From Pseudomonadota bacterium (lineage in GTDB: Bacteria; Pseudomonadota; Gammaproteobacteria; Steroidobacterales; Steroidobacteraceae), in assembly GCA_021777555.1 (NCBI GenBank), contig JAJYDK010000003.1, forward strand, positions 62,001-126,000: 64,000 nucleotides of DNA, in the 5' to 3' direction. Both the position numbers and the translations under genes were made by a program. The notes beneath the pieces were generated by a model. The model saw only the letters and a list, made by a program, of their open reading frames with translations, did no database searches and had not been told where the DNA came from. Shown piece after piece: positions 1 to 64,000 of the stretch (position 1 is its first letter; every line of letters starts with the position of its first letter).

Positions 1-2587
1 GCGACTGGCCCGCCCAGTCGAAGCCGAACCCGTGCGGCAGGTCACGGCTCACGAGCCGTTCCATCTCGTTCATGGCCTGGCCGGAGCTGTATCCCCGGGC
101 CGCCGCGCCGAGGATCTCCACCGCCGGATACCCATCGTATCCGGTCAACGCCGGCGAGGCCGTCTGCCACCGGGCGTGCACGAAGTCCGAGAGCGGAATC
201 ATCGTGCCGGTCGGGTCGCTGGAGGTGGCCGCGGCGCCCGGGCCGCCGACATAGAACTGCTCCAGACTCTGCGGGCCCATGCGGTACGGTGCCGCCGCCT
301 GCACCAGCACCTGCTCGACACGGCCGTCGTAGATGAAGTCGTTGGCGAACACCGGCGCCAGCATCAGCTGCAGCGACTGGTAGACCTGTTCGGGCGAGAC
401 GCCCATCGACTGGGCCTCGACACGATCGACGTGCAGCATCAGCTGCGGCTGCGGCGGGAGGCCATTGACGCGCACGTTGTACAGCAGGGGATCCCTGGCC
501 GCCTTGGCAATCAGGGTGTTGACCGCCGAATCGAGCGCGGCGGTCCCGAGTCCGGCGCGGTCTTCCAGATAGAAGTCGAAGCCGGAGAACTGTCCGAGTC
601 CCTGGATCGGCGGCTTGTTGATCACGAAGATGCTCGCATCGTGGATCCCGCGATGGACCTCCCTGTTGGCCACGCGGATGATCTGCTCCGCGGTCATGCT
701 TCGGTCATTCCACGGCGCAAGGTGGATGAACGAGCGGCCGGAGTTCTCCGAGTTGCCGGCGAAGCCGCTGCCGGCGACCTGGAATACGTCGTGGACCCCG
801 GGGACTTTCGCCATGATCCTGTAGAAATGCTGCAGCACCGCCTCGGTGCGCTGCAGGGTGGCTCCGGGCGGCAGCTGAACGCTTGCCATGATGTCGCTCT
901 GGTCCTCATCGGGCACGAAGCTGCCGGGGAGTTTCGCGAAGAGAAATGCGCCGAGCGCCAGCATGATCGCGAATGCGCCCATCCAACGCGGCAGGTGCGT
1001 CACGGACTGGAAGACGCGGCGCATGTAGGCCGCCCGAGTTCCCTCGAACGCGCGGTTGAATGCCCGGAACAGAGGGTTTGCCCGCAGATGCTCCGGGCGC
1101 ATGAGCGATGCGCACAGCGCGGGGGAGAATGACAGCGCGAGGAACGCCGAGAACACCATGGAGAGGGCAATGGTCATGGCGAACTGCCGGTAGATCACTC
1201 CGGTGCTGCCCGCCTGCAGGGCGCTCGGAATGAACACCGCCGAGAGCACCAGCGTGATCGCGACGATCGCTCCGGTGATCTGCCGCATGGCCTTGCGCGT
1301 GGCTTCCTTCGGGCTCAAGTGCTCCTCGCGCATGATGCGATCGACCGCCTCGACCACCACGATGGCGTCATCGACGACGATGCCGATCGCCAGCACCATG
1401 GCGAACAGCGTCAACTGGTTGATCGAGTAGCCGAGCGCATAAATGCCGATCATCGCGCCGAGCAGCGCGGTCGGCACCACGAGCATCGGCACCAGGGTCG
1501 CGCGGAAGCTCTGCAGGAACACCAGCATCACGATGAAGACGAGCACGAACGCCTCGCCGATCGTGATCATCACATCCTTGATCGCCGCCTTGATGAACAG
1601 GGTCGAGTCGACCGGTGCGAACCAGGTCACCCCGGGCGGGAAGCTCTTCTGCAGCTGGTTCATCTGCGCCGTGACCCGCTTCATCACCTGCAGGCCGTTG
1701 GCATCCGGCAGCAGCTGGATGCCGAAGGCGGCCACCGGGGTCCGGTTCACCCGGGTCGAGAAATTGTAGTTCTGCAGGCCGAGCTGCACCTGGGCCACAT
1801 TCCGCACGTGCACCGAGGTGCCATCCGGATTGGTGCGCAACAGGATATTGCCGAACTGCCGCGGCGAGTCGAACCATCCCTGGGTCGAGACGGTGGCGGT
1901 GGTCTGCTGGCCCGGCACGGCCGGAGCGGCGCCGATCGATCCAGCGGCGATCTGGATGTTCTGGCCCTGGATCGCCTGCAGCACCGTTGCGGCGGAGAGA
2001 CCGTAGGCGTGCAGCTCGTTCGGGTTGAGCCAGATCCGCATGGCGTAATCGGAGCCGAAGAGATTCGCCGAGCCGACCCCGTTGATGCGCTCGATCTGAT
2101 CGAGAACATGCGCCGCGACCCAGTGATTGAGTGCCGCACGATCCGGGCCTCCAGGGCCCGAGCGCAGCGCGATCGCCGCGAGGAATCCGGCGCTCGATTT
2201 GCTGATGTGGATGCCTTGCTGGACGACTTCCGTGGGCAGCTGCGGATCGGCGAGCGCCACCTGATTCTGGGTCTGCACCTCGGCGATGTCGGGGTTGGTG
2301 CCGGTCGCGAAGGTGAGCGTGATCTGAGACTGGCCGTAGCTCGATTGCGAGGTGAAGTAGAGCAGGTTATCGATGCCGGTCAGCTGCTGCTCGATCACCT
2401 TGGTGACCGTCGACTCGACCGTGCTTGCGTTGGCACCCGGATAGTTCGCGGTGATGACCACCTGAGGCGGAGCAACCACCGGGTAGGAGTCGGTGGGCAG
2501 CCGGCTGAGCGCAATGGCGCCACCGAGGCAGATGAGGATGGCGATGACCCAGGCGAAGACCGGGCGGTCGATGAAGAATTGGGGCAC
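1..2587 (-). CDS. RND efflux pump inner-membrane permease (AcrB/MexB-like, HAE1), C-terminus cut by window edge
   Basis: This is the proton-driven inner-membrane pump of a tripartite multidrug efflux system. About 862 residues are present and the family is about 1,040 long, so the last fifth lies off the left edge. The N-terminus has the family pattern PQFFIDRPVFAWVIAI, followed by periplasmic porter-domain sequence. The TM4 segment contains GIVVDDAIVVVEAVDR, with the two Asp residues of the proton relay. The GTG start at 2587 follows AGGAG at a good distance. It lies 10 bp downstream of the adaptor gene, so the two form one operon. The substrate cannot be told from sequence. Confidence 0.93.
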   Translation of the reverse strand, partial: MPQFFIDRPVFAWVIAILICLGGAIALSRLPTDSYPVVAPPQVVITANYPGANASTVESTVTKVIEQQLTGIDNLLYFTSQSSYGQSQITLTFATGTNPDIAEVQTQNQVALADPQLPTEVVQQGIHISKSSAGFLAAIALRSGPGGPDRAALNHWVAAHVLDQIERINGVGSANLFGSDYAMRIWLNPNELHAYGLSAATVLQAIQGQNIQIAAGSIGAAPAVPGQQTTATVSTQGWFDSPRQFGNILLRTNPDGTSVHVRNVAQVQLGLQNYNFSTRVNRTPVAAFGIQLLPDANGLQVMKRVTAQMNQLQKSFPPGVTWFAPVDSTLFIKAAIKDVMITIGEAFVLVFIVMLVFLQSFRATLVPMLVVPTALLGAMIGIYALGYSINQLTLFAMVLAIGIVVDDAIVVVEAVDRIMREEHLSPKEATRKAMRQITGAIVAITLVLSAVFIPSALQAGSTGVIYRQFAMTIALSMVFSAFLALSFSPALCASLMRPEHLRANPLFRAFNRAFEGTRAAYMRRVFQSVTHLPRWMGAFAIMLALGAFLFAKLPGSFVPDEDQSDIMASVQLPPGATLQRTEAVLQHFYRIMAKVPGVHDVFQVAGSGFAGNSENSGRSFIHLAPWNDRSMTAEQIIRVANREVHRGIHDASIFVINKPPIQGLGQFSGFDFYLEDRAGLGTAALDSAVNTLIAKAARDPLLYNVRVNGLPPQPQLMLHVDRVEAQSMGVSPEQVYQSLQLMLAPVFANDFIYDGRVEQVLVQAAAPYRMGPQSLEQFYVGGPGAAATSSDPTGTMIPLSDFVHARWQTASPALTGYDGYPAVEILGAAARGYSSGQAMNEMERLVSRDLPHGFGFDWAGQS

Positions 2588-2597
2588 CGAGCGACTC

Positions 2598-3758
2598 CTA
2601 CGGGCTCTCGGCGAGCTGTACGGAGACCGCGGCTCCGGGATGCGCGTTCTGGATCCCTGCGATGACGATGCGATCGCCATCGGCGAGACCCCCGGACACG
2701 ATCCAGTCGGCCCCGTGCGTCCCGTCGGTCTTCACCTGCTTCTCGATGACCTTGCCGTCGGCGACCGCGAGCACGTATGCGCCGCCCGCGCCGTCACGCT
2801 GCAGCGCGGCCTGCGGGATGAGGAACGCGTGGCGGATGGCGCCCACCGTGAGGCGGACGTTGACGAACATTCCCGGCAGCAGGGCGTGGCCGGGATTGGG
2901 GAGGATGCCGCGCAGTGCGATCGCGCCGGTGCTCGGATCGACGGTGGCCGAATGGAAGTCGACCGTGCCGGACTGTCCGTACCTCATGCCGTTCGGCAGT
3001 GTGATCTGCACCTTGCCCGCCTCACCGTCGGTCGTCGAGACGAGGCCGCTCTGTTGCTGCGCCGCGAGCTCCTCCTGTTGGGTCGCCGGCTCGTCGAAGT
3101 TGACGTAAATGGGATCGATCTGATCCACAGTGGTCAGCAGCGTCGGGGTGCCCTGGCCGACCATGGCCCCCTCGGTCACTTGCTGCTCGCCGGCGATGCC
3201 GGCGATGGGAGAGGTCACATCGGTGTACCCGAGGTTGATGCGAGCGGTCTCGACGCTGGCCTCGGCCTGCTTGACGAGCGCGGCGGTGGATCGCTCGGCG
3301 GCTTCGTCCGTATCGAGTTGCGCCTGGGAGACGAGGTGGCTCGCAATCAGCGCGCGGTCGCGCTGGGCGGTCACGTGGGCATTGGTCGCATTGGCCCGGG
3401 CCTCCGCCAGCGCGGCAAGCGCCCCGTCGAGGGCCGCCCGGTACGGGGCGGGGTCGATCTCGAAGAGTGGCTCGCCGGCCTTGACCGCCGTTCCTTCTCT
3501 GTACAACCGTTTGAGCAGAACGCCCGGGACGCGGGCGAGCACGTTGGCCTCGCGGTACGCGGACAGCCGTCCGGTGTAGTCGCGTGTCAGTGGCACCTGC
3601 CGCGGGTGCGCGATGATCACGGTCACCCGCGCGGGTCCCGGCGCCGTTTTCGGCGCGGAGGGGCCGCAGCCTCCCAGCAGCGCGGCAGTGGCGCCGAGCG
3701 CGGCCGTCATGGTGACTCTCATCCGAGGGTTCGCAAGCGAGAGCACGATTCTTGACAT
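2598..3758 (-). CDS. RND pump periplasmic adaptor lipoprotein (AcrA/MexA-like)
   Basis: This is the membrane-fusion protein that links the RND permease to an outer-membrane channel. A lipoprotein signal with lipobox LGGC lies near residue 31, followed by the lipoyl/barrel motif (TRDYTGRLSAYREANVLARVPG). A long alpha-helical hairpin rich in Ala, Glu and Gln comes next, then a beta-barrel domain. At about 386 residues it matches the family. The chosen ATG reads MSRIVLSL. A second in-frame ATG at 3722 (MRVTM) would still keep the signal peptide, and neither start has a strong ribosome site. The gene is first in the operon with the permease. No outer-membrane channel gene is visible in the window. 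Confidence 0.9.
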   Translation of the reverse strand: MSRIVLSLANPRMRVTMTAALGATAALLGGCGPSAPKTAPGPARVTVIIAHPRQVPLTRDYTGRLSAYREANVLARVPGVLLKRLYREGTAVKAGEPLFEIDPAPYRAALDGALAALAEARANATNAHVTAQRDRALIASHLVSQAQLDTDEAAERSTAALVKQAEASVETARINLGYTDVTSPIAGIAGEQQVTEGAMVGQGTPTLLTTVDQIDPIYVNFDEPATQQEELAAQQQSGLVSTTDGEAGKVQITLPNGMRYGQSGTVDFHSATVDPSTGAIALRGILPNPGHALLPGMFVNVRLTVGAIRHAFLIPQAALQRDGAGGAYVLAVADGKVIEKQVKTDGTHGADWIVSGGLADGDRIVIAGIQNAHPGAAVSVQLAESP

Positions 3759-3807
3759 TTCTTGACAAACACCACGGAAGTGGGGAGAAATAGCGCTCCG
3801 GCAGATC

Positions 3808-3821
3808 ACTGTCATGACAGT
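3808..3821. promoter_or_regulatory. Perfect 14-bp palindrome, probable MarR operator
   Basis: ACTGTCATGACAGT is a perfect palindrome in the divergent space between the efflux operon and the marR-type gene. It lies about 50 bp from the adaptor start and 64 bp from the regulator start. MarR proteins bind short palindromes of this kind in their own divergent promoters. The assignment to this regulator is inferred from position. Confidence 0.55.
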
Positions 3822-3884
3822 AAACTACACGGCAGCAATCGCCCGGGCAGCCATCTTAGCCGCAGCACAGCCCCACGCCAATAC

Positions 3885-4454
3885 ATGATCGATAGACCGA
3901 AAGTTTCACGCGGCGATGCCCGGACCGCGGCGCGCCGGCGCTCGAAGGCCCTGCCTTCACCGGGGCCGGTGCCGAGGAAGGAGGCGCTCGGCGTGCGTAC
4001 GCTCATCACCCGGGCGAGGGGCGCGGTGCTCTCGAGCTTCGACACCGAGCTCGAGCTCTACGGCGTGACGGGCGCACAGTTCGAAGTCCTGAAGAATCTC
4101 TACCGCAACACCGTGGAGACGGGCGCGAGCCTGTGCCGCGCGCTGCATTACGACACCGGCTCGATGACCCGCATGCTCGACCGGCTGGAGGAGAAAGGGC
4201 TGGTGCGCCGTCAGCGCGATGCCCGCGACCGCCGGGTCGTGCTGCTGCGCCTGACCGGGACGGGGGAGCGGCTGCTGCCGCGCATTCGTCCGGCGGCCAG
4301 ACGCGCACTGCGCCGGCACCTGGTGGATTTCACGCCCGGGGAGATCGAGAACCTGAAGGAGTACCTCGGCCGGATCATCGCCAACGGCCGCCGTCAGGAG
4401 GCCCAGGCGTCCACGGCCGTGAGGCCCGGCGGATCAAAGGGTACGGTGCGCTGA
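3885..4454 (+). CDS. MarR-family transcriptional regulator
   Basis: This is a winged-helix regulator of about 189 residues. The core shows the MarR layout: a dimer helix with LTPAQFEVL-type sequence (here VTGAQFEVLKNLYRN), a recognition helix region with SMTRMLDRLEEKGLVRR, and a beta-wing with RDARDRRVVLLRLT. The basic N-terminal extension of about 40 residues is unusual. The true start could lie further downstream, because no clear ribosome site precedes this ATG. It is divergent from the RND operon and probably represses it. Its 3' end overlaps the end of the convergent trehalase gene by 21 bp. Confidence 0.85.
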   Translation: MIDRPKVSRGDARTAARRRSKALPSPGPVPRKEALGVRTLITRARGAVLSSFDTELELYGVTGAQFEVLKNLYRNTVETGASLCRALHYDTGSMTRMLDRLEEKGLVRRQRDARDRRVVLLRLTGTGERLLPRIRPAARRALRRHLVDFTPGEIENLKEYLGRIIANGRRQEAQASTAVRPGGSKGTVR

Positions 4455-6119
4455 GGCGACGGGCGTGCGCGCGAGATGCTCCGCCGCCCGATGCGGCGGC
4501 CTGGAGATGAGATCGGGGTAGCGCGCAAGCAGCGCCTCGGTCACGCCGTTGGTCCAGCCAAAACCGTCCTGCAGCGGGTATTCTCCACCGCCCCCGGGCA
4601 ATTCCTGCTCGACGTTGTATTTTTCAACCAGCTTGCCCGTATGGTCATACACGCGCCGCACCGTGGCCACCCAGCGGCGCGCGAGCTCGTGCGCCAGGGC
4701 GCGGTGCCCGTACCGGGCGAGCGCCCGCACGCCGATCCATTGCAGCGGTGCCCAGCCGTTGGGCGCATCCCATTGCTGCCCCGTTGCCAGGGTCGTCGTA
4801 ACCATGCCTCCCTGCTGCAACAATCGCGCGCGGGTCATGTCAGTCACCGCGGTCGCCTGGCGCGTGTCCGCAAGTCCCACGAACAACGGGTAGAGGGTCG
4901 CCGCGCTGAGCTCGGAGCTGCGCTTGCGTGTGCGCCAGTCGTAATCCGTGAAGTAGCCGCGGCGTGCGTCCCAGAGATAGCGGTCGATGGCGGTGCGGCG
5001 CCGCTGCGCGCGTGCCGAGAACCGGCGTGCGCAGGTAGAGTCCTGGTTCGCCTCGCAGCCTTGCGCGATCGCTTCCTCGAGGCCGTAGAGCAGGCTGTTG
5101 AGATCGACGGGCACGATGTCGGTGGTGCGGATGGTGGCGAGCGTTCGGCCGTCGCCGAGCCAGCGGGAGCTGAAGTCCCAGCCGCTTTCCGCCGCGGCGC
5201 GCAGGTCCCGATACACCTCGGCGGGCGGCCTGCCGGAGGCATGCGCGGTCAGGATGTCCTGGCGGTAGGACTCCTCACGCGGCGTATCGTCGGAATCCCA
5301 ATACCGGTTGAGCAGCGCTCCATCGGGCATGTCGACCACGTTGCGGCGCGCCTGCCCGGGGTGCAGACCCGCTGCGCCCCGCATCCAGTAGGCGTATTCG
5401 CGCTCGAGATCCCCGAGGTGCTCCGACCAGGCGCGCGCCGGGTCGCGGGCATCGAGGAGGCTCACCATCAGGTAGTAGACCGGCGGCTGGGACCGGGAGA
5501 GGAAATAGGTGCGGGTGCCGTTCGGGATGTGACCGTAGGTGCGGATCAGATAGGAAAAGTCGTCCACCATGCCGCGTGCGGTGGCCATGCGCCCATCCGG
5601 GATGAGCCCGAGCATGGTGAAGTAGGAGTCCCAGTAGTAGAACTCGCGGAACCGTCCTCCCGGCACGACATAGGGCTTGGGCACATAGAGGAGCGAGGAG
5701 TAGGGTGGAGGAACCGTCGCCGGGCGCGTGAGCAGTGGCCAGAGCACGGCGATGTGCTGCCTGAGAGTGCGGGTGGCGGGCACCTGAGTCCGCGGCTCGG
5801 CAGGCAGGGTGAAGTTGCGCTCCACGAACCGCAGCAGGGCCTCTCTCGAGCGGGGATCGGCCATCCGATAGCGCTTCAGAATGACCGCGGGCGGGGCCTT
5901 GGGGATCGCATCAACGAAAGTCTTTCCGTCCGGGAAGAGCGCCTGCATCTGCACGCGGACGAACAACGGGCCAAACAATCGGGACGGCGTGGCGTAGTGG
6001 GCATGAGCCATCGCGTACGGAGCGGGTGCCAGAAGCCCGAAGAGCCAGGCTGCCGGCAGAGTTAACCGTCTGATTCGTTTGGCGTTATTGGCAGTCACTT
6101 GCCGGAGGAGACATGACAT
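4434..6119 (-). CDS. treA: Periplasmic alpha,alpha-trehalase (GH37)
   Basis: Hydrolyses trehalose to two glucose molecules in the periplasm. Both family signatures are present: PGGRFREFYYWDSYF near residue 151 and QWDAPNGWAPLQW near residue 446. A Sec signal peptide (KRIRRLTLPAAWLFGLL, ending AMA) starts the protein. Three in-frame ATGs (6131, 6128, 6119) and a GTG at 6098 are possible starts. 6119 is chosen because the predicted -10 box (6130-6135) covers the two upstream ATGs. That gives about 561 residues, typical of TreA. It is divergent from a glycosidase gene and shares an operator with the TonB receptor at 10.9-13.6 kb, which suggests joint sugar-dependent control. Confidence 0.92.
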   Translation of the reverse strand: MSCLLRQVTANNAKRIRRLTLPAAWLFGLLAPAPYAMAHAHYATPSRLFGPLFVRVQMQALFPDGKTFVDAIPKAPPAVILKRYRMADPRSREALLRFVERNFTLPAEPRTQVPATRTLRQHIAVLWPLLTRPATVPPPYSSLLYVPKPYVVPGGRFREFYYWDSYFTMLGLIPDGRMATARGMVDDFSYLIRTYGHIPNGTRTYFLSRSQPPVYYLMVSLLDARDPARAWSEHLGDLEREYAYWMRGAAGLHPGQARRNVVDMPDGALLNRYWDSDDTPREESYRQDILTAHASGRPPAEVYRDLRAAAESGWDFSSRWLGDGRTLATIRTTDIVPVDLNSLLYGLEEAIAQGCEANQDSTCARRFSARAQRRRTAIDRYLWDARRGYFTDYDWRTRKRSSELSAATLYPLFVGLADTRQATAVTDMTRARLLQQGGMVTTTLATGQQWDAPNGWAPLQWIGVRALARYGHRALAHELARRWVATVRRVYDHTGKLVEKYNVEQELPGGGGEYPLQDGFGWTNGVTEALLARYPDLISRPPHRAAEHLARTPVASAHRTL

Positions 6120-6145
6120 CGATATCATCATGGTATCGATGTCAT
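6113..6145. promoter_or_regulatory. Inverted repeat operator (12-bp arms, 9-bp spacer) between treA and the glycosidase gene
   Basis: The arms ATGACATCGATA and TATCGATGTCAT are exact reverse complements, separated by 9 bp. The core TGACATCGAT also occurs three times in front of the TonB receptor at about 13.81-13.87 kb. The repeat overlaps the predicted -10 and start of treA, so a repressor is the simplest reading. The cognate regulator gene is not visible in the window. Confidence 0.7.
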
Positions 6146-6158
6146 TCCGGCATTGCAA
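6130..6158 (-). promoter_or_regulatory. Predicted sigma70 promoter of treA
   Basis: Read leftward, there is a TTGCAA -35 box (6153-6158), a 17-bp spacer and a TACCAT -10 box (6130-6135). The same arrangement with TATCAT lies in front of the TonB receptor (13854-13882), and the surrounding 25 bp are nearly identical. The shared block supports it as a functional site. Transcription would begin near 6123, giving a very short leader. Confidence 0.55.
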
Positions 6159-6200
6159 TACCGCCTGGAGCGCATCTCCCGGCCCTGGGGAGGAGAATCC

Positions 6201-8234
6201 GTGTCCAAAGGATCGTCCCGATCGCTGACCCTCTCGCTGGCTGCGGCGTGGGCCTTGGGGGCGCTTGTGGCGGCGACGCCCGCGCCGGCGGCGCAGCCAC
6301 TCGTGTTCCAGGTCCGCCAGGGCCGCTTTCTCAATGTGTTTCTGCGCGAGGGACCGGTTGCGGCGCACCTCGTGCTGCGCTCGGGCACCGATCCTCGGCT
6401 GCTGATCGCGTTCCCGGCAGGCGACAGCGGCGTGGGCCTGTGGTTCGAGCACGGCCCCGAGGTGCGCTGGCGCGCCGGGCGGCCACAACCGGCGCAGGCT
6501 CGCGATTCGCAGGGACGAGCGCTCCACGGCATGTCGGTGGATGTGTGGGCGGTGGGCCGCGAGCTCACGATCCGTGAGGCCGTGCTCTCGAGCGTGCGCG
6601 TGCTGCGCGATGAGCGCACCAGGCAGCCGCTACCTCCGGGCATCGCCGCGACGCCCGTGGTGAGGGGCAACACGCTCACCTGGTCGCGTAACCGGTTGGA
6701 TGGGGCGCCCGGGTACCGGCTCGCCGTCGAGGTGCGACACGGTGAGCTGCGCGGCGCGCGCATTCTCTCGGGGCATGATGGCCGGATCGGCCTGCGGATC
6801 ATCGGCCTCACGGGGGAGCGGCCGCTCACCCCGCTCACCGGGCGGCAGCTGCTGCGCGAGCCGGTCACCAACACGGGGGCGCGCGAGACACTGGAGTTCC
6901 TGGCCTATCGGCAGAAGCTCCTGGCCGGCTCCTGGCGCTTCGATACGTACTTCGGACGTGACACGCTGATGAGCGTGCACCTGCTGATGCCGGTGCTCGC
7001 CGCGCCGGCCATCGACGATGCGCTCTCCTCGGTGCTCGCAAGACTCTCGCCGCGAGGGGAAGTGGCTCACGAGGAGGACATCGGCGAACAGGCGGTACTC
7101 GATCACCTCCAATCGGGCGTGCATTCGGCCGCTCCGGTGTACCACTACCAGATGATCGACGAGGACTACATGCTCGCTCCGGATGCGGCCGCGTGGCTGC
7201 TCAGTTCCCGGGGCCGGGCGGGGGCGGGGGCGTATCTGGCCGCTCCCGTCGGGGGACCGCTGCAGCGGCGCATGACCCGGGGCGCGGCGCTCGTGGAGAA
7301 TCTGCGGTTCGTGCTCCAGAGTGCCGAGCCCTTCGCGCGGGCCCCGAGCGTGGCGCACCTGATCGGCCTGAAGCCCGGAATGTCGGCCGGGGATTGGCGC
7401 GACAGCGGCACGGGGCTCGGGGGCGGGCACTATCCTTACGATGTGAATGCGGCGCTGGTGCCGGCTGCATTGAGGGCGGCGGCCCGTCTGCAGGCGAGCG
7501 GATTGCTCGCGCCCTACCTGAGCGGCGCGGACCACGAGCTCTTTGCCCGCGCGGGGCGGATGGCGGCGGTGTGGCGCAAGAAGGCGCCGCCGCTGTTTGA
7601 CGTGAGCGTGCCGCATGCGCAGGCGGCACGGGACATCCAACGCTATGCGGCGGCGCGGGAGATCGATCCGCGGCCGGCGCTCGCGGCGTTGGAACCGGGC
7701 GCGGTGCATTTCCACGCGCTCGCCTTGAGTGTCTCGGGCCGGCCGATCGCGGTGATGCAGTCGGACGAGGGCTACCGGCTGCTGTTCGGCCACCCCGACG
7801 CGCGCAGCCTCGATCGGATCGCCGCGCTGCTGCGACCCTTCCCGGCGGGACTGCTGACCGGGGCCGGCATGGTGGTCGCCGACCCCGTGTACTGCCCGAG
7901 GACCGTGCGCAAGCTCTTCACACGGAACGCCTACCACGGCACCGTGGTGTGGTCGTGGCAGCAGGCGTTGTTCGCCGCGGGCCTCGCCCGACAGCTCAAA
8001 AGGCGCGATCTGCCGCCCGCGGTGCGCGTGAACCTGAGGCGGGCACAGCGGCGGCTGTGGGCGGTGATCCGGGCGAGCCGCTCGATGGAGAATGCGGAGC
8101 TGTGGAGCTGGCGGTACGCGGCCGGGCGGTATGAGATGCGGCCCTTCGGCTCCTCCAGCGCCGATGCGACCGAGTCGGATGCGGCGCAGCTGTGGAGCAC
8201 GGTGTACCTGGCGGTGAGACCGCCAAAATACTAA
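6201..8234 (+). CDS. Exported (alpha/alpha)6-barrel glycosidase-like protein
   Basis: A protein of about 677 residues with a signal peptide (SLTLSLAAAWALGALVAATPAPAA). The central region contains SWRFDTYFGRDTLMSVHLL near residue 250 and HYQMIDEDYMLAPDAAAWL near residue 313. These resemble the FGRD and acidic-loop patterns of six-hairpin glycosidases such as amylo-alpha-1,6-glucosidase and GH15-type enzymes. The exact GH family is not recognised. The GTG start follows GGAGGAG at 5 bp. It is divergent from treA and shares its operator, so breakdown of alpha-glucosides such as trehalose or maltodextrin is a reasonable guess. Confidence 0.7.
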   Translation: MSKGSSRSLTLSLAAAWALGALVAATPAPAAQPLVFQVRQGRFLNVFLREGPVAAHLVLRSGTDPRLLIAFPAGDSGVGLWFEHGPEVRWRAGRPQPAQARDSQGRALHGMSVDVWAVGRELTIREAVLSSVRVLRDERTRQPLPPGIAATPVVRGNTLTWSRNRLDGAPGYRLAVEVRHGELRGARILSGHDGRIGLRIIGLTGERPLTPLTGRQLLREPVTNTGARETLEFLAYRQKLLAGSWRFDTYFGRDTLMSVHLLMPVLAAPAIDDALSSVLARLSPRGEVAHEEDIGEQAVLDHLQSGVHSAAPVYHYQMIDEDYMLAPDAAAWLLSSRGRAGAGAYLAAPVGGPLQRRMTRGAALVENLRFVLQSAEPFARAPSVAHLIGLKPGMSAGDWRDSGTGLGGGHYPYDVNAALVPAALRAAARLQASGLLAPYLSGADHELFARAGRMAAVWRKKAPPLFDVSVPHAQAARDIQRYAAAREIDPRPALAALEPGAVHFHALALSVSGRPIAVMQSDEGYRLLFGHPDARSLDRIAALLRPFPAGLLTGAGMVVADPVYCPRTVRKLFTRNAYHGTVVWSWQQALFAAGLARQLKRRDLPPAVRVNLRRAQRRLWAVIRASRSMENAELWSWRYAAGRYEMRPFGSSSADATESDAAQLWSTVYLAVRPPKY

Positions 8235-8344
8235 CATTGCAGACGTACCGATCCGGGGGCCCATCTTCGCGGGAGTGAGTGCCGGGGAAAACCCCGCCGC
8301 GAGAAGCCACTCCTGGGTCGTGGTCCCACCCGGCATCGAGCAGC

Positions 8345-8935
8345 ATGCAATCCTACGACCTCTTTCCGACGCGGATCTGGCAGGCGCACCTCGATGCGCT
8401 CTCTTGCCACTTCGCCGAGTGGGAGCGCTGGGTGCATGCGCTGCGTGCCTCAAGTCCCGCGCCCGCCGGCCGCACCAACCGCAGCGGTTGGAACAGCCAG
8501 GACATGGCCGTGCTCGAGGAGCCTCTTCTGGCGCCGCTTCGCGAGGTGATTCATCGGGCGTGCGCCGAGGCGCTCGGTGAGATGGGGCAGGACGAGCGGC
8601 GCTTCGAGCTGCAGTCCTGGATCAACCTGCACGATCGCGGCGGATTCAATTTCCTGCACGTGCACGAGGGCTCGCTGCTCTCGGGCAGCTTCTATCTGCG
8701 CGTACCCGAGGGCTCCGGCGCGCTGGTCTTCCGCGACCCGCGCCCCGGCGTGATCCACGGGTTGGTCAAGGGCGGCGTCCCCAACGGCCACGGCGATATC
8801 CACCTGCGGCCGAGCACGGGGCTGCTGGTGCTCTTTCCCTGCTGGCTCGAGCACTACGTGGAGCCCCATGAGAGCGACGCGCCGCGCATCTGCATCGCCT
8901 TCAACGCCAATCCAGCGGCGAGCGTGCGCCGCTAA
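8345..8935 (+). CDS. Fe(II)/2-oxoglutarate oxygenase-like protein (TIGR02466 type)
   Basis: A protein of about 196 residues starting MQSYDLFPTRIW, the usual opening of the TIGR02466 putative 2-oxoglutarate oxygenase group. The double-stranded beta-helix shows a metal-binding HVHEGSLLSGSFYLRVP segment, a second His in LFPCWLEHYVEPHES, and an Arg on the strand PRICIAFNAN that would bind 2-oxoglutarate. The substrate is unknown. Such genes are often found next to TonB receptors in proteobacteria. It lies 110 bp after the glycosidase gene and converges with the TPR-oxygenase gene, sharing 4 bp at the stops. Confidence 0.75.
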   Translation: MQSYDLFPTRIWQAHLDALSCHFAEWERWVHALRASSPAPAGRTNRSGWNSQDMAVLEEPLLAPLREVIHRACAEALGEMGQDERRFELQSWINLHDRGGFNFLHVHEGSLLSGSFYLRVPEGSGALVFRDPRPGVIHGLVKGGVPNGHGDIHLRPSTGLLVLFPCWLEHYVEPHESDAPRICIAFNANPAASVRR

Positions 8936-10752
8936 CTTTCCGGCACCGCGTCGAATGCCACGGTCAGGCGGCTCTGCGGCCCGTGAAACGGCACCGTCCC
9001 GTGCCAGAAATACGACGGAAACAGCACGAGCATGCCGGGGCTCGGACGCACCGAGTGTTCGGTGGCGAGCGCCGGCGAGGTGAGGATGCCGGGCTTGCCG
9101 AAGGTGAGGATGCCCTCGTCCGTGCGGGCATCGGCCATGTGCTCCGGCAACTCGATATAGCATGCCGAGGAAATCCAGCCCCGGGGATGCGTGTGCGTCG
9201 TGTGATAGCCACGATCGCGCAGCCGTACCGACCAGCTGCCGTTGAACCGCCAGCGGCCGCCGTTGCGCCGCCGCAGCGGATCGGCGCCGCGGCCAATGTG
9301 CTCGAGGTAGCGCCGGATCGGCTCGGCGAAGGCGGCAAACAGCGCGCGGATCGCCGGATCGGCGCTGCGCGTGAGGTCCTGGGTGGTCTCGGTGCCGCCG
9401 CGCAGCGACTGAAAGAGCAGCGCATGACCGTTGGGGTCGTGCAGCCGTTCGAGACTCGCCGTCAGATCCGCCAGGAAAGTCCGCAGATCCCTCCACGGCG
9501 CCGGCGCCTCGAGCGGCAGCGCCATCACCAGGTTGGGATAATCGCAGAGTCGCGCATACCGCTCGTCACCGAGCAGACGCAGGGCGGTCGTGCGCAAGGC
9601 GATGAGGTATTGATCGTCCGGATCCCGAGTCAACAGCGCTTCGCAGTCCTCGAGCGCGGCGGGCGCATCGCCGACTCCGAGCCGGGCGGCGGCACGCACC
9701 GTGCGCCCCGGGGCATTGTCCGGCATCACGCGCAGCGCGCGCTCGACCAGGGACAAGGCCGTCCCCGGGTCGAAATCGAGGGCGGCGAGCGCGGTGCGAA
9801 GCAGCACCGCAGGCGACGGGTGCTCACGCTGCACCCGGGGCGCGAGGCATTCGTAGGCGCCGCGCGCATCGCCGCCGCCTTGGAGGATCGCGGCCTTGGT
9901 TGCCCAGAGTGCCTCGTCATTGGCGAACGTCCCGAGTGCGCGGTCGAGCGTTTCGGTCGCCTGCGCCATGTCACCGGTGCGCACCCAGATCAGCTGCGCC
10001 AGGCTGTTGTGGGCCTCGATCAGCCGCGGCTCCATCTTCAGGCACTCGCGCAACGCCGCCTCGGCGCCGCTCGTGTCCCCTTCGGCCATGAGGCTGCGGG
10101 CATGGGTGTGCGCGAGTGTGGCCGTCCTGAACCCGCGCGCCCACACACGCTGGGCGATGCGGCCCGCCTCGCCATGGCGGCCCGCCGCGTTCAGGGCGAT
10201 GGCGAGCGCCTGCGCCGCCGCCGGATCATCAGGAGCCGCGGCGAGAAGGTTGCCGTACACGGTGAGCGCCTCGGCGAGGCGACCGAGTGCGATGAGTGAT
10301 GCCACGTGCTGTGATGTGAGTGCGGCATCGGCAATCCCGCGGGCGAGGAATGGAGCGGCCGTCGCAAGCGCCTGTGCGGGCCGTCCGGTATCGTTGTAAT
10401 AGCGCGCCAGCGCGAGCGCGGCGCGAGGATCGGGCCGTCCGCCCGAGCAGGCGCGCTGCAGCACGGGCTCGGCCTCGCCGCCCCGTCCGCCCGCGAGCAG
10501 CAGCTCCCCTAATGTGGTGAGCGTCGGTGTCCAGTCCGGGTCGATCCGGAGGGCTTGGCGCAGCAGCGCCTCGGCGGCTTGCGGCGCACCGAGCGCGAGC
10601 TTCGTGCCGGCGAGCAGCCGCAGCGCCTCGACGAATGACGGGTTGGCCGCGACGATGGCTTCGAGCCTCCGATGCGCGGTAGCGAATTGCCCCGCTTGAA
10701 GCAGGGCATCGATGCGCTGCATCTCTTCACGGACGGGAATCGGGATGGCCAC
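8932..10752 (-). CDS. TPR-repeat protein with C-terminal Fe(II)/2-oxoglutarate oxygenase domain
   Basis: A protein of about 606 residues. The first two thirds are tandem tetratricopeptide repeats (for example AEALLRQALRIDPDWTPTLTTLGEL). The last 180 residues form an oxygenase domain with THTHPRGWISSACYIELP, then SYFWHGTVPF and RLTVAFDAVPE, giving the two His, an acidic residue and the 2-oxoglutarate-binding Arg. The GTG start at 10752 follows AGAGG at a good distance. The longer reading from 10914 lacks such a site. The domain order resembles protein hydroxylases that use TPRs to hold a partner. It may act on the neighbouring receptor system, but this is speculative. Confidence 0.78.
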   Translation of the reverse strand: MAIPIPVREEMQRIDALLQAGQFATAHRRLEAIVAANPSFVEALRLLAGTKLALGAPQAAEALLRQALRIDPDWTPTLTTLGELLLAGGRGGEAEPVLQRACSGGRPDPRAALALARYYNDTGRPAQALATAAPFLARGIADAALTSQHVASLIALGRLAEALTVYGNLLAAAPDDPAAAQALAIALNAAGRHGEAGRIAQRVWARGFRTATLAHTHARSLMAEGDTSGAEAALRECLKMEPRLIEAHNSLAQLIWVRTGDMAQATETLDRALGTFANDEALWATKAAILQGGGDARGAYECLAPRVQREHPSPAVLLRTALAALDFDPGTALSLVERALRVMPDNAPGRTVRAAARLGVGDAPAALEDCEALLTRDPDDQYLIALRTTALRLLGDERYARLCDYPNLVMALPLEAPAPWRDLRTFLADLTASLERLHDPNGHALLFQSLRGGTETTQDLTRSADPAIRALFAAFAEPIRRYLEHIGRGADPLRRRNGGRWRFNGSWSVRLRDRGYHTTHTHPRGWISSACYIELPEHMADARTDEGILTFGKPGILTSPALATEHSVRPSPGMLVLFPSYFWHGTVPFHGPQSRLTVAFDAVPES

Positions 10753-10935
10753 GGAGACCTCTGCTGGCGAAACGCCGGCGAGAGCGATTTTCGCACGCCG
10801 GTTACCCGTGTGCACCGGCCATTGCGCCCTCTGCTCATCGACCCGCCTGCCGTGGCGGCCATCGTGGCCGCCACGGCGCGGCCGTGAATCCCGCTCGCGC
10901 GAGGGGTGGCGCAAGGGGATGCACGGGTTGCCGCC

Positions 10936-13608
10936 TCAGAAGGAGTACTTGGCGCTGAAGTTGATCTCCCTCCCCTCGTACGGCCGCGCGAGAATGACCC
11001 CGTTGATGCCGGCCTCGGCGCCGCCGCGGCGGGCGTTGCCTTCCGTGAGTGCCAGCTGGTTGGTGAGGTTGGTGCCGCGCACGGCGAATTCCCAGCCGTT
11101 GCCCACGTCCGCCAGGATGCCTCCGCTCAGCATGTAGTAGGTACCCAGCGGTTGCTGTCCAGTCTGGTCTTCATAGCGCTGGCCGACATGCTCGTAGGTG
11201 AGCCAGACGTTCATATCGCCCCAGTTCGTCGGAATCGCGTAGCTCGGGGTCACACGGACCTGGAGCTTCGGCTGGCGCTGCAGCGGCGCACCGTCGTAGT
11301 TGGCGCAGAAGGTCTGGCCGAGGCCATTGACGGTCTGTACGCAGGCGCTGGCGTCGCGGTAGTGTCCGTCCATCCAGTCTCCCACCACGCGCACCGTCGC
11401 CCCCGCGAAGGGTCTCACGTAGCCGTTGAAGTCGATGCCGTGGGTGGTGGCGCCGTAGGAGGTGATCTGGCCCTGGAAGGGGATGCCCTGGGCGTTGGTG
11501 GCCGTGGTCTGCAGGCCGTAGAAATTCCTCAGGTAGCCGCTCACGTCCACGTACAGGTAGTGGTTCTCGAACTTGAAACCACCCTCGTAGTTGTGAATGA
11601 CCTCCGTCGGGCCGAATAGTCCGCCGTGGCTGCCGCCGGATCCCCGGATGCCGTTGTCGAAGTCGTCATAGTGCGAGCCGTTGTTGACGCGCACGTAAGC
11701 GCTCATGTCCTTCGTGAAGTCGTAGTTCGCGCCGAACGTGAACGTCGGACGGGTGCGCACGTAGTGCTCGTAGTCCCATGTTCCGTTGCACTGACTGACC
11801 GCGTTGTTGTACAGATCGTATTGGGTGCCGAGCTGGACGTTGCTCAGGTTGCAGGTGCGCTGGTGCGCGTCGATGTTCTCGAGGCGCGCGCCGAAATCTA
11901 ACAGCCAGGGCCCGGTCCGCCACGAATCCGAGAGGTATCCCGCGATGTTGCGGGCGTCGCCGTGCTCGGCGATGTTGTAACCGCCATTGCTGTTGATGCC
12001 CTGCGGACTGGTGAGATAGTAGATCTGTCCGTTCTGCGTGTAGCTCAAGTTGATGGGCGTGGCGTTGGGCGTGTCGGTCATCAGCATCTGGTTGCCCAGC
12101 GACCATTTGTCGTTGTCGCTGTAGACCGCCAGATAGATGCCGCCGGTCAGCGTGTCGCCCTTGAAGATCTTGCGGCTGACGTTGAAATCATCGGCGATGT
12201 TCTGCAGAGATTTCTGGATGAACCACCATCCCTGATGGATCACGTCCTGGCCGAGCGGCACGGGAAGTCCGGTGGTCGAGTAGTTCGCCTGGATGTTCTG
12301 GCCCGGCATGTAGGGTCCGCCCTGGACGGCATCACCGTCGAGACCCTCCCCGGAGCTGACGCCCGTGCAGAAGCCGCTCGGCTCGGGCATGTTGCAACCG
12401 TAGAGGTAGTAGCTCAGAGGTGTGGGATTCGTGCCGGAGAAGAATGCGTTGGTGTCGAGTCCGCCGCCGTCCATGATGAAGTCGTTGTGGAGAGTCCAGC
12501 CGCCGACATGCTGATCGTAGAGGCTGCCGAAGTAGTAGAGCTGGCCGCCGCGGCCGTTCTGGAGGCTCGCCGGGACGTAGCCGTAGGGGCCGGGTACCGA
12601 GACGTTCTCGTTGGCATAGCTGCCGTATGAGGAGGTGAGCGGATTGAAGCCCGGGTAGGCCGAGAAGGTCGGGCTGCTGGGGCTGCCACCCTCGACCACG
12701 GGAATCGGCACGATGAACTGGTTCTTGTCATCGAGCACGCGGGCCCAGAACGTCACGGAGCCACCGTCGAGGTCGTGCTTGAGGGTGCCGGTGAACTGCC
12801 CGCCCTGTTCGGACGGGAACTGCGGCGATCGCACTCCCTTCGAGACGCGGTAGAAGCCGCCGACGCTGCCGTACCAGCCCTTGGCGATGGGGAAGCCGTA
12901 GAAGGTGTCGACACGCCACAATCCCTCGTTGCCGTAGGTCACCTTGGCCTCGCCGTGCGGGTCGGCCGAGCCGGTGCGCAGGATGTAGTTGGCGGTGGCA
13001 CCCATCTGGCCGGGACCGAACACTGCCGACGGACCGCCCTGCACGATCTCGACGCGTTGGATGGTGTCATCGAGACGGAACAGCGAGCTCGAGTCCATGA
13101 ACGACAGCGAGGACATGCCGTACAGCGGCATACCCTCGATCATGTTGGTGAAGAACGGTGCATCGCCGCCGCCTGGGAAGCCGGCGATCTCGATGTTGGC
13201 GCCGGTCTGACCGCCGGAGGACTCCGGCCAGATGCCGGGCGAGAGCTTGAGGATATCCGCCGAGCTCAACGGGTTCGACTGCATGATCAGCTGCCGATTG
13301 GCCGCCACGATGTTGTAGCTGGCGTTCAGCTTGGTCACCCGCACCGCAGTGGCGGTCACCACGACCTCCTGAAGGGTCTGGGAGCTCTGGGCGGAGATGT
13401 TCGAAGGCGGCGTCGTCTGGGCGCGCGCCCGTGGGGCGATGAGGCCGGCGCTCGCGCCGAGGATGCCCGCGACCACCGCGGCCACGCTGCTCTGTGCGAT
13501 GCCTTTGCGTCCGCCGAATTCCGTGCACACGGAAGCCGGGACGGGTGCGATGGCCTGTGCGCGGGAGTGGCGGCGCCCGCGGGGCGTCTCGTGGTATTTC
13601 ATTCTCAT
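10936..13608 (-). CDS. TonB-dependent outer-membrane receptor (predicted sugar receptor)
   Basis: A protein of about 890 residues: a long basic signal region ending ARAQ, a plug domain starting with the TonB-box-like LQEVVVTAT, plug motifs VEIVQGGPSAVFGPG, and a 22-strand barrel ending in the aromatic terminal residue of NFSAKYSF. The ATG at 13608 follows GGGAGG. The upstream region holds three palindromes matching the treA operator plus a near copy of its promoter. The receptor therefore probably imports a glucoside handled by the trehalase and glycosidase. The exact ligand cannot be read from the sequence. Confidence 0.9.
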   Translation of the reverse strand: MRMKYHETPRGRRHSRAQAIAPVPASVCTEFGGRKGIAQSSVAAVVAGILGASAGLIAPRARAQTTPPSNISAQSSQTLQEVVVTATAVRVTKLNASYNIVAANRQLIMQSNPLSSADILKLSPGIWPESSGGQTGANIEIAGFPGGGDAPFFTNMIEGMPLYGMSSLSFMDSSSLFRLDDTIQRVEIVQGGPSAVFGPGQMGATANYILRTGSADPHGEAKVTYGNEGLWRVDTFYGFPIAKGWYGSVGGFYRVSKGVRSPQFPSEQGGQFTGTLKHDLDGGSVTFWARVLDDKNQFIVPIPVVEGGSPSSPTFSAYPGFNPLTSSYGSYANENVSVPGPYGYVPASLQNGRGGQLYYFGSLYDQHVGGWTLHNDFIMDGGGLDTNAFFSGTNPTPLSYYLYGCNMPEPSGFCTGVSSGEGLDGDAVQGGPYMPGQNIQANYSTTGLPVPLGQDVIHQGWWFIQKSLQNIADDFNVSRKIFKGDTLTGGIYLAVYSDNDKWSLGNQMLMTDTPNATPINLSYTQNGQIYYLTSPQGINSNGGYNIAEHGDARNIAGYLSDSWRTGPWLLDFGARLENIDAHQRTCNLSNVQLGTQYDLYNNAVSQCNGTWDYEHYVRTRPTFTFGANYDFTKDMSAYVRVNNGSHYDDFDNGIRGSGGSHGGLFGPTEVIHNYEGGFKFENHYLYVDVSGYLRNFYGLQTTATNAQGIPFQGQITSYGATTHGIDFNGYVRPFAGATVRVVGDWMDGHYRDASACVQTVNGLGQTFCANYDGAPLQRQPKLQVRVTPSYAIPTNWGDMNVWLTYEHVGQRYEDQTGQQPLGTYYMLSGGILADVGNGWEFAVRGTNLTNQLALTEGNARRGGAEAGINGVILARPYEGREINFSAKYSF

Positions 13609-13808
13609 GCAAGATCCTCCCAACTGGAAATTGATCAAAGTCAGACCTGAATCGCCGCTCGGACCCGCGCGCTCGGGCGCGGGCGGCGACGGAATCTCGG
13701 CGAGCGGATTGAGAGGGTGGCCGGTTTTTGTGCCCCGCGAGGCGGGGCAGCCACGGAATCGAGCCTGGCTGTCATGAGCATGGCGGTTCCCCCCGAAATA
13801 CCGCTAAA

Positions 13809-13820
13809 GACATCGATGTC
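13809..13820. promoter_or_regulatory. Operator palindrome 1 upstream of TonB receptor
   Basis: GACATCGATGTC is a perfect 12-bp palindrome with the same core as the treA operator. It lies about 30 bp downstream of the predicted transcription start, in the receptor leader. Confidence 0.6.
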
Positions 13821-13837
13821 AGTCTATTGATGAGGAA

Positions 13838-13853
13838 TTGACATCGATGTCAA
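13838..13853. promoter_or_regulatory. Operator palindrome 2 upstream of TonB receptor
   Basis: TTGACATCGATGTCAA is a perfect 16-bp palindrome covering the predicted transcription start (about 13847). Binding here would block initiation, so repression is the likely mode. Confidence 0.65.
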
Positions 13854-13870
13854 ATGATATCGATGTCATT
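13853..13870. promoter_or_regulatory. Operator near-palindrome 3 upstream of TonB receptor
   Basis: AATGATATCGATGTCATT is palindromic except for one base pair and overlaps the predicted -10 box. It is also the part most similar to the treA promoter block. The rest of the intergenic space (13609-13808 and 13883-14030) shows no other recognisable element. Confidence 0.6.
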
Positions 13871-13882
13871 CAGGCATTGCAA
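13854..13882 (-). promoter_or_regulatory. Predicted sigma70 promoter of the TonB receptor
   Basis: Read leftward, a TTGCAA -35 box (13877-13882), a 17-bp spacer and a TATCAT -10 box (13854-13859). The block from TATCGATGTCATTC to GCATTGCAA matches the treA block at all but two positions. Transcription would start near 13847, giving a leader of about 240 nt. Confidence 0.55.
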
Positions 13883-14030
13883 GCCTGCGCAGAATTCACG
13901 CGACAACGAGTGAAGCAGTAAAGCGGCTTCCCGCGCAATCTGTTGCCGATTCGCAACGGTATGCGCGGGAAGCGGGCCGGGTCAGCCCCTCAGAATGGGA
14001 GCCGAGGTGGGCCGTGCCGGTCGCCCCGAC

Positions 14031-15869
14031 TCAGGCGATGAGCGCCTGCGAATCCTGGCCCGGGTCGCGCTGCGCGCGGCGGCGCTCCTGCTCGGTGAGA
14101 TAGCGCTTGCGGATGCGGATCGAGGCGGGAGTGACCTCGACGAGCTCGTCGTCCGAGATGAATTCCACCGCGTACTCCAGGGTGAGATCGATCGGCGGAG
14201 TGAGCAGAATCGCATCGTCCTTGCCGGCGGCGCGGATATTGGTCAGCTTCTTGGTCTTGATCGGGTTGACCACCAGATCGTTGTCGCGGCTGTGGATGCC
14301 GATGATCATGCCCTCGTAGAGCTTCTCGCCCGGACTGACGAAGAGCCTGCCCCGCTCCTGGAGGTTGAACAGGGCGTACGCGACCGCCTCACCCTGCTCG
14401 TTGCTCACCAGCACGCCGTTGCGGCGGTCCGGGATATCGCCCTTGACCGGTGCGAAGCCATCGAAGATGTGGCTCATGAGGCCGGTGCCGCGCGTGAGGG
14501 TCATGAAATCCCCCTGGAAGCCGATCAGGCCGCGGGCGGGCACGCGGTACTCGAGGCGCGCCCGGCCGTTGCCATCCACGACCATGTCGGTGATCTCGGC
14601 GCGGCGGCGGCCGAGCGCTTCCATCACCGCGCCCTGGTGCGCTTCTTCGACGTCTACGGTGAGGGCCTCGTAAGGCTCATGCACCTCGCCGTTGACCATC
14701 CTGGTCAATACCTGCGGCCGCGACACCGCGAGCTCGTGGCCCTCGCGGCGCATGTTCTCGATGAGGATGGTAAGGTGCAGCTCGCCGCGGCCACAGACCC
14801 GGAACACATCCGGAGAGTCCGTGTCCTCGACCCGCAGCGCCACATTGCTTTGCAGCTCGCGCTGCAGCCGCTCGCGCAGCTGGCGGCTGGTGACGAACTT
14901 GCCTTCCCGGCCGGCGAGCGGCGAGGTATTCACCTGGAACTGCATGGCGAGCGTCGGCTCATCGACCTGGATGGGCGGCAGGCCTTCGGCGAATTCGCTG
15001 TCGCAGACGGTCACCCCGATGTTCACCTCGTCGATGCCCGTGATGGCGACGATGTCGCCGGCGCGGGCCTCCTCGACGGTGTGACGCTGCAGGCCGGTGA
15101 AGGTGAGCACCTGGGCGATCTTGGCGGTGCCGCGATCTTCCTCGCCATAGCGCAGCGCGACGCTCTGGCCGGGGCGGACCGAGCCGCGGCGGATGCGCCC
15201 GATGCCGATACGGCCCACGTAACTGTTGTAGTCGAGCGTCGAGATCTGCAGCTGCAGCGGCCGCCCGTCCTCGGCGGCCGGCGGCGGCACGTGCTCGAGG
15301 ATCGCCTCGAAGAGCGCCCCCATGTCCGATCCGGGCTGCTCGTGATCCTTGCCGGCCCAACCCTGCAGGGCGGAAGCGTAGATCACCGGAAAATCGAGCT
15401 GCTCGTCGCTCGCGCCGAGCTTGTCGAACAGCTCGAAGGTCTGGTCGATGACCCAGTGCGGGCGGGCGCCCGGACGGTCGACCTTGTTGACGACCACGAT
15501 GGCCTTCAGGCCGAGCGAGAGCGCCTTGCGCGTGACGAAGCGGGTCTGCGGCATCGGGCCCTCGACCGCATCCACCACCAGCAGCACTCCGTCCACCATG
15601 GACAGCACGCGCTCGACCTCACCGCCGAAGTCCGCGTGTCCCGGGGTGTCGACGACGTTGATGCGGGTGCCTCGGTACTGGATCGCGCAGTTCTTCGCGA
15701 GGATGGTGATGCCACGCTCGCGCTCCAAGTCGTTCGAGTCCATGATGCGCTCGGTGAGCTTCTCATGGGCGGCGAAAGTGCCGGATTGCCTGAGCAGGCA
15801 GTCGACCAGCGTGGTCTTGCCGTGATCGACGTGCGCGATGATCGCGATGTTGCGGATGGGCTGATTCAT
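14031..15869 (-). CDS. typA: Ribosome-associated translational GTPase TypA/BipA
   Basis: A 612-residue translation-factor GTPase that acts on the ribosome and supports 50S assembly and stress growth. It shows the G1 motif AHVDHGKTT near residue 12, the switch-[18 protein letters not shown], the G4 motif [10 protein letters not shown] near residue 129, EF-G-like domains III and V, and the BipA-specific C-terminal domain ([18 protein letters not shown]). The start [15 protein letters not shown] matches the family. Longer in-frame sequence upstream is non-homologous. Monocistronic by spacing. Confidence 0.97.
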
Positions 15870-16041
15870 ACGGTGCCGTGGGGAGGCTGGCCATGAGAGG
15901 CCGGCAAAGACTTCCAAGCCTAGCAGATTTGAGTCGACTTCGCCTTGTGGCTTGCCGGGGCGTTCCCTGGACCCCCCGGGCACCCTATGATCCGTCCAGG
16001 TCCAAGCTAGAGCGACGCCATTAGGCCGCCGGGGAGAGGGG

Positions 16042-17673
16042 ATGGGTCCTTCAATGTCCGCCACGCATCGCTGCGATGCGCTCATCATCGGTGCAGGCCA
16101 CAATGGCCTCACCTGCGCTGCGTACCTTGCGGCAGCGGGGCTCAAGGTCATCATGCTCGAGAGGCGCGCCGTCGTGGGCGGCACCGCGGTGACCGAGGAA
16201 TTCCATCCCGGATTTCGCAACTCCGTAGCCTCCTACACCGTCTCGCTCCTCAATCCCAAGGTCATACGCGACCTCGAGCTCGACCGGCACGGGCTCAAAG
16301 TCGTGGAGCGGCGCCTGTCGAACTTCCTGCCGACCGAGGATGGGCGATTCCTGAAGGTGGGCGGCGGCGGAACGCACGAGGAGGTCGCGAAGTTCTCCCC
16401 GCGTGACGCCGGGCGACTCGATGCCTACGGGGATCGACTGGATGCCATTGCCGATGTGCTGCGCGAGCTCGTGCTGCTGACGCCGCCGAATGTGGTGGAG
16501 GGCAGCTGGCGCGAGGCGCTGCCCGAGCTCATCCGGGCGGCGCACGTCGGCGGCCGGCTGCGCCGTCTCGACATGAGCCAGCGCCGGGACCTGTTGACGC
16601 TGTTTTCGGGCTCCGCGGGCGAGTATCTCGACGGTTGGTTCGAGAGCGACCCCATCAAGGCCGTGTATGGCTTCGATGGCATCGTCGGCAACTATGCGAG
16701 TCCCTACGCCGCCGGCAGCGCGTACGTGCTGCTGCATCACGTGTTCGGCGAGGTCAACGGCAAGAAGGGCGCCTGGGGACATGCGATAGGCGGAATGGGC
16801 GCCATCACCCAGGCCATGGCGCGCTGCTGCGCCGAGCGCGGCGTCGAAATCCGTCTGTCGAGCCCGGTGCGCGAGGTCATCGTGGAGTCCGGCAGGGCGG
16901 TCGGGGCGGTCACCGAGAGCGGAGAGACGGTGCGGGCTTCGGCGGTGATCGCCAACGTCAATCCGAAGCTGTTGTACCAGAAGCTGATGGATCCGGCGGC
17001 GCTGCCGCAGGATTTTCGCGAACGCATCGCGCACTGGCGCTGCGGATCGGGCACGTTCCGCATGAACGTGGCGCTCGCGGAGCTGCCGGATTTCAGCTGT
17101 CTGCCGGGGCGTGCGCTCTCCGACCATCACACCGCGGGCATCATCCTCGCGCCCACGCTCGCCTACATGGAGCGTGCCTACTTCGACGCTCGCACTCACG
17201 GCTGGTCACGCCAGCCCGTCGTCGAACTGGTCATCCCCTCCACGCTGGACGATTCTCTCGCCCCCGCGGGTCAGCACGTGGCGAGCCTGTTCTGCCAGCA
17301 CGTCGCGCCAGAGCTGCCGGGCCGCTCCTGGGACGATCATCGCGAGGCCGTCGCCGACCTCATGATCGACACGGTCGATGCATATGCGCCCAATTTCAAG
17401 CGTGCGGTGCTCGGCCGGCAGATCATGAGTCCGCTCGACCTGGAGCGCACCTTCGGGCTCATCGGCGGAGACATCTTCCACGGCGCATTGAGCCTCGATC
17501 AGATGTTCTCCTCCCGCCCGATGTTGGGGCATGGCAATTATCGCGGACCGCTCCGCGGCCTGTACATGTGCGGCGCCGGCACGCACCCGGGCGGGGGCGT
17601 GACGGGCGCGCCGGGACACAATGCGGCGCGGGAGATCATCGGAGATTTCAGGCGGCGTCGGTTGAGGAAGTAA
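16042..17673 (+). CDS. FAD-dependent oxidoreductase, phytoene-desaturase-like (PYROXD2-type)
   Basis: A flavoprotein of about 543 residues. The N-terminal dinucleotide fold has DALIIGAGHNGLTCAAYLAAAG followed by an acidic strand end (MLERRAVVGGTAVTEE). The C-terminal FAD motif is MCGAGTHPGGGVTGAPGHNAA. These patterns and the length match PYROXD2-like members of the CrtI/amine-oxidase superfamily, whose substrates are poorly known. The ATG at 16042 has GGGGAG 5 bp upstream; MSATHR at 16054 is an alternative. No carotenoid genes lie nearby, so carotenoid synthesis is unlikely. Confidence 0.85.
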   Translation: MGPSMSATHRCDALIIGAGHNGLTCAAYLAAAGLKVIMLERRAVVGGTAVTEEFHPGFRNSVASYTVSLLNPKVIRDLELDRHGLKVVERRLSNFLPTEDGRFLKVGGGGTHEEVAKFSPRDAGRLDAYGDRLDAIADVLRELVLLTPPNVVEGSWREALPELIRAAHVGGRLRRLDMSQRRDLLTLFSGSAGEYLDGWFESDPIKAVYGFDGIVGNYASPYAAGSAYVLLHHVFGEVNGKKGAWGHAIGGMGAITQAMARCCAERGVEIRLSSPVREVIVESGRAVGAVTESGETVRASAVIANVNPKLLYQKLMDPAALPQDFRERIAHWRCGSGTFRMNVALAELPDFSCLPGRALSDHHTAGIILAPTLAYMERAYFDARTHGWSRQPVVELVIPSTLDDSLAPAGQHVASLFCQHVAPELPGRSWDDHREAVADLMIDTVDAYAPNFKRAVLGRQIMSPLDLERTFGLIGGDIFHGALSLDQMFSSRPMLGHGNYRGPLRGLYMCGAGTHPGGGVTGAPGHNAAREIIGDFRRRRLRK

Positions 17674-17758
17674 GGCTCCGGAGCGCCTGCCGCCGGGCTT
17701 CAAGGGCGGGCTGGCGCCCCTTGGAAACCGATGCCGCCGCCCCAAGCATGAGGAGTCC

Positions 17759-19612
17759 ATGTCCGTTGCCGCCCGCGCCCGCCGAGATGCGCTTTCCCCG
17801 CCGGAGTCCGAGCCGCTCACCCTGCGCGGCTTCTTCGGCGTGTTTCGCTACAGTCGCCGCGCCATCGAGCTGGTGTGGAGCACCAACCGGCCGCTCACCG
17901 TCTGGTTCGCGGCGCTGACGCTCATCGCCGGTGTGTTGCCGGCCTCCGTGGCCTACATTGGCTCGCTGATCGTCGACGGGGTGGTGGCCGCCATCCGCGC
18001 CGGCGGAGCAGGCTCCTCGCACGTGATCACGCTCGTCGTGCTCGAGGGGGTGCTGGTCGCTGCGATCGCGGCCGCCCAGAGGGGATTGACGCTGTCCCGA
18101 TCGCTGCTGCGCGTGCAGCTCGGGCAACGGGTCAATGAGATGATTCTCGAAAAGGCGTTGACGCTCTCGCTCGGTCAGTTCGAGGACTCGGAGTTCTACG
18201 ACAAACTCACCCGCGCGCGTCGGGAAGCCTCGAGTCGGCCCCTGAGCCTGGTGACGCGGACCTTCGGACTGGCGCAGAACGTCATCTCGCTGGTGAGCTA
18301 CGGGGCGCTGCTCGCCCGATTCTCGCCGTGGGCCGTCGCCGTGCTGCTGCTCGCGGGTCTTCCGGCGTTCCTCGCCGAAGCGAAGTTCTCCGGTGACGCG
18401 TTCCGGCTGTTCCGCTGGCGCTCGCCCGAGACCCGCATGCAGAGCTACCTCGAGACCGTGCTTGCGCGGGAAGACTATGCCAAGGAAATCAAGCTGTATG
18501 GCCTCGGGTCACGGCTGCTCGATCGCTACCGCGACATCTTCCGCCGACTGTATCGGGCCGACCGCGCGCTGACCGTGCGCCGCGGGATATGGGGCTTCGT
18601 GCTCGGGCTTCTTGCCACCCTGACGCTGTACGCGGCGTATGCCTGGATCGCCCTCAGCACCATCCGGCGCGCCATCACATTGGGCCAGATGACCATGTAT
18701 CTGGCGCTGTTCCGCCAGGGCCAGGCGGCCGTATCGGCCATCCTGTCGACGGTCGGCGGCATGTATGAGGACAATCTCTATCTGTCGACGCTGTACGAAT
18801 ACCTGGAAACGGACGTGGCGCCGTCTGCCGGCAGGGTGGCGCGCGGCCCCCACCCCGAGGACGGCATCCGGTTCGAGGATGTCAGCTTCGCATACCCGGG
18901 AGCGGAGACTCCGGCGCTCGAGCATGTGTGGCTGCACCTGAAGCCGGGAACGAGCCTGGCGCTGGTCGGGGAGAACGGCTCGGGAAAAACGACGTTGATC
19001 AAGCTGCTGACCCGGCTGTACGCTCCGACCAGCGGCCGCATCCTGCTCGATGGCGAGGACCTCGCCGACTGGGACGAGCGGGCGCTTCGCGAGCGCATCG
19101 GGGTGATCTTCCAGGACTTCGCCCGCTACCAGATGCCGGTGGGGGAGAACATCGGCGCCGGCGATGACCGCTACTTCGAGGACGAGGCGCGTTGGCGCGA
19201 GGCCGCGGCCAAGGGCCGCGCCGATGATTTCATCAAGACGCTGCCCGCGGGCTACCACACTCAGCTCGGCAAGTGGTTCCAGGACGGACGCGAGCTCTCC
19301 GGCGGACAGTGGCAGAAAGTGGCGCTGTCCCGGGCTTTCATGCGCACGCGGGCCGACGTACTGGTGTTGGATGAGCCCACCGCGGCAATGGATGCGCAGG
19401 CGGAAGCCGAAGTGTTCGAGCACTTCAGCCAGCTTGCGCGCGAGCGCATCACGATCCTCATCTCGCACCGATTCTCCACGGTGCGCATGGCCGACCAGAT
19501 CGTGGTGCTCGATCGCGGGCGCATCCTCGAGCGGGGCGGCCACGAGGAGCTCATGCGCCTGGATGGGGTCTACGCGAGGCTGTTCACGCTGCAGGCCCGG
19601 GGCTACCGCTAG
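17759..19612 (+). CDS. ABC exporter, fused membrane and ATPase domains
   Basis: A protein of about 617 residues and a type IV ABC half-transporter. The first 330 residues hold about six membrane segments. The nucleotide-binding domain has Walker A GENGSGKTT near residue 404, signature LSGGQWQKVALSRAF, Walker B VLVLDEPTAAMD and H-loop SHRFSTVR. It lies 85 bp after the flavoprotein gene on the same strand, perhaps co-transcribed. The cargo is unknown. The helical region resembles uncharacterised exporters rather than MsbA. Confidence 0.9.
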   Translation: MSVAARARRDALSPPESEPLTLRGFFGVFRYSRRAIELVWSTNRPLTVWFAALTLIAGVLPASVAYIGSLIVDGVVAAIRAGGAGSSHVITLVVLEGVLVAAIAAAQRGLTLSRSLLRVQLGQRVNEMILEKALTLSLGQFEDSEFYDKLTRARREASSRPLSLVTRTFGLAQNVISLVSYGALLARFSPWAVAVLLLAGLPAFLAEAKFSGDAFRLFRWRSPETRMQSYLETVLAREDYAKEIKLYGLGSRLLDRYRDIFRRLYRADRALTVRRGIWGFVLGLLATLTLYAAYAWIALSTIRRAITLGQMTMYLALFRQGQAAVSAILSTVGGMYEDNLYLSTLYEYLETDVAPSAGRVARGPHPEDGIRFEDVSFAYPGAETPALEHVWLHLKPGTSLALVGENGSGKTTLIKLLTRLYAPTSGRILLDGEDLADWDERALRERIGVIFQDFARYQMPVGENIGAGDDRYFEDEARWREAAAKGRADDFIKTLPAGYHTQLGKWFQDGRELSGGQWQKVALSRAFMRTRADVLVLDEPTAAMDAQAEAEVFEHFSQLARERITILISHRFSTVRMADQIVVLDRGRILERGGHEELMRLDGVYARLFTLQARGYR

Positions 19613-19704
19613 GGGCGGCCTCGGCGCGCTCCGCCACGCCTTCGCCGCGCACTGCCGCCCTCCGGCATGCGGCTCGGGCCATTGGCGCGGCGCGCGCATT
19701 CCGA

Positions 19705-19723
19705 TATTATCATAGTCATTATA
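19705..19723. promoter_or_regulatory. AT-rich inverted repeat operator, copy 1 (acyl-CoA dehydrogenase promoter)
   Basis: TATTAT-N7-ATTATA, one mismatch from TATTAT-N7-ATAATA. It stands out in GC-rich surroundings and overlaps a TATAAA -10 box at 19720-19725 in front of the acyl-CoA dehydrogenase gene. Similar repeats precede three other genes of the same locus. Confidence 0.55.
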
Positions 19724-19760
19724 AAATACGCCGGTCCGGCGCCTGTCGGGGGAAGATCCG

Positions 19761-20924
19761 ATGGACTTCGCGCTCACTGAAGAACAGCAGCTCATCGTCA
19801 GGACAACCGGCGAGTTCGTGCGCCGGGAGCTCTACCCGCACGAGGCGGAGGTGGAGGAGTCGGGGTGTCTGCGCGAGGAGCTCCGCCGCGAGCTCAAGGC
19901 CAAGGCCATCGGCGCCGGCCTCCATGCAGCCAACATGCCGGCGGAGGTCGGCGGCGGCGGCCTCGATCCGGTGAGCTGGGTGTTGTACGAGAAGGAGCTC
20001 GGGCGCACGAGCTACGCGCTCCACTATTCATGCGTCGCCCGCCCTTCGAACATTCTGCTCGCCTGCGAGGGAGAGCAGCGCGAGCGGTACCTGCTGCCGA
20101 CGGTGCGCGGCGAGCGCACCGAGTGCCTCGCCATGACCGAGCCGGACGCGGGCTCGGACCTGCGCGGCATGAAGACGACCGCGGTGTCAAAGGGCGGAGA
20201 CCTCGTGCTGAACGGCACGAAGCACTTCATCAGCCACGCGGACCACTCCGATTTCGTGATCCTGTTCGCCGCCTCCGGAGAAGAGAGCTCCGCTCGTGGC
20301 CCGCGCCGTCTCATCACGGCGCTGCTCATCGACATGGGCACGCCGGGATTCGAAGTCCTGCCGGGCTACCGCAACGTGTCCCACCGCGGTTACACCAACA
20401 GCATCCTGAAGTTCACCGACTGCCGGGTGCCCAAATCGGCGGTGCTCGGGGAGCTGCACAAGGGCTTCGAAGTCGCCAACACCTGGCTCGGCGCGACCCG
20501 GCTGCAGGTGGCGGCCAACTGCCTGGGACGGGCGGAGCGGGCGCTCGATCTCGCCAGGCAATGGGCGGTGGACCGCGTGCAGTTCGGCCAGCCCATCGGC
20601 AGATTCCAGGGCGTGGCGTTCAAGCTCGCCGACATGGCGGTCGAGCTGCGCGCCGCGGAGCTGCTCACCCTGGAGGCCGCCTGGAAGCTCGCTCAGGGCA
20701 GCGCGACGGATCTCGACATGTCGATCGCCAAGCTCAAGGCGACCGAGATGCTCGCCATGGTGGCCGATGAGGCGCTGCAGATCCATGGCGGCATGGGTCT
20801 GATGACGGAGCTGCCTCTGGAGCGTATCTGGCGCGACGCGCGCATCGAGCGCATCTGGGACGGCACGAGCGAGGTGCAGCGTCACATCATCTCGCGCGCA
20901 TTATTGCGGCCGCTCGGCGGCTAG
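19761..20924 (+). CDS. Acyl-CoA dehydrogenase (candidate gamma-butyrobetainyl-CoA dehydrogenase)
   Basis: A 387-residue flavin enzyme that introduces a 2,3 double bond into an acyl-CoA. Family marks include MTEPDAGSDLRGMKTTA (FAD/substrate loop), KHFISHADHSDFVILFA, and the C-terminal IWDGTSEVQRHIISRAL. In the medium-chain family the catalytic base is the Glu of YEGTS; here Asp stands at that place (WDGTS). The gene faces a CaiD-like hydratase and CoA-ligase operon and shares their operator type. A role on gamma-butyrobetainyl-CoA or a similar quaternary-amine CoA ester is inferred from that context only. Confidence 0.88.
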   Translation: MDFALTEEQQLIVRTTGEFVRRELYPHEAEVEESGCLREELRRELKAKAIGAGLHAANMPAEVGGGGLDPVSWVLYEKELGRTSYALHYSCVARPSNILLACEGEQRERYLLPTVRGERTECLAMTEPDAGSDLRGMKTTAVSKGGDLVLNGTKHFISHADHSDFVILFAASGEESSARGPRRLITALLIDMGTPGFEVLPGYRNVSHRGYTNSILKFTDCRVPKSAVLGELHKGFEVANTWLGATRLQVAANCLGRAERALDLARQWAVDRVQFGQPIGRFQGVAFKLADMAVELRAAELLTLEAAWKLAQGSATDLDMSIAKLKATEMLAMVADEALQIHGGMGLMTELPLERIWRDARIERIWDGTSEVQRHIISRALLRPLGG

Positions 20925-20940
20925 CGGGCGGGCCGCGCGG

Positions 20941-21732
20941 TCAGCGGCCTTTCCAGACGGGCTTGCGCTTCTCGGCGAACGCGCTCGCCCCTTCTTTGAG
21001 ATCTTCCGAGCGGATGACGCGCTGAACGGCCTCCAGGCTGTCGTGCAGCTCGAACGCCTGGTGCTCCGCGACCCTCTCGGTGTGGCGCAGGAGCTGCTTG
21101 ATGGCCGGGAACAGCAGCGGCGGCCCGTCGGCGAGCTGGCGCGCGATCTCGCGCGCCTTGGCGAGAGCCCCGCCGCGCGGCACGACGTGGTTCGCGAGGC
21201 CCCAATGCTTTGCCTCCGCGGCGTCCATCCATCGGCCGGTCATCAGGAACTCGACGGCGACGTGGTAGGGAATGCGGCGCGGCAGCTTGATCGTGCCGGC
21301 GTCCGCCAGCACGCCCACATTGATCTCCGGCAGCGCAAAGCGGGCATGCTCTTCCATCACGATGATGTCGCACCCGAGCACGATCTCGAACCCTCCGCCG
21401 CAGGCGATGCCATTGACCGCCGCGATGACCGGCTTGTCGAGATTGCGCGGGTGGTTGAGTCCGCCGAACCCGCCGCTCCCCCAGTCCTCGTCGGAGCGCT
21501 CGCCGGCGGCCGCCGCCTTCAAGTCCCAGCCGGGGCTGAAGAAGCGCTCGCCGGCGCCGGTGACGATCGCGATGCGCAGCTTCGGATCGTCGCGAAACGC
21601 GCCAAACACTTCGTTCAGGCGCCGGCTGGCGCCGAGGTCGATCGCGTTCGCCTTGGGCCGATCGATCCACACTTCGATGACCGCTCCGTCCGTGACAGTG
21701 CGGATGCCGTCTCTTTCGCTGGTGTCGGACAT
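20941..21732 (-). CDS. caiD: Enoyl-CoA hydratase, CaiD-like (candidate crotonobetainyl-CoA hydratase)
   Basis: A 263-residue crotonase-fold enzyme. From memory it is strikingly like E. coli CaiD: IDRPKANAID near the start, FFSPGWDLKAAAAGE, NLDKPVIAAVNGIACGGGFE (oxyanion-hole region) and the C-terminal AFAEKRKPVWKGR all have close CaiD equivalents. CaiD interconverts crotonobetainyl-CoA and carnitinyl-CoA. The start lies 2 bp after the ligase stop with a GAGGAT site inside the ligase end, so translation is coupled. It converges with the acyl-CoA dehydrogenase gene. Confidence 0.85.
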   Translation of the reverse strand: MSDTSERDGIRTVTDGAVIEVWIDRPKANAIDLGASRRLNEVFGAFRDDPKLRIAIVTGAGERFFSPGWDLKAAAAGERSDEDWGSGGFGGLNHPRNLDKPVIAAVNGIACGGGFEIVLGCDIIVMEEHARFALPEINVGVLADAGTIKLPRRIPYHVAVEFLMTGRWMDAAEAKHWGLANHVVPRGGALAKAREIARQLADGPPLLFPAIKQLLRHTERVAEHQAFELHDSLEAVQRVIRSEDLKEGASAFAEKRKPVWKGR

Positions 21733-21734
21733 GT

Positions 21735-23819
21735 TCAGTTATCCTCGATAAGGCGGATCAATGCGTCCACCGCCACGGCGCCGCGGCCCGAGGGGCGAAC
21801 GATGACAGGGTTGACGTCGAGCTCGAGCAACCGGTCGAGGTTGTCCTGCGCATAGCGGGCGCACGCCAGGGTGGCTTGGGCCAGCGCCGGAATGTCCCCC
21901 GGCGGGCGTCCGCGGTAGCCGCCGAGGAGCCTCCCCACGCGCAGCCCGGCGACTGCGCGCTCGATATCGGCGGATGTGAAGGGCGGCAGCAGGATGGCCG
22001 TGTCCTTGAGCAGCTCCGTGAGGACGCCGCCTGCGCCGAGCACGAGCAGTTGACCAAACTGGGCGTCCGCTTTGATGCCGACCAGGATCTCGGCGACGCC
22101 ATCGGTAATCATGTGCTCCACGAGCAAGCGGTCGGACAGTCGCGACAACCACTTGGCCGCCGCGGCGGCCTCGGCCGGGGTCCGCACGTTGAGCGCCACG
22201 CCACCTACGTCCGATTTGTGCTCGAGCGCTGCTCCAGTGGCCTTGATCACGACTGGAAATCCGATCGCCGCCGCCGCATCGGCCGCCTCTTCGGGCGCCA
22301 CCAGGCGCGACGCCGGGATCGGCACCCCGAGAGCCGCGAGCGCCGCCTTGCCTTCGCATTCGGGCAGCGTGCGCGCCGCCGGCTCGCCGGAGGATGGATC
22401 CGGCGGCGCTCTGCGCCGCGGCTTGAGCAGCTCCACGCGGCTGCCGCGCTGCCATGCTTCGCCGATACCCGCGGCCCCAGCGAGGGCTTCGAGCGCCTCG
22501 CGCTGGCCCTGCAGTGGGGCGATTCCGCACGCGAGGCACCGGGTGCGAGCTTCCTGCGGCAGCGACTCGGGGAGCGAGCTGATGAGCGCTGCTCGGCCGG
22601 CGCCCTCGCCACCGGAGGCCTGAAACTCCTCGATGACCGCGAGATAACTCTGTGGATCGGCTTCCTCGGCGGGCGGACAGTCGACCACCAGTCCGACGGC
22701 GTCGTAGCCGGAGCGGCGCACCTCCGTGAACAGGGCATGGAGCCGCGGCCGGTCGAACCAGATGTGCGTGTGAAAATCGAACGGGTTGGAGAGTGTGACC
22801 CGCTCCCCGAGCAGCTCGCGCAGCCGCGCCGTGGGTCCCGCTGGCATGGGCGCAAAGGCGAGATCGAGCCCCCGGGCGGTATCGGCGGCCATCGCCATGT
22901 CCCCGCCCGAGGCGCCCATCAACAACACGTTGCGCCCGGGCAGCGGTCCGCGGACGTGCAACAGCTTGAGCGTCTCGCAGAGCGTTGCCAGCGTATCGCA
23001 GCGTGCGAGCCCGCTCTGCCTGCAGAACGCGTCGAAGGCGGCGTCGGCCCCCGCGAGCGAGCCGGTGTGGCTGTGCGCCGTACGCGCCGCTGCGACCGTG
23101 CGTCCAGCCTTCACCAAGGCAATGGGCTTGCCAGCGGCTCTGGCGCTATCCGCCGCGCGCGCGAAGCGCTCGGCGTCCTTCACTCCCTCGACGTACAGAC
23201 CGAACGCGGTGACGCGGTCATCCCCGGCAAGCCGCTCGATGAGATCCTCGACGGCAAGGCGTTCCTGGTTGCCGACCGTGAGCACGTAGCCGAGGGGAAG
23301 CGAGCGGCGGTTGAACAGCAGGTTGAGCGCAATCGTGCCGCTCTGGCAGATGAGCGCCACGCCGCGCTCGGGTGGGGCGCCGACCAGCTGGTCCGGCCAG
23401 AGCGCGGCGCGATCGAAGAAGTTGATGAAGCCGTAACAGTTGGGGCCGAGATACGGCAAATCTCCCGCCGCGGCGGCGAGCTCCCCGGCGAGACGTGTCC
23501 CCTCGGGTGTGCCCGTCTCGGCAAAGCCCGACGCGAAACACACGAATCCGCCGCCTTCGCGCCGCGCCAGCGCAGCGGCGATTGCGGGCGCTTCACCTGC
23601 CGGCGCCGCGATGAACGTCGCGTCGGGCGCCTCGGGCAGTTCTTCGATCGAGCGGTAATAACGCTGCCCGGCGCTCGCTGGCCGGCTCGGATGCACGCGC
23701 CACACCGGGCCGCGAAAACCCACTGCGCGGCATGCCGCCGCCGCGGCATCCGCCCAGACGCCGCCGCAGAGCGCGATGCTGCGCGGCGCCAGCAGGCGCT
23801 CCATCGCGTCCTCGCTCAT
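21735..23819 (-). CDS. Acetate--CoA ligase (ADP-forming)-type acyl-CoA synthetase
   Basis: A 694-residue single-chain member of the NDP-forming CoA ligase family. It has an N-terminal CoA-binding Rossmann domain, two succinyl-CoA-ligase-like domains with the probable phospho-His segment SHTGSLAGADAAF, and a C-terminal ATP-grasp domain (FPVVIKATGAALEHKSDVGGV; ending ELDVNPVIV). It forms an operon with the CaiD-like gene and is expected to activate carnitine, crotonobetaine or gamma-butyrobetaine to the CoA ester. That is contextual; it could act on another acid. ATG at 23819 with a G-rich site upstream. Confidence 0.88.
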   Translation of the reverse strand: MSEDAMERLLAPRSIALCGGVWADAAAAACRAVGFRGPVWRVHPSRPASAGQRYYRSIEELPEAPDATFIAAPAGEAPAIAAALARREGGGFVCFASGFAETGTPEGTRLAGELAAAAGDLPYLGPNCYGFINFFDRAALWPDQLVGAPPERGVALICQSGTIALNLLFNRRSLPLGYVLTVGNQERLAVEDLIERLAGDDRVTAFGLYVEGVKDAERFARAADSARAAGKPIALVKAGRTVAAARTAHSHTGSLAGADAAFDAFCRQSGLARCDTLATLCETLKLLHVRGPLPGRNVLLMGASGGDMAMAADTARGLDLAFAPMPAGPTARLRELLGERVTLSNPFDFHTHIWFDRPRLHALFTEVRRSGYDAVGLVVDCPPAEEADPQSYLAVIEEFQASGGEGAGRAALISSLPESLPQEARTRCLACGIAPLQGQREALEALAGAAGIGEAWQRGSRVELLKPRRRAPPDPSSGEPAARTLPECEGKAALAALGVPIPASRLVAPEEAADAAAAIGFPVVIKATGAALEHKSDVGGVALNVRTPAEAAAAAKWLSRLSDRLLVEHMITDGVAEILVGIKADAQFGQLLVLGAGGVLTELLKDTAILLPPFTSADIERAVAGLRVGRLLGGYRGRPPGDIPALAQATLACARYAQDNLDRLLELDVNPVIVRPSGRGAVAVDALIRLIEDN

Positions 23820-23841
23820 TCCGGGAACCCCCCTCTTTAAA

Positions 23842-23860
23842 TATTATGGGAAGAATAATA
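23842..23860. promoter_or_regulatory. AT-rich inverted repeat operator, copy 2 (CoA ligase-caiD promoter)
   Basis: TATTAT-N7-ATAATA with perfect 6-bp arms, 23 bp upstream of the ligase start. The 95 bp between this site and the end of the MttB-family gene show no further element. Confidence 0.6.
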
Positions 23861-23955
23861 CGAAATGGCCGAGGCGCGCACCACGGAGGCCGGGCCAGGC
23901 CCGCCCGGCATGACGGGCGGCGCTGGTCATGCCCGGACCTTCGACGGCGCATCCG

Positions 23956-25485
23956 TCAGCGCCGCTGGCGCCTCGAGCGCCGCCCCTCGCGCGGGCGAGG
24001 CGCGACGCTCGGCTGCTCCGCCCTCGGCAGTGTCTCGGGCAGGGGCTCATCGCGTGCCATCCCGCCCTTGATGATCCGCATCATCTCCTCATCGATCCTT
24101 GGATCGAGGGGCGGCGAGACGTACGCGCCGAGCAGGCGCTCCACTTCCTCGCGTACCCGCTGATCGAGGGTCATGCCGCCTCCCTGAAGCCATGTTTCCC
24201 GGTTGATCCGGTCGAACACCATGCCCGGCAGATAGAGCTCACTCGGCCAGTGCTTCAGGGTGTGTCCGGCGGTGAGCAGGTGCTTCTCGCGCAGCAACTG
24301 CCGCACCAGATCGCGGGTCGGAAGGTCCTCCTGCACGTCGAAGTCCCGGCAGAAATGCAGCGCCTGCCCGCACAGCTCGTCATCGAAAACCAGCTTGCCG
24401 AGGCTGAAGGTGAGGACGTAATCGAGCATGCCGGGGCCGGAGACGGAATTGATTCCGCTCACGGCCGCGAGCAGCGCCCCGGCGAAGGTCTCGGCCCCCG
24501 CCTGAGCGTCGAGGAACTTGCCTTCGCTGAGGGCCATGTAGCCTTGCGTCGGCAGATCGAGATGCTTGGCCACTTCGACGTACGCCACGTTCAGGTGCAG
24601 CGTCTCGATGGCCGCCATCGGTGACATGGCCGTCTTCATGTGGAAGGTGGCCGGGGCGCCGCCGAAGAGCACCGGGGTGCCGGGCTTGACGATCTGCGCC
24701 ATGGTCAATCCGGCCAACACGTCGGCGACGTGCATCACGGTTGCGCCCACCAGCGTGACCGGCGCGATGAGGCCCATCAGCGTCACCGGCACGATCTCGA
24801 TCGGTATGCCGAATTCCGCGCAGTCGAGCAGGTTCTGGCAGGAGTCCTCGCTGTACCGGTAGAAGCCCGTTGCGGTGACCGTGAAGATCGACATCGGACG
24901 GGATACCAGGTCGGCCTGGTCGCGACGGAACAGCTGCATCATCTGTGCCATGCGCACGACACCGTGCTCGGAGAACGCTCCCGAGACGATGGGCTTGAGT
25001 GTATTGGTGAGCAGCAGATAGAGGCGCCAGGCGTCCGAGATCATCGGATCGATGTCGTTCGTGGAGAAGGCAGTGGCCAGGTAACCGAGATTCTTCAGGC
25101 CATCGGCGACGCGCACGTACTCGATGAAATCGCGTGTGTTTGAGGGACGGGTCTCTGCGGTGCGATGGTCGAGCACGTGCAGACCGCTCGAGCCGGGGAC
25201 GAAGTGCACCTTGTCGCCGCCGAGCTCGGTATAGGGCGAGCCATCGCGGTCGTAGAGCGCAAAGCGCTTCGGGGCCGTCTCGATGGCGCGGTCCACGACT
25301 TCCGGCGGAAAGAGAATGCGCTCCGCGTCATCGGCGGTGCGCGCCAGTTTCAATCCGTGCTCGAGCAGCCGCTCCCGCAGCCGAGCCCCGCGGACCTCGA
25401 TGCCGATTTCGGCCAGGATCCGCTTGGCCTCATCGAGGATGGGGCCGATGAGGTGATTCGGAACGACGCGAAGCTGCGGTCTCAT
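23956..25485 (-). CDS. MttB-family (trimethylamine methyltransferase superfamily) corrinoid-dependent methyltransferase
   Basis: A 509-residue TIM-barrel methyltransferase of the MttB superfamily. Typical segments include [10 protein letters not shown] near the start, [39 protein letters not shown] and [14 protein letters not shown]. The frame is open with no in-frame amber codon, so it belongs to the non-pyrrolysine branch. Members of that branch demethylate glycine betaine (MtgB), proline betaine (MtpB), carnitine (MtcB) or gamma-butyrobetaine (MtyB). Its place in a carnitine-type locus points to one of these. No corrinoid protein or methyl-tetrahydrofolate partner is in the window. The last 30 residues are a basic, disordered tail. 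Confidence 0.85.
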
Positions 25486-25521
25486 CGAAGCGGCACTCCA
25501 TCCTTCGGGGCGGGGCTCGTA

Positions 25522-25537
25522 TTGAACAAGCGTACAA
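25522..25537. promoter_or_regulatory. BetI-box-like inverted repeat upstream of the MttB-family gene
   Basis: TTGAAC-N4-GTACAA (one mismatch) lies between the BetI-like regulator gene and the methyltransferase gene. It looks like the TTGAAC-type half sites described for BetI. This is different from the TATTAT repeats, so two regulators may share the locus. Confidence 0.45.
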
Positions 25538-25589
25538 TAGCGCCCAAACGGCCGTCAACCAGGGGTCGCCCCGTTGCCGCGAGCGTGCG

Positions 25590-26258
25590 TCAGCGCCCCT
25601 CGCGAGGCCCCGGCCGATGCGTGAGAAGGCTCGGGAAGGCGCCCGAGCACAGCGCGTGGGTCCAGTCCTCGCAAAGCGCCACGGCGTCCGCGGGTTTGAA
25701 GGCGCGGGGATTCAGGCTTGCCTCGATCCACAGCCCATCGAGGAGAGCCGCGAGAGCGATGCCGGCCGGCTTCAGCCTGAAGGCGGGGACCCCCTCGGTC
25801 CCACGCAGTTGACCGAGAAGGGACTCGAGCGCGGCCCGATACGCGACATACGTCCGGTCCTGCACGGCCCGCACGGCGGCGTCGTGCGCGCTCATGCTCC
25901 AGAAGACGAGCCATGTGCCGAAGAGGTCCGGCTCGAGCAGCGCCGGTGCGAACGACGCCTCGAAGAAGCGCCGCAACCGCTCGCGCGGTCCGGCTCCAGG
26001 CTGTCGCGCCTGCTGTTGGATGGATCGCAGGAGCGACATCGCCAGGGATTCGTAGGAAGCGGCCACCAGGGCGGAGATGCTGGGAAAATGATGGGTGATC
26101 AGGCCCGCCGATACGCCCGCTTCGGCGGCTATGCGTCTCGCGGACGCGCCGTCGTGTCCGCGTTTGCGCAAACACGACAGCGTCGCTTCGATCAGGGCTT
26201 CGCGGCGCACCGTCGGCGGAGCGCGGCGGAATTTCGGCGTGTGCTGCTCTTTGGCCAT
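25590..26258 (-). CDS. TetR-family regulator, BetI-like
   Basis: A 222-residue regulator. The N-terminal helix-turn-helix has SARRIAAEAGVSAGLITHHFPSISALV. The C-terminal ligand domain shows the BetI pattern: TWLVFWSMSAHDAAV and AALLDGLWIEASL, as in the choline-responsive repressor BetI. It is the first gene upstream of the methyltransferase gene (104 bp gap with a BetI-like box). A quaternary-amine inducer such as choline, betaine or carnitine is likely but not shown. Confidence 0.85.
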   Translation of the reverse strand: MAKEQHTPKFRRAPPTVRREALIEATLSCLRKRGHDGASARRIAAEAGVSAGLITHHFPSISALVAASYESLAMSLLRSIQQQARQPGAGPRERLRRFFEASFAPALLEPDLFGTWLVFWSMSAHDAAVRAVQDRTYVAYRAALESLLGQLRGTEGVPAFRLKPAGIALAALLDGLWIEASLNPRAFKPADAVALCEDWTHALCSGAFPSLLTHRPGPREGR

Positions 26259-26364
26259 CTCGGGTCCGGTCTGTGGAGGGGCACTCCGCGGCGCGCCATG
26301 CCCGCCTGCGGATCATACCGTGCCACGGACAGTGCAGACAGGTCGCCCCGATCCATGAGGTGCT

Positions 26365-27852
26365 TCAGCCCAGGGTGGATTGCAGGCCCGCGGGACCCGA
26401 TTGCGCCACCGCCGAGTCGGGATCGCCGATATCGATCGGCGGCTCGAGGCCGATGTCCGCCGCCGCCGCCGCGCGGGCGTCGGCCTCGAGGTCGATGGTG
26501 CGGCAGACGAGCAGATAGACGGCCGCGGATACCGGCAAGCCCACCAACATGGACAGATCGGCACCGCCGAGCCAGCGGGCAACGGGCCCGGTGTAGAGCC
26601 CGGTACTGAAGAAGGGGATCATGGCGGCGAAGCCGGCTGCGTAGGCGATCAGACCGTGCCAGTTCCAGCGGCCGTACATGCCGTGGGGATTGAAGATCTC
26701 GCGCACCGAGTAGTGCCCCTTGCGCACCAGGTAGAAATCCACCAGGTTGATCGCCGTCCAGGGCGTGAACAGGTACAGCAGCACGGACAGCAGGTCCGAG
26801 AAATGGCGCAGAAAATCGCTCGAGGAGTCGAGCGCGATCGCGGTGGAGACGATGGCCGCGGCGAGGAGGCTCCCGGCGCGCTTGCCGGCGCTGCTCTTGA
26901 GCGGCTTGAAGGTGTCCCAGACGCTGAGCAGCGTGAGTGAGGCGCCGTAGAAGTTGAGCGCCGCGATGGTCAGCAGACCGAGCAGCGCCCCGATGAGCAC
27001 CAGCGTGCCGAGGCCCGGGAAGATGCCGTTCGCGGCCCGATCGAGGGCCGCGGGGACATCGAGCTGCGGGAACACCGCGGCGGCGATGCTGCCGATCAGC
27101 ATCATCCAGGCGCCGCCGACGAAGGCGCCAAGGTAGGTCCACCAGAACGAAGCGCGGATACTGACCTCACGGGGCAGGTAGCGCGAATAGTCGGAGACGT
27201 AGATCGACCAGGTGAGTTGATAGGAGGCGGCCGCCAGCAGCTCCGTGAGGAACGGCGTCAGGCGAAAGCTCTCCCAGTTCCATTGCCCCGCGGGGACCCT
27301 CAGCAGGAACAGGGCGCTCACCGTGAATGCGGTGAGGATCGCGATCATGAGAAAGGCCACGGTGCGTTGTGCGAGGTGTATGGTGTCGTAGCCGAGGGTG
27401 GCGATCACGGCGGCGAGCGCCGCGAAGCCGATCAGGCTCGCGGGCGAGTCCTCTGACACGAAGCCGGTGAGCTGATGCAGCGCCTGGACGGCGAGCACCT
27501 GGTTGAAAGAGTTGTAGCCGACGTAGGTCACGAGGGCGAACGCCCAGACGAGCAGCGCGCCGACGTAGCCGAACTGCGGCCGCGACTGGATCATCTGCGG
27601 CAGTCCGAGCTGCGGCCCCTGGGCGGAGTGGAACGCCATGAAGAAGGTGCCGAGGGCGCAGCCGAGCACGACGGCCACCGCGGTCCACAGGAGGTTGCCT
27701 CCGAGGGCGATGCCGAGCACGCCGACCGCGAGGGTCGCCAGGTGCGCATCGCCCGAGAACCACACGGGCCAGAGATGCCAGACCTTGCCGTGCCGCTCGG
27801 CGAGCGGCACGTACTCGATCGAGCGTCTCTCGAGGAAGGTGCTGCGAACCAT
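26365..27852 (-). CDS. NCS1-family permease (cytosine/allantoin/thiamine-type transporter)
   Basis: A 495-residue inner-membrane transporter with about 12 hydrophobic segments. NCS1 marks include WSIYVSDYSRYLP and the N-terminal region with LWPVWFSGDAH. The family normally takes up nucleobases, hydantoins, allantoin or thiamine. Here it is divergent from the carnitine dehydrogenase fusion and shares a TATTAT-type operator with it, so a quaternary amine or related compound is the likely cargo by context. ATG with GGAG 7 bp upstream. Confidence 0.88.
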   Translation of the reverse strand: MVRSTFLERRSIEYVPLAERHGKVWHLWPVWFSGDAHLATLAVGVLGIALGGNLLWTAVAVVLGCALGTFFMAFHSAQGPQLGLPQMIQSRPQFGYVGALLVWAFALVTYVGYNSFNQVLAVQALHQLTGFVSEDSPASLIGFAALAAVIATLGYDTIHLAQRTVAFLMIAILTAFTVSALFLLRVPAGQWNWESFRLTPFLTELLAAASYQLTWSIYVSDYSRYLPREVSIRASFWWTYLGAFVGGAWMMLIGSIAAAVFPQLDVPAALDRAANGIFPGLGTLVLIGALLGLLTIAALNFYGASLTLLSVWDTFKPLKSSAGKRAGSLLAAAIVSTAIALDSSSDFLRHFSDLLSVLLYLFTPWTAINLVDFYLVRKGHYSVREIFNPHGMYGRWNWHGLIAYAAGFAAMIPFFSTGLYTGPVARWLGGADLSMLVGLPVSAAVYLLVCRTIDLEADARAAAAADIGLEPPIDIGDPDSAVAQSGPAGLQSTLG

Positions 27853-27891
27853 GTCGTTTACTCCGGCGCCCCCGGCATGCGCCCAGCCTGT

Positions 27892-27916
27892 TTATATTAT
27901 GATAAAGATATTATAA
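27892..27916. promoter_or_regulatory. AT-rich inverted repeat operator, copy 3 (permease / carnitine dehydrogenase)
   Basis: TTATATTAT-N7-ATATTATAA, 8 of 9 arm positions pair. It overlaps a TATAAA -10 box (27912-27917) for the rightward gene. The 10-mer ATTATAAAAT here is identical to that at 19718-19727. It serves the divergent permease and dehydrogenase promoters. Confidence 0.6.
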
Positions 27917-27960
27917 AATTACGCCGCCGGCCGCAAGGCGCCGGCGGGAGGGTGAAGCAG

Positions 27961-29466
27961 GTGGTCGAAAACATGAGACGTGTCAGAACGCTGGGCTTGT
28001 TGGGCACCGGAGTGATCGGCGGCGGCTGGGCGGCGCGCGCGCTGCACTTCGGGATAGACGTGATCGCCGCGGACGTCAAGCCGGAAATGGAAGCATGGAT
28101 CCGCGGTGCGGTCACCAACGCCGAAAGCGCCCTGGCGCGCCTGACGAGCGCCCCCTTGCCGGCCAAGGGCAGGCTGTCGTTCACGACCGACCTCGGGGCA
28201 ATGGCCCGCCAGGTGGATTTCATCCAGGAGAACATACCCGAGCAGCTGGAACTCAAGCAGCGTGTGCTGGCGGAGGCCAGCCGGCACGCGCCCGCAGATG
28301 TCGTGATCGCTTCGAGCACTTCGGGGCTCATGGCCACGGACCTGCAGCGCGACATGCGGTTTCCGGAGCGGCTGCTGGTGGCCCATCCGTTCAATCCGGT
28401 GTATCTGCTGCCGCTGGTGGAGCTGGTGGGCGGCCATGCCACCTCGCAGCGCGCGATCGATGCCGCTGCCGCGTTTTACACGTACATCGGCATGCATCCG
28501 CTGCGCGTGCGCAGCGAGGTGCCCGGCCATCTGACCGATCGGCTGCAGGAGGCGCTCTGGCGTGAAATCCTGCATCTCGTCAACGACGGCGTCGCCACGA
28601 CGGGAGAGCTCGATGAGTCCATCGTGTACGGCCCGGGGCTGCGCTGGGCCGCGATGGGTACGAACCTGATCTATCATCTGGCCGGTGGCGAGACGGGCAT
28701 GCGCCACATGTTGCGGCAGTTCGGGCCCTGCCTCAAATGGCCGTGGACCAAGCTCGAGGCGCCGGAGCTCACCGAGGCGCTCATCGACCGCATGGTCGAG
28801 GGAACCCAGGCCCAGGCGGCCGGCCGCTCGATCCGCGAGCTCGAGCGGCTGCGGGATGATTACCTGGTGGCCATCCAGCAGGTGCTCAGGCAGTTCGATA
28901 TCGGCGCGGGCTCGACGCTGCGCGCGCTCGAGGAGCGCCTGTATGCCGAGAGCGCCGCGGCGCTCGAAGCCGCCGGCGGGGGCGGTGGGCGAGCCGCGCA
29001 ACCCCTCGAGACGCTCGAGACCGAGGTCCGCCCCGAGTGGATCGATCACAACGGGCGCATGGCCGAATCGCGCTGCCTGCAGGTTTTCGGTGACGCTGCG
29101 GAAGCATTGTTCCGCCATGCCGGGGTGAGCGCCCACCGCGGCGCAGGGCGGGCGTTCTTCTTCCCGGTCGAGAGCCACGTGATCCATCATGCGCCGGCGG
29201 GCGCGCTCGAGGCGATTTGCGTGACCACCCAGGTGCTCGGGGTCGATGGCAATGGGGCACATCTGCTCCATATCCTCAAGCGCCGCAACGACGGCCGCCT
29301 GATTGCCACCGGCGAGCAGCGCTACGAGTATGCCAGCGCCTCCGAAGGGGCGGCTGCGCCCATGGAGGCGGCGCTTCGCACCAAGCTCGAGGGGCTGCGC
29401 GCCGCTCACGCCGGACTGCCGGCTCCCGCTCAGGCCGGCCGTCATGTAGTCTTCCCGGGCAAATGA
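27961..29466 (+). CDS. L-carnitine dehydrogenase fused to betainyl-CoA thioesterase-like domain
   Basis: About 501 residues in two parts. Residues 1-330 form a 3-hydroxyacyl-CoA-dehydrogenase-like NAD enzyme (GLLGTGVIGGGWAARA; VAHPFNPVYLLPLVELVGG; YGPGLRWAAMG). Residues 355-490 form a hot-dog thioesterase (RPEWIDHNGRMAESRCLQVF). This fusion and length match L-carnitine dehydrogenases of rhizobia and pseudomonads, which oxidise L-carnitine to 3-dehydrocarnitine and then hydrolyse betainyl-CoA. GTG at 27961 is chosen because GGGAGG lies 9 bp upstream; an ATG at 27973 has a poor site. The product fits the BKACE enzyme at 35.9-36.8 kb. Confidence 0.9.
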   Translation: MVENMRRVRTLGLLGTGVIGGGWAARALHFGIDVIAADVKPEMEAWIRGAVTNAESALARLTSAPLPAKGRLSFTTDLGAMARQVDFIQENIPEQLELKQRVLAEASRHAPADVVIASSTSGLMATDLQRDMRFPERLLVAHPFNPVYLLPLVELVGGHATSQRAIDAAAAFYTYIGMHPLRVRSEVPGHLTDRLQEALWREILHLVNDGVATTGELDESIVYGPGLRWAAMGTNLIYHLAGGETGMRHMLRQFGPCLKWPWTKLEAPELTEALIDRMVEGTQAQAAGRSIRELERLRDDYLVAIQQVLRQFDIGAGSTLRALEERLYAESAAALEAAGGGGGRAAQPLETLETEVRPEWIDHNGRMAESRCLQVFGDAAEALFRHAGVSAHRGAGRAFFFPVESHVIHHAPAGALEAICVTTQVLGVDGNGAHLLHILKRRNDGRLIATGEQRYEYASASEGAAAPMEAALRTKLEGLRAAHAGLPAPAQAGRHVVFPGK

Positions 29467-29488
29467 TGCCTGGGAGGGCGCAAGAGCC

Positions 29489-30172
29489 ATGCCGAAGATC
29501 GTCGATCATGCCGAGCGGCGCGACCAGATCGCCCTCGTCGCCTGCCGCGTCGTGGCCAAGCACGGCTTCGAACAGACCACCATCGTGCGCATCGCGCGCG
29601 AGGCGGGATACACCACCGGCATGGTGGCCCATTACTTCGACACCAAGCAGGACATCATCGTCGCGGCGCTGCGCCTCATTCTGCGGCGGATCGAGGAACG
29701 CCTCACCCGGCAGGCCGAGGCGGCCGAGCAGCCGGACCTTCTCGGCCTGCTCACCGAGGCGCTGCCCATCGACGAGACCCGTTTCACGGAGTGCGCCTTC
29801 TGGACCGCCTTCTGGGGACAGGTCCTCGCGGACAAGCGCCTGAAGCGGATCAATGCCTGGCTGCATCGGGAATACATGCGCCTCTTCGAGCGCTGCCTGG
29901 CGCAGAGCTGGCCGCAGTGGGCGAATTGGTCGGCCGACACGCGCGACCAGGTCCTGAGGTCCGTGGTGACCTTCATCAACGGTCTGACGGCGAGCGCGGT
30001 GGCGAGCCCGGGGGACTGGCCGCCCGAGAAGCAGACTGGCCAGCTGCAACTGCAGCTGCGACTGATCGAGCTGTGGGCCGGCCAGACCGGCTCGGCCGCG
30101 GTGCCGGTGCGGCGGCGATCGCTCTCGCGCTCCGCGCCTCCGGCGGGCCGCCGAAAGCACACCGCCACGTGA
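29489..30172 (+). CDS. TetR-family regulator (BetI-related)
   Basis: A 227-residue regulator, 22 bp after the carnitine dehydrogenase gene on the same strand and probably co-transcribed with it. The helix-turn-helix is TIVRIAREAGYTTGMVAHYFDTKQDIIV. The C-terminal domain has a CAFWTAFWGQ segment comparable to the BetI ligand domain. A low-complexity basic tail of about 30 residues ends it. It is a candidate for the protein that reads the TATTAT-N7-ATAATA operators. Confidence 0.85.
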   Translation: MPKIVDHAERRDQIALVACRVVAKHGFEQTTIVRIAREAGYTTGMVAHYFDTKQDIIVAALRLILRRIEERLTRQAEAAEQPDLLGLLTEALPIDETRFTECAFWTAFWGQVLADKRLKRINAWLHREYMRLFERCLAQSWPQWANWSADTRDQVLRSVVTFINGLTASAVASPGDWPPEKQTGQLQLQLRLIELWAGQTGSAAVPVRRRSLSRSAPPAGRRKHTAT

Positions 30173-30187
30173 GGAGGATCCGGCGCG

Positions 30188-31942
30188 TCACCGTTCGGGC
30201 GCGCAGCGCGGCGGCGGCGTGCGCCTGACCGGCGAGACGTGCAGATGTCCGCGGGTCGCTGACATGCGGCCCGGGAGCGGCCCCTGCGGACGGCCCCACC
30301 AGTCGAGCCGCGCGCTCACCGTGTAGCCACTTGTCTCGGCGGCCAAATGCGCGCCGCCCAGGATGCAGTTGGCGGCCCTGCCTGGCGCGCGGCCGCCATC
30401 GAGATCGACGACCGCATGCCGCGTGGTTCCGTCCTGATCGAACGCCACCACCGCAGCCCCTTGCGCCCCGCTCAGCCGGCTGTTCTTCACCCTGACATTG
30501 AGGTTCGCCATCGCGGCATGATTGGCGAAGTGCAGGACGTACTGACGTGAGGCCTCGAGCGAGCTGTTCTCGATGTCGATCGAGACCGAGTCCCCTGCAG
30601 CGTCTCCGAAGTTCATGCCGCCGGAGCGCGCCAGCCCGCCCGCGGCGTGTCCGAAGAGGTAGGTCCCACCGGTCACGTCCGAGCCGATGGCATCGCCGTA
30701 GCAGTCGAAGAAGCGGCTGTCGATGACGCGCAGATCATTGACGTTGCGGTGGCCCCATGAATACTGATCCATGCAGCGGCCGAGATTGTCCATGTAGCGA
30801 ATGTCGGTGAACCGCCGCTCCGGCGGCAACCTCGTCGGAAACGAGGTATGGCTCACCGATACATCGACCAGCGTGAGGCTCATGACCGAGCCCGTGCCGC
30901 CCCCGTTGTCCTCCTCGATCATATCGCCCGGATCGTACTCGAAGGTGCTGTGCCCGATGTAGAGGTTCGTCGTGGTGAGTCCGCTGTCGGTGAAGAACTC
31001 GGCGCCGTTGCACGATCCGCCGCCGATGCCGTGCGCGAAGCGGTTGTGGTCGATGCTCCAGGAGAGTGATCCCCCGGTCTGATTGGCGAACAGACCCTCG
31101 CAATCCGCATGAGGGCTGCCGATACGGGTTTCCGAGTCGTAGTCCGAGTCGACGGAGAGCACGGCGCGGCCCCGGGTCTGCAGGCCTATGGCGAGTACGG
31201 ACCGCATCTTCGGCCCCTGCGCCAGGCGCGTGAGCCTGTTCCTGCTGACACGCGCCGCCACCCGGGCGTCACCGGTTGCGCGGATGTCGATGCCATCGCT
31301 GCACGCGCCGTCGTGTATGCGGTTGTTCTCGATCGACAGCCGGGCGACCCCGCGGTTCTCGTCGATCATGATGGCGGCCCAGCCGTTGGCGAGCACCGGA
31401 AGGTTCCCGGGGAAATACACATACAGGCCGGGGGTGCACGAGGTGTTGGTCGCAGACAGGTCGTTGCCGCGAATCCGCACCCCGCTGACATTCGCCCCGT
31501 AGATTCCACCGCGAAACGAGCGGGTGATCACCAGATTCCTCACCTCGGCGCCGTCCGCCAATACGACGGCGTCGCCGGAATTGCTGCGCGGGCCGCTGTT
31601 GGTGATGCGCGGAGCCGGTCCGGGGCGGGCGGCGGCGCCCACCGGCGGTCCGCCGCCGATGAGCGACTGGCGTGGCTTGAGGGAGATCCCTCCGTCGAGG
31701 GGCGCCACGGTGAGCGGTGCGGGCAGTACGAGGATCTCGTCCCCGGGCCGAGATGCCCGCTCCACCGAGGCCAGCGAATTGAAGGGCGCCCGCCGCGAGC
31801 CATCTCCGCCGGGAGCGGCGCCCGCGCGCACGAACAGCGTGCCCGCCCGGGCGGCCCCTGCCACGCAGCACAGGGCACAGCAGATCGCGGGGCCTGCTGC
31901 GGCCGGAGCGCCGAGTCTTCCGCTACGCCCGGAGCGCGGCAT
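30188..31942 (-). CDS. Exported right-handed parallel beta-helix protein
   Basis: A 584-residue protein with a signal peptide (CCALCCVAGAARA). It opens with the pattern FVRAGAAPGGDGSRRAPFNSLASVERASRPGDEILV, common in pectate-lyase-like beta-helix proteins (DUF1565 type). Repeated short strands with Asn and Ile or Val (VRIRGNDLS, LSIENNRIHDG, NLYIGHSTFEY) follow. No catalytic triad could be assigned. It lies 63 bp after the TonB receptor gene and may be the last gene of that operon. It converges with the TetR gene at a 15-bp gap. Confidence 0.72.
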   Translation of the reverse strand: MPRSGRSGRLGAPAAAGPAICCALCCVAGAARAGTLFVRAGAAPGGDGSRRAPFNSLASVERASRPGDEILVLPAPLTVAPLDGGISLKPRQSLIGGGPPVGAAARPGPAPRITNSGPRSNSGDAVVLADGAEVRNLVITRSFRGGIYGANVSGVRIRGNDLSATNTSCTPGLYVYFPGNLPVLANGWAAIMIDENRGVARLSIENNRIHDGACSDGIDIRATGDARVAARVSRNRLTRLAQGPKMRSVLAIGLQTRGRAVLSVDSDYDSETRIGSPHADCEGLFANQTGGSLSWSIDHNRFAHGIGGGSCNGAEFFTDSGLTTTNLYIGHSTFEYDPGDMIEEDNGGGTGSVMSLTLVDVSVSHTSFPTRLPPERRFTDIRYMDNLGRCMDQYSWGHRNVNDLRVIDSRFFDCYGDAIGSDVTGGTYLFGHAAGGLARSGGMNFGDAAGDSVSIDIENSSLEASRQYVLHFANHAAMANLNVRVKNSRLSGAQGAAVVAFDQDGTTRHAVVDLDGGRAPGRAANCILGGAHLAAETSGYTVSARLDWWGRPQGPLPGRMSATRGHLHVSPVRRTPPPRCAPER

Positions 31943-32005
31943 GGGAGCCTTGGCTCTCTCTCGCGAGGTCCGGGCCGTCCCTGGCCTCCACCGCGCGCGA
32001 GGCGC

Positions 32006-34369
32006 TCAGAACGATCGCGAATACTCCACGGTCACGGTCGCCGGACGGAGCGTGGCGACCTGGGGAATGACGGTCCCCGTGGCATCGTACTGCGCATAGC
32101 CCACATAGCCGATGTCGCCCACATTGGGCTTGGAGTTGCTCAGGTTGGAGCCGTTCAGCGACAGCTCGGACTGTCCCCAGTCGATCCCGATGCGCGCATT
32201 GACCAGTGAGAAGCTCGGCCGGGTCGCGATCAGGCCGGCGCCGCCGTTCAACTCCGACTGGCTGTTTCCCGTGTAGCTGTAGTCGGCGGACAGGAAGCCG
32301 CTCACCCGGGTCGTGATCGGCCGGCGGTAGATCGCTCCGGCCGAGGCGGTCCAGGCCGGGACGCCCATCAGGCGCGAGCCCTGGGTGAGTCCGACCAGGC
32401 CGAGCGCCCCGGGGTCGGTGAGGTCGGTCTTCTCGTACCCCACACCGAGGCGCACCTGCAGGCGCGGCACGAGGTAGCCCATCGCCTGGAACTCGGCGCC
32501 ATTGATCTTGGCCTCACCGCCGTTGATATCGAAGTACGCACCGCACGGCAGCGCCACCTGCTGCTGAATGTTCTTCCAGTCTATGTGGAAGCCGTCTGCC
32601 GTGATCAGCAGCCCCGGGTTCGAGAGCTGAACTTTGGCGCCCGCCTCATACGTCCAGAGGGTGTCCGAGCGCAGCTGGGTGATGTCGGTCACCGGGAGAT
32701 TCGGCTCCGCGCAGAACGGTGCGTAGGCCTGCGCATTGCCGGCACGGAAGCCCTTCGCGGCCGATACGTACAGGAGCGTCGACTGGCTCGCCTGGTAGGA
32801 CAGCGCCACCTTCGGATCGAGGCCACTCTGGCTGTTCGACTGCGGATCGGTCGTCGTAGGGCCGAAGTTCATGAAGCCATCCGCGGTGTAGTCGGTGTGC
32901 TGCCGCAGCCAGTACTGGCGTGCCCCGAGTGTCAGGGTGTAGCGGGGCAGGAACCTCCAATAGACCTGTCCGAACAGCGCGTAGTCCTTCTCCCGGCCCG
33001 GATTGCGTTGCGTCCAGATGAGGTCGTTGGGCCACGGACCGACCACCGCATTGTTCACGGTCGCCGCGACCAGGCCGTTCGCGTAGGTCGGCGGGATGTA
33101 GAACAGTGCGCGGGAGTTCGACACGAACAGTCCGAACGTGCCGCTGATGCCATGCACCGGCTTGAAGGAGAAGCGCGTCTCGTTGTTGAACTGGTTGAAG
33201 TAATGATCGCCCTGCCAGAAATACGGCTGCGGCGGCAGGCCCGAGACCTGATAGTAGGAGGCGAAGATCTGCTGCGTGCCGTAGGTCGAGTCCTCGATGT
33301 CCTCCGTCTGGCGGTGGAAGTAGCTCGTGGCGGACACGAGATCCCAGCCGTCGCCGCGGTATTTCAGGGTGAGCGAGGCCATCTGCCAGCGGTCGAATGC
33401 CGTCGGCTGGACGTCGAACGCCCGATTGAGCGTGTACACGGGCGTGAAATCCGGCAGCGGCGCGAACGTCGCCGGGAAGCCATGGTACTTCTCTTCCTGG
33501 GTCATCAGGAGGAGCGTGGCATCCAGACGATTCGAGAGCCGCCACAGGGTGTTGATGCTGCCGCCATAGGCCGTGATGGCCCCCTGGTCGCCGACGCTGC
33601 TGCGCGGCACGTCGAGGAAGGGATTGGTGACGCCGGGGCTCGCCGGATCGGTGGGATAGGTGCGGGTCAGGTAGCCGGCATCGTGGTTATAGAAGCCGAC
33701 GATGCGCATCGCCAGCACGTCCCGCACGATCGGCAGGTTCACCACGGCATTGACGCCGTAATCGGGGCTGCCGCCGCCGGAGGTGGCGCCCGCATCCACG
33801 GCCGTATGCCCCTGGAAAGTCTCGAGGTCTGGCTTGTTGGTGACCAGTTTGACGTTGCCGCCGAGGGAGCTCTCGCCATAGAGCGTGCCTTGGGGACCCT
33901 CCAGCACCTGGATGTTGTCGATATCGACGATGCGCGGATCCACCGAGCTCGGCATGGGCGTGTCATCGATGTAGAAGCCCGTGGCGCCGGAGGTTCCGAA
34001 CAGGTTCTGGCCGGTGATGCCGCGAATCGCGACGGTGCGCGCGTCGGCGAAACCGGTCGGACCGGAGCCATAGGTGAAGGACAGGTTGGGGGTCTTGGTG
34101 GCGTAGTCGGCGAAGGACTTGATGTGAAAGTCGTGCAGCGCCTGCGGCGTGAAGGCAGTGATGCTTTCCGGAACGCGCGCCAGGGGCTGGCTGAATTTCT
34201 GCGCGGTGACCACGATTTCCCCGAGTACGCCGCCCGATGCCGGGGATGCGGGTCCCGGAGCCGGATCCTGCGCCAGAAGCGGCCCTGCGGCACCGAGAGC
34301 GGCGACGAACAGGGCGCAGAGTGAGGCCTCTGCGTGCCGGTTCCAGGATTTCATTCTCAAGAGCTTCAT
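32006..34369 (-). CDS. TonB-dependent outer-membrane receptor, in the BKACE operon
   Basis: A 787-residue receptor starting MKLLRMKSW with a GGGGAG site. It has a signal peptide ending LAQ, a TonB-box-like VLGEIVVTAQ, plug motifs (VAIRGITGQNLFG; IQVLEGPQGTLYGESSLGGNVKLV) and a barrel ending in Phe (VEYSRSF). The plug resembles FecA-like/FepA-like receptors of unknown ligand seen in sphingomonads and xanthomonads. It lies 49 bp downstream of an exported hydrolase gene in the run headed by the BKACE gene. This suggests that its ligand feeds the quaternary-amine pathway. Confidence 0.9.
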   Translation of the reverse strand: MKLLRMKSWNRHAEASLCALFVAALGAAGPLLAQDPAPGPASPASGGVLGEIVVTAQKFSQPLARVPESITAFTPQALHDFHIKSFADYATKTPNLSFTYGSGPTGFADARTVAIRGITGQNLFGTSGATGFYIDDTPMPSSVDPRIVDIDNIQVLEGPQGTLYGESSLGGNVKLVTNKPDLETFQGHTAVDAGATSGGGSPDYGVNAVVNLPIVRDVLAMRIVGFYNHDAGYLTRTYPTDPASPGVTNPFLDVPRSSVGDQGAITAYGGSINTLWRLSNRLDATLLLMTQEEKYHGFPATFAPLPDFTPVYTLNRAFDVQPTAFDRWQMASLTLKYRGDGWDLVSATSYFHRQTEDIEDSTYGTQQIFASYYQVSGLPPQPYFWQGDHYFNQFNNETRFSFKPVHGISGTFGLFVSNSRALFYIPPTYANGLVAATVNNAVVGPWPNDLIWTQRNPGREKDYALFGQVYWRFLPRYTLTLGARQYWLRQHTDYTADGFMNFGPTTTDPQSNSQSGLDPKVALSYQASQSTLLYVSAAKGFRAGNAQAYAPFCAEPNLPVTDITQLRSDTLWTYEAGAKVQLSNPGLLITADGFHIDWKNIQQQVALPCGAYFDINGGEAKINGAEFQAMGYLVPRLQVRLGVGYEKTDLTDPGALGLVGLTQGSRLMGVPAWTASAGAIYRRPITTRVSGFLSADYSYTGNSQSELNGGAGLIATRPSFSLVNARIGIDWGQSELSLNGSNLSNSKPNVGDIGYVGYAQYDATGTVIPQVATLRPATVTVEYSRSF

Positions 34370-34418
34370 GTCGTCTCCCCCGTTGGATTCGCGTGATCCG
34401 CTGTTGTCGTGCCGCCCG

Positions 34419-35372
34419 TCAGCCGGCGCCGTAGCGCCGTACGTCCGCAGCGGGATTGAGAAACGCGTTGATGACCGCGGCGCAGCCTCGCGGGCTCTCC
34501 CAGAATGGGTTGTGACCGAGTCCCGGGAAGACCACCACCTTGGCGTGCGGCAGTGCCCGCTCGAGCGAGCGGCGCATGGGCGGGAGCATGATCGGGTCCT
34601 TACTGCCCCAGATGAGCAGGGTCGGCGCGGTGAGCTGGGGCAGAGTGCGCGCGAGGTCGCCGAGGTCTCCCAGACCCTCATTGAGAACCGCGAGCCACAC
34701 CCCGAGGGGAATCGCCGCGGCATTGCGCCGCTCGCGCCGCAGAAAGCGCCGATCGACGGGCGTGGGTGAGGACCACCACTCGCGCATGAATTTCGAGTCG
34801 GGATCGAGGGGCTCTTTGAGGCGGCGGATCTGTGCCGTCCAGTCGTATTGCGGGCCAGCGGCTTTCGGTGGGGCGGCCGCTGTCGAGGAGATCAGGACGA
34901 CCCGCAAAGTGCGCGCCGGCCAGAGTTCCGCGAAGGTCTGCGCGACGATGCTCCCGAGGGAATGGCCGACGATATCGGCGCGGCGCACGTGCAGCCTGTC
35001 GAGCAGCAGCTTGATGTCATAGGCGAAGTCGTACCGTGTGTAGCAGCACTCGGGCTTGCTCGACTCACCGTGCCCCCTCAGATCGACGAGTATGAGGCGG
35101 AAGCGCTTCGACAGGTAGGGCACGAGCGACGCCCAGTCGAGATCGCTGTCGGTGTAGCCGTGGATCAGGACCACGGGCGTGCCGGTGGGATTTCCGAGCG
35201 GCACGTAAGCCATGGAAATGCCGTCCGGCAACGCAACGACCCGACGCGCAGCATCCAGGGGCCGCAGATGGATTCGAGGCGGCGCGGCGCCCGCGGCGGC
35301 ATTGGCCACCAGGGCGAATGCGATGGCAGCGAGGGGCGCGAACGGTGCTCGCCGACGGGGCGGAGTATTCAT
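34419..35372 (-). CDS. Exported alpha/beta hydrolase
   Basis: A 317-residue alpha/beta hydrolase. The nucleophile elbow is GHSLGS, the oxyanion region VLIHGYTDSDLDW, and the likely catalytic His lies in FPGLGHNPFWE. The signal peptide (FAPLAAIAFALVANAAAGAA) puts it in the periplasm or beyond. The ATG overlaps the stop of the thioesterase gene by 4 bp, so the two are translationally coupled. An esterase acting on carnitine esters or related conjugates would fit the operon, but this is inference. Confidence 0.85.
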   Translation of the reverse strand: MNTPPRRRAPFAPLAAIAFALVANAAAGAAPPRIHLRPLDAARRVVALPDGISMAYVPLGNPTGTPVVLIHGYTDSDLDWASLVPYLSKRFRLILVDLRGHGESSKPECCYTRYDFAYDIKLLLDRLHVRRADIVGHSLGSIVAQTFAELWPARTLRVVLISSTAAAPPKAAGPQYDWTAQIRRLKEPLDPDSKFMREWWSSPTPVDRRFLRRERRNAAAIPLGVWLAVLNEGLGDLGDLARTLPQLTAPTLLIWGSKDPIMLPPMRRSLERALPHAKVVVFPGLGHNPFWESPRGCAAVINAFLNPAADVRRYGAG

Positions 35373-35845
35373 GACCGGCTCCTCAACTCCATGCGGCGCG
35401 AGCCCGGACCTGCGATCGGGCCGCTCCACTGCGTTCGGAATTGCTCGATGGCCCGCAGGACGTGGGGCGGGAAGGGTGCGGTCGCGGGCGTCTCCCCCTG
35501 CGCGATGTGCAGAAGCATGACTTCGGCCGTGGCGGCGGGCTCTGCCCGGCCCTCGCACACGAGCTGCAGGGCCACATGGATTCGCTTCGCATCGCTGCCG
35601 AGAATGGCCGCGCTGACTTCGACCACGTCGCTCCGGTGCACTTCCCTCAGGTAGTGGAGGTGCATCTCGACGGTGTAGAGCGTGCAGCGCGTGCGCTCCC
35701 GGTAGGGCGCATCGAGCCCCAGGCGATCCATCAGCGCGTCGGTCGCGAGGCTCAGGATGAGCCCATAGTAGGCATCGCGCAGATGACCGTTGTAGTCGAT
35801 CCATTCCGCGGCGATCGGCGTCTTGTAGAGTGCTGTGGCCGGCAT
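35369..35845 (-). CDS. Hot-dog thioesterase (betainyl-CoA thioesterase-like)
   Basis: A 158-residue single-domain 4HBT-type thioesterase. The segment AAEWIDYNGHLRDAYYGLI closely resembles the active region of betainyl-CoA thioesterase and of the C-terminal domain of the fusion at 27.96-29.47 kb. It lies 11 bp after the BKACE gene, whose product would be betainyl-CoA. So the locus has two versions of the same step, one free and one fused. Confidence 0.85.
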   Translation of the reverse strand: MPATALYKTPIAAEWIDYNGHLRDAYYGLILSLATDALMDRLGLDAPYRERTRCTLYTVEMHLHYLREVHRSDVVEVSAAILGSDAKRIHVALQLVCEGRAEPAATAEVMLLHIAQGETPATAPFPPHVLRAIEQFRTQWSGPIAGPGSRRMELRSRS

Positions 35846-35856
35846 CGGTGCCGTGC

Positions 35857-36756
35857 TCAGCGTATTTTCAGCCGCTCGCGCGCCTGGGCGGGCGAGAGGA
35901 TGCGGGCCCCCATGGCCTCGATGATGGTGCGCGCCCGCTCGACGAGTTGCGCGTTGCTCGCATAGACGCCGCGGCTGAGGTAGAGATTGTCCTCGAGCCC
36001 CACCCGGACATTGCCGCCGAGCAGGATGGATTGGGCCACCCAGGGCATCTGCATGCGGCTGATGGCAAATGACGTCCAGATGGCGTCGGCCGGCAGGGTG
36101 TTGACCATGGCCAGCAGATGGCCGACGTCGGCTGGCACTCCGTACGGGATGCCCGCGCACAGCTGGATGAGCGCGGGCGCGGGGATCAGGCCCTCCTCGA
36201 TCATCTTGCGCACGAACCAGAGGTTCCCGGTATCGAATACTTCGAGCTCGGGCTTCACACCGAGGTCGCGCAGTATGGCGGCGCCGCGCCGCAGATAGTC
36301 CGGAGTCGACACGTATGCGCGGTTGCCATCGCCGAAGTTGAGGCTCCCGCAGTCCAGGGTGGCGATGTCGGGACGGTACAGCCCCTCGTGACAAAGATCG
36401 ATCACGTGCTGCATGCGCCGCTCCTGGCTGACGAAATCGGTGCCCGGCGCGGGAGTGTCGTCGAGGCCGTGCTCGCCGACGCAGATGTAGCCACCCATGC
36501 CGCACGTCAGGTTGACGATCACATCAACACCGCTTTCGCGGATGCGCTTGACCACCTCGCGGTAGTGGCGAGTCTCCATGCTGAAGGCGCCGGTGTCGGG
36601 GTCGCGCACGTGGATGTGCACGATGGCCGCGCCGGCTCTGGCGGCGTCGACGGCGGTTGCGGCGATCTGTTCCGGGGTGACCGCGCAATGGGGGCTCTTG
36701 GTGACCTTGGTGTCGTCGCCCGTCACGGCGCAAGTGATGATGACGTCGTGGTTCAT
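35857..36756 (-). CDS. Beta-keto acid cleavage enzyme (BKACE; candidate dehydrocarnitine cleavage enzyme)
   Basis: A 299-residue TIM-barrel enzyme of the DUF849/BKACE family. Marks are VIITCAVTGD at the N-terminus, the metal-binding HIHVRDPDTG near residue 46, and PELEVFDTGNLWFV. In carnitine users this family condenses 3-dehydrocarnitine with acetyl-CoA to give betainyl-CoA and acetoacetate. The thioesterase directly downstream and the dehydrogenase at 27.96 kb support that substrate. ATG with a GAGG site. It is first in a run of five genes. Confidence 0.9.
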   Translation of the reverse strand: MNHDVIITCAVTGDDTKVTKSPHCAVTPEQIAATAVDAARAGAAIVHIHVRDPDTGAFSMETRHYREVVKRIRESGVDVIVNLTCGMGGYICVGEHGLDDTPAPGTDFVSQERRMQHVIDLCHEGLYRPDIATLDCGSLNFGDGNRAYVSTPDYLRRGAAILRDLGVKPELEVFDTGNLWFVRKMIEEGLIPAPALIQLCAGIPYGVPADVGHLLAMVNTLPADAIWTSFAISRMQMPWVAQSILLGGNVRVGLEDNLYLSRGVYASNAQLVERARTIIEAMGARILSPAQARERLKIR

Positions 36757-36792
36757 GATGCAAGACCTCGCGGTGGCCCCCAGCGGCTTTAA

Positions 36793-36813
36793 ATATTATT
36801 GACATGATAATAT
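36793..36813. promoter_or_regulatory. AT-rich inverted repeat operator, copy 4 (BKACE operon promoter)
   Basis: ATATTAT-N7-ATAATAT with perfect 7-bp arms, 37 bp upstream of the BKACE start. It is the best of the four copies in the locus. Confidence 0.65.
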
Positions 36814-36909
36814 AGACCGCGAAATTGGGAGCTGCAATAGGCGCAGGGGCGGGGAGCAGCCCCGGGGCGCCCGGAGCGGCGCCGTGATCGGAGGGGGCGA
36901 GCGGCGGTC

Positions 36910-37116
36910 TCAGTCGGCCGTGTGCGTGACGGTGCGGCTCGACGGGCGGGCGGCGCGCGCCTTGCGCTCATCCCGCAGCATGCGCCGGTAGTCGGTCGGC
37001 TGGCTGGTCTTGATCATGGACTTCCAGCCCTCGGCCTTCACGAAATCGAGCTTTGCGCTGACGGTATCGGCGAAGGAGGTGAGGCCGATCGGTTGCCAGC
37101 CGTCGTAGCCGGTCAT
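36910..37116 (-). CDS. Small hypothetical protein
   Basis: A possible 68-residue protein starting MTGYDGWQPIGLTSF. It is rich in Lys, Asp, Phe, Tyr and Trp, unlike the Arg/Ala/Pro-rich shadows typical of this genome, so it may be real. The C-terminus is basic. No ribosome site or family is seen. It fills most of the 440-bp space between the BKACE promoter and glgB; the rest of that space shows nothing. Confidence 0.4.
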   Translation of the reverse strand: MTGYDGWQPIGLTSFADTVSAKLDFVKAEGWKSMIKTSQPTDYRRMLRDERKARAARPSSRTVTHTAD

Positions 37117-37198
37117 GCGGGTATTGCGGGGGGACGGGCTTGCCGGCCTACGCCTCGAAACGGGTCCCGACCCCGTCGGTCGACGGCGACGCGGCTGC

Positions 37199-39094
37199 TC
37201 AGCCCGGCACCAGCACGAGCACGGCAAGCGGCGGCAGATGCAGGGTGAGCGAGTGCGGTCGCCCGTGGGAGGGCGCATCGTCCGCCTGGACACTCCCGAG
37301 GTTGCCGATGCCGCTGCCGCCGTACTCGGCGGCGTCGCTGTTCAGGCGCTCCACCCAGCGGCCACCCAGCGGTACGCCCACGCGATAGCCATCACGCGGC
37401 ACGGGCGTGAAATTGCAGGCGATGAGAACCCAGTCGCCGCCTTCTCGAGCGCGGCGCAGGTACACGATGACACTTTCGTCGGCGTTTTCGCAGTCGACCC
37501 ACTCGAACCCCTCGGGACTGAAGTCGAGCTGGTGCAGCGCCGCAGACGAGCGGTACAACGCATTCAGGTCCCGGACCCATTTGCGCAGCCCCGCATGCGG
37601 GGCGTACTGCAGCAGGTGCCATTCGAGGCCTTCCTCGTGCCGCCACTCGCTCCACTGGCCGAATTCCCCACCCATGAACAGCAGTTTCTTGCCCGGATGG
37701 GTCCAGAGGTAACCGTAGAGCAGCCGCAGGCCGGCGAAACGCTGCCACTCGTCGCCCGCCATCTTGCCGAGGAGCGACCCCTTGCCGTGCACGACCTCGT
37801 CGTGCGAGAGCGGCAGCACGAAATTCTCGTTGAAGGCGTACCAGAGACTGAAGGTGATCCTGCTGTGTTGGAACTTGCGGTACACGGGGTCGGCCGACAG
37901 GTACTTCAGCGTGTCGTGCATCCAGCCCATGTTCCATTTCATGCCGAATCCGAGTCCGCCCAGGTGGACGGGCCGGGAGACCATCGGCCAGGCGGTGGAT
38001 TCCTCGGCGATGGTCTGCGTGTCGGGGTGATCGCGGTAGACGGCGAGGTTGAGCTGTTTCAAGAACTCCACCGCCTCCAGATTCTCGTTGCCGCCGAAGC
38101 GGTTCGGAATCCATTCGCCGTCGCGCCGCGCATAGTCGAGGTACAGCATGGAGGCCACCGCGTCCACCCGCAGCGCATCGATGTGATACCTCTCCAGCCA
38201 GAACAGCGCGTTGCTCAAGAGGAAATTGCGCACCTCCGCGCGGCCGTAGTTGAAGATCGAGCTGTTCCAGTCGGGGTGATGGCCCTGGCGCGGATCGGCG
38301 TGCTCATAGAGATGCGTGCCGTCGAAATAGGCCAGACCGTGCTGGTCGGAGGGAAAGTGTGATGGCACCCAGTCGAGAATCACGCCGATTCCGCGCCGAT
38401 GCAGGTAATCGACGAAGTACATGAAATCCTGCGGCGTGCCGTAGCGGGAGGTCGGGGCGAAGTAGCCCGTGACCTGGTAACCCCAGGAGCCGTAGAATGG
38501 ATGTTCCATGACCGGCAGAAGCTCGACATGGGTGAAGCCCATGTCGGTCACATGGTCGGCCACCGCGTGCGCGAGCTCGCGGTAGGTGAGCCAGCCTCGC
38601 CCGTCCTGCTGGTTCCGCATGAACGATCCCAGGTGCAGCTCGTAGATCGACCAGGGCGCATCCAGGGCATTCGCACTGGCGCGCGAGGCGAGCCACTGCC
38701 CATCGCCCCACTCGTAGGCGAGATCCCACACGACCGAGGCGGTACGCGGCGGCTGCTCGCAGTGAAACGCGAATGGATCGCTCTTTGCAACAGTGTAGTC
38801 TCCCAGGCGGGAGACTATGTGATACTTGTAGAGCGTCCCGGGACCGATGTCCGGGACGAAGGTTTCCCATATTCCGGAGGAGTCCTGGCGCGGTGCGAGC
38901 GGGTGAGTGGCGGGGGTCCAGCCGTTGAAATCCCCGATCAGCGAGACCGAGGCGGCGTTCGGCGCCCACACTGCGAAGCATGTGCCGGCCGGGCGGCCCT
39001 GCTCCGCCGGCAGCGAGTGCGCGCCGAGTCTCTCGTAGGCCCGTCCATGCGTACCCTCGCGGAAGAGGTAAATGTCGTGTTCGGTCAGCAGCAC
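37199..39094 (-). CDS. glgB: 1,4-alpha-glucan branching enzyme (GH13)
   Basis: A 631-residue enzyme that makes alpha-1,6 branches in glycogen. It has an N-terminal CBM48 region ([22 protein letters not shown]), then the GH13 barrel with [15 protein letters not shown] (nucleophile Asp near residue 310), AEEST (acid Glu near 364) and [15 protein letters not shown] (transition-state Asp near 430). It is the short form, without the extra N1 domain of E. coli GlgB. The start is GTG. No other glycogen genes are nearby. A glycerophosphodiesterase gene diverges only 29 bp away. Confidence 0.96.
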
Positions 39095-39123
39095 TCGGGC
39101 AGTGTACCAACTACCGCGGCCGC

Positions 39124-40170
39124 ATGCCGAAGCCGGTTGTCATAGGTCATCGCGGCGCGAGCGGTTATCGGCCGGAGCATACCCTGGCGGCGTATCGGCT
39201 TGCGCTCGAGCAGGGAGCCGACGCCCTGGAGCCGGACCTGGTCATGACCCGGGACGGGGTGCTGGTGGCCCGTCACGAAAACGAGCTCGGCGGTACGACG
39301 GATGTTGCGCGGCACGCGCGCTTTGCATCCCGGCGCACCACCAAGATCATCGACGCAGAGGCGGTCACGGGCTGGTTCACCGAGGACTTCACTCTGGAGG
39401 AGCTGAAGACCCTGCGCGCGCGCGAGCGCATCCCGGACCTGAGGCCTGGGGGCCGCCGTTTCGACGGGCTGTTCGAGATCGCCACGTTCGAGGAGATCCT
39501 CCTGCTGCGGCAGGAGGTTGAGCGGCAGCGGCGCCAACTCGCGCCCGGCCGCACTCCCGAGCCGATCGAGCTGTATCCCGAGATCAAGCATCCGAGTTAC
39601 TTCGCCTCAGTGGGTCTGGCCATGGCGGAGCCGCTCATCGCGACGCTCGAGCGCCACGATTGCCGGGGACTCGAGGCCGGCGTGTTCCTGCAGTCATTCG
39701 AGACCGCCATCCTGAGGACCTTGAGCCGACTCACCCGCCTGCCGCGGATACAGCTCATCGAGGCCGAGGGCGCGCCATTCGATCTGGCCCGCTCGGGCGA
39801 TGCCCGCTCCTTCGACGATCTGCTGACTCCACGGGGTCTTGCGGAAATCGCCACCTATGCCGTAGGCGTGGGGCCCGCGAAATCGCGAGTCATTCCTCGA
39901 GATGCGCAGGACGCGCTCGCCCCGCCGACCTCGCTCATCGCCGACGCACATGCTGCGGGACTGCAGGTCATTCCCTGGACTTTCCGCGCCGAAAATGTCT
40001 TTCTCCCCGCCCCGCTGCGCTCTTCGGACAAGGCTGCGGACCGCGGCGACCTGGACGGCGAGCTGCGCTGCTTTCTCGAATCCGGAATCGACGGGTTCTT
40101 TACCGATCAGCCCGACATCGGTGTGCGCGCACGGGACGCCTTCCTCGGCTCGCGGCCCGGTTCAGCTTGA
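39124..40170 (+). CDS. Glycerophosphodiester phosphodiesterase (GDPD family)
   Basis: A 348-residue enzyme that cleaves glycerophosphodiesters to glycerol-3-phosphate and an alcohol. Core motifs are [15 protein letters not shown] (catalytic His, substrate Arg), [19 protein letters not shown] (metal-binding Glu and Asp, second His), ELYPEIKHP and [11 protein letters not shown]. It is GlpQ-like in layout but has no signal peptide, so it should be cytoplasmic. The start [11 protein letters not shown] leaves little room for a promoter in the 29-bp divergent gap. Confidence 0.93.
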
Positions 40171-40252
40171 ACTCAGGCTGGCGGCCGCACCATACGCCGT
40201 CCATCCCAATGGGTCGGATGCTTTATACTCGCCGATTGGGAGAGATAGGCCC

Positions 40253-40552
40253 ATGACCGAAATCGCTGATACCTTCGATTCTGCATTCACCAAGGCCGTC
40301 GATCTGGGCAATCGGATGGCGGATAAGGACCGTGACGCCGACCTGTGGGACATCGCCGACGGACTGCTCGCGGGCGCGCTGCAATACTGGCTCTATTCGC
40401 GCCAGCCCTGCGGCGATCCACGCTGCCAGGACTGCATGCCCATCAGTACGGCCGAGGGACGCATGGCGGAACTGAAGCGCCTGATCGAACAGCTCGCCGC
40501 CGAGAGCGAGTACTTCCATACCCCGACCGATTCGAACGCGGGCCGCGCCTGA
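40253..40552 (+). CDS. Conserved-looking small hypothetical protein with CxxxxCxxC
   Basis: A 99-residue acidic, helical protein with GALQYWLYSRQP followed by CGDPRCQDCMP, a possible metal-binding Cys cluster. GGGAGA precedes the ATG, and a TATACT -10-like box lies about 30 bp upstream. The family is not recognised. It is first in a co-directional run with the flavoprotein and tesB genes. Confidence 0.7.
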   Translation: MTEIADTFDSAFTKAVDLGNRMADKDRDADLWDIADGLLAGALQYWLYSRQPCGDPRCQDCMPISTAEGRMAELKRLIEQLAAESEYFHTPTDSNAGRA

Positions 40553-40641
40553 GCCTGCCCGCCCCCGGTTCCAGGGGGTCCGTTCACTGCCGAAGTACCT
40601 CGCGTAAGATGGCACCTTTGCATCCGAGAAGGGGAGGCTGA

Positions 40642-41703
40642 GTGACCCAGATCGATCTCGAGCCCGGCACACGCGCCGGTGGGCCCATCGATGCCGAGGT
40701 GGTGATCGTCGGGGCCGGACCCTGTGGCCTCTTTCAGGTCTTCGAGCTGGGATTGCTCGGGATCGGCGCACATGTGGTCGATTCACTCGCCCACCCTGGG
40801 GGGCAGTGTACGGAGCTCTATCCCGAGAAGCCCATCTACGACATCCCGGCCTTGCCGGTGTGCGGCGCTCAGGAGCTGATCGATCGGCTCATGGAGCAGA
40901 TCAAGCCCTTCAAGCCGCGGTTTCACCTCGGCCAAGAGGTGGTCGAATTCTCACGCCGCGACGACGGACGCTTTACCGTGGCGACTGCTGCAGGAACCCG
41001 CTTCAACGCTGGCGCCGTCGTCATCGCGGCGGGCGTCGGATCGTTCCAGCCCCGGCGGCTCGGCCTGGAGGGGGGCGAGGCTTTCGAGGGCGGAGCGATC
41101 CAGTACCGCGTCAAGGACGCCGCAGCGCTCGAGGGTCAGCGGATCGTCATCTTCGGAGGCGGAGACTCCGCACTCGATTGGACGCTGGAGCTGGCATCGC
41201 GGGTCAAGAGCCTGGCCCTGGTGCACCGGCGCGCTGAGTTTCGTGCGGCCCCCGCTTCGGTCGCCAAGATGAAGGAACTGGTGGCCGCCGGAAGCATGCG
41301 CTGCCATGAGGCGTTGCCGCACTCGCTGTTGATTCAGGACGGGGTGCTGCGCGGCGTCAACATCAAGACCCCCGCCGGCCTCGAGGCGCTCGAGGCCGAG
41401 CAGTTGCTGGTATTCTTTGGCCTTCATCCCAAGCTCGGACCCATCGCCGAGTGGGGACTCGAACTCGAGAAGAAGGCCCTCAAGGTGGATACGGAGAAGT
41501 TTCAGACGAGCCTTCCAGGGGTATTCGCCGTGGGTGACATCAATACCTACCCGGGCAAGAAGAAGCTCATCCTCTCGGGTTTCCATGAGGCGGCGCTGGC
41601 CGCGTTCGGCATCCAGCATCACCTGCATCCCGAGAAGCGTCAGTTCCTGCAGTACACGACCACCAGCCCCGTCATGCACCAGCGCCTGGGCGTGCCGGAT
41701 TGA
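40642..41703 (+). CDS. Ferredoxin/flavodoxin-NADP+ reductase, thioredoxin-reductase-like (YumC type)
   Basis: A 353-residue FAD/NADPH flavoprotein. The FAD motif is VIVGAGPCGLFQVFELG, the NADPH motif IVIFGGGDSALDWTLEL, and the C-terminal FAD motif GVFAVGDINTYPGKKKLI. There is no CxxC redox pair between the two nucleotide domains, which separates it from true thioredoxin reductase and fits YumC-type ferredoxin-NADP reductase. The GTG start follows GGGGAGG. Confidence 0.9.
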   Translation: MTQIDLEPGTRAGGPIDAEVVIVGAGPCGLFQVFELGLLGIGAHVVDSLAHPGGQCTELYPEKPIYDIPALPVCGAQELIDRLMEQIKPFKPRFHLGQEVVEFSRRDDGRFTVATAAGTRFNAGAVVIAAGVGSFQPRRLGLEGGEAFEGGAIQYRVKDAAALEGQRIVIFGGGDSALDWTLELASRVKSLALVHRRAEFRAAPASVAKMKELVAAGSMRCHEALPHSLLIQDGVLRGVNIKTPAGLEALEAEQLLVFFGLHPKLGPIAEWGLELEKKALKVDTEKFQTSLPGVFAVGDINTYPGKKKLILSGFHEAALAAFGIQHHLHPEKRQFLQYTTTSPVMHQRLGVPD

Positions 41704-41732
41704 CGCCCCAAGCGCCACCCCAGGAGCCTTGC

Positions 41733-42599
41733 ATGGATCCCCGCCTCGCCGACCTCATCAAGCTTCTCGACCTGGAGCCGCTCGAGGTGAACCTGTTCCG
41801 CGGCGAGAGCCGCGACATCGGCAGCCCGCAGGTGTTCGGCGGCCAGGTGCTCGGCCAGGCGCTCACCGCCGCGGCGGCCACCGTGGAAGGGCGCACCGTG
41901 CATTCGCTGCACGCGTATTTCCTGCGCCGCGGGGATTTCAACGCCCCGATCGTGTACCAGGTGGACCGCAGCCTCGATGGGCACTCGTTCTGCAATCGTC
42001 GCGTGGTGGCCATCCAGCACGGCGCGCCCATCTTCAACATGGCGGCTTCCTTCCAGATCGTGGAGGAGGGATTCGATCATCAGATGGAGATGCCGCCGGT
42101 GCCGGCTCCGGAGACGCTGCCCGATTCGAGCCGCCCGCCGCAGGAGATGCTGGCCCGGCTGCCCGAGGGCGTGCGGCGCTTCCTCGAGCGGCCGCGCCCC
42201 TTCGAGTTCCGTCTGGTGCAGCCCATGGAGTTTCTGAGCCAGCGCAAGGCGCCGCCGGCGCGGCAGGTCTGGTTCCGGGCGGTGGACAAGCTCCCGGACG
42301 ATGAGGGCCTGCACCGGCGCCTGCTCGCCTATCTGTCGGATTACTTCCTGCTCGATACCGCGACGCTGCCTCACGGCCTGCCCTCATTCAGCGGCAGGCT
42401 CGTGATGGCGAGCATCGATCACGCCATGTGGTTTCATCGTGAACTGCGCGTCGACGAGTGGCTGCTCTATGCGGTGGAGAGCCCGAGCGCCTCCGGCGCG
42501 AGGGGCTTTGCGCGTGCCGGTGTGTATGCCCGGGACGGGCGGCTCGTGGCCAGCACCGCGCAGGAGGGGTTGGTGCGCCTGCGAAAGGAATCCCGCTAG
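41733..42599 (+). CDS. tesB: Acyl-CoA thioesterase II
   Basis: A 288-residue double hot-dog thioesterase that hydrolyses medium- and long-chain acyl-CoA. Motifs are FRGESRDIGSPQVFGGQVLGQAL, SLHAYFLRRGD near residue 57, and SIDHAMWFHRELRVDEWLLY near residue 228 in the second hot-dog. The start MDPRLADLIKLLDLE has AGGAG 7 bp upstream. It lies 29 bp after the flavoprotein gene. Confidence 0.95.
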   Translation: MDPRLADLIKLLDLEPLEVNLFRGESRDIGSPQVFGGQVLGQALTAAAATVEGRTVHSLHAYFLRRGDFNAPIVYQVDRSLDGHSFCNRRVVAIQHGAPIFNMAASFQIVEEGFDHQMEMPPVPAPETLPDSSRPPQEMLARLPEGVRRFLERPRPFEFRLVQPMEFLSQRKAPPARQVWFRAVDKLPDDEGLHRRLLAYLSDYFLLDTATLPHGLPSFSGRLVMASIDHAMWFHRELRVDEWLLYAVESPSASGARGFARAGVYARDGRLVASTAQEGLVRLRKESR

Positions 42600-42622
42600 C
42601 GCTCCGCGAGAAGGCGGCATGC

Positions 42623-42656
42623 CCTTCGGTGCGTCTCGACGGAGACGCACCGAAGG
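42623..42656. terminator. Perfect 15-bp hairpin between convergent genes
   Basis: CCTTCGGTGCGTCTC, a 4-base loop GACG, then the exact reverse complement. It sits between the ends of tesB and the convergent membrane-protein gene. No T-run follows on either strand, so it may be a weak two-way terminator or an RNA-protecting hairpin. Confidence 0.55.
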
Positions 42657-42661
42657 TAAGT

Positions 42662-43225
42662 TCATGCGTGCCGCTCGGATCCGAGCTCGCGCAGAGAATG
42701 GGCGAGGGGTGCGGTATGCGGCTTCAGCGCCCGCACCACCAGCAGACCGGCGAACGTCGCTCCGTTGAGCGCCAGGACCTGGCCCAGGATGGCCGGACTG
42801 AAGGCTTCCCTCGTCATGGCGCCGGCCGCGAGGCTCGTCGCCCAGAGAAGGGCCTCGTACAGCACGAAGGCGCCGGTGAACGCGGCTACCACGCCTGTGG
42901 CGCCCGCAAGGCGCCGGGCCACGATTCCGACCGCCCAGGTCGTCATGAGAATCGCCACCCCGACGGCGGCGGCCCACCCGAATCCGGTCACCGTCATCGG
43001 GTAATGCCATGCGGTGAATCCGACGAGCTCATCGACGAGCCAGACGGCCCCAACGAACAACAGCGCCTCCCCGCGCCTCTGGCGCAGGCCGCAGATCGCC
43101 GCGAACGCGATCAACGGGACATCGCAGCCCAGGCCGAGCGTGAAGACCAGGCTGGCCCCGATGAACGCCGCCAACCAGGCGAGACGTGTGCGCAGAGGTG
43201 CATGAGATGGATCGAGTGTTTTCAT
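42662..43225 (-). CDS. Integral membrane protein of unknown function
   Basis: About 187 residues with five or six hydrophobic segments (LAWLAAFIGASLVFTLGLG; AALLFVGAVWLVDELVGF; AAAVGVAILMTTWAVGIVAR). A longer reading from 43330 exists, but its extra N-terminus does not look like protein. The gene is divergent from the cobalamin riboswitch, so it is not controlled by it. The 165 bp between the two (43226-43390) show nothing clear. Confidence 0.65.
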   Translation of the reverse strand: MKTLDPSHAPLRTRLAWLAAFIGASLVFTLGLGCDVPLIAFAAICGLRQRRGEALLFVGAVWLVDELVGFTAWHYPMTVTGFGWAAAVGVAILMTTWAVGIVARRLAGATGVVAAFTGAFVLYEALLWATSLAAGAMTREAFSPAILGQVLALNGATFAGLLVVRALKPHTAPLAHSLRELGSERHA

Positions 43226-43390
43226 GATGTCTCGCTCGAGCGTTGTATGCGGGTTGTCAGTGGTCGTCGAAATTGCACGCCGGGCCTTCTTCCGATCGCG
43301 CGGCGCGGCAGGAGGGGACATTATATACACCGTGCGCGCCGAAGCGGCAGCCGGGATTGACAGCGACTCGCGGCTCCCCTATGTTGCCGC

Positions 43391-43592
43391 CGCCAGCGGT
43401 GCCTGCCTCAAGGGGCGGGCTTAATAGGGAATCCGGTGACGCTTCAACGCGAAGCCAATCCGGAGCTGTCCCGCAGCGGTAGCCGGGAACGACCGATGCC
43501 AAGGCACTGGGCCTCGAGCCTGGGAAGCGGCATCCAGTAGACCGAAGCGCCTTCGAGCGCTTCAGGCCCGGGAGCCCGAAGACCTGCCGCGG
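43391..43592 (+). ncRNA. Cobalamin (B12) riboswitch
   Basis: Conserved elements of the AdoCbl/B12 element appear in order: AATAGGGAATCCGGTG, then AATCCGGAGCTGTCCCGC with AGCGGTAGCC (B12 box), CACTGG, GGGAAG, and the closing CGAAGACCTGCC. It lies about 218 nt before the BtuB-like receptor gene. High B12 should reduce its expression. GC-rich hairpins between 43593 and 43809 could be the expression platform. Confidence 0.92.
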
Positions 43593-43809
43593 CCATCGCG
43601 CGATGCGCGGTGCACGGCTATCGGGCTCTCGTGGTTGGAGCGGCCGGGACGGTGGAGCCTCGCGGGCTGCGCCGCTCTCCGTCCTCCTCCCCTCGCGAAG
43701 TCCTTGCAGGGGAATTGCAGATCAAATGACACCGAGCTTCGAGCGGAAACGCATTCCGCCGTGCCGCCCAGCCGCTGTTGAGAGCCGCGATGATCATGCG
43801 CATCGCTCG

Positions 43810-45879
43810 ATGCGTGCGCCGATGCCGCGACGATGGCGTGGTCTGCTCGCGCTGGCGGCGATGGCTGGGTGCGCCTGCCGTCTGCCGGCGCTCGCGCGGA
43901 CCGTGGCAACAGTACGGCTGTCCGGGCAGCAAGGCTCGGCGAAGCCGCTCAAGGAAGTCACGGTGACGGCGACCAAGCTGAACATCACCCAGCAGGACAT
44001 GACTCAGGCATCGGAGGTCGTTACGGCCGCGGACATCGCGGCCCAGGCGCAGACATCGGTGATCGAGGTTCTGCGCGAGCAACCGGGCATCCAGTTCGAG
44101 GTGGCCGGGCCGCCCGGACAGTTCATGTATGCGCGCCTGCGAGGTCTCTCCGACAGCACGCTTTACGTGTTCGACGGCATCGTCATGAATACCGGCGGCT
44201 CGGGCGATGTGGGTTACCTGCTCGGGCAGCTCGATCCGTCCATGGTCAAGAGCATTCAAGTGCTGCGTGGCCCGCGCGCCACCACCTACGGCGCCAATAC
44301 GACCGCCGGGGTGATTGATTTCACGACCCTCGGGGCGGATCGTCCGCAGGCGAGCGTATCCGTGGAAGGCGGCTCGCTCGATTGGATGAAGGCCCGCGTC
44401 GGTATCGGCGACAAGACTACTGTCGGCGAGGGCGTATTGAGAGGCTCTCTCAACGGCTCGTTTCTGCGCAGCAACGGGATGAACGAGTTCGAGTTCAGCA
44501 AGAACGGCACCGCGGTCGGCCGGGCGACCTACGACACGAGCAACGTCGAGCTCGGCGGCAGCTTCTATCTCACGGACAACCGGTTCCAGAGCACCAATCT
44601 GATCGAATCGATCCCGAACGCCCCGGCGCCCTACTTCTCGGTGCAGATTCCCGATCCGTCCAACCTGGATGCGACCAAGGCCGGGATCGTGAGCCTGTGG
44701 GTGCGCCAGCGATTGACCTCGCGGCTGTCTCAGAAACTCACGGTCGGCTGGGCCGGCCAGGATCTCGGAGTCACCGATGGGCAGATCCCGAACGGCGGAC
44801 TGCTCGGCACGTACCTCGCCCCCTACGATGGCTGGACGGACCCCAACAGCTACCTGACCTACAATGCGGGTCAGTCGGTGCCCGTCTATCAGACACCCTA
44901 TACCTACAAGATCGTCAATAACAATCGCGAGGCTGACTATAACATCCGATTTCGGACCGGCGCGATCTCCGCGCTGCTCGGGGCGACGTATCTCGGCCAG
45001 GTCTATGACCAGAGCGCGGATTACGCCGGCTTCGTGAGCGGCGGCCACGAGAGTCAGGCCGTCCGCTCGGTCTACGGCGATGCATCGATCGGGTGGCTCG
45101 GAAACCGCCTGCATACGGAGCTCGGCGCGCGCTTGGACAGCTACACGGAGTGGAAGAGCAAGGTGACCTACAGCCTCGGGGCCACCTACCAGATGACGCG
45201 TGCACTCGCCTTCTATGCCAATTACGGCACGAGCTTCACGCAGCCGACGCTCGGACAGCTGTACGACCCTCTGTACGGCAACAAAGGCGTCACGCCGGAG
45301 AGCGCGAGCACGATAGAGGCCGGCTTGCGGGGCCGGGAGTTCGACGGAGCGTTGACCGAGACCCTGACCTACTGGCACTCATACGTCAACAACGTCATTA
45401 CGTTTGACTACAGCATCTACAATCCACGCATCATCAACGGCTTCCCCTACGGGGAATACGCGAACACCGAGGCCGAGCGCACGCAGGGAGTGGAATTCGA
45501 GACGGCCTGGCGGATCACGCCGCATTGGCTGCTCGCCGGGAACTACACGCGCACGGATGCCTATCTTGCAAGCGGCGGCCTATGGGGGTTGATGATCCAG
45601 AACGCCCGGAACATGGGTAATCTCGAGCTGACCTATGCGAGACCGGGATTCGACCTCGGCGCGAATCTGTTCGCGACCGATCACCGCCTGCGCTGGGCGG
45701 GCGACTTCTGGGCGCCGGGTTACGCGCGCCTCGATCTCTTCGGGCGCTATCACCTGACGAGCCGTCTCGACCTGTACGGACGCGTGCAGAATGCGCTCGA
45801 CCGTCGGATCATCGAGGTGCTGGGCTACCGCAACCCCGGCGTCTACTTCGTCGCCGGAGCGAACTATACCTTCAATTGA
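43810..45879 (+). CDS. TonB-dependent receptor, BtuB-like (predicted cobalamin/corrinoid receptor)
   Basis: A receptor of about 689 residues. It has a signal peptide (RGLLALAAMAGCACRLPALA), a TonB-box-like LKEVTVTATK, plug motifs (LREQPGIQFEV; SIQVLRGPRATTYGANTTAGVIDF) and a barrel ending in FVAGANYTFN. Control by a cobalamin riboswitch directly upstream argues for corrinoid uptake. No BtuCDF or BtuS genes are nearby. Several in-frame starts exist; 43810 is chosen because it sits just before the signal peptide. The earliest in-frame start is at 43603. Confidence 0.85.
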   Translation: MRAPMPRRWRGLLALAAMAGCACRLPALARTVATVRLSGQQGSAKPLKEVTVTATKLNITQQDMTQASEVVTAADIAAQAQTSVIEVLREQPGIQFEVAGPPGQFMYARLRGLSDSTLYVFDGIVMNTGGSGDVGYLLGQLDPSMVKSIQVLRGPRATTYGANTTAGVIDFTTLGADRPQASVSVEGGSLDWMKARVGIGDKTTVGEGVLRGSLNGSFLRSNGMNEFEFSKNGTAVGRATYDTSNVELGGSFYLTDNRFQSTNLIESIPNAPAPYFSVQIPDPSNLDATKAGIVSLWVRQRLTSRLSQKLTVGWAGQDLGVTDGQIPNGGLLGTYLAPYDGWTDPNSYLTYNAGQSVPVYQTPYTYKIVNNNREADYNIRFRTGAISALLGATYLGQVYDQSADYAGFVSGGHESQAVRSVYGDASIGWLGNRLHTELGARLDSYTEWKSKVTYSLGATYQMTRALAFYANYGTSFTQPTLGQLYDPLYGNKGVTPESASTIEAGLRGREFDGALTETLTYWHSYVNNVITFDYSIYNPRIINGFPYGEYANTEAERTQGVEFETAWRITPHWLLAGNYTRTDAYLASGGLWGLMIQNARNMGNLELTYARPGFDLGANLFATDHRLRWAGDFWAPGYARLDLFGRYHLTSRLDLYGRVQNALDRRIIEVLGYRNPGVYFVAGANYTFN

Positions 45880-45969
45880 GCCAAGGGCTCGCAGGCACCA
45901 TCCATCAGGACCGCCCCGCAGCCGATGGCCGGTCTTGCCGGAGCGGTGGCGGCCCCGCCCGCCGCTCCC

Positions 45970-46386
45970 TCAGGAGCTCGAGGCGAGCCGGCGGCGGCGT
46001 GCGATCCAACACTCGTCGGCGAGGTTCATGGCGGAGATGATGCCGGCGGTGAGCATCGCCTGGATCGTACCCGGGGAGAACGATGAGTGCAGGATCACCC
46101 AGAGCGCTCCGATGTTGTAGGCGATCAGGAGCGAAGCCATCAGTCGGATCGACTGAGGAACTCCCCGGTATTCTCCGATCGCGGGGAAGAAGAGGGCGAA
46201 GCTCTGCGGAGACTTGCGGAAATAAAGGCGCAGGGCCAAGGAGAGGATGCCCAGCGCGAGGAGCACCGCGCCGGCGTTGAGCAGGAAGGCCGTCGGGCCG
46301 ATCCGCATGCCGTATGCGCACACGGTGGCCAGCCAGGTGATCAGGGCGCCGGTCGGCAGAAAATCGCGATTGGAAAATGGGTTCAT
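45970..46386 (-). CDS. Small integral membrane protein of unknown function
   Basis: 138 residues with three or four hydrophobic segments (ITWLATVCAYGMRIG; GAVLLALGILSLALRLYF; LLIAYNIGALWVILHSSF). The start ATG overlaps the end of the FAD-oxidase gene by 4 bp, so the two are coupled. The family is not recognised. The 90-bp gap to the receptor gene shows nothing clear. Confidence 0.7.
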   Translation of the reverse strand: MNPFSNRDFLPTGALITWLATVCAYGMRIGPTAFLLNAGAVLLALGILSLALRLYFRKSPQSFALFFPAIGEYRGVPQSIRLMASLLIAYNIGALWVILHSSFSPGTIQAMLTAGIISAMNLADECWIARRRRLASSS

Positions 46387-47864
46387 TCGGTGGGTCTCTC
46401 ACGGATCGAGTCGGCGTCCGGCCGCAGCACCTTGCCGGGATTGAGGATGCCGTTGGGATCGAGGGTGCGCTTCAGGGCTCTCATCAGATCGAGCTCCGCG
46501 GGCTGTGTGTAACGCTCCAATTCGCCTACTTTGAGCCGGCCGATGCCGTGCTCGGCGCTGATGCTGCCCGCGAAATCGCGGACCAGGTCGTGGATCGCTC
46601 GTTTGACCGTCTCGCTGCGCGCCAGGAACGAGGCGCGCGCGGCCCCGGGCGCCTGATTCAGGTTGAAATGCAGGTTGCCGTCGCCGAGGTGGCCATAGGC
46701 GACCAGTCGGCCATCGGGCACGTTGTCGCGCACCCACGCGCCGGCTCGCTCGATGAACTCGGGGATCGCGACGATCGGCACCGAAATGTCGTGCTTGAGG
46801 CTCGCCCCATCGAGCCGCTGCGCCTCCGGGATCGTCTCCCTCAGCTTCCAGAACGTGGCGCGCTCGCGCTCGCTGCGGGCGAGCGCGGCATCCAACACGA
46901 GACCGTCCTGCAACGCCCCGCCCAGGCATTCCGTCAGCATCGGATCCAGCGGATCGGCCGCCCGCGAGGAGGTGAGTTCGCAGAGAACATACCACGGGTG
47001 AGGCGCATCGAGCGGGTCGCGCACCCCGGGGATGTGCCGTGTGGTGAGCTCGATGGCGATGCGGGGCACGAGCTCGAAGGAGCTGATCCGATCGCCACTC
47101 GCCTCCCGCAGCAGCGCGAGCAATTGCACGGCCGCGCGCGGCTCGGCAATGGCCGCGAAGGCGGTGGCGGAGGAGCGGATCCTGGGAAACAGCTTCAGAC
47201 TCGCGGCGGTGATGATGCCGAGCGTGCCCTCCGCTCCCAGAAAGAGTGATTTGACGTCGTATCCGGTATTGTCCTTGCGCAGGCTGGCCAGGGAGGTGAG
47301 CAGCCGGCCATCGGCAAGCGCCACTTCGAGGCCGAGCACCAGCTCGCGCATCATGCCGTAGCGCAACACGTTCACGCCGCCTGCATTGGTGGAGAGGTTG
47401 CCACCGATCTGGCAGCTTCCCTCCGATCCCAGGCTGAGTGGAAAGAATCGCTCCGCCTGATCCGCCGCGCGCTGCACATCAGCGAGAATGCAGCCCGCTT
47501 CGGCGATGAGGGAGTAGTTGAGCGGATCGACCTGCCGGATGCGGTTCAGCCGGGCGAGTGAGACTACGATCTGCGTCCCGGACTCGTCCGGCGTGGCGCC
47601 GCCACAGTAGCCGGTATTGCCGCCCTGCGGGACGACCCCGAGGCGATGTTCGTTGCAGAAGCCCAGCAGGCGGGCGACCTCCTCCGCGGCGCGCGGCTGA
47701 ACCACGGCAAGACAGCGGCCGTGGTAGAGCTGGCGGTGGTCGACCAGGAAGGGCTCGGCGGCGGATCCCGACAGCAGCCGGCCGGGCCCCAGCAGTTCCG
47801 CAAGCCCAGCGAGGATGCCTGGATCGGCGGATACAGGGGTCGAATCGCTGCCAGTGGGTCGCAT
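46383..47864 (-). CDS. FAD-linked oxidase, D-2-hydroxyacid dehydrogenase type (GlcD/D2HGDH-like)
   Basis: A 493-residue flavoenzyme of the VAO family. The FAD-binding domain has GGNTGYCGGATPDESGTQIVVS and GSEGSCQIGGNLSTNAGGVNVLRYG. The C-terminal oxidase domain has YGHLGDGNLHFNL and ISAEHGIGRLKV. Likely substrates are D-2-hydroxyglutarate, D-lactate or glycolate; the layout is closest to D-2-hydroxyglutarate dehydrogenase. ATG at 47864 with GGAGG very close; a TTG at 47873 with GAGG at better spacing is an alternative start. Confidence 0.9.
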   Translation of the reverse strand: MRPTGSDSTPVSADPGILAGLAELLGPGRLLSGSAAEPFLVDHRQLYHGRCLAVVQPRAAEEVARLLGFCNEHRLGVVPQGGNTGYCGGATPDESGTQIVVSLARLNRIRQVDPLNYSLIAEAGCILADVQRAADQAERFFPLSLGSEGSCQIGGNLSTNAGGVNVLRYGMMRELVLGLEVALADGRLLTSLASLRKDNTGYDVKSLFLGAEGTLGIITAASLKLFPRIRSSATAFAAIAEPRAAVQLLALLREASGDRISSFELVPRIAIELTTRHIPGVRDPLDAPHPWYVLCELTSSRAADPLDPMLTECLGGALQDGLVLDAALARSERERATFWKLRETIPEAQRLDGASLKHDISVPIVAIPEFIERAGAWVRDNVPDGRLVAYGHLGDGNLHFNLNQAPGAARASFLARSETVKRAIHDLVRDFAGSISAEHGIGRLKVGELERYTQPAELDLMRALKRTLDPNGILNPGKVLRPDADSIRERPTE

Positions 47865-47930
47865 GGCCTCCAATATGCCTCACGCGCCCCGGGCGCGAAA
47901 CGGAAAGTCCGCCCGAAGTCCCGCGAACCC

Positions 47931-48977
47931 TCAGTGGATGACTATCCCGAGCAGCTGTCCTACGAGGAAGCTCACGGCCCCGGCGCCGCCGCCGATCAGC
48001 ACCATGCGAATCGCACCGCGCACCGCCTGCCGGCCGGTGAACAGGCTGATCGCCAGGCCTACGGCAAACAGCGTGAGCACGCTCAGGATCGCCGCAGCAA
48101 AGACATCCCGCGGCCGGGAGAGGCCGGCCAGGAAAGGCAGCAATGGAATGGTCGCTCCGAACGCGAAGGCGAGGAACGAAGCGCCGGCTGCGCCCCAGGG
48201 TGAGCCCATCATGTCCGGGCTGAGGCCGAGCTCCTCGCGCGCCAGGACATCGAGTGCGTTCTCCGGGCGCGCCAGGAGGGTCTGGCTCACCTCTCTCGCC
48301 TGGGGCAACGCCATCCCGCGCGCTTCGTAGATCAGCGCCAGTTCCTCGGCCTCTTCTTCAGGGTACTCGGCGATTTCCGCGCGCTCGAGCGCGATCTGGT
48401 ACTCGTACATCTCTCGTTGTGAGCGTACCGAGACGTACTCGCCCGCACTCATGGACAGCGCCCCCGCAAGCAGGCCCGCAAGGCCCGTGATCAGCACCAG
48501 CTTCGGCGCGGCACCGGCTCCCGCAATGCCCATCACCAGGCTGGCATTGGAAATCAGCCCATCGTTGACGCCGAATACGGTTGCGCGCAGGTTGCCGCCA
48601 AGGCCGCCTCGATGGCGCTCGCCGACGTCCGCAAGCGTTACCGGCATGTCATGGCCGGCCACCGCAGGGCTGCTGTACATCGACAGGCCACGCAGCTTCA
48701 TCGCGGCGAGCACTGAGCGCATGGCGCGAGGGCCCAGCCATCCGACCAGTCGGGCGACGATGCGTGCGCGCGTGGAGGGCCGGAAGGCTCGGCCCCGAAT
48801 CGGATGGGATCCCTGCCGGCCAAGGGAGGCTTCCCAGCGCATCGCCTGCTCCTCGGCGGCGGCCGCGAGCTGGTTGAACAGGCGCTGTTTGCGAGGATCA
48901 GGTTCCGCTTCGGCGACCCGCCGGTAGAGCCACGCGGATTCTTTCTCATGAAGCCAGCTGTCGAGACTGTCGCTCAT
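47931..48977 (-). CDS. VIT1/CCC1-family transporter with N-terminal ferritin-like segment
   Basis: A 348-residue membrane protein. The C-terminal two thirds are VIT1/CCC1: LRATVFGVNDGLISNASLVMG, LAGALSMSAGEYVSVRSQREMYEYQ, an acidic metal-binding helix pair (AEIAEYPEEEAEELALIYEARGM) and final hydrophobic helices. This family moves Fe2+ or Mn2+. The first 60 residues (LHEKESAWLYRRVAEAEPD with later EEQAMRWE) look like a rubrerythrin-type helix pair, reminiscent of MbfA. Iron or manganese export is the likely role. Confidence 0.88.
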   Translation of the reverse strand: MSDSLDSWLHEKESAWLYRRVAEAEPDPRKQRLFNQLAAAAEEQAMRWEASLGRQGSHPIRGRAFRPSTRARIVARLVGWLGPRAMRSVLAAMKLRGLSMYSSPAVAGHDMPVTLADVGERHRGGLGGNLRATVFGVNDGLISNASLVMGIAGAGAAPKLVLITGLAGLLAGALSMSAGEYVSVRSQREMYEYQIALERAEIAEYPEEEAEELALIYEARGMALPQAREVSQTLLARPENALDVLAREELGLSPDMMGSPWGAAGASFLAFAFGATIPLLPFLAGLSRPRDVFAAAILSVLTLFAVGLAISLFTGRQAVRGAIRMVLIGGGAGAVSFLVGQLLGIVIH

Positions 48978-49053
48978 GCCGCACCCGCATGCCCTGGGAG
49001 CCGGGCCCGCATTGCCGGTTCACGCAAATGAGGCGAGAAGGCCTGGGCGAGCC

Positions 49054-49389
49054 TCAATACCCGTGCTCGTCCTCGTCCTCGTCCCAATCCTCGTCGTCGT
49101 CCTCATCGTCCTCATCGTCCTCCTCGTCGTCATCCTCATCTTCGTCCCAGTCGTCCTCCTCCTCCTCCTCTTCTTCTTCCTCTTCGTCCTCAGCCCAACC
49201 CTCGGGCTCCTGGGTAGGCTCGAGGTCCATCTCGTGCCAGGTCTCGAGGTCGATTTCCTCGATTTCGCCGTCGAGATACTCGATCTCGACCAGCTCGGCG
49301 TCCTCGTCCACTTTGAGCACGCGGAAGGATTCTTCGTCTTCAAGGTTCTCGTACCACTGGCCGGGAACCGGTTCGTAATCTCTGCTCAC
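49054..49389 (-). CDS. Small highly acidic protein (DUF6763-like)
   Basis: A 111-residue protein. The first 60 residues form a compact domain (VPGQWYENLEDEESFRVLKV then VEIEYLDGEIEEIDLETW) that resembles the gammaproteobacterial DUF6763 group, recalled from memory and not confirmed. The rest is almost only Asp and Glu. The start is GTG at 49389 with GAGAGG upstream; the longer frame from 49542 runs into the proB promoter. Function unknown. Confidence 0.75.
   Translation of the reverse strand: MSRDYEPVPGQWYENLEDEESFRVLKVDEDAELVEIEYLDGEIEEIDLETWHEMDLEPTQEPEGWAEDEEEEEEEEEEDDWDEDEDDDEEDDEDDEDDDEDWDEDEDEHGY
49060..49190 (-). repeat. Low-complexity Asp/Glu codon tract
   Basis: About 130 bp of repeated GAC/GAT/GAG/GAA triplets encode the acidic tail of the small protein. 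On the plus strand this reads as repeated GTC/CTC/TCC triplets. Such tracts often vary in length between strains. Confidence 0.8.
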
Positions 49390-49526
49390 CGATGTCGTCC
49401 TCTCACTTGGCGGCCGCGCAAGTTTAGGGGCTGCGATGGCGCGGAGCAACGCAGGCATGTGCGCGGCGCTCCAGATGCCGCCGATGGCTCGCGTGATTCG
49501 ATGGGGCCACGTATAGTTTTGATCAT

Positions 49527-50687
49527 ATGACCCGCCCCCCACAAACCGTCTCTCCCCTTGGCAAGGCCCGACGCGTGGTGGTCAAGGTCGGATCGGCCTT
49601 GCTGGTTGACAGTCGCACGGGGCGGGTCAACCGGACATGGCTCGAAACCCTGATCGAGGACCTGCTGTCGCTGCGCGAGAGGGGCCAGCAGGTGATCCTG
49701 GTCTCCTCCGGCGCCATCGCCCTGGGCCGCCGCCAGCTGGCCCTGGCCCCCGGACCGCTGCGACTCGAGGAGAGCCAGGCCGCCGCGGCGGTCGGTCAGA
49801 TCCGTCTGGCGCACGCCTACAAAGAGCTGCTCGAGGGTCGGGCGGTGACCGTGGCCCAGGTGCTGCTGACCCTGGAGGACAGCGAGCGCCGGCGCCGCTA
49901 CCTCAATGCCCGGGCAACGCTCGAGACTTTGCTGTCCCTCGGGGCGCTGCCGGTCATCAACGAAAACGATACCGTGGCCACGGCCGAGATTCGCTACGGC
50001 GACAACGACCGCCTCGCGGCCCGGGTCGCGCAGATGAGCGGGGCGGATTGCCTGATCCTGCTCTCGGACGTCGATGGGCTCTATTCGGCCGATCCGAACA
50101 AGGACCCCGGTGCGCGCTTCATCGCGGAAGTTCATGAAATCACGCCGGAAATCGAGGCGATGGGCGGACGCTCGGCTTCGGATGTAGGCTCGGGCGGCAT
50201 GACGACCAAGCTGCTCGCCGCCCGCATCGCCGTTTCTGCCGGCTGCCACATGGGCATTGCGGCGGGCCACCACCACCATCCGATCAGGCGCATCGAGCAG
50301 GGTGCGCGCTGCACCTGGTTCCTGCCCGCCGCAACGCCAGTCACTGCGCGCAAACAGTGGATCGCGGGGACGCTGCGTCCGGCCGGGGCGGTTACGATCG
50401 ATGGCGGGGCGTTGCGCGCGCTGCTCGATGGCAGAAGCCTGCTGCCTGCGGGTGTAATCGCGACACGCGGCCAATTCGAGCGCGGCGACACCGTGAGTGT
50501 GCTCACGCCCGATGGCGCAGAGATCGCCCGTGGGATCGTTGCGTACTCGGACGGCGACGCAGTCCGGATCATGGGGCGTAAGTCGGCGGAAATCCAAGGG
50601 ATTCTCGGTTTCCGAGGTCGTGATGAGCTGATCCACCGCGACGATCTCGTCCTGTTCACCCGAGGCGCTTCGCACGCTTGCCTATGA
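49527..50687 (+). CDS. proB: Glutamate 5-kinase
   Basis: A 386-residue enzyme for the first step of proline synthesis, ATP plus glutamate to gamma-glutamyl phosphate. The kinase domain has [50 protein letters not shown] and [11 protein letters not shown]-terminal PUA domain ([23 protein letters not shown]) is present as in E. coli ProB. No ribosome site precedes the ATG, and a TATAGT -10-like box lies only 9 bp upstream, so the mRNA may be leaderless. It overlaps proA by 4 bp. Confidence 0.97.
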
Positions 50688-51979
50688 GCACCCCCAGAGA
50701 CACGAGTCCCCAGATAGACAACCCGCTCGGCGAGACCATGGAAGAGCTCGGCCGCAAGGCCGTCAGCGCCGCAGCGGTGCTGGCGCTGGCATCCACGGAA
50801 GTGAAAAATGCCGCCCTGGCGGCCGCTGCCCGGGCAGTCCGCGCCCGGGCCGGGGAGATTCTTCGAGCCAACGAGCATGACCTCGCGGCCGCGCGCGCGG
50901 CCAAGCTGAGCGCGGCGCTGCTCGACCGGCTGGCGCTGAACGAGGCACGCATCGAATCGATGGCGGGCGGGATCGAGGACGTCATGGCGCTGCCCGACCC
51001 GATCGGCGCGATCGCAGCGGAATGGCAGCGGCCGAACGGTCTGAGGATCCAGCGGGTGCGTGTACCACTCGGTGTGATCGGCATCATCTACGAGAGCCGG
51101 CCCAACGTGACGGCGGATGCGGGCGCGCTGTGCCTGAAATCCGGCAATGCCGTCATTTTGCGCGGTGGCTCCGAAAGCCGGTATTCCAATGCGGCGATCC
51201 ACGCATGCCTGGTCGAGGGCCTCGCCGCCGCGGGATTGCCCGGCGCGTGCATCCAACTCGTGCCGACCACCGACCGCGCGGCGGTGGGCTACATGCTCGC
51301 CGGCATGACCGAGTATCTGGATGTGATCGTGCCGCGCGGCGGCAAGAGCCTGGTCGCGCGGGTGCAGCAGGAAGCGCGTGTGCCCGTGATCGGCCACCTG
51401 GAAGGCAACTGCCACGTCTACATCGATCGGGACGCTGATGTGCGCATGGCGCAGACCATCGCACTCAACGCAAAGATGCGTCGCACCGGGATTTGCGGGG
51501 CTGCGGAAACACTTCTCATCGACCGGGCCTGCGCGGACACCCACCTGGCGCAGGTAGTGCGCGCTTTGCTCGATGCCGGCTGCGAGGTGCGGGGAGACGC
51601 TGCGGTGCAGGCGGTCGATCCCCGGGTGCGTGTGGCGTCCGAAGAGGATTGGTACACCGAGTATCTGGATGCGATCATCGCCGCGCGCGTGGTCGACGGT
51701 GTGGATGGGGCGATTGCTCATATCGCCCAGTACGGCTCCGCGCACACCGAGTCCATCGTCACTGAGAACCAGGCCACGGCGGAGCGATTCCTCCAGCGGG
51801 TCGACAGCGCCATCGTTCTGCACAACGCCTCGACGCAATTTGCCGATGGCGGGGAATTCGGCATGGGCGCCGAGATCGGCATTTCCACCGATCGCTTCCA
51901 CGCGCGCGGTCCGGTCGGTGTGGAACAGTTGACGAGCTACAAGTACGTGGTGCGCGGGGCGGGCCAGATCAGGCCGTAG
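50684..51979 (+). CDS. proA: Gamma-glutamyl phosphate reductase
   Basis: A 431-residue enzyme that reduces gamma-glutamyl phosphate to glutamate semialdehyde with NADPH, the second step of proline synthesis. Family motifs are [35 protein letters not shown]-type sequence (here [11 protein letters not shown]) and [15 protein letters not shown], which holds the catalytic Cys. The ATG is inside the proB stop (ATGA overlap). The 3' end overlaps the convergent Moco fusion gene by 11 bp. Confidence 0.97.
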
Positions 51980-53516
51980 CCGCGGGGGCCCTGGTTCCCA
52001 TCAACGATCGGAGCCCGCCGCGCAGCGAGTACGCTTCCGTGATGCCGCGAGCACGCAGTTCCTCGGCGGCGGCGCGGCTGCGCGCTCCGGTGGCGCAGAC
52101 CAGAAGACATCTGCGCGCGGGCGGCTCGGCGCCGCCGTAGAGCAGCTCTCTCATGGGCACGCACCTCACCCGGGGGCAGGGGGCGGGCTGCTCGGACACT
52201 TCCGAACTTTCGCGGATATCGATGACCTCGAAGCCCGCCTCGAGCGCCGCTTCCAGAGAGTCGATCTCCAGGTCGGCTGCGCCCGATCGATCCGGCGATG
52301 CGTCGGAAGTCCGCCCGTGCTCGGGGCAATCGGATGCGCGCCTGGCCCGCACGCGCGTGACTGAAAGGGTGAGCAGGTCGACCATGAGCAGCTCGTCGCC
52401 GAGTTGGCCCGGCAGGTCGAGGAGGAGCTTCAGCGCTTCCAGCGCCTGCAGAGTGCCGAGCGTGCCCGGAACCGGTCCCAGCACCCCCGCTTCGACGCAG
52501 TTGCCCACCAGTCCATCGCGAGCCGCCTCCGGCCAGACACAGCGCAGGCATGCGCCGCGGCCCGGGTGCACTACCTGCAGCTGACCCTCATACTGGTAGA
52601 CACTCGCGAATACGATGGGCTTGCCGAGGCGCACGCAGACATCGTTCAGCACGAGCTTGCTGGAGATGCTGTCGGTGCAGTCGATGACCAGGTCGTAGTC
52701 CGCAATGAGCCCCGGTGCGGAGAGCGCATCGAGCCGGAGCGGATGGACGCGCAGTTCGACCTCCGGATTGAGCGAGCGCAGCCGACGGGCGGCGAGCTCC
52801 GCTTTGCGCTGGCCGACATCGGCCAGGGCATACATGGGCTGCCGGTGCAGGTTGGACGCTTCCAGCCGATCCGCATCCGCCAGTCCCAGCCGGCCCACGC
52901 CCGCGGCGGCCAGGTAGGTCATGGCGGGAACTCCAAGGCCCCCACAGCCGACCACCAGGACCGATGCGCGGCGCAGCTTCGCCTGACCGGTGGGGCCGAC
53001 TTCCTTCAATGCCACCTGCCGGGAGTAGTCCGGAGCACTCGCCGCGGGCGGCTGGGGGGAGTCCACGTGCCCGTGCCCGTGCTCGTGTGTGGGCTCGGCG
53101 CAGCGCTCGCAATTGACCCAGCCCGAGTCGCCGTTCTCGTAGTGCTCCTTCTTCCAGATCGGAACGCGGTGTTTGACCTCATCGATGATGTAGCGGCACG
53201 CTTGGAACGCCTCGTGCCGATGTCTGGCGCTCACCCCCACCCAGACGGCGGTCTCGCCGATCGCAAGCGCGCCGAGGCGATGCTCGCACACGGCGCGCTC
53301 GACGCCGAAGCGGGCAATCGCCTCCGCAACGATGCGCTCCCCCTCCTTGATCGCCAGCGGCTCGAAGGCTTCGTACTCGAGGCGCACGACACGGCGCCCC
53401 TCATTGTGATCTCGCACCCATCCTTCGAAGCAGGCGTGGCCGCCGCAGGCCCGGTCCTCGAGCGCGGCGCGCAGCGCGGATGAATCGATGGGAGCGCTGC
53501 TGAAGCGAAACATCAC
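51969..53516 (-). CDS. Three-domain Moco protein: MoaE - MoeB/ThiF - rhodanese fusion
   Basis: 515 residues in three parts. Residues 1-140 are MoaE, the large subunit of molybdopterin synthase ([17 protein letters not shown]). Residues 165-400 are the MoeB/ThiF adenylating enzyme ([45 protein letters not shown]). Residues 420-515 are a rhodanese domain with active loop CATGARSR (Cys near 474). One chain thus holds the MoaD-activating enzyme, a sulfur carrier and the MoaE that uses the MoaD thiocarboxylate. It overlaps the MobA-MoaD gene by 4 bp. Confidence 0.92.
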
Positions 53517-54370
53517 CCGCCCGCCACCGGAGGAATGAACACCACGGTGTCTCCGTCGGCAAGCGGCTGCGACCAGTCGCCGAACTCGGCGTTGACGGCC
53601 ACCCGAAGCAGCTCGGGCGGCAGCGTGAAGGGGTAGCGGGACGTGAGCTCCCGATACAGATCGCGTGGCGATCGCGCCGTGGTGAGGAGCGCTTCGGTGC
53701 TGCGGCCCGCCTGCTCGCGCAGCACGGCGTAATACTGCACGGCGATGCGTTTGGGCGGCGCCCCGGGCGCCAGTGCGCCGGCCGCCTCGCGGAACTGCTC
53801 GGGAGTGTTGATGTTCTCGAGCGAGCCCGCGTTGGGCTGCTCGAGCAGCTCGACATCCTGCTGGATCAGGAACTTGCGTGGACAGTTGCGTCCGGCGGCC
53901 ACGGCCGCCGCGAGGAGCGCATGGCTTGCCGGCTCATAGATGGCGCACAGCGGCTCCGGCAGGCCCTCGTGATTCGATCGATAGGCGGTGGCCGTACGAT
54001 GCGCCGCCCGCGCGGCGATCAATCCATCGAGCGTTCGCTCATCGAGAAACGGCAGATCGCAGGCGAGCACGAGCCATGCCGCTCCGGGGTGTCGCGCCTG
54101 GGCGGCCAGGATGCCGGCAGCGGGTCCGATGTCGCGCTCGATGTCCACGATCTGCGGGTAGCGCGCCCGCAGCGGATCCTCGCGCTGATCTTCGCGAACC
54201 GATACGTACGCGCGCTCCACCCGACCCTCGAGCAGCCCGATGATCCACTCGAGCTGGCTGCGGCCATGGTATGCCAGCGCCGCCTTGTCACGCTGCATTC
54301 GCGTGCTGCGGCCACCCGCAAGCACGAGACCATAGAGCGGAGCGACGGAAGGGGAGGGCGAGGCTGTCAT
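53513..54370 (-). CDS. MobA - MoaD fusion protein
   Basis: 285 residues. The N-terminal 195 are MobA, the GTP:molybdopterin guanylyltransferase (YGLVLAGGRSTRMQRDKAAL; WLVLACDLPFLDE; FLIQQDVELLE). The C-terminal 80 are MoaD ([36 protein letters not shown]), ending in the di-glycine that must be adenylated and thiocarboxylated. The tail is free at the C-terminus, so MoaD function is possible within the fusion. Partner activities lie in the overlapping gene. Confidence 0.9.
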   Translation of the reverse strand: MTASPSPSVAPLYGLVLAGGRSTRMQRDKAALAYHGRSQLEWIIGLLEGRVERAYVSVREDQREDPLRARYPQIVDIERDIGPAAGILAAQARHPGAAWLVLACDLPFLDERTLDGLIAARAAHRTATAYRSNHEGLPEPLCAIYEPASHALLAAAVAAGRNCPRKFLIQQDVELLEQPNAGSLENINTPEQFREAAGALAPGAPPKRIAVQYYAVLREQAGRSTEALLTTARSPRDLYRELTSRYPFTLPPELLRVAVNAEFGDWSQPLADGDTVVFIPPVAGG

Positions 54371-54380
54371 GGCGCAGAGT

Positions 54381-54890
54381 TTAACGCGCAGCGGGCCGCC
54401 CGGGCGTGGCCCGACGGAAAGCGCGCCTGCCTCCGGATTTCTCCAGCAGGCGCACGCCGGCGATCTCGATATCGTGGGAGAGCGCCTTGCACATGTCGTA
54501 AATGGTCAGCGCGGCGACCGTTGCGCCCGTCAGCGCTTCCATCTCGACGCCGGTGCGATGGTGCACCGCAACGCGGCAGCGCACCAGGATCTCCGCGCTG
54601 CGCTGCTCGATCGAGATCAAGCAGTGCTCGAGGCCCAGGGGATGACAGAACGGGATGAGCTCGTGCGTGCGCTTGGCCGCCATCACGCCCGCTACGATCG
54701 CGGTATCGAACACCGGGCCCTTCTTGGTGCGATGTCCGCTGCGGCGCAGCGCCGAGGCGACCTCGCGCGGCAGGCGCACTCGCGCCTCCGCCACGGCTTC
54801 GCGATGGGTGATGTCCTTGGCGCCCACATCCACCATCGTGGGGCGATTGCGGCGGTCCAGGTGAGAGAATTCCTTGCGTGCCGAGGCCAA
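54381..54890 (-). CDS. moaC: Cyclic pyranopterin monophosphate synthase MoaC
   Basis: A 169-residue enzyme that makes cPMP together with MoaA. Motifs are MVDVGAKDITHREAVAEARV, KRTHELIPFCHPL (key Lys and His residues) and GVEMEALTGATVAALTIYDMCKA. It lies 10 bp from both moaA and the MobA-MoaD gene, in one operon. Confidence 0.97.
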   Translation of the reverse strand: MASARKEFSHLDRRNRPTMVDVGAKDITHREAVAEARVRLPREVASALRRSGHRTKKGPVFDTAIVAGVMAAKRTHELIPFCHPLGLEHCLISIEQRSAEILVRCRVAVHHRTGVEMEALTGATVAALTIYDMCKALSHDIEIAGVRLLEKSGGRRAFRRATPGRPAAR

Positions 54891-54900
54891 TCAGAGGCTC

Positions 54901-55947
54901 CTACCCGCCGATGTAGAACATTTCGACCTTGCGCTCACCCTCGGCTGCGAGGTGGGCCTGGCGCTGCTCGCTGTAGTTGTCGGCGCGCCGCAGCCACGTT
55001 TCGCGCATCACGCGCAACAGATCGTCGTCGCTGGCGCCGCCGCGGAGCTTGTCGCGCAGGTGAGTGCCGTGCGTTGCGAACAGACACGTGTACAAAACTC
55101 CGTCCGACGATAGCCGCGCCCGCGTGCAGTCGCCGCAGAACGGCTGGGTGACGGATGAGATGAAGCCCACCTCGCCCCGACCGTCGGTGAACGAGTAGCG
55201 CTCGGCGACTTCTCCATGATAGGCGCGCTCGAGAGGCGTGAGCGGCCAACGCGCACTGATCCGCGTCATCAGCTCCTTCGAAGGCACCACGAGATCCGGC
55301 CGCCAATGGTTGCGGTTGCCGACGTCCATGTATTCGATGAAGCGCACTATCACGCCCGTGCCGCGAAACCTGTCCACCAGCTCGATCGCGGTGTGGTCGT
55401 TCACGCCACGCTGAATCACCGTATTGACTTTGATCGGTCCCAGGCCGGCGCGGCGGGCCTGCTCGATGCCGGACAACACATCCTCCAGGGCGCCAAACCC
55501 GCCGCTCAGGCGCGTGAAGACCCCGGGATCGAGGCTGTCGAGGCTGACCGTGATGCGCTGAAGGCCGGCGGCGCGCAGCTCGAAGGCGTACTTGGCGAGC
55601 AGGGCGCCATTGGTGGTGAGGGCGATGTCCTCGATCCCCTCGATCGCCGTCAGATCGCCGATGAGGTCGGTGAGATTGGGCCGCAGCAGCGGCTCCCCTC
55701 CGGTCAGGCGCAGCTTGCGTACACCGAGGCGCACGAAGAGCCTCGCGAGGCGCACGATCTCATCGAACGAGAGCCGCTCGTGCGAGCCGAGAAAGCGGTA
55801 CTTGTCGTGGAAGGTCTCCCGCGGCATGCAGTAGGGGCAGCGGAAGTTGCACCGGTCCATGACCGAGATCCGCAAGTCGCGCAGCGCACGGCCGCGCAGG
55901 TCTCGCGGCCCGGCGCCCAGGGGGATCACGCTGTCGCTTGCGGCCAT
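54901..55947 (-). CDS. moaA: GTP 3',8-cyclase MoaA
   Basis: A 348-residue radical SAM enzyme for the first step of Moco synthesis. The N-terminal cluster is CNFRCPYC (Cys 33, 37, 40). The C-terminal 4Fe-4S site is CGDCTRARLSSDGVLYTC, and the chain ends in the essential GG. First gene of the moaA-moaC-mobA/moaD-moaE/moeB operon. The 94 bp before it (to the moeA end) show no riboswitch-like fold. Confidence 0.97.
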   Translation of the reverse strand: MAASDSVIPLGAGPRDLRGRALRDLRISVMDRCNFRCPYCMPRETFHDKYRFLGSHERLSFDEIVRLARLFVRLGVRKLRLTGGEPLLRPNLTDLIGDLTAIEGIEDIALTTNGALLAKYAFELRAAGLQRITVSLDSLDPGVFTRLSGGFGALEDVLSGIEQARRAGLGPIKVNTVIQRGVNDHTAIELVDRFRGTGVIVRFIEYMDVGNRNHWRPDLVVPSKELMTRISARWPLTPLERAYHGEVAERYSFTDGRGEVGFISSVTQPFCGDCTRARLSSDGVLYTCLFATHGTHLRDKLRGGASDDDLLRVMRETWLRRADNYSEQRQAHLAAEGERKVEMFYIGG

Positions 55948-56041
55948 GGGAGAGCTTTACCACCTGCGGCCGGGGATTGCCATCATCCAAAGGAAAGAAC
56001 CCGGATGCCCGTCTCGCGCGTCGCCGGCGGGTGCGATTGCC

Positions 56042-57238
56042 CTACCAGCGATATAGGGAGGCCACGAAGCCGCGGGGGTACGTCCGGGGCCCCGGAGGCA
56101 GCTCGACGAAACCGTCGGTGCCGGCAAGCGCCGTGAAGTCCCCCGATCCGTGGGTGGGCCGGGGCTTAGCCGAGCAGCATCCCGCCTCGTCCGTCTCGAG
56201 TCTGACGGGCAGGAAGAACGTGAGCGGCGCATTGACCGTGAAGGGCTCGCCCAGAGCGATCCGCTCCGGGGGACGGGCACTTTGGCCTTGGCTCGCCGCG
56301 AGAGCCGGCAGAACGTACCGGGAAACACACACGGCCGTGGATACGGGGTTGCCTGGCAGGGCCAGCACGGCGGCGCCCGTGGCGGCGATGCCGAACCACA
56401 GAGGCTTGCCGGGCCGTTGCGCCACTTTGTGGAACACGCAGCGCACCCCGAGCGACTCGAGCACCTTCGGCACCAGGTCGAGCTTGCCCATCGAGACGCC
56501 ACCGCTCAGCACCAGCACATCGTGAGTCTCGAGGTGGAATTTCAGGCGGCGCGCGAGCTCCGCCTCGTCGTCGTTGATGTGATCGTCCGCGACACGTTGA
56601 AAGCCATGCAGCCGCAGCGCAGCGCCGATGGCATAGGCGTTCGAGCGCCGGATCTGGTGAGCCTCGATGGGCTCACCGGGCTCGACGAGCTCGTTGCCGG
56701 TCGAAATGACGGCCAGCATGGGCTGGCTGCTGACGCGTATCCGAGCCATGCCCGCCGCCGCGGCAATGGCGATCTCCGGGGGGCCGAGCCGGGTGCCGGC
56801 GGCGAGGAGCAAGACACCCTTGTGCGTATCGGTGGCGCGCCGGTGGATGTTCTGCCCGGGCTTCACCTCCAGCCCGTCCTGAAGCGCGGCTTGGCCGTGA
56901 TCCATCACGATCTGCTCGACGGGTACGACGCAGTCACACCCCCCGGGCAGGGGGGTGCCGGTCATCACTTCGATGCAGCTGTCGCGCGATGCCAGAGTGA
57001 GGGGCGCATCGCCGGCCGCCTGGGTCGCCTGAACGGCGAATACCCGTCTCCTTTGGGCGGCTTCGGCCTCGAGCGCGATGCCGTCCATGGCGACACGGTC
57101 GAAGGGCGGCTGATCGCGCTCGGCGTGGATGTTCTCCCGCAGCACCGCGCCCGCACACTGCGCGAGCGGGAGCGACTCGACGGGCAGGCACGCGAGGTGC
57201 CGTGCGATCAGCTCATCGGCCTCGGCGGGAGCGAGCAA
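56042..57238 (-). CDS. moeA: Molybdopterin molybdenumtransferase MoeA
   Basis: A 398-residue enzyme that inserts molybdate into adenylylated molybdopterin. Motifs are PPFDRVAMDGIAL, VMTGTPLPGGCDCVVPVE, VISTGNELVEPGEP, VLSGGVSMGKLDLV and ALPGNPVSTAVC. No in-frame ATG is close; the first possible start after the in-frame stop is TTG at 57238, four codons downstream. The gene follows the small exported-protein gene at 9 bp and probably depends on its transcript. Confidence 0.95.
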   Translation of the reverse strand: MLAPAEADELIARHLACLPVESLPLAQCAGAVLRENIHAERDQPPFDRVAMDGIALEAEAAQRRRVFAVQATQAAGDAPLTLASRDSCIEVMTGTPLPGGCDCVVPVEQIVMDHGQAALQDGLEVKPGQNIHRRATDTHKGVLLLAAGTRLGPPEIAIAAAAGMARIRVSSQPMLAVISTGNELVEPGEPIEAHQIRRSNAYAIGAALRLHGFQRVADDHINDDEAELARRLKFHLETHDVLVLSGGVSMGKLDLVPKVLESLGVRCVFHKVAQRPGKPLWFGIAATGAAVLALPGNPVSTAVCVSRYVLPALAASQGQSARPPERIALGEPFTVNAPLTFFLPVRLETDEAGCCSAKPRPTHGSGDFTALAGTDGFVELPPGPRTYPRGFVASLYRW

Positions 57239-57247
57239 CGCGGTGGC

Positions 57248-57622
57248 TCAGTCGGACTTCTTGCTGTGCTTGGCCTGGTAGATCTTGACCTGGGTATTGA
57301 ACTGGTTGGCGACGCTCTGCAATTGCGCGACCGCGGCGTTGTTCTTCTGGATTTCCATGTCTTCCATCGCGGCGACCTGCTTCTTGGTCAGCTTCGTGGC
57401 CGCCTGGGCGATGGCCTTGTCCTGCTGCCGCTTGATGCAGGCCAGGTAGAGGTTCATCTGGTCGTTGTAGTTCTGCACGGCTTTCTGAGCAGCGAGCATC
57501 TGGGCCATGGTTGCCACGTTGCCGTCCGGGATGTGCGACGGGGCGGGCGGATAGAGGCAGCCGGCATAGGCAGGCGACAGGACGAGGGCCGCCAAAGCAG
57601 CGGCGGCGGGAAGCGATTTCAT
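57248..57622 (-). CDS. Small exported coiled-coil protein
   Basis: 124 residues with a clear signal peptide (MKSLPAAAALAALVLSPAYA). A mature helical part rich in Gln, Ala and Lys follows (VQNYNDQMNLYLACIKRQQDKAIAQ; AAMEDMEIQKNNAAVAQLQSV), likely a coiled coil. The ATG follows AGAGGATCC. The family is not recognised. It is located directly upstream of moeA, in the same operon by spacing. Confidence 0.8.
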   Translation of the reverse strand: MKSLPAAAALAALVLSPAYAGCLYPPAPSHIPDGNVATMAQMLAAQKAVQNYNDQMNLYLACIKRQQDKAIAQAATKLTKKQVAAMEDMEIQKNNAAVAQLQSVANQFNTQVKIYQAKHSKKSD

Positions 57623-57631
57623 ACGGGATCC

Positions 57632-57662
57632 TCTTACGGGCGAAGCCCCTATCTTACGGGCG
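57632..57662. repeat. Direct repeat TCTTACGGGCG, 20-bp period
   Basis: Two exact copies of TCTTACGGGCG, 20 bp apart, lie just upstream of the small exported-protein gene. The spacing is close to two helical turns and could place two protein subunits on one DNA face. The rest of the 200-bp gap to the permease gene shows no clear element. Confidence 0.4.
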
Positions 57663-57823
57663 GGGAGCGGTTCGGGCCACTAGGAGCCCTGAATTCCCAC
57701 CTCTCCGCAGGGTAAGATCGAGCGCTGGCCAGTGTCCCGCGGGGCCCCTGAGCGCCACTGCCCGCCCAAAAAGTGGGGGCGGCGCCATTGTCCGATTGAC
57801 GCGCCCACGATTCAGAGGTAGCC

Positions 57824-59194
57824 ATGTCTTCCGAGCCCCATCTGTCGCGCAACCTCCGCAACCGCCACATTCAGCTCATTGCGCTCGGCGGCACCATCGG
57901 TGTGGGGCTGTTCCTGGGCTCCGCCAAGGCCATCCGCCACGGAGGGCCGGCGCTGCTGCTGAGCTACGTGATCGGCGGCCTCGCCATCTTTTTCATCATG
58001 CGGGCACTCGGGGAGCTGCTCACGTACCGCCCGGTCGCCGGCTCCTTCGCCTCGTACGCCGAGGAATTCTGCGGACCGTTCGCCGGCTTCGTCACCGGCT
58101 GGTCCTACTGGTTCATGTGGGTGGTCATGGCCATGGCGGAGCTCACCGCGATCGGCCTTTACGTGCGCTTCTGGGCGCCGTCGGTGCCGCAGTGGTTGCC
58201 GCCGCTGATCGTGCTGTCGGCGCTCTACGGGTCCAATCTGCTGGCGGTGCGGGTGTTCGGCGAACTCGAGTTCTGGTTTGCGCTGGTCAAAATCATCACC
58301 ATCCTGGCGCTGATCGTCGCGGGCGTCGCGGTGATCTTCTTCCATTTCGGCGCGCTCGGGGCCGGGGCCCATTTCAGCAACCTCTGGTCGCACGGGGGCT
58401 TCATGCCCTTCGGGGTCCTCGGCGTGCTGTTGACTCTGCAGATCGTGATGTTCGCCTACGCCGGGGTGGAGCTGGTCGGTGTGACGGCCGGAGAAGCGGA
58501 GAACCCTTCCGTGGTGCTCCCGAGAGCCACCAACGGCATCATCTTCCGCATCCTGCTGTTCTACATCGGTGCCCTGGCCGTGATCATGGCGCTGGTGCCG
58601 TGGAATGAGCTCAGTCCGGACGTCAGTCCCTTCGTCTTCGTGTTCGAGAAGCTGGGCATCCCGGCGGCGGCCAGCCTGATCAATCTGGTGGTCATTACCG
58701 CCGCCGCCTCTTCCTGCAACAGCGGTCTGTTCAGCACGGGCAGGATGCTCTTTACGTTGGCGCGGCGCGGTCACGCGCCACGCGCGTTTGCCGCGCTCGG
58801 GCGTGGACACGTGCCCTCGGCCGGCATTCATGCCTCGGCGGCGGTCATGTTGATCGGAGTGTTCCTCAATTACGTGGTGCCCAAGGAGGTATTTACCTGG
58901 GTCACCAGCGTCACGCTCATCGGCACACTGTGGACCTGGGGCATCATCATGATTTCGCATCTCGGCTATCGGCGGGCGGTGCGGGAGGGCAGGGTGGCGG
59001 CCTCCGCGTTCCGGATGCCGGGGGCGCCGGTGACGAACTGGGTGGTGGTGGGCTTTCTGCTCTTCGTGACCGCCATGCTTTCGCTGGACCCGGGCACGCG
59101 GGTGGCGCTCTACGTTGCACCGGTCTGGTTCGCACTGCTGGCGCTGGGTTACACCCGCGCGAGACGCGTGGCGCAACCCGAGCCCGCGGCCTGA
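57824..59194 (+). CDS. Amino acid permease (APC superfamily, AroP/ProY-like)
   Basis: A 456-residue inner-membrane transporter with 12 predicted membrane segments. Family marks are LIALGGTIGVGLFLGSAKAI, GELLTYRPVAGSFASYAEEF, FAYAGVELVGVTAGEAENP and SSCNSGLFSTGRMLFTLARRG. This pattern is typical of proton-coupled permeases for aromatic amino acids, proline or GABA. The exact substrate cannot be assigned. Ends 15 bp before the tRNA gene. Confidence 0.93.
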   Translation: MSSEPHLSRNLRNRHIQLIALGGTIGVGLFLGSAKAIRHGGPALLLSYVIGGLAIFFIMRALGELLTYRPVAGSFASYAEEFCGPFAGFVTGWSYWFMWVVMAMAELTAIGLYVRFWAPSVPQWLPPLIVLSALYGSNLLAVRVFGELEFWFALVKIITILALIVAGVAVIFFHFGALGAGAHFSNLWSHGGFMPFGVLGVLLTLQIVMFAYAGVELVGVTAGEAENPSVVLPRATNGIIFRILLFYIGALAVIMALVPWNELSPDVSPFVFVFEKLGIPAAASLINLVVITAAASSCNSGLFSTGRMLFTLARRGHAPRAFAALGRGHVPSAGIHASAAVMLIGVFLNYVVPKEVFTWVTSVTLIGTLWTWGIIMISHLGYRRAVREGRVAASAFRMPGAPVTNWVVVGFLLFVTAMLSLDPGTRVALYVAPVWFALLALGYTRARRVAQPEPAA

Positions 59195-59209
59195 TAAGAT
59201 ATCCGCGAC

Positions 59210-59286
59210 GCGCCCGTAGCTCAGTTGGATAGAGTACCTGGCTTCGAACCAGGTGGTCGGGGGTTCGAATCCCTCCGGGCGCGCCA
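59210..59286 (+). tRNA. tRNA-Arg (anticodon TCG)
   Basis: A complete 77-nt cloverleaf. The acceptor stem GCGCCCG pairs with CGGGCGC. The D-arm has GTAGCTCAGTTGGATAGAG. The anticodon stem CCTGG/CCAGG encloses loop CTTCGAA. The T-arm holds GGTTCGAATCC. The discriminator G is followed by encoded CCA. Confidence 0.97.
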
Positions 59287-59397
59287 AATCATCTGTGTCG
59301 GTTCCGGACAGATAGGTGACGGATCATTCCGACCCCCTGTGCCAGGGTAGTTGTCGCCTCTGACTCTTCCTTGATCTGCCGGACTGCTTGGCCCGAA

Positions 59398-60351
59398 ATG
59401 ACCAAGCCATATTCTCTCGCCTTCAAGCAAAATATGCTGGAGCGGCTGACTGGCAAGGATGCGGTCAGCGCACGGCAACTATCCGTGGAAACCGGTGTTC
59501 GCCAGCAGAACCTGTCGCGCTGGCTTCAGGAGGCGCGTAGCCTGCCGGCTGCGGGTGCCGACGCTAAGAGTCGTCAGTGGACCGTCCAGCGCAAGGCACG
59601 GGTGCTCGCGGACGCCTCCGGCCTGAGTGGGGATGAGCTGCACGCCTATCTGGATCGGGAAGGCGTCCGCCTCGTTGATTTTGAGCGCTGGCGGACTGCG
59701 CTGCAGGAGGATGGTCGGGACTCCGCAGTTGTCACTCGGCGGATCCGTCAGCTCGAGCGCGAGCTCGCTCGCAAAGAGAAGGCCCTTGCGGAGGCCGCCG
59801 CTCTGCTCGTGCTAAAAAAAAAGATCGCACAAGCGGCTCTGGACGAGGACGACGCCGGCGGGCCGCACCGGCGGCCACCAAACGCTCTGCGGCCCAGCGA
59901 GGAGGCGCAGATCCTTACGGTCATGGTGAGTGCACGGTTTGCCCATCTTTCCCCGAAGCAGCTGGTGCCGCAGCTGGCAGATGAGGGACCATATCTGGCC
60001 TCCGAGTCCACCCTCTACCGTCTGCAGCGCCGGTATGGGTTACGAAGAAGGCCTCGAATGATCAGCAGGACCGATGTAACCCGCGCCGTGACGCTGCATC
60101 GGGCGACCGGCCCCAATCAGGTGTGGAGATGGGATATCACCTGGCTGCCGACCACCGTGCCGCATCAGGCGTGCGGGGTCGATCCGATCTCTTGCCGGAT
60201 GGCAACCCGCATCACCTCGGCATCCTCAACCCGCAGCTTGCGCATCGACCTTCTCCCGCAGGAGGAGCCGATGCCGCCATGCCGTTTTGTCCATGTCGCC
60301 AGGTTCAGCTGCCGTCGCGAATCTCGACGTGGTTGTCGTCGTTTCGGTTGA
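59398..60351 (+). pseudogene. IS3-family transposase, truncated
   Basis: The N-terminal HTH (TKPYSLAFKQNMLERLTG; SARQLSVETGVRQQNLSRWL) and the integrase start (ASESTLYRLQRRYGLRRRP; GPNQVWRWDITWLPTTV) are IS3-like. After the first catalytic Asp (WDITW, about 60150) the sequence leaves the family, so the DDE core is lost. A run of nine A plus G (59814-59823, LKKKI) looks like the slippery site that makes OrfAB in IS3 elements, although the frame is already fused. The left end is probably near 59297; the right end is missing. It sits directly after tRNA-Arg. Confidence 0.8.
60186..60245 (-). pseudogene. Fragment of a second transposase N-terminus (IS630-like)
   Basis: A 20-residue fragment starting MRKLRVEDAEVMRV. 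It resembles the opening of IS630-type winged-helix transposases as recalled, and then ends at the IS3 remnant. It suggests nested or sequential insertions. The family call is tentative. Confidence 0.4.
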
Positions 60352-60955
60352 CAATGACCCAGATCGCCACCGCAGGCTCGTTCCCGATCGTCCAGAGGCG
60401 ATGTGGTTGATCGGCGCCGTAGGAAACGGAGTCTCCGGCCTTCAGTTCATATTTCGAGAAGCCGATCTGCAAGCCCAGTTTTCCCGAGATGACGTAAGCG
60501 TACTCCTTGCCTCCATGTCGGAAAAGTGAGTCCTCAGGACAGGATTCAGCCCCAACCGCGTAGGTCACCTTGAGGAACTCCACCTTGTCGTCCGGACGCA
60601 CGGTCAGGCGCTCCCATACTACGCCAGCCGCCAGACGCAACCGCTCGCGATTACTGGCGCGCTGAATTGGGCTCTCCGCGCCCGGCGCCGACTGGGCGCT
60701 GACCTGCGCCTGGTTTCTTGCCGATTTGGGATGATTGAATAGCTCATCGATCGGCATTCCCAATATCGTCGTCAGCGACCAGAGCGTGCTGACGGAGGGC
60801 ATCACGTGCCCATTCTCGATCTGGGAAATCATGCTTGGCGAAATCTTGGCGCGGCGTGCGACCTCGCGAAGACTCAATCCTCTCCGATTGCGCTCCTCTC
60901 GAATCTGTCTCCCGAGGGACGAGAGATCGGGCACATTCACTTTTGATGCAACCAT
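60305..60955 (-). CDS. XRE-family regulator with C-terminal cupin domain
   Basis: A 216-residue regulator. The HTH is SLREVARRAKISPSMISQIENGHVMPSVSTLWSL, and the cupin has SLFRHGGKEYAYVISGKLGL and AGDSVSYGADQPHRLWTIG. This layout (as in PuuR-like or SutR-like proteins) senses a small molecule. Its 3' end overlaps the tail of the broken transposase frame, so it lies at the edge of the IS remnants but looks intact. It may control the downstream-transcribed or nearby TonB receptor, but there is no direct evidence. Confidence 0.88.
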   Translation of the reverse strand: MVASKVNVPDLSSLGRQIREERNRRGLSLREVARRAKISPSMISQIENGHVMPSVSTLWSLTTILGMPIDELFNHPKSARNQAQVSAQSAPGAESPIQRASNRERLRLAAGVVWERLTVRPDDKVEFLKVTYAVGAESCPEDSLFRHGGKEYAYVISGKLGLQIGFSKYELKAGDSVSYGADQPHRLWTIGNEPAVAIWVIVNRNDDNHVEIRDGS

Positions 60956-61609
60956 TGCGTGATGGCTGTCTGCTTCATGACTTTCGGGAGCACGGTCAGG
61001 TACGAAGTATCAATTGAGCACAAACCAAATATGCAACTGCTTGGGCGATCCTGAGTGCGCGCTGCGAGTCCGTTGCAAAGGCGTGTTACGCCTCCCGGGA
61101 ATTCCCTGTCGATGCACCGCGTGAGCCAGCCGCCGGAGAACGGGATGTTCGCTGGAGAATTCAAGCGCACACCCCGTACGGCACTGCGCCGGCTCCGGCC
61201 GCGACGCATGCAAGGAATCGGTCCGTAAATACGCGGCTTGCCTGGCAGCTGATCGTACGCGAAATTCTCGCAGATTGCAGCTACCCGAAGAGGGTGTCGA
61301 GCCGTGTGAGGTGATGCGGCTCGCCGGCACAATGACCTTGTTGTGCACGTTGCAGAATACATGGCATTGGCCGCCTCATAAATACTCCAATGGCGGGCGA
61401 GGGTGTGCCAAAGCGTCCGTCGCCGTCGACCGCCTGGAAAAGAGCTCCGGGTCTGCGCTGCGAGCCTGAGAGGCAGAGGGCTGCCGCCGCCGATGCTCTG
61501 CGCGTGCGGCTTCCAAGGCGCCCGGACCTGATGAGGGGGGCGGAAGACGGTGTACCCGCCTTCATGAGTACCCCCGAGGCCCGGCGTACGCTAGTGCGCA
61601 GCGCCACCG
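60956..61609. other. Gene-poor stretch, no supported gene
   Basis: About 650 bp between the XRE-cupin start and the terminator of the right-hand TonB receptor. The base composition is lower in GC than the neighbours. Short frames here have Arg/Ser/Pro-rich products with no start site or family, so none is called. It should hold the XRE promoter near 60960-61050, but no clear boxes are seen. Confidence 0.5.
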
Positions 61610-61644
61610 AAAGAAAACCCCCCGGATCGGAATGATCCGAGGGG
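61610..61644 (-). terminator. Rho-independent terminator of the right-hand TonB receptor gene
   Basis: Read leftward, CCCCTCGGATC, a short loop, GATCCGGGGGG, then TTTTCTTT. The stem is 11 bp with one mismatch, followed by a T-rich run. It lies about 125 bp after the receptor stop. Confidence 0.75.
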
Positions 61645-61769
61645 CCCTATCTAGGTCTCCCCCGCTTCGTCAAGCGCAGATTTCATGAGAAAGCAGCTCT
61701 GCAGGTGGGGAAGTTCACCCTGCGCCGCGCTTTCACATACCGCTTCCAGCCATCTGGAACATTGCGCAC

Positions 61770-64000
61770 TCAGAAGCGGTACTCGTAAGTCACGCCATAT
61801 CGCCGCGGCAGAGCCCGCCAGAGGAATCCTCCGGGGGAGAACTCCGCGTTGTAGATCGTATCGGTCAGGTTCTTCGACCAGAGCGTCAGCGACCATCGGT
61901 CGCCTTCCAGACCGAGCCGCAGGTTCAGCAGCGGGACCGGGTTACGCGAGGTGGAATCGTAGGGGTCCCACCAGGTGCGCCCGATCTCGTGGAAGTCGAG
62001 ACGCACCATCCCGGCGAGTCCGTTCCCGAGCGGCTGGCGGTACATCCCGCCTGCGTTGATCGTGTCGCGGCTGACCAGCGGCGCCTGGTTGCCGAGGACG
62101 GTCGGATCAGCCATGGCCGTGATCCTGCTGTCAGTGTATCCGTAGCCGGCATACAGCTCCATCCGGTCGGTCGGCCGGAGGGTCAGCTGGACCTCCGCGC
62201 CCTTGTAGGTGGCGTTCAGATTGCCGAGGTTCTGGGTCGAGTTTGCGGCAAGATAGACGAAGAAATACCCGTTCTTCGAGTGCGTGTGGAACACGTCCGC
62301 GTCAACGCTAAGGCGGTGATGGAACATGTCACCCTTGACGCCGACCTCGTACGTATCAGCGATCTCGGCCGCGAACGTGTCACCGACGCCCAGAATATGG
62401 CTCGCCTTGGCCACAGCCGCCACTCCCGTCTGGTTGAAGCCGCCGCTGCGGAAGCCGCGGCTCCAGTCCGCGTACATCGTCCAGTCGGCGTTCGGCTGGT
62501 ACCGCAGCGTGAACTTCGGCTGCCACGCGTCCCAGGTGTGCTTGCGCACCTCACCGGTGTAGGCCGCCGGATCGGGCAGGAACTGCTGCGGCGTGCGGGT
62601 GGTGTCACTTTCGGTGTCGGAGTCGTAGCGTGCCGCCGCATCGAACTGCCACTGTTTCGACAGCGTGTAGGTCGCGTCGCCGTACCATGCCCAGGCGTTG
62701 CTGTTCTGGAAGTCCGCGAGGAATGTCACGTTCGTGTTGGTTGCGAAGGGATTGGCCGGGTTGACGATGGGGTTCTCGTAGACCGCGGGGACGCCGAGAC
62801 CCCGATCGACGATGTTGTCCGTGGAGATGAAGCGCTCCTTGTGCAGGAAGTACAAGCCGGTGATCCACCTGAACGGACTGTCCGACGGCGAGGTGAAGCG
62901 CACATCCTCGCTCCACGTGTGCACGCGGACGAACTGGCTCTGGCTCTCGTCGAAGGGGCCGCCGAGAGAGGCCGGGATTCCGGCGAAGAAATAGTTGTAT
63001 CCGATCGAGGTAGTGATCGGCCGGAAGTCGTAGGCATCGCCAGTATCGATTTCCTTCGTCTGATTGTAATCCGTGATCGAGCGGAACGTGCCGTATCCCG
63101 GGGCGTAATCCAGCTTCAGAGCGCTGTCCAGGATGTCGCGGTGGTCCATTCCCAGGTTGTTGGTCTGTATCGGGCTGGTGACGTCGTTCGCATTCGGCGG
63201 AGTCGTGAAGCTCGCGAAGGGATTTGCCTCATTGTTGCGCGGAATGACGAAATAGTACGCGGTCGTCTGCACCCGGTCGTAGAAGAGGCGCCAGTCCGCG
63301 GTGACCCGGTCGTTGGGCGTCCAGAGCAGTCGCAGCCTGCCGGAATAATCCCGGTAGGGGTCGGCTTTGCGATGCAGATAGGTATTCTCGAGGTAGCCGC
63401 TGGTGTTGTAGACATCGAGCCCCGCGCGGTACAGCAGCGTGCCGCTCGAGTTGAGGGGACCGGTCACGGTGGAGTCCGCACGCTCGGACGGTCCGTTGCC
63501 GAGCCCGAGCCGGACCCGGCCCCCGAATTTCTTGGAGGGCGGGACCGTGTGGATGATGATTGCCCCAGCAATCGCGTCGCGGCCGTAGAGCGCTCCCTGG
63601 GGACCCTTCAGCACTTCGATCTGCTGAATGTCGTTGAGCTGCGTGGCGAACTCCTCCGGATCGGTCTCCTGGACACCGTCCACGATCACGGCGACGGATG
63701 GCTCGCTGTTGCGCGCCTGGGAGATGCCACGGAGGGTGACGAAGGCATTGCCGACGTTCTGTGTCTCCACCAGCGTCATGTTCGGCACCATCGCGATGAA
63801 GCTTTGCGGGCTATCGATGCCCGCCGAGCGGATTGCCTCCCGGGTAAATACGCTCTCAGTGATCGGCACGTTGTGGACCAGCTCCTTGCGCTCGCGTGCC
63901 GTCACGACGACCTCGTGGAGAATGGCGGTTTGGGCAAAGGCCGGAGCGGCGATGACCTCCGGCAACACCAGAGTCGCCGCCAATACCCATGCATTCGATT
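61770..64000 (-). CDS. TonB-dependent receptor, N-terminus cut by window edge
   Basis: At least 737 residues. The mature part begins after an export signal ending AFAQ with TonB-box-like ILHEVVVTARERKE. Plug motifs are FVTLRGISQARNSEPSVAVIVDGV and QQIEVLKGPQGALYGRDAIAGAIIIHT. The barrel ends in YGVTYEYRF with terminal Phe. The plug with a GRDAIAGAI pattern is typical of the large FecA/FyuA-like receptor groups of sphingomonads and gammaproteobacteria with unknown ligands. The frame is open to the right edge, so the true start may lie beyond it. Its terminator is at 61.6 kb. Confidence 0.9.
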   Translation of the reverse strand, partial: SNAWVLAATLVLPEVIAAPAFAQTAILHEVVVTARERKELVHNVPITESVFTREAIRSAGIDSPQSFIAMVPNMTLVETQNVGNAFVTLRGISQARNSEPSVAVIVDGVQETDPEEFATQLNDIQQIEVLKGPQGALYGRDAIAGAIIIHTVPPSKKFGGRVRLGLGNGPSERADSTVTGPLNSSGTLLYRAGLDVYNTSGYLENTYLHRKADPYRDYSGRLRLLWTPNDRVTADWRLFYDRVQTTAYYFVIPRNNEANPFASFTTPPNANDVTSPIQTNNLGMDHRDILDSALKLDYAPGYGTFRSITDYNQTKEIDTGDAYDFRPITTSIGYNYFFAGIPASLGGPFDESQSQFVRVHTWSEDVRFTSPSDSPFRWITGLYFLHKERFISTDNIVDRGLGVPAVYENPIVNPANPFATNTNVTFLADFQNSNAWAWYGDATYTLSKQWQFDAAARYDSDTESDTTRTPQQFLPDPAAYTGEVRKHTWDAWQPKFTLRYQPNADWTMYADWSRGFRSGGFNQTGVAAVAKASHILGVGDTFAAEIADTYEVGVKGDMFHHRLSVDADVFHTHSKNGYFFVYLAANSTQNLGNLNATYKGAEVQLTLRPTDRMELYAGYGYTDSRITAMADPTVLGNQAPLVSRDTINAGGMYRQPLGNGLAGMVRLDFHEIGRTWWDPYDSTSRNPVPLLNLRLGLEGDRWSLTLWSKNLTDTIYNAEFSPGGFLWRALPRRYGVTYEYRF

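Follow-up and report, generated by a model that had tools for sequence, protein, structure and literature searches.

The route from gamma-butyrobetaine through L-carnitine to glycine betaine is known. In Pseudomonas aeruginosa, the caiX-cdhCAB-hocS operon is controlled by CdhR, which according to PMC5806209 governs both the conversion of carnitine to glycine betaine and the hydrolysis of short-chain acylcarnitines. For the BetI proteins, PMC12442346 describes one organism with two of them, each with a different box, while a dehydrogenase of Sinorhizobium meliloti is reported in PMC12482172 to be bifunctional, i.e. a dehydrogenase-thioesterase. Among the matches listed in the open-licence literature, no TetR-type carnitine regulator was found. 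Against this background, a gene cluster identified in a stretch of 64,000 nucleotides (hereafter the window) from a gammaproteobacterium of the Steroidobacteraceae offers a lineage-specific TetR regulon that looks new, the route it serves being already known. As judged from sequence, four AT-rich repeats in this cluster are very probably the operators of one local repressor, TetR2, acting on units for gamma-butyrobetaine and carnitine use.

By family, the cluster encodes the enzyme set of the route, namely a CoA ligase, an acyl-CoA dehydrogenase, a CaiD-like protein, a carnitine dehydrogenase-thioesterase with 3HCDH and 4HBT_2 domains, BKACE (matching 3c6c, E 4.6e-78) and a separate thioesterase (Table 1). 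These assignments are predictions from family similarity, and several fall under curated equivalog cut-offs (NF002936 and NF005716, Table 1; NF005471, 383 against 414). The cluster enzymes would convert gamma-butyrobetaine to its CoA thioester, then to crotonobetainyl-CoA and L-carnitine, from which glycine betaine would be reached by way of dehydrocarnitine and betainyl-CoA. The closest solved sequence to the MttB-family protein is a glycine betaine methyltransferase (9yce, E 1.6e-49); a PF02607 search for a corrinoid partner gave only one frame, of 1304 amino acids and MetH-sized. The alpha/beta hydrolase is possibly an acylcarnitine esterase like HocS, although this is a guess. The genes assigned to the four promoters in the preliminary description were correct, but the MttB-family gene and TetR1 had been omitted from the NCS1 unit; likewise, the BKACE operon is present, but the thioesterase, alpha/beta hydrolase and TonB receptor genes lying 3' of BKACE had been left out.

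Table 1. Genes and putative operators of the cluster, by position in the window.
Feature	Position	Strand	Basis or remark
Putative operator A	19705..19723	+	TATTATCATAGTCATTATA; 1 mismatch; overlaps TATAAA 19720-19725; 5' of acyl-CoA dehydrogenase
Acyl-CoA dehydrogenase (proposed gamma-butyrobetainyl-CoA dehydrogenase)	19761..20924	+	Pfam and NCBIfam acyl-CoA dehydrogenase matches; substrate inferred
CaiD-like crotonobetainyl-CoA hydratase, after CoA ligase	20941..21732	-	best NCBIfam NF002936, 291 bits, cut-off 500
NDP-forming acyl-CoA synthetase (proposed gamma-butyrobetainyl-CoA ligase)	21735..23819	-	PF13549, PF13607, PF13380
Putative operator B	23842..23860	.	exact; 5' of CoA ligase-CaiD unit
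MttB-family methyltransferase	23956..25485	-	PF06253, 240 bits
TetR1, BetI-like regulator	25590..26258	-	PF13977, PF00440
NCS1-family permease	26365..27852	-	PF02133
Putative operator C	27895..27913	.	TATTAT-N7-ATATTA; between divergent NCS1 permease and carnitine dehydrogenase
L-carnitine dehydrogenase/thioesterase fusion	27952..29466	+	NF005716, 515 bits (cut-off 592), residues 12-499
TetR2, BetI-type C-terminal domain, proposed repressor for all four operators	29489..30172	+	PF00440, PF13977
Protein without Pfam or NCBIfam match	30188..31942	-	beta-helix-like by eye; ends BKACE-side gene run
TonB-dependent receptor	32006..34369	-	PF00593, PF07715
Alpha/beta hydrolase	34419..35372	-	PF00561
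Stand-alone 4HBT thioesterase	35369..35845	-	PF13279
BKACE, beta-keto acid cleavage enzyme (proposed dehydrocarnitine cleavage)	35857..36756	-	PF05853, 306 bits
Putative operator D	36794..36812	.	exact; 5' of BKACE unit

A window scan with TATTAT-N7-ATAATA confirmed that all four promoters named earlier carry the repeat, but only sites B and D match it exactly; A (TATTAT-N7-ATTATA) and C each have one mismatch. The first two start positions had been placed correctly, while the other two, given as 27892 and 36793, were off by three bases and one base, respectively. Shuffles of the window contained no exact match, and at up to three mismatches seven matches were observed (overlapping registers included), compared to a shuffle mean of 0.56. 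The reported overlap with TATAAA at two sites was borne out, as this hexamer lies over the right arm of the repeat both at A and at C (27912-27917), and site C occupies, by eye, the spacer and -10 of TGTTTA-N17-TATAAA. The promoter scan itself gave three matches versus 1.7 in shuffles.

Throughout the 4.02-Mb genome of this soil-type bacterium, only four sites have at most one mismatch, all of them within this stretch, while the control pattern, read backwards, gave one site at zero or one mismatch. The random spread over unrelated promoters that a genome-wide scan might have revealed is consequently not seen. At two mismatches there were 12 sites, five being registers of the same four and seven lying elsewhere; since the backwards control also gave seven, these were rejected as further regulon members. 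Inspection of three of these seven placed one within a called gene, one away from a gene start, and one in a promoter gap adjoining a GntR/FCD gene.

Conservation was assessed in the best 80 of 363 relatives, with upstream regions shorter than 60 bases dropped from the counts (locus L058 for carnitine dehydrogenase). With up to three mismatches allowed, and about 3% expected from shuffles, the carnitine dehydrogenase gene was preceded by the repeat in 58 of 60 loci, and that of BKACE in 28 of 29. Genes internal to runs were nearly devoid of it (CaiD 0/31, TetR2 0/57, thioesterase 1/33, with three mismatches in L062), and the few cases at acyl-CoA dehydrogenase (1/52) and CoA ligase (2/31) are the loci where that gene starts a run. 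A counterpart of operator A also precedes the acyl-CoA dehydrogenase gene in L014 and L126, and operator B is exact in L013, L014 and L126, being common in the last to the CoA ligase side and a divergent aldehyde dehydrogenase gene. Four further loci (L123, L125, L131 and L132) have the repeat before hydrolase-TonB units, their hydrolases being 66, 63, 60 and 66% identical, respectively, to that of the window. Arm columns mostly hold 1.3-2 bits (one 0.66) and flank columns mostly less than 0.8. The repeat thus behaves like a conserved operator, nearly restricted to the first genes of runs. Both the arm letters (ATAATA, ATTATA, ATATTA) and the spacing vary among promoters, so the true operator is looser than TATTAT-N7-ATAATA. 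In L128 (genome G006), where acyl-CoA dehydrogenase starts a run, only an imperfect AT-rich palindrome with four mismatches was found, and the second NCS1-TetR2 unit of genome G001 (L147) had no site with two mismatches or fewer.

The best candidate regulator for these operators is TetR2. It scores above the Pfam threshold for a TetR_N helix-turn-helix (PF00440, 39.8 bits against a cut-off of 24), and its predicted structure (pLDDT 90.9) is all-helical, with TetR regulators as the top Foldseek matches; among the many TetR structures matched are 4kwa (with choline) and 4nel (title fragment "N,N-dimethylmet"). Across 40 sequences, residues F104, W105, W109, Y129 and W141 do not vary. In 57 of 61 loci the gene comes after that for carnitine dehydrogenase; in two of the four exceptions the contig stops within the dehydrogenase gene, and the other two, L060 and L061, lack both TetR2 at that place and the operator. 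Out of 37 genomes of the same genus (own included), 23 encode TetR2, and each of these has one or both of two operator types in exact form, compared to one of the 14 genomes without TetR2 (G025, 71% complete); these genomes share ancestry, and the counts are therefore not independent events. In L039 and L041, TetR2 is 45-47% identical and the palindromes are altered (three mismatches). Genome G034 has TetR2 after the NCS1 permease on one contig, in a unit with its own operator, and carnitine dehydrogenase on another, where the operator is kept and TetR2 does not adjoin. The palindrome accordingly stands at the regulator's own promoter in both arrangements, i.e. before the NCS1-TetR2 run of G034 and, as operator C, before the carnitine dehydrogenase-TetR2 run. 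L018 and L022 have, in addition to TetR2, a distant relative (about 32% identity) of the AraC/DJ-1 type near the cluster.

The placement of the operator at first genes, its co-occurrence with TetR2 and the arrangement in G034 together favor TetR2, and the genome comparison supports the earlier proposal of one TetR-type repressor, perhaps that at 29489, with a shared operator. We infer DNA binding and repression by TetR2, its inducer, the transcription units and the enzyme substrates as follows. Without inducer, every promoter would have a TetR2 dimer bound to its AT-rich palindrome, which would block transcription of five units, namely acyl-CoA dehydrogenase, CoA ligase-CaiD, NCS1-TetR1-MttB, carnitine dehydrogenase-TetR2 and BKACE-thioesterase-hydrolase-TonB, the fourth of which would make TetR2 a repressor of its own gene. 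A trimethylammonium compound of the route, i.e. gamma-butyrobetaine, carnitine or a close intermediate, would then release it.

That the repeats are mere AT-rich -10 regions in GC-rich DNA, with no dedicated regulator, is hardly credible: promoters are indeed AT-rich and two sites overlap TATAAA, but conservation of both arms reaches past the -10, and no other repeat with zero or one mismatch exists in the genome. Across the 37 genomes the forward repeat matched 64 times at zero or one mismatch and its backwards control 12 times, and the pattern typical of carnitine dehydrogenase promoters was exact in 20 genomes with no control match, although it was built from the relatives' own sites, so that these matches arise partly by construction and are informative mainly in genomes that lack it. 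Ownership of the operators by TetR1 is very improbable. This protein is encoded in the NCS1 unit adjoining operator C and is nearer to BetI (NF001978, 110 bits against 70 for TetR2), but relatives more than 60% identical stand beside the cluster in only two of the 80 fetched loci (L013 and L014), while the operator occurs in most related loci and co-occurs with TetR2. Furthermore, the betI box given in PMC12442346 is unlike the sites by eye. An inverted-repeat search of the gaps around TetR1 found no AT-rich palindrome. An unlinked regulator of another family, with TetR2 connected only through a shared pathway, is unlikely, though less so; linkage and co-occurrence alone cannot prove binding by TetR2, but the joint absence in L060 and L061, the joint divergence in L039 and L041 and the operator before TetR2's own unit in G034 all argue against such a regulator.

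A somewhat stronger competitor, still well short of even chances, accepts the regulon and replaces its main substrate by another amine, e.g. a polyamine-derived 4-aminobutyrate compound, or by quaternary amines more widely. In relatives, the operator also lies 5' of PotF-like transporter genes, with PotI-like permease genes near, and of an aldehyde dehydrogenase gene whose product in L024 passes the aminobutyraldehyde dehydrogenase cut-off (765 against 615 bits). In G010, an operator-headed PotF-like gene is followed by genes for a TmpA-like dioxygenase and an HD protein; by eye the dioxygenase resembled gamma-butyrobetaine hydroxylase, a candidate rejected when the TmpA model scored higher (350 bits versus 257, with neither reaching its cut-off). 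Nevertheless, the carnitine route is the best fit for the dehydrogenase-thioesterase fusion, the CaiD-like hydratase, BKACE and the betaine-type methyltransferase, and the aldehyde dehydrogenase has trimethylaminobutyraldehyde dehydrogenases among its relatives.

We consider it probable that TetR2 represents an undescribed BetI-type TetR repressor of a lineage-wide gamma-butyrobetaine/carnitine regulon in Steroidobacteraceae-like gammaproteobacteria, in the place of a CdhR-type regulator and with its operator kept through rearrangements. If so, the operator travels with its genes as operons are rearranged, taking up, variously among the members, NCS1, TonB and Pot-type ABC transporters, an aldehyde dehydrogenase and genes of the TmpA type, and TetR2 occupies the position that the CdhR-type AraC regulator has in many other proteobacteria, a case of a single catabolic gene set governed by unrelated regulators across bacterial classes. 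For a lineage that is largely uncultured, it would also name a testable regulator and operator and list the genes with which carnitine and gamma-butyrobetaine are used. As the operator is rare in these genomes, further carnitine-linked genes could be found from sequence alone, and TetR2 might serve as a carnitine-type biosensor, should its inducer be confirmed.

Compared to known systems, TetR2 shares with the choline/betaine regulator BetI the TetR helix-turn-helix, the C-terminal domain PF13977, the association with quaternary-amine genes and palindromic operators at promoters. It differs in scoring below both BetI models (TIGR03384, 74.5 against 201.3; NF001978, 70.3 against 118), in its sites, as the four TATTAT-N7-ATAATA repeats do not resemble by eye the ATTGACG-CGTCAAT of PMC12442346, and in its carnitine genes, with neither betA nor betB among the 13 cluster proteins scanned. 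With CdhR it would share control over genes that degrade carnitine to glycine betaine, whereas CdhR, in PMC5806209, is a carnitine-responsive AraC/GATase-1 type regulator with GGTCGC half-sites and a 15-bp spacer, in contrast to a TetR protein and an AT-rich palindrome; a CdhR-type protein (AraC helix-turn-helix with DJ-1/PfpI) was not found among the 13 proteins, scanned from 19761 to 36756. The alphaproteobacterial clusters of Sinorhizobium and Pelagibius similarly bring together BKACE, carnitine dehydrogenase-thioesterase, acyl-CoA dehydrogenase, CoA ligase and CaiD. However, the operator was found in none of 17 dehydrogenase and 16 BKACE upstream regions there (two loci, L074 and L075, with a GC content of 0.30-0.31, being excluded from this count) and a TetR2 match in none of 19 loci, while an AraC/DJ-1, CdhR-like regulator adjoins BKACE in nine of the 19, several others of which end early.

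By scanning the whole genome (4.02 Mb in 117 contigs) for the AT-rich palindrome TATTAT-N7-ATAATA with at most one mismatch, we found four sites, all of them in the four promoters of the window where the preliminary description had placed such repeats; the same pattern reversed, our control, gave one. The four sites, two exact and two with one mismatch, stand as described ahead of genes for acyl-CoA dehydrogenase, CoA ligase and CaiD, NCS1 permease and carnitine dehydrogenase, and the beta-keto acid cleavage enzyme (BKACE). With two mismatches allowed, 12 sites were obtained, of which five are registers of the operators and the remaining seven compare with seven for the control.

Proposed operators in the window (window positions) and the genes they precede
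Operator	Position	Match to TATTAT-N7-ATAATA	Location
A	19705	1 mismatch	upstream of acyl-CoA dehydrogenase (19761)
B	23842	exact	upstream of NDP-forming CoA ligase (23819 leftwards) and CaiD-like hydratase
C	27895	1 mismatch	between divergent NCS1 permease (27852 leftwards) and carnitine dehydrogenase-thioesterase fusion (27952)
D	36794	exact	upstream of BKACE (36756 leftwards)

The NCS1 run additionally contains a BetI-like TetR gene (TetR1, 25590-26258) and an MttB-family methyltransferase, and carnitine dehydrogenase is followed by a second, BetI-type TetR gene (TetR2, 29489-30172). BKACE is followed by genes for a thioesterase, an alpha/beta hydrolase and a TonB receptor, and then by one for a 584-aa protein (30188-31942) that is beta-helix-like by eye and matches no Pfam or NCBIfam family. 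Of the loci retrieved, only L013-L016 and L019 were seen to have this last protein. Elsewhere in the same genome, a different AT-rich palindrome, ATATCATCTGATATACAATAT (L142:4031-4049), lies beside a GntR/FCD regulator gene and is perhaps that regulator's own site.

Conservation was assessed in the best 80 of 363 carnitine dehydrogenase loci, 61 of this lineage (L013-L073) and 19 of Alphaproteobacteria (L074-L092), the compared genomes being mostly incomplete, mutually related metagenome assemblies; those nearest to the window are labelled Gammaproteobacteria or just Proteobacteria, and a few Steroidobacteraceae. In 60 of the 61 lineage loci the sequence upstream of the dehydrogenase measures 60 bases or more; among these, the palindrome was found with one mismatch in 11, with up to two in 52 and with up to three in 58, as against 0, 0.25 and 3% of shuffled regions. 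BKACE upstream regions, 29 of them long enough, carried it exactly in 24 and with up to three mismatches in 28. The information content is 1.3-2 bits in most arm columns (0.66 in one) and below 0.8 in most flank columns; at the dehydrogenase, a TTA adjoining the left arm and an AAA adjoining the right one on their outer sides are also conserved (1.2-1.9 bits), although they lie outside the search pattern and played no part in choosing the sites. Spacing differs among sites. No site with up to three mismatches was found in 17 dehydrogenase and 16 BKACE upstream regions of the alphaproteobacterial orthologues.

Judged from these comparisons, operators are nearly restricted to the promoters of gene runs. 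In loci where acyl-CoA dehydrogenase shares a run with carnitine dehydrogenase and TetR2, the operator lies ahead of carnitine dehydrogenase; in those where ligase and CaiD are joined to BKACE and thioesterase, it lies ahead of BKACE. Acyl-CoA dehydrogenase and ligase of the window and of its closest relatives start separate runs, each with its own operator. Exceptions are a thioesterase with a three-mismatch site in a locus without detected BKACE (L062), and a run-starting acyl-CoA dehydrogenase whose palindrome matches with four mismatches only (L128, genome G006). In relatives, further operators precede a hydrolase-TonB pair (L123, L125, L131, L132), behind which TetR2 and NCS1 genes lie as a pair on the opposite strand in L123 and L125, and, with one mismatch, a TonB receptor (L127). 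Others separate the ligase from an aldehyde dehydrogenase or PotF-like gene that diverges from it (L126, L128, L133), or BKACE from an aldehyde dehydrogenase (L024, L028). In genome G010, an exact operator stands ahead of a PotF-like binding protein gene, behind which come those for a TmpA-like 2OG dioxygenase and an HD-domain protein (L124:4846-7707); this set may serve the use of trimethylaminoethylphosphonate under the same repressor. Genome G003 (L126:8543-17197 and L127) has one operator common to aldehyde dehydrogenase and ligase, with PotF-like and permease genes, an aminotransferase, a GcvT-like gene and a Rieske oxygenase (best NCBIfam match GbcA, below cut-off) as neighbors.

As to which regulator would bind, relatives of TetR1 more than 60% identical were found only in L013 and L014 among the 80 loci. 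TetR2, the candidate named earlier, is favored by linkage and by co-occurrence with the operator. In 57 of the 61 lineage loci it follows the dehydrogenase; of the other four, two are contigs that stop within the dehydrogenase gene and two (L060, L061) also lack the operator. In a sample of 37 genomes of the genus, including the window's own, TetR2 (E up to 1e-30) is encoded in 23, which have an exact BKACE-type site in 19 cases, an exact dehydrogenase-type site in 20 and at least one of these in all 23; a single one of the 14 genomes without TetR2 has an exact site (G025, 71% complete). Fisher's test, uncorrected for kinship, gave p = 1.4e-5 with BKACE-type sites and 1.1e-7 with dehydrogenase-type sites, the pattern of the latter having been derived from these relatives' own sites. 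Two wider draws were made that overlap only in part. One, of 147 genomes of the order, contained nine that encode TetR2 (E up to 1e-40), every one in the same family; in the other, of 150 genomes of the family, 19 had the exact dehydrogenase-type pattern and none matched the control. Seven of the nine have that pattern; the two that do not (G082, G099) encode the least similar TetR2 proteins of the nine (60 and 48% identity). The most diverged TetR2 proteins among the loci (L039, L041; 45-47%) accompany an altered palindrome upstream of the dehydrogenase, TATATTGT...CAATAAATA, which suggests that regulator and operator co-evolved. Action in trans would fit genome G034, where an NCS1-TetR2 pair with operator and a dehydrogenase with operator and no adjoining TetR2 lie on different contigs; a second NCS1-TetR2 pair without clear site in genome G001 (L147) counts against it.

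Operator C falls within a promoter read by eye as TGTTTA-N17-TATAAA (27889-27917). Since its arms, TTTATATTAT and ATATTATAAA, carry a TATAAA on each strand, a single TetR2 dimer could shut both divergent promoters. The predicted structure of TetR2 has a TetR fold (pLDDT 90.9). In an alignment of 40 sequences, F104, W105, W109, Y129 and W141 never vary and F108, W124, W147, F162 and W177 are nearly invariant. Foldseek matches include 4kwa, a regulator with choline, and 4nel, whose ligand name begins N,N-dimethylmet, below higher-ranking matches with titles mostly naming no ligand. We infer a trimethylammonium compound as inducer.

Family matches in the window comprise CoA ligase, acyl-CoA dehydrogenase, CaiD-like hydratase, carnitine dehydrogenase-thioesterase and BKACE. 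Taken together, these would convert gamma-butyrobetaine via its CoA ester and crotonobetainyl-CoA to L-carnitine (after CoA release), and this via dehydrocarnitine and betainyl-CoA to glycine betaine. The final steps are reported for P. aeruginosa and also for S. meliloti, where the dehydrogenase has a dual function (PMC12482172). By analogy with P. aeruginosa (PMC5806209), the alpha/beta hydrolase is, at a guess, HocS-like. The closest solved structure to the MttB protein is glycine betaine methyltransferase 9yce, and PF06253 proteins have been linked to the demethylation of betaine by marine bacteria that live aerobically (PMC12478193). Among the three PF06253 genes of the genome (window 23956-25485, G000:C45:957-2471 and G000:C28:47682-49163), the window copy diverges most from the model (240 bits vs 753 and 612). 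A PF02607 search of the genome for a corrinoid partner gave only one 1304-aa, MetH-sized frame.

Among the open-licence papers listed, we saw none that describes carnitine or gamma-butyrobetaine genes under a TetR-type regulator. A CdhR-kind AraC/DJ-1 regulator adjoins BKACE in 9 of the 19 alphaproteobacterial loci (two proteins called by Pfam, the others by tblastn). The difference in regulators between the two groups may not be a clean swap, since two loci of the lineage described here (L018, L022) have, besides TetR2, a distant AraC/DJ-1 relative near the cluster, about 32% identical to the protein of the Alphaproteobacteria; it sits near the NCS1 gene (L018:7237-8304; L022 near 7292). All these readings, on regulation and on the pathway, rest on sequence comparison. 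The enzymes and the route are already known, and local repression by a TetR-type protein is a known kind of control.
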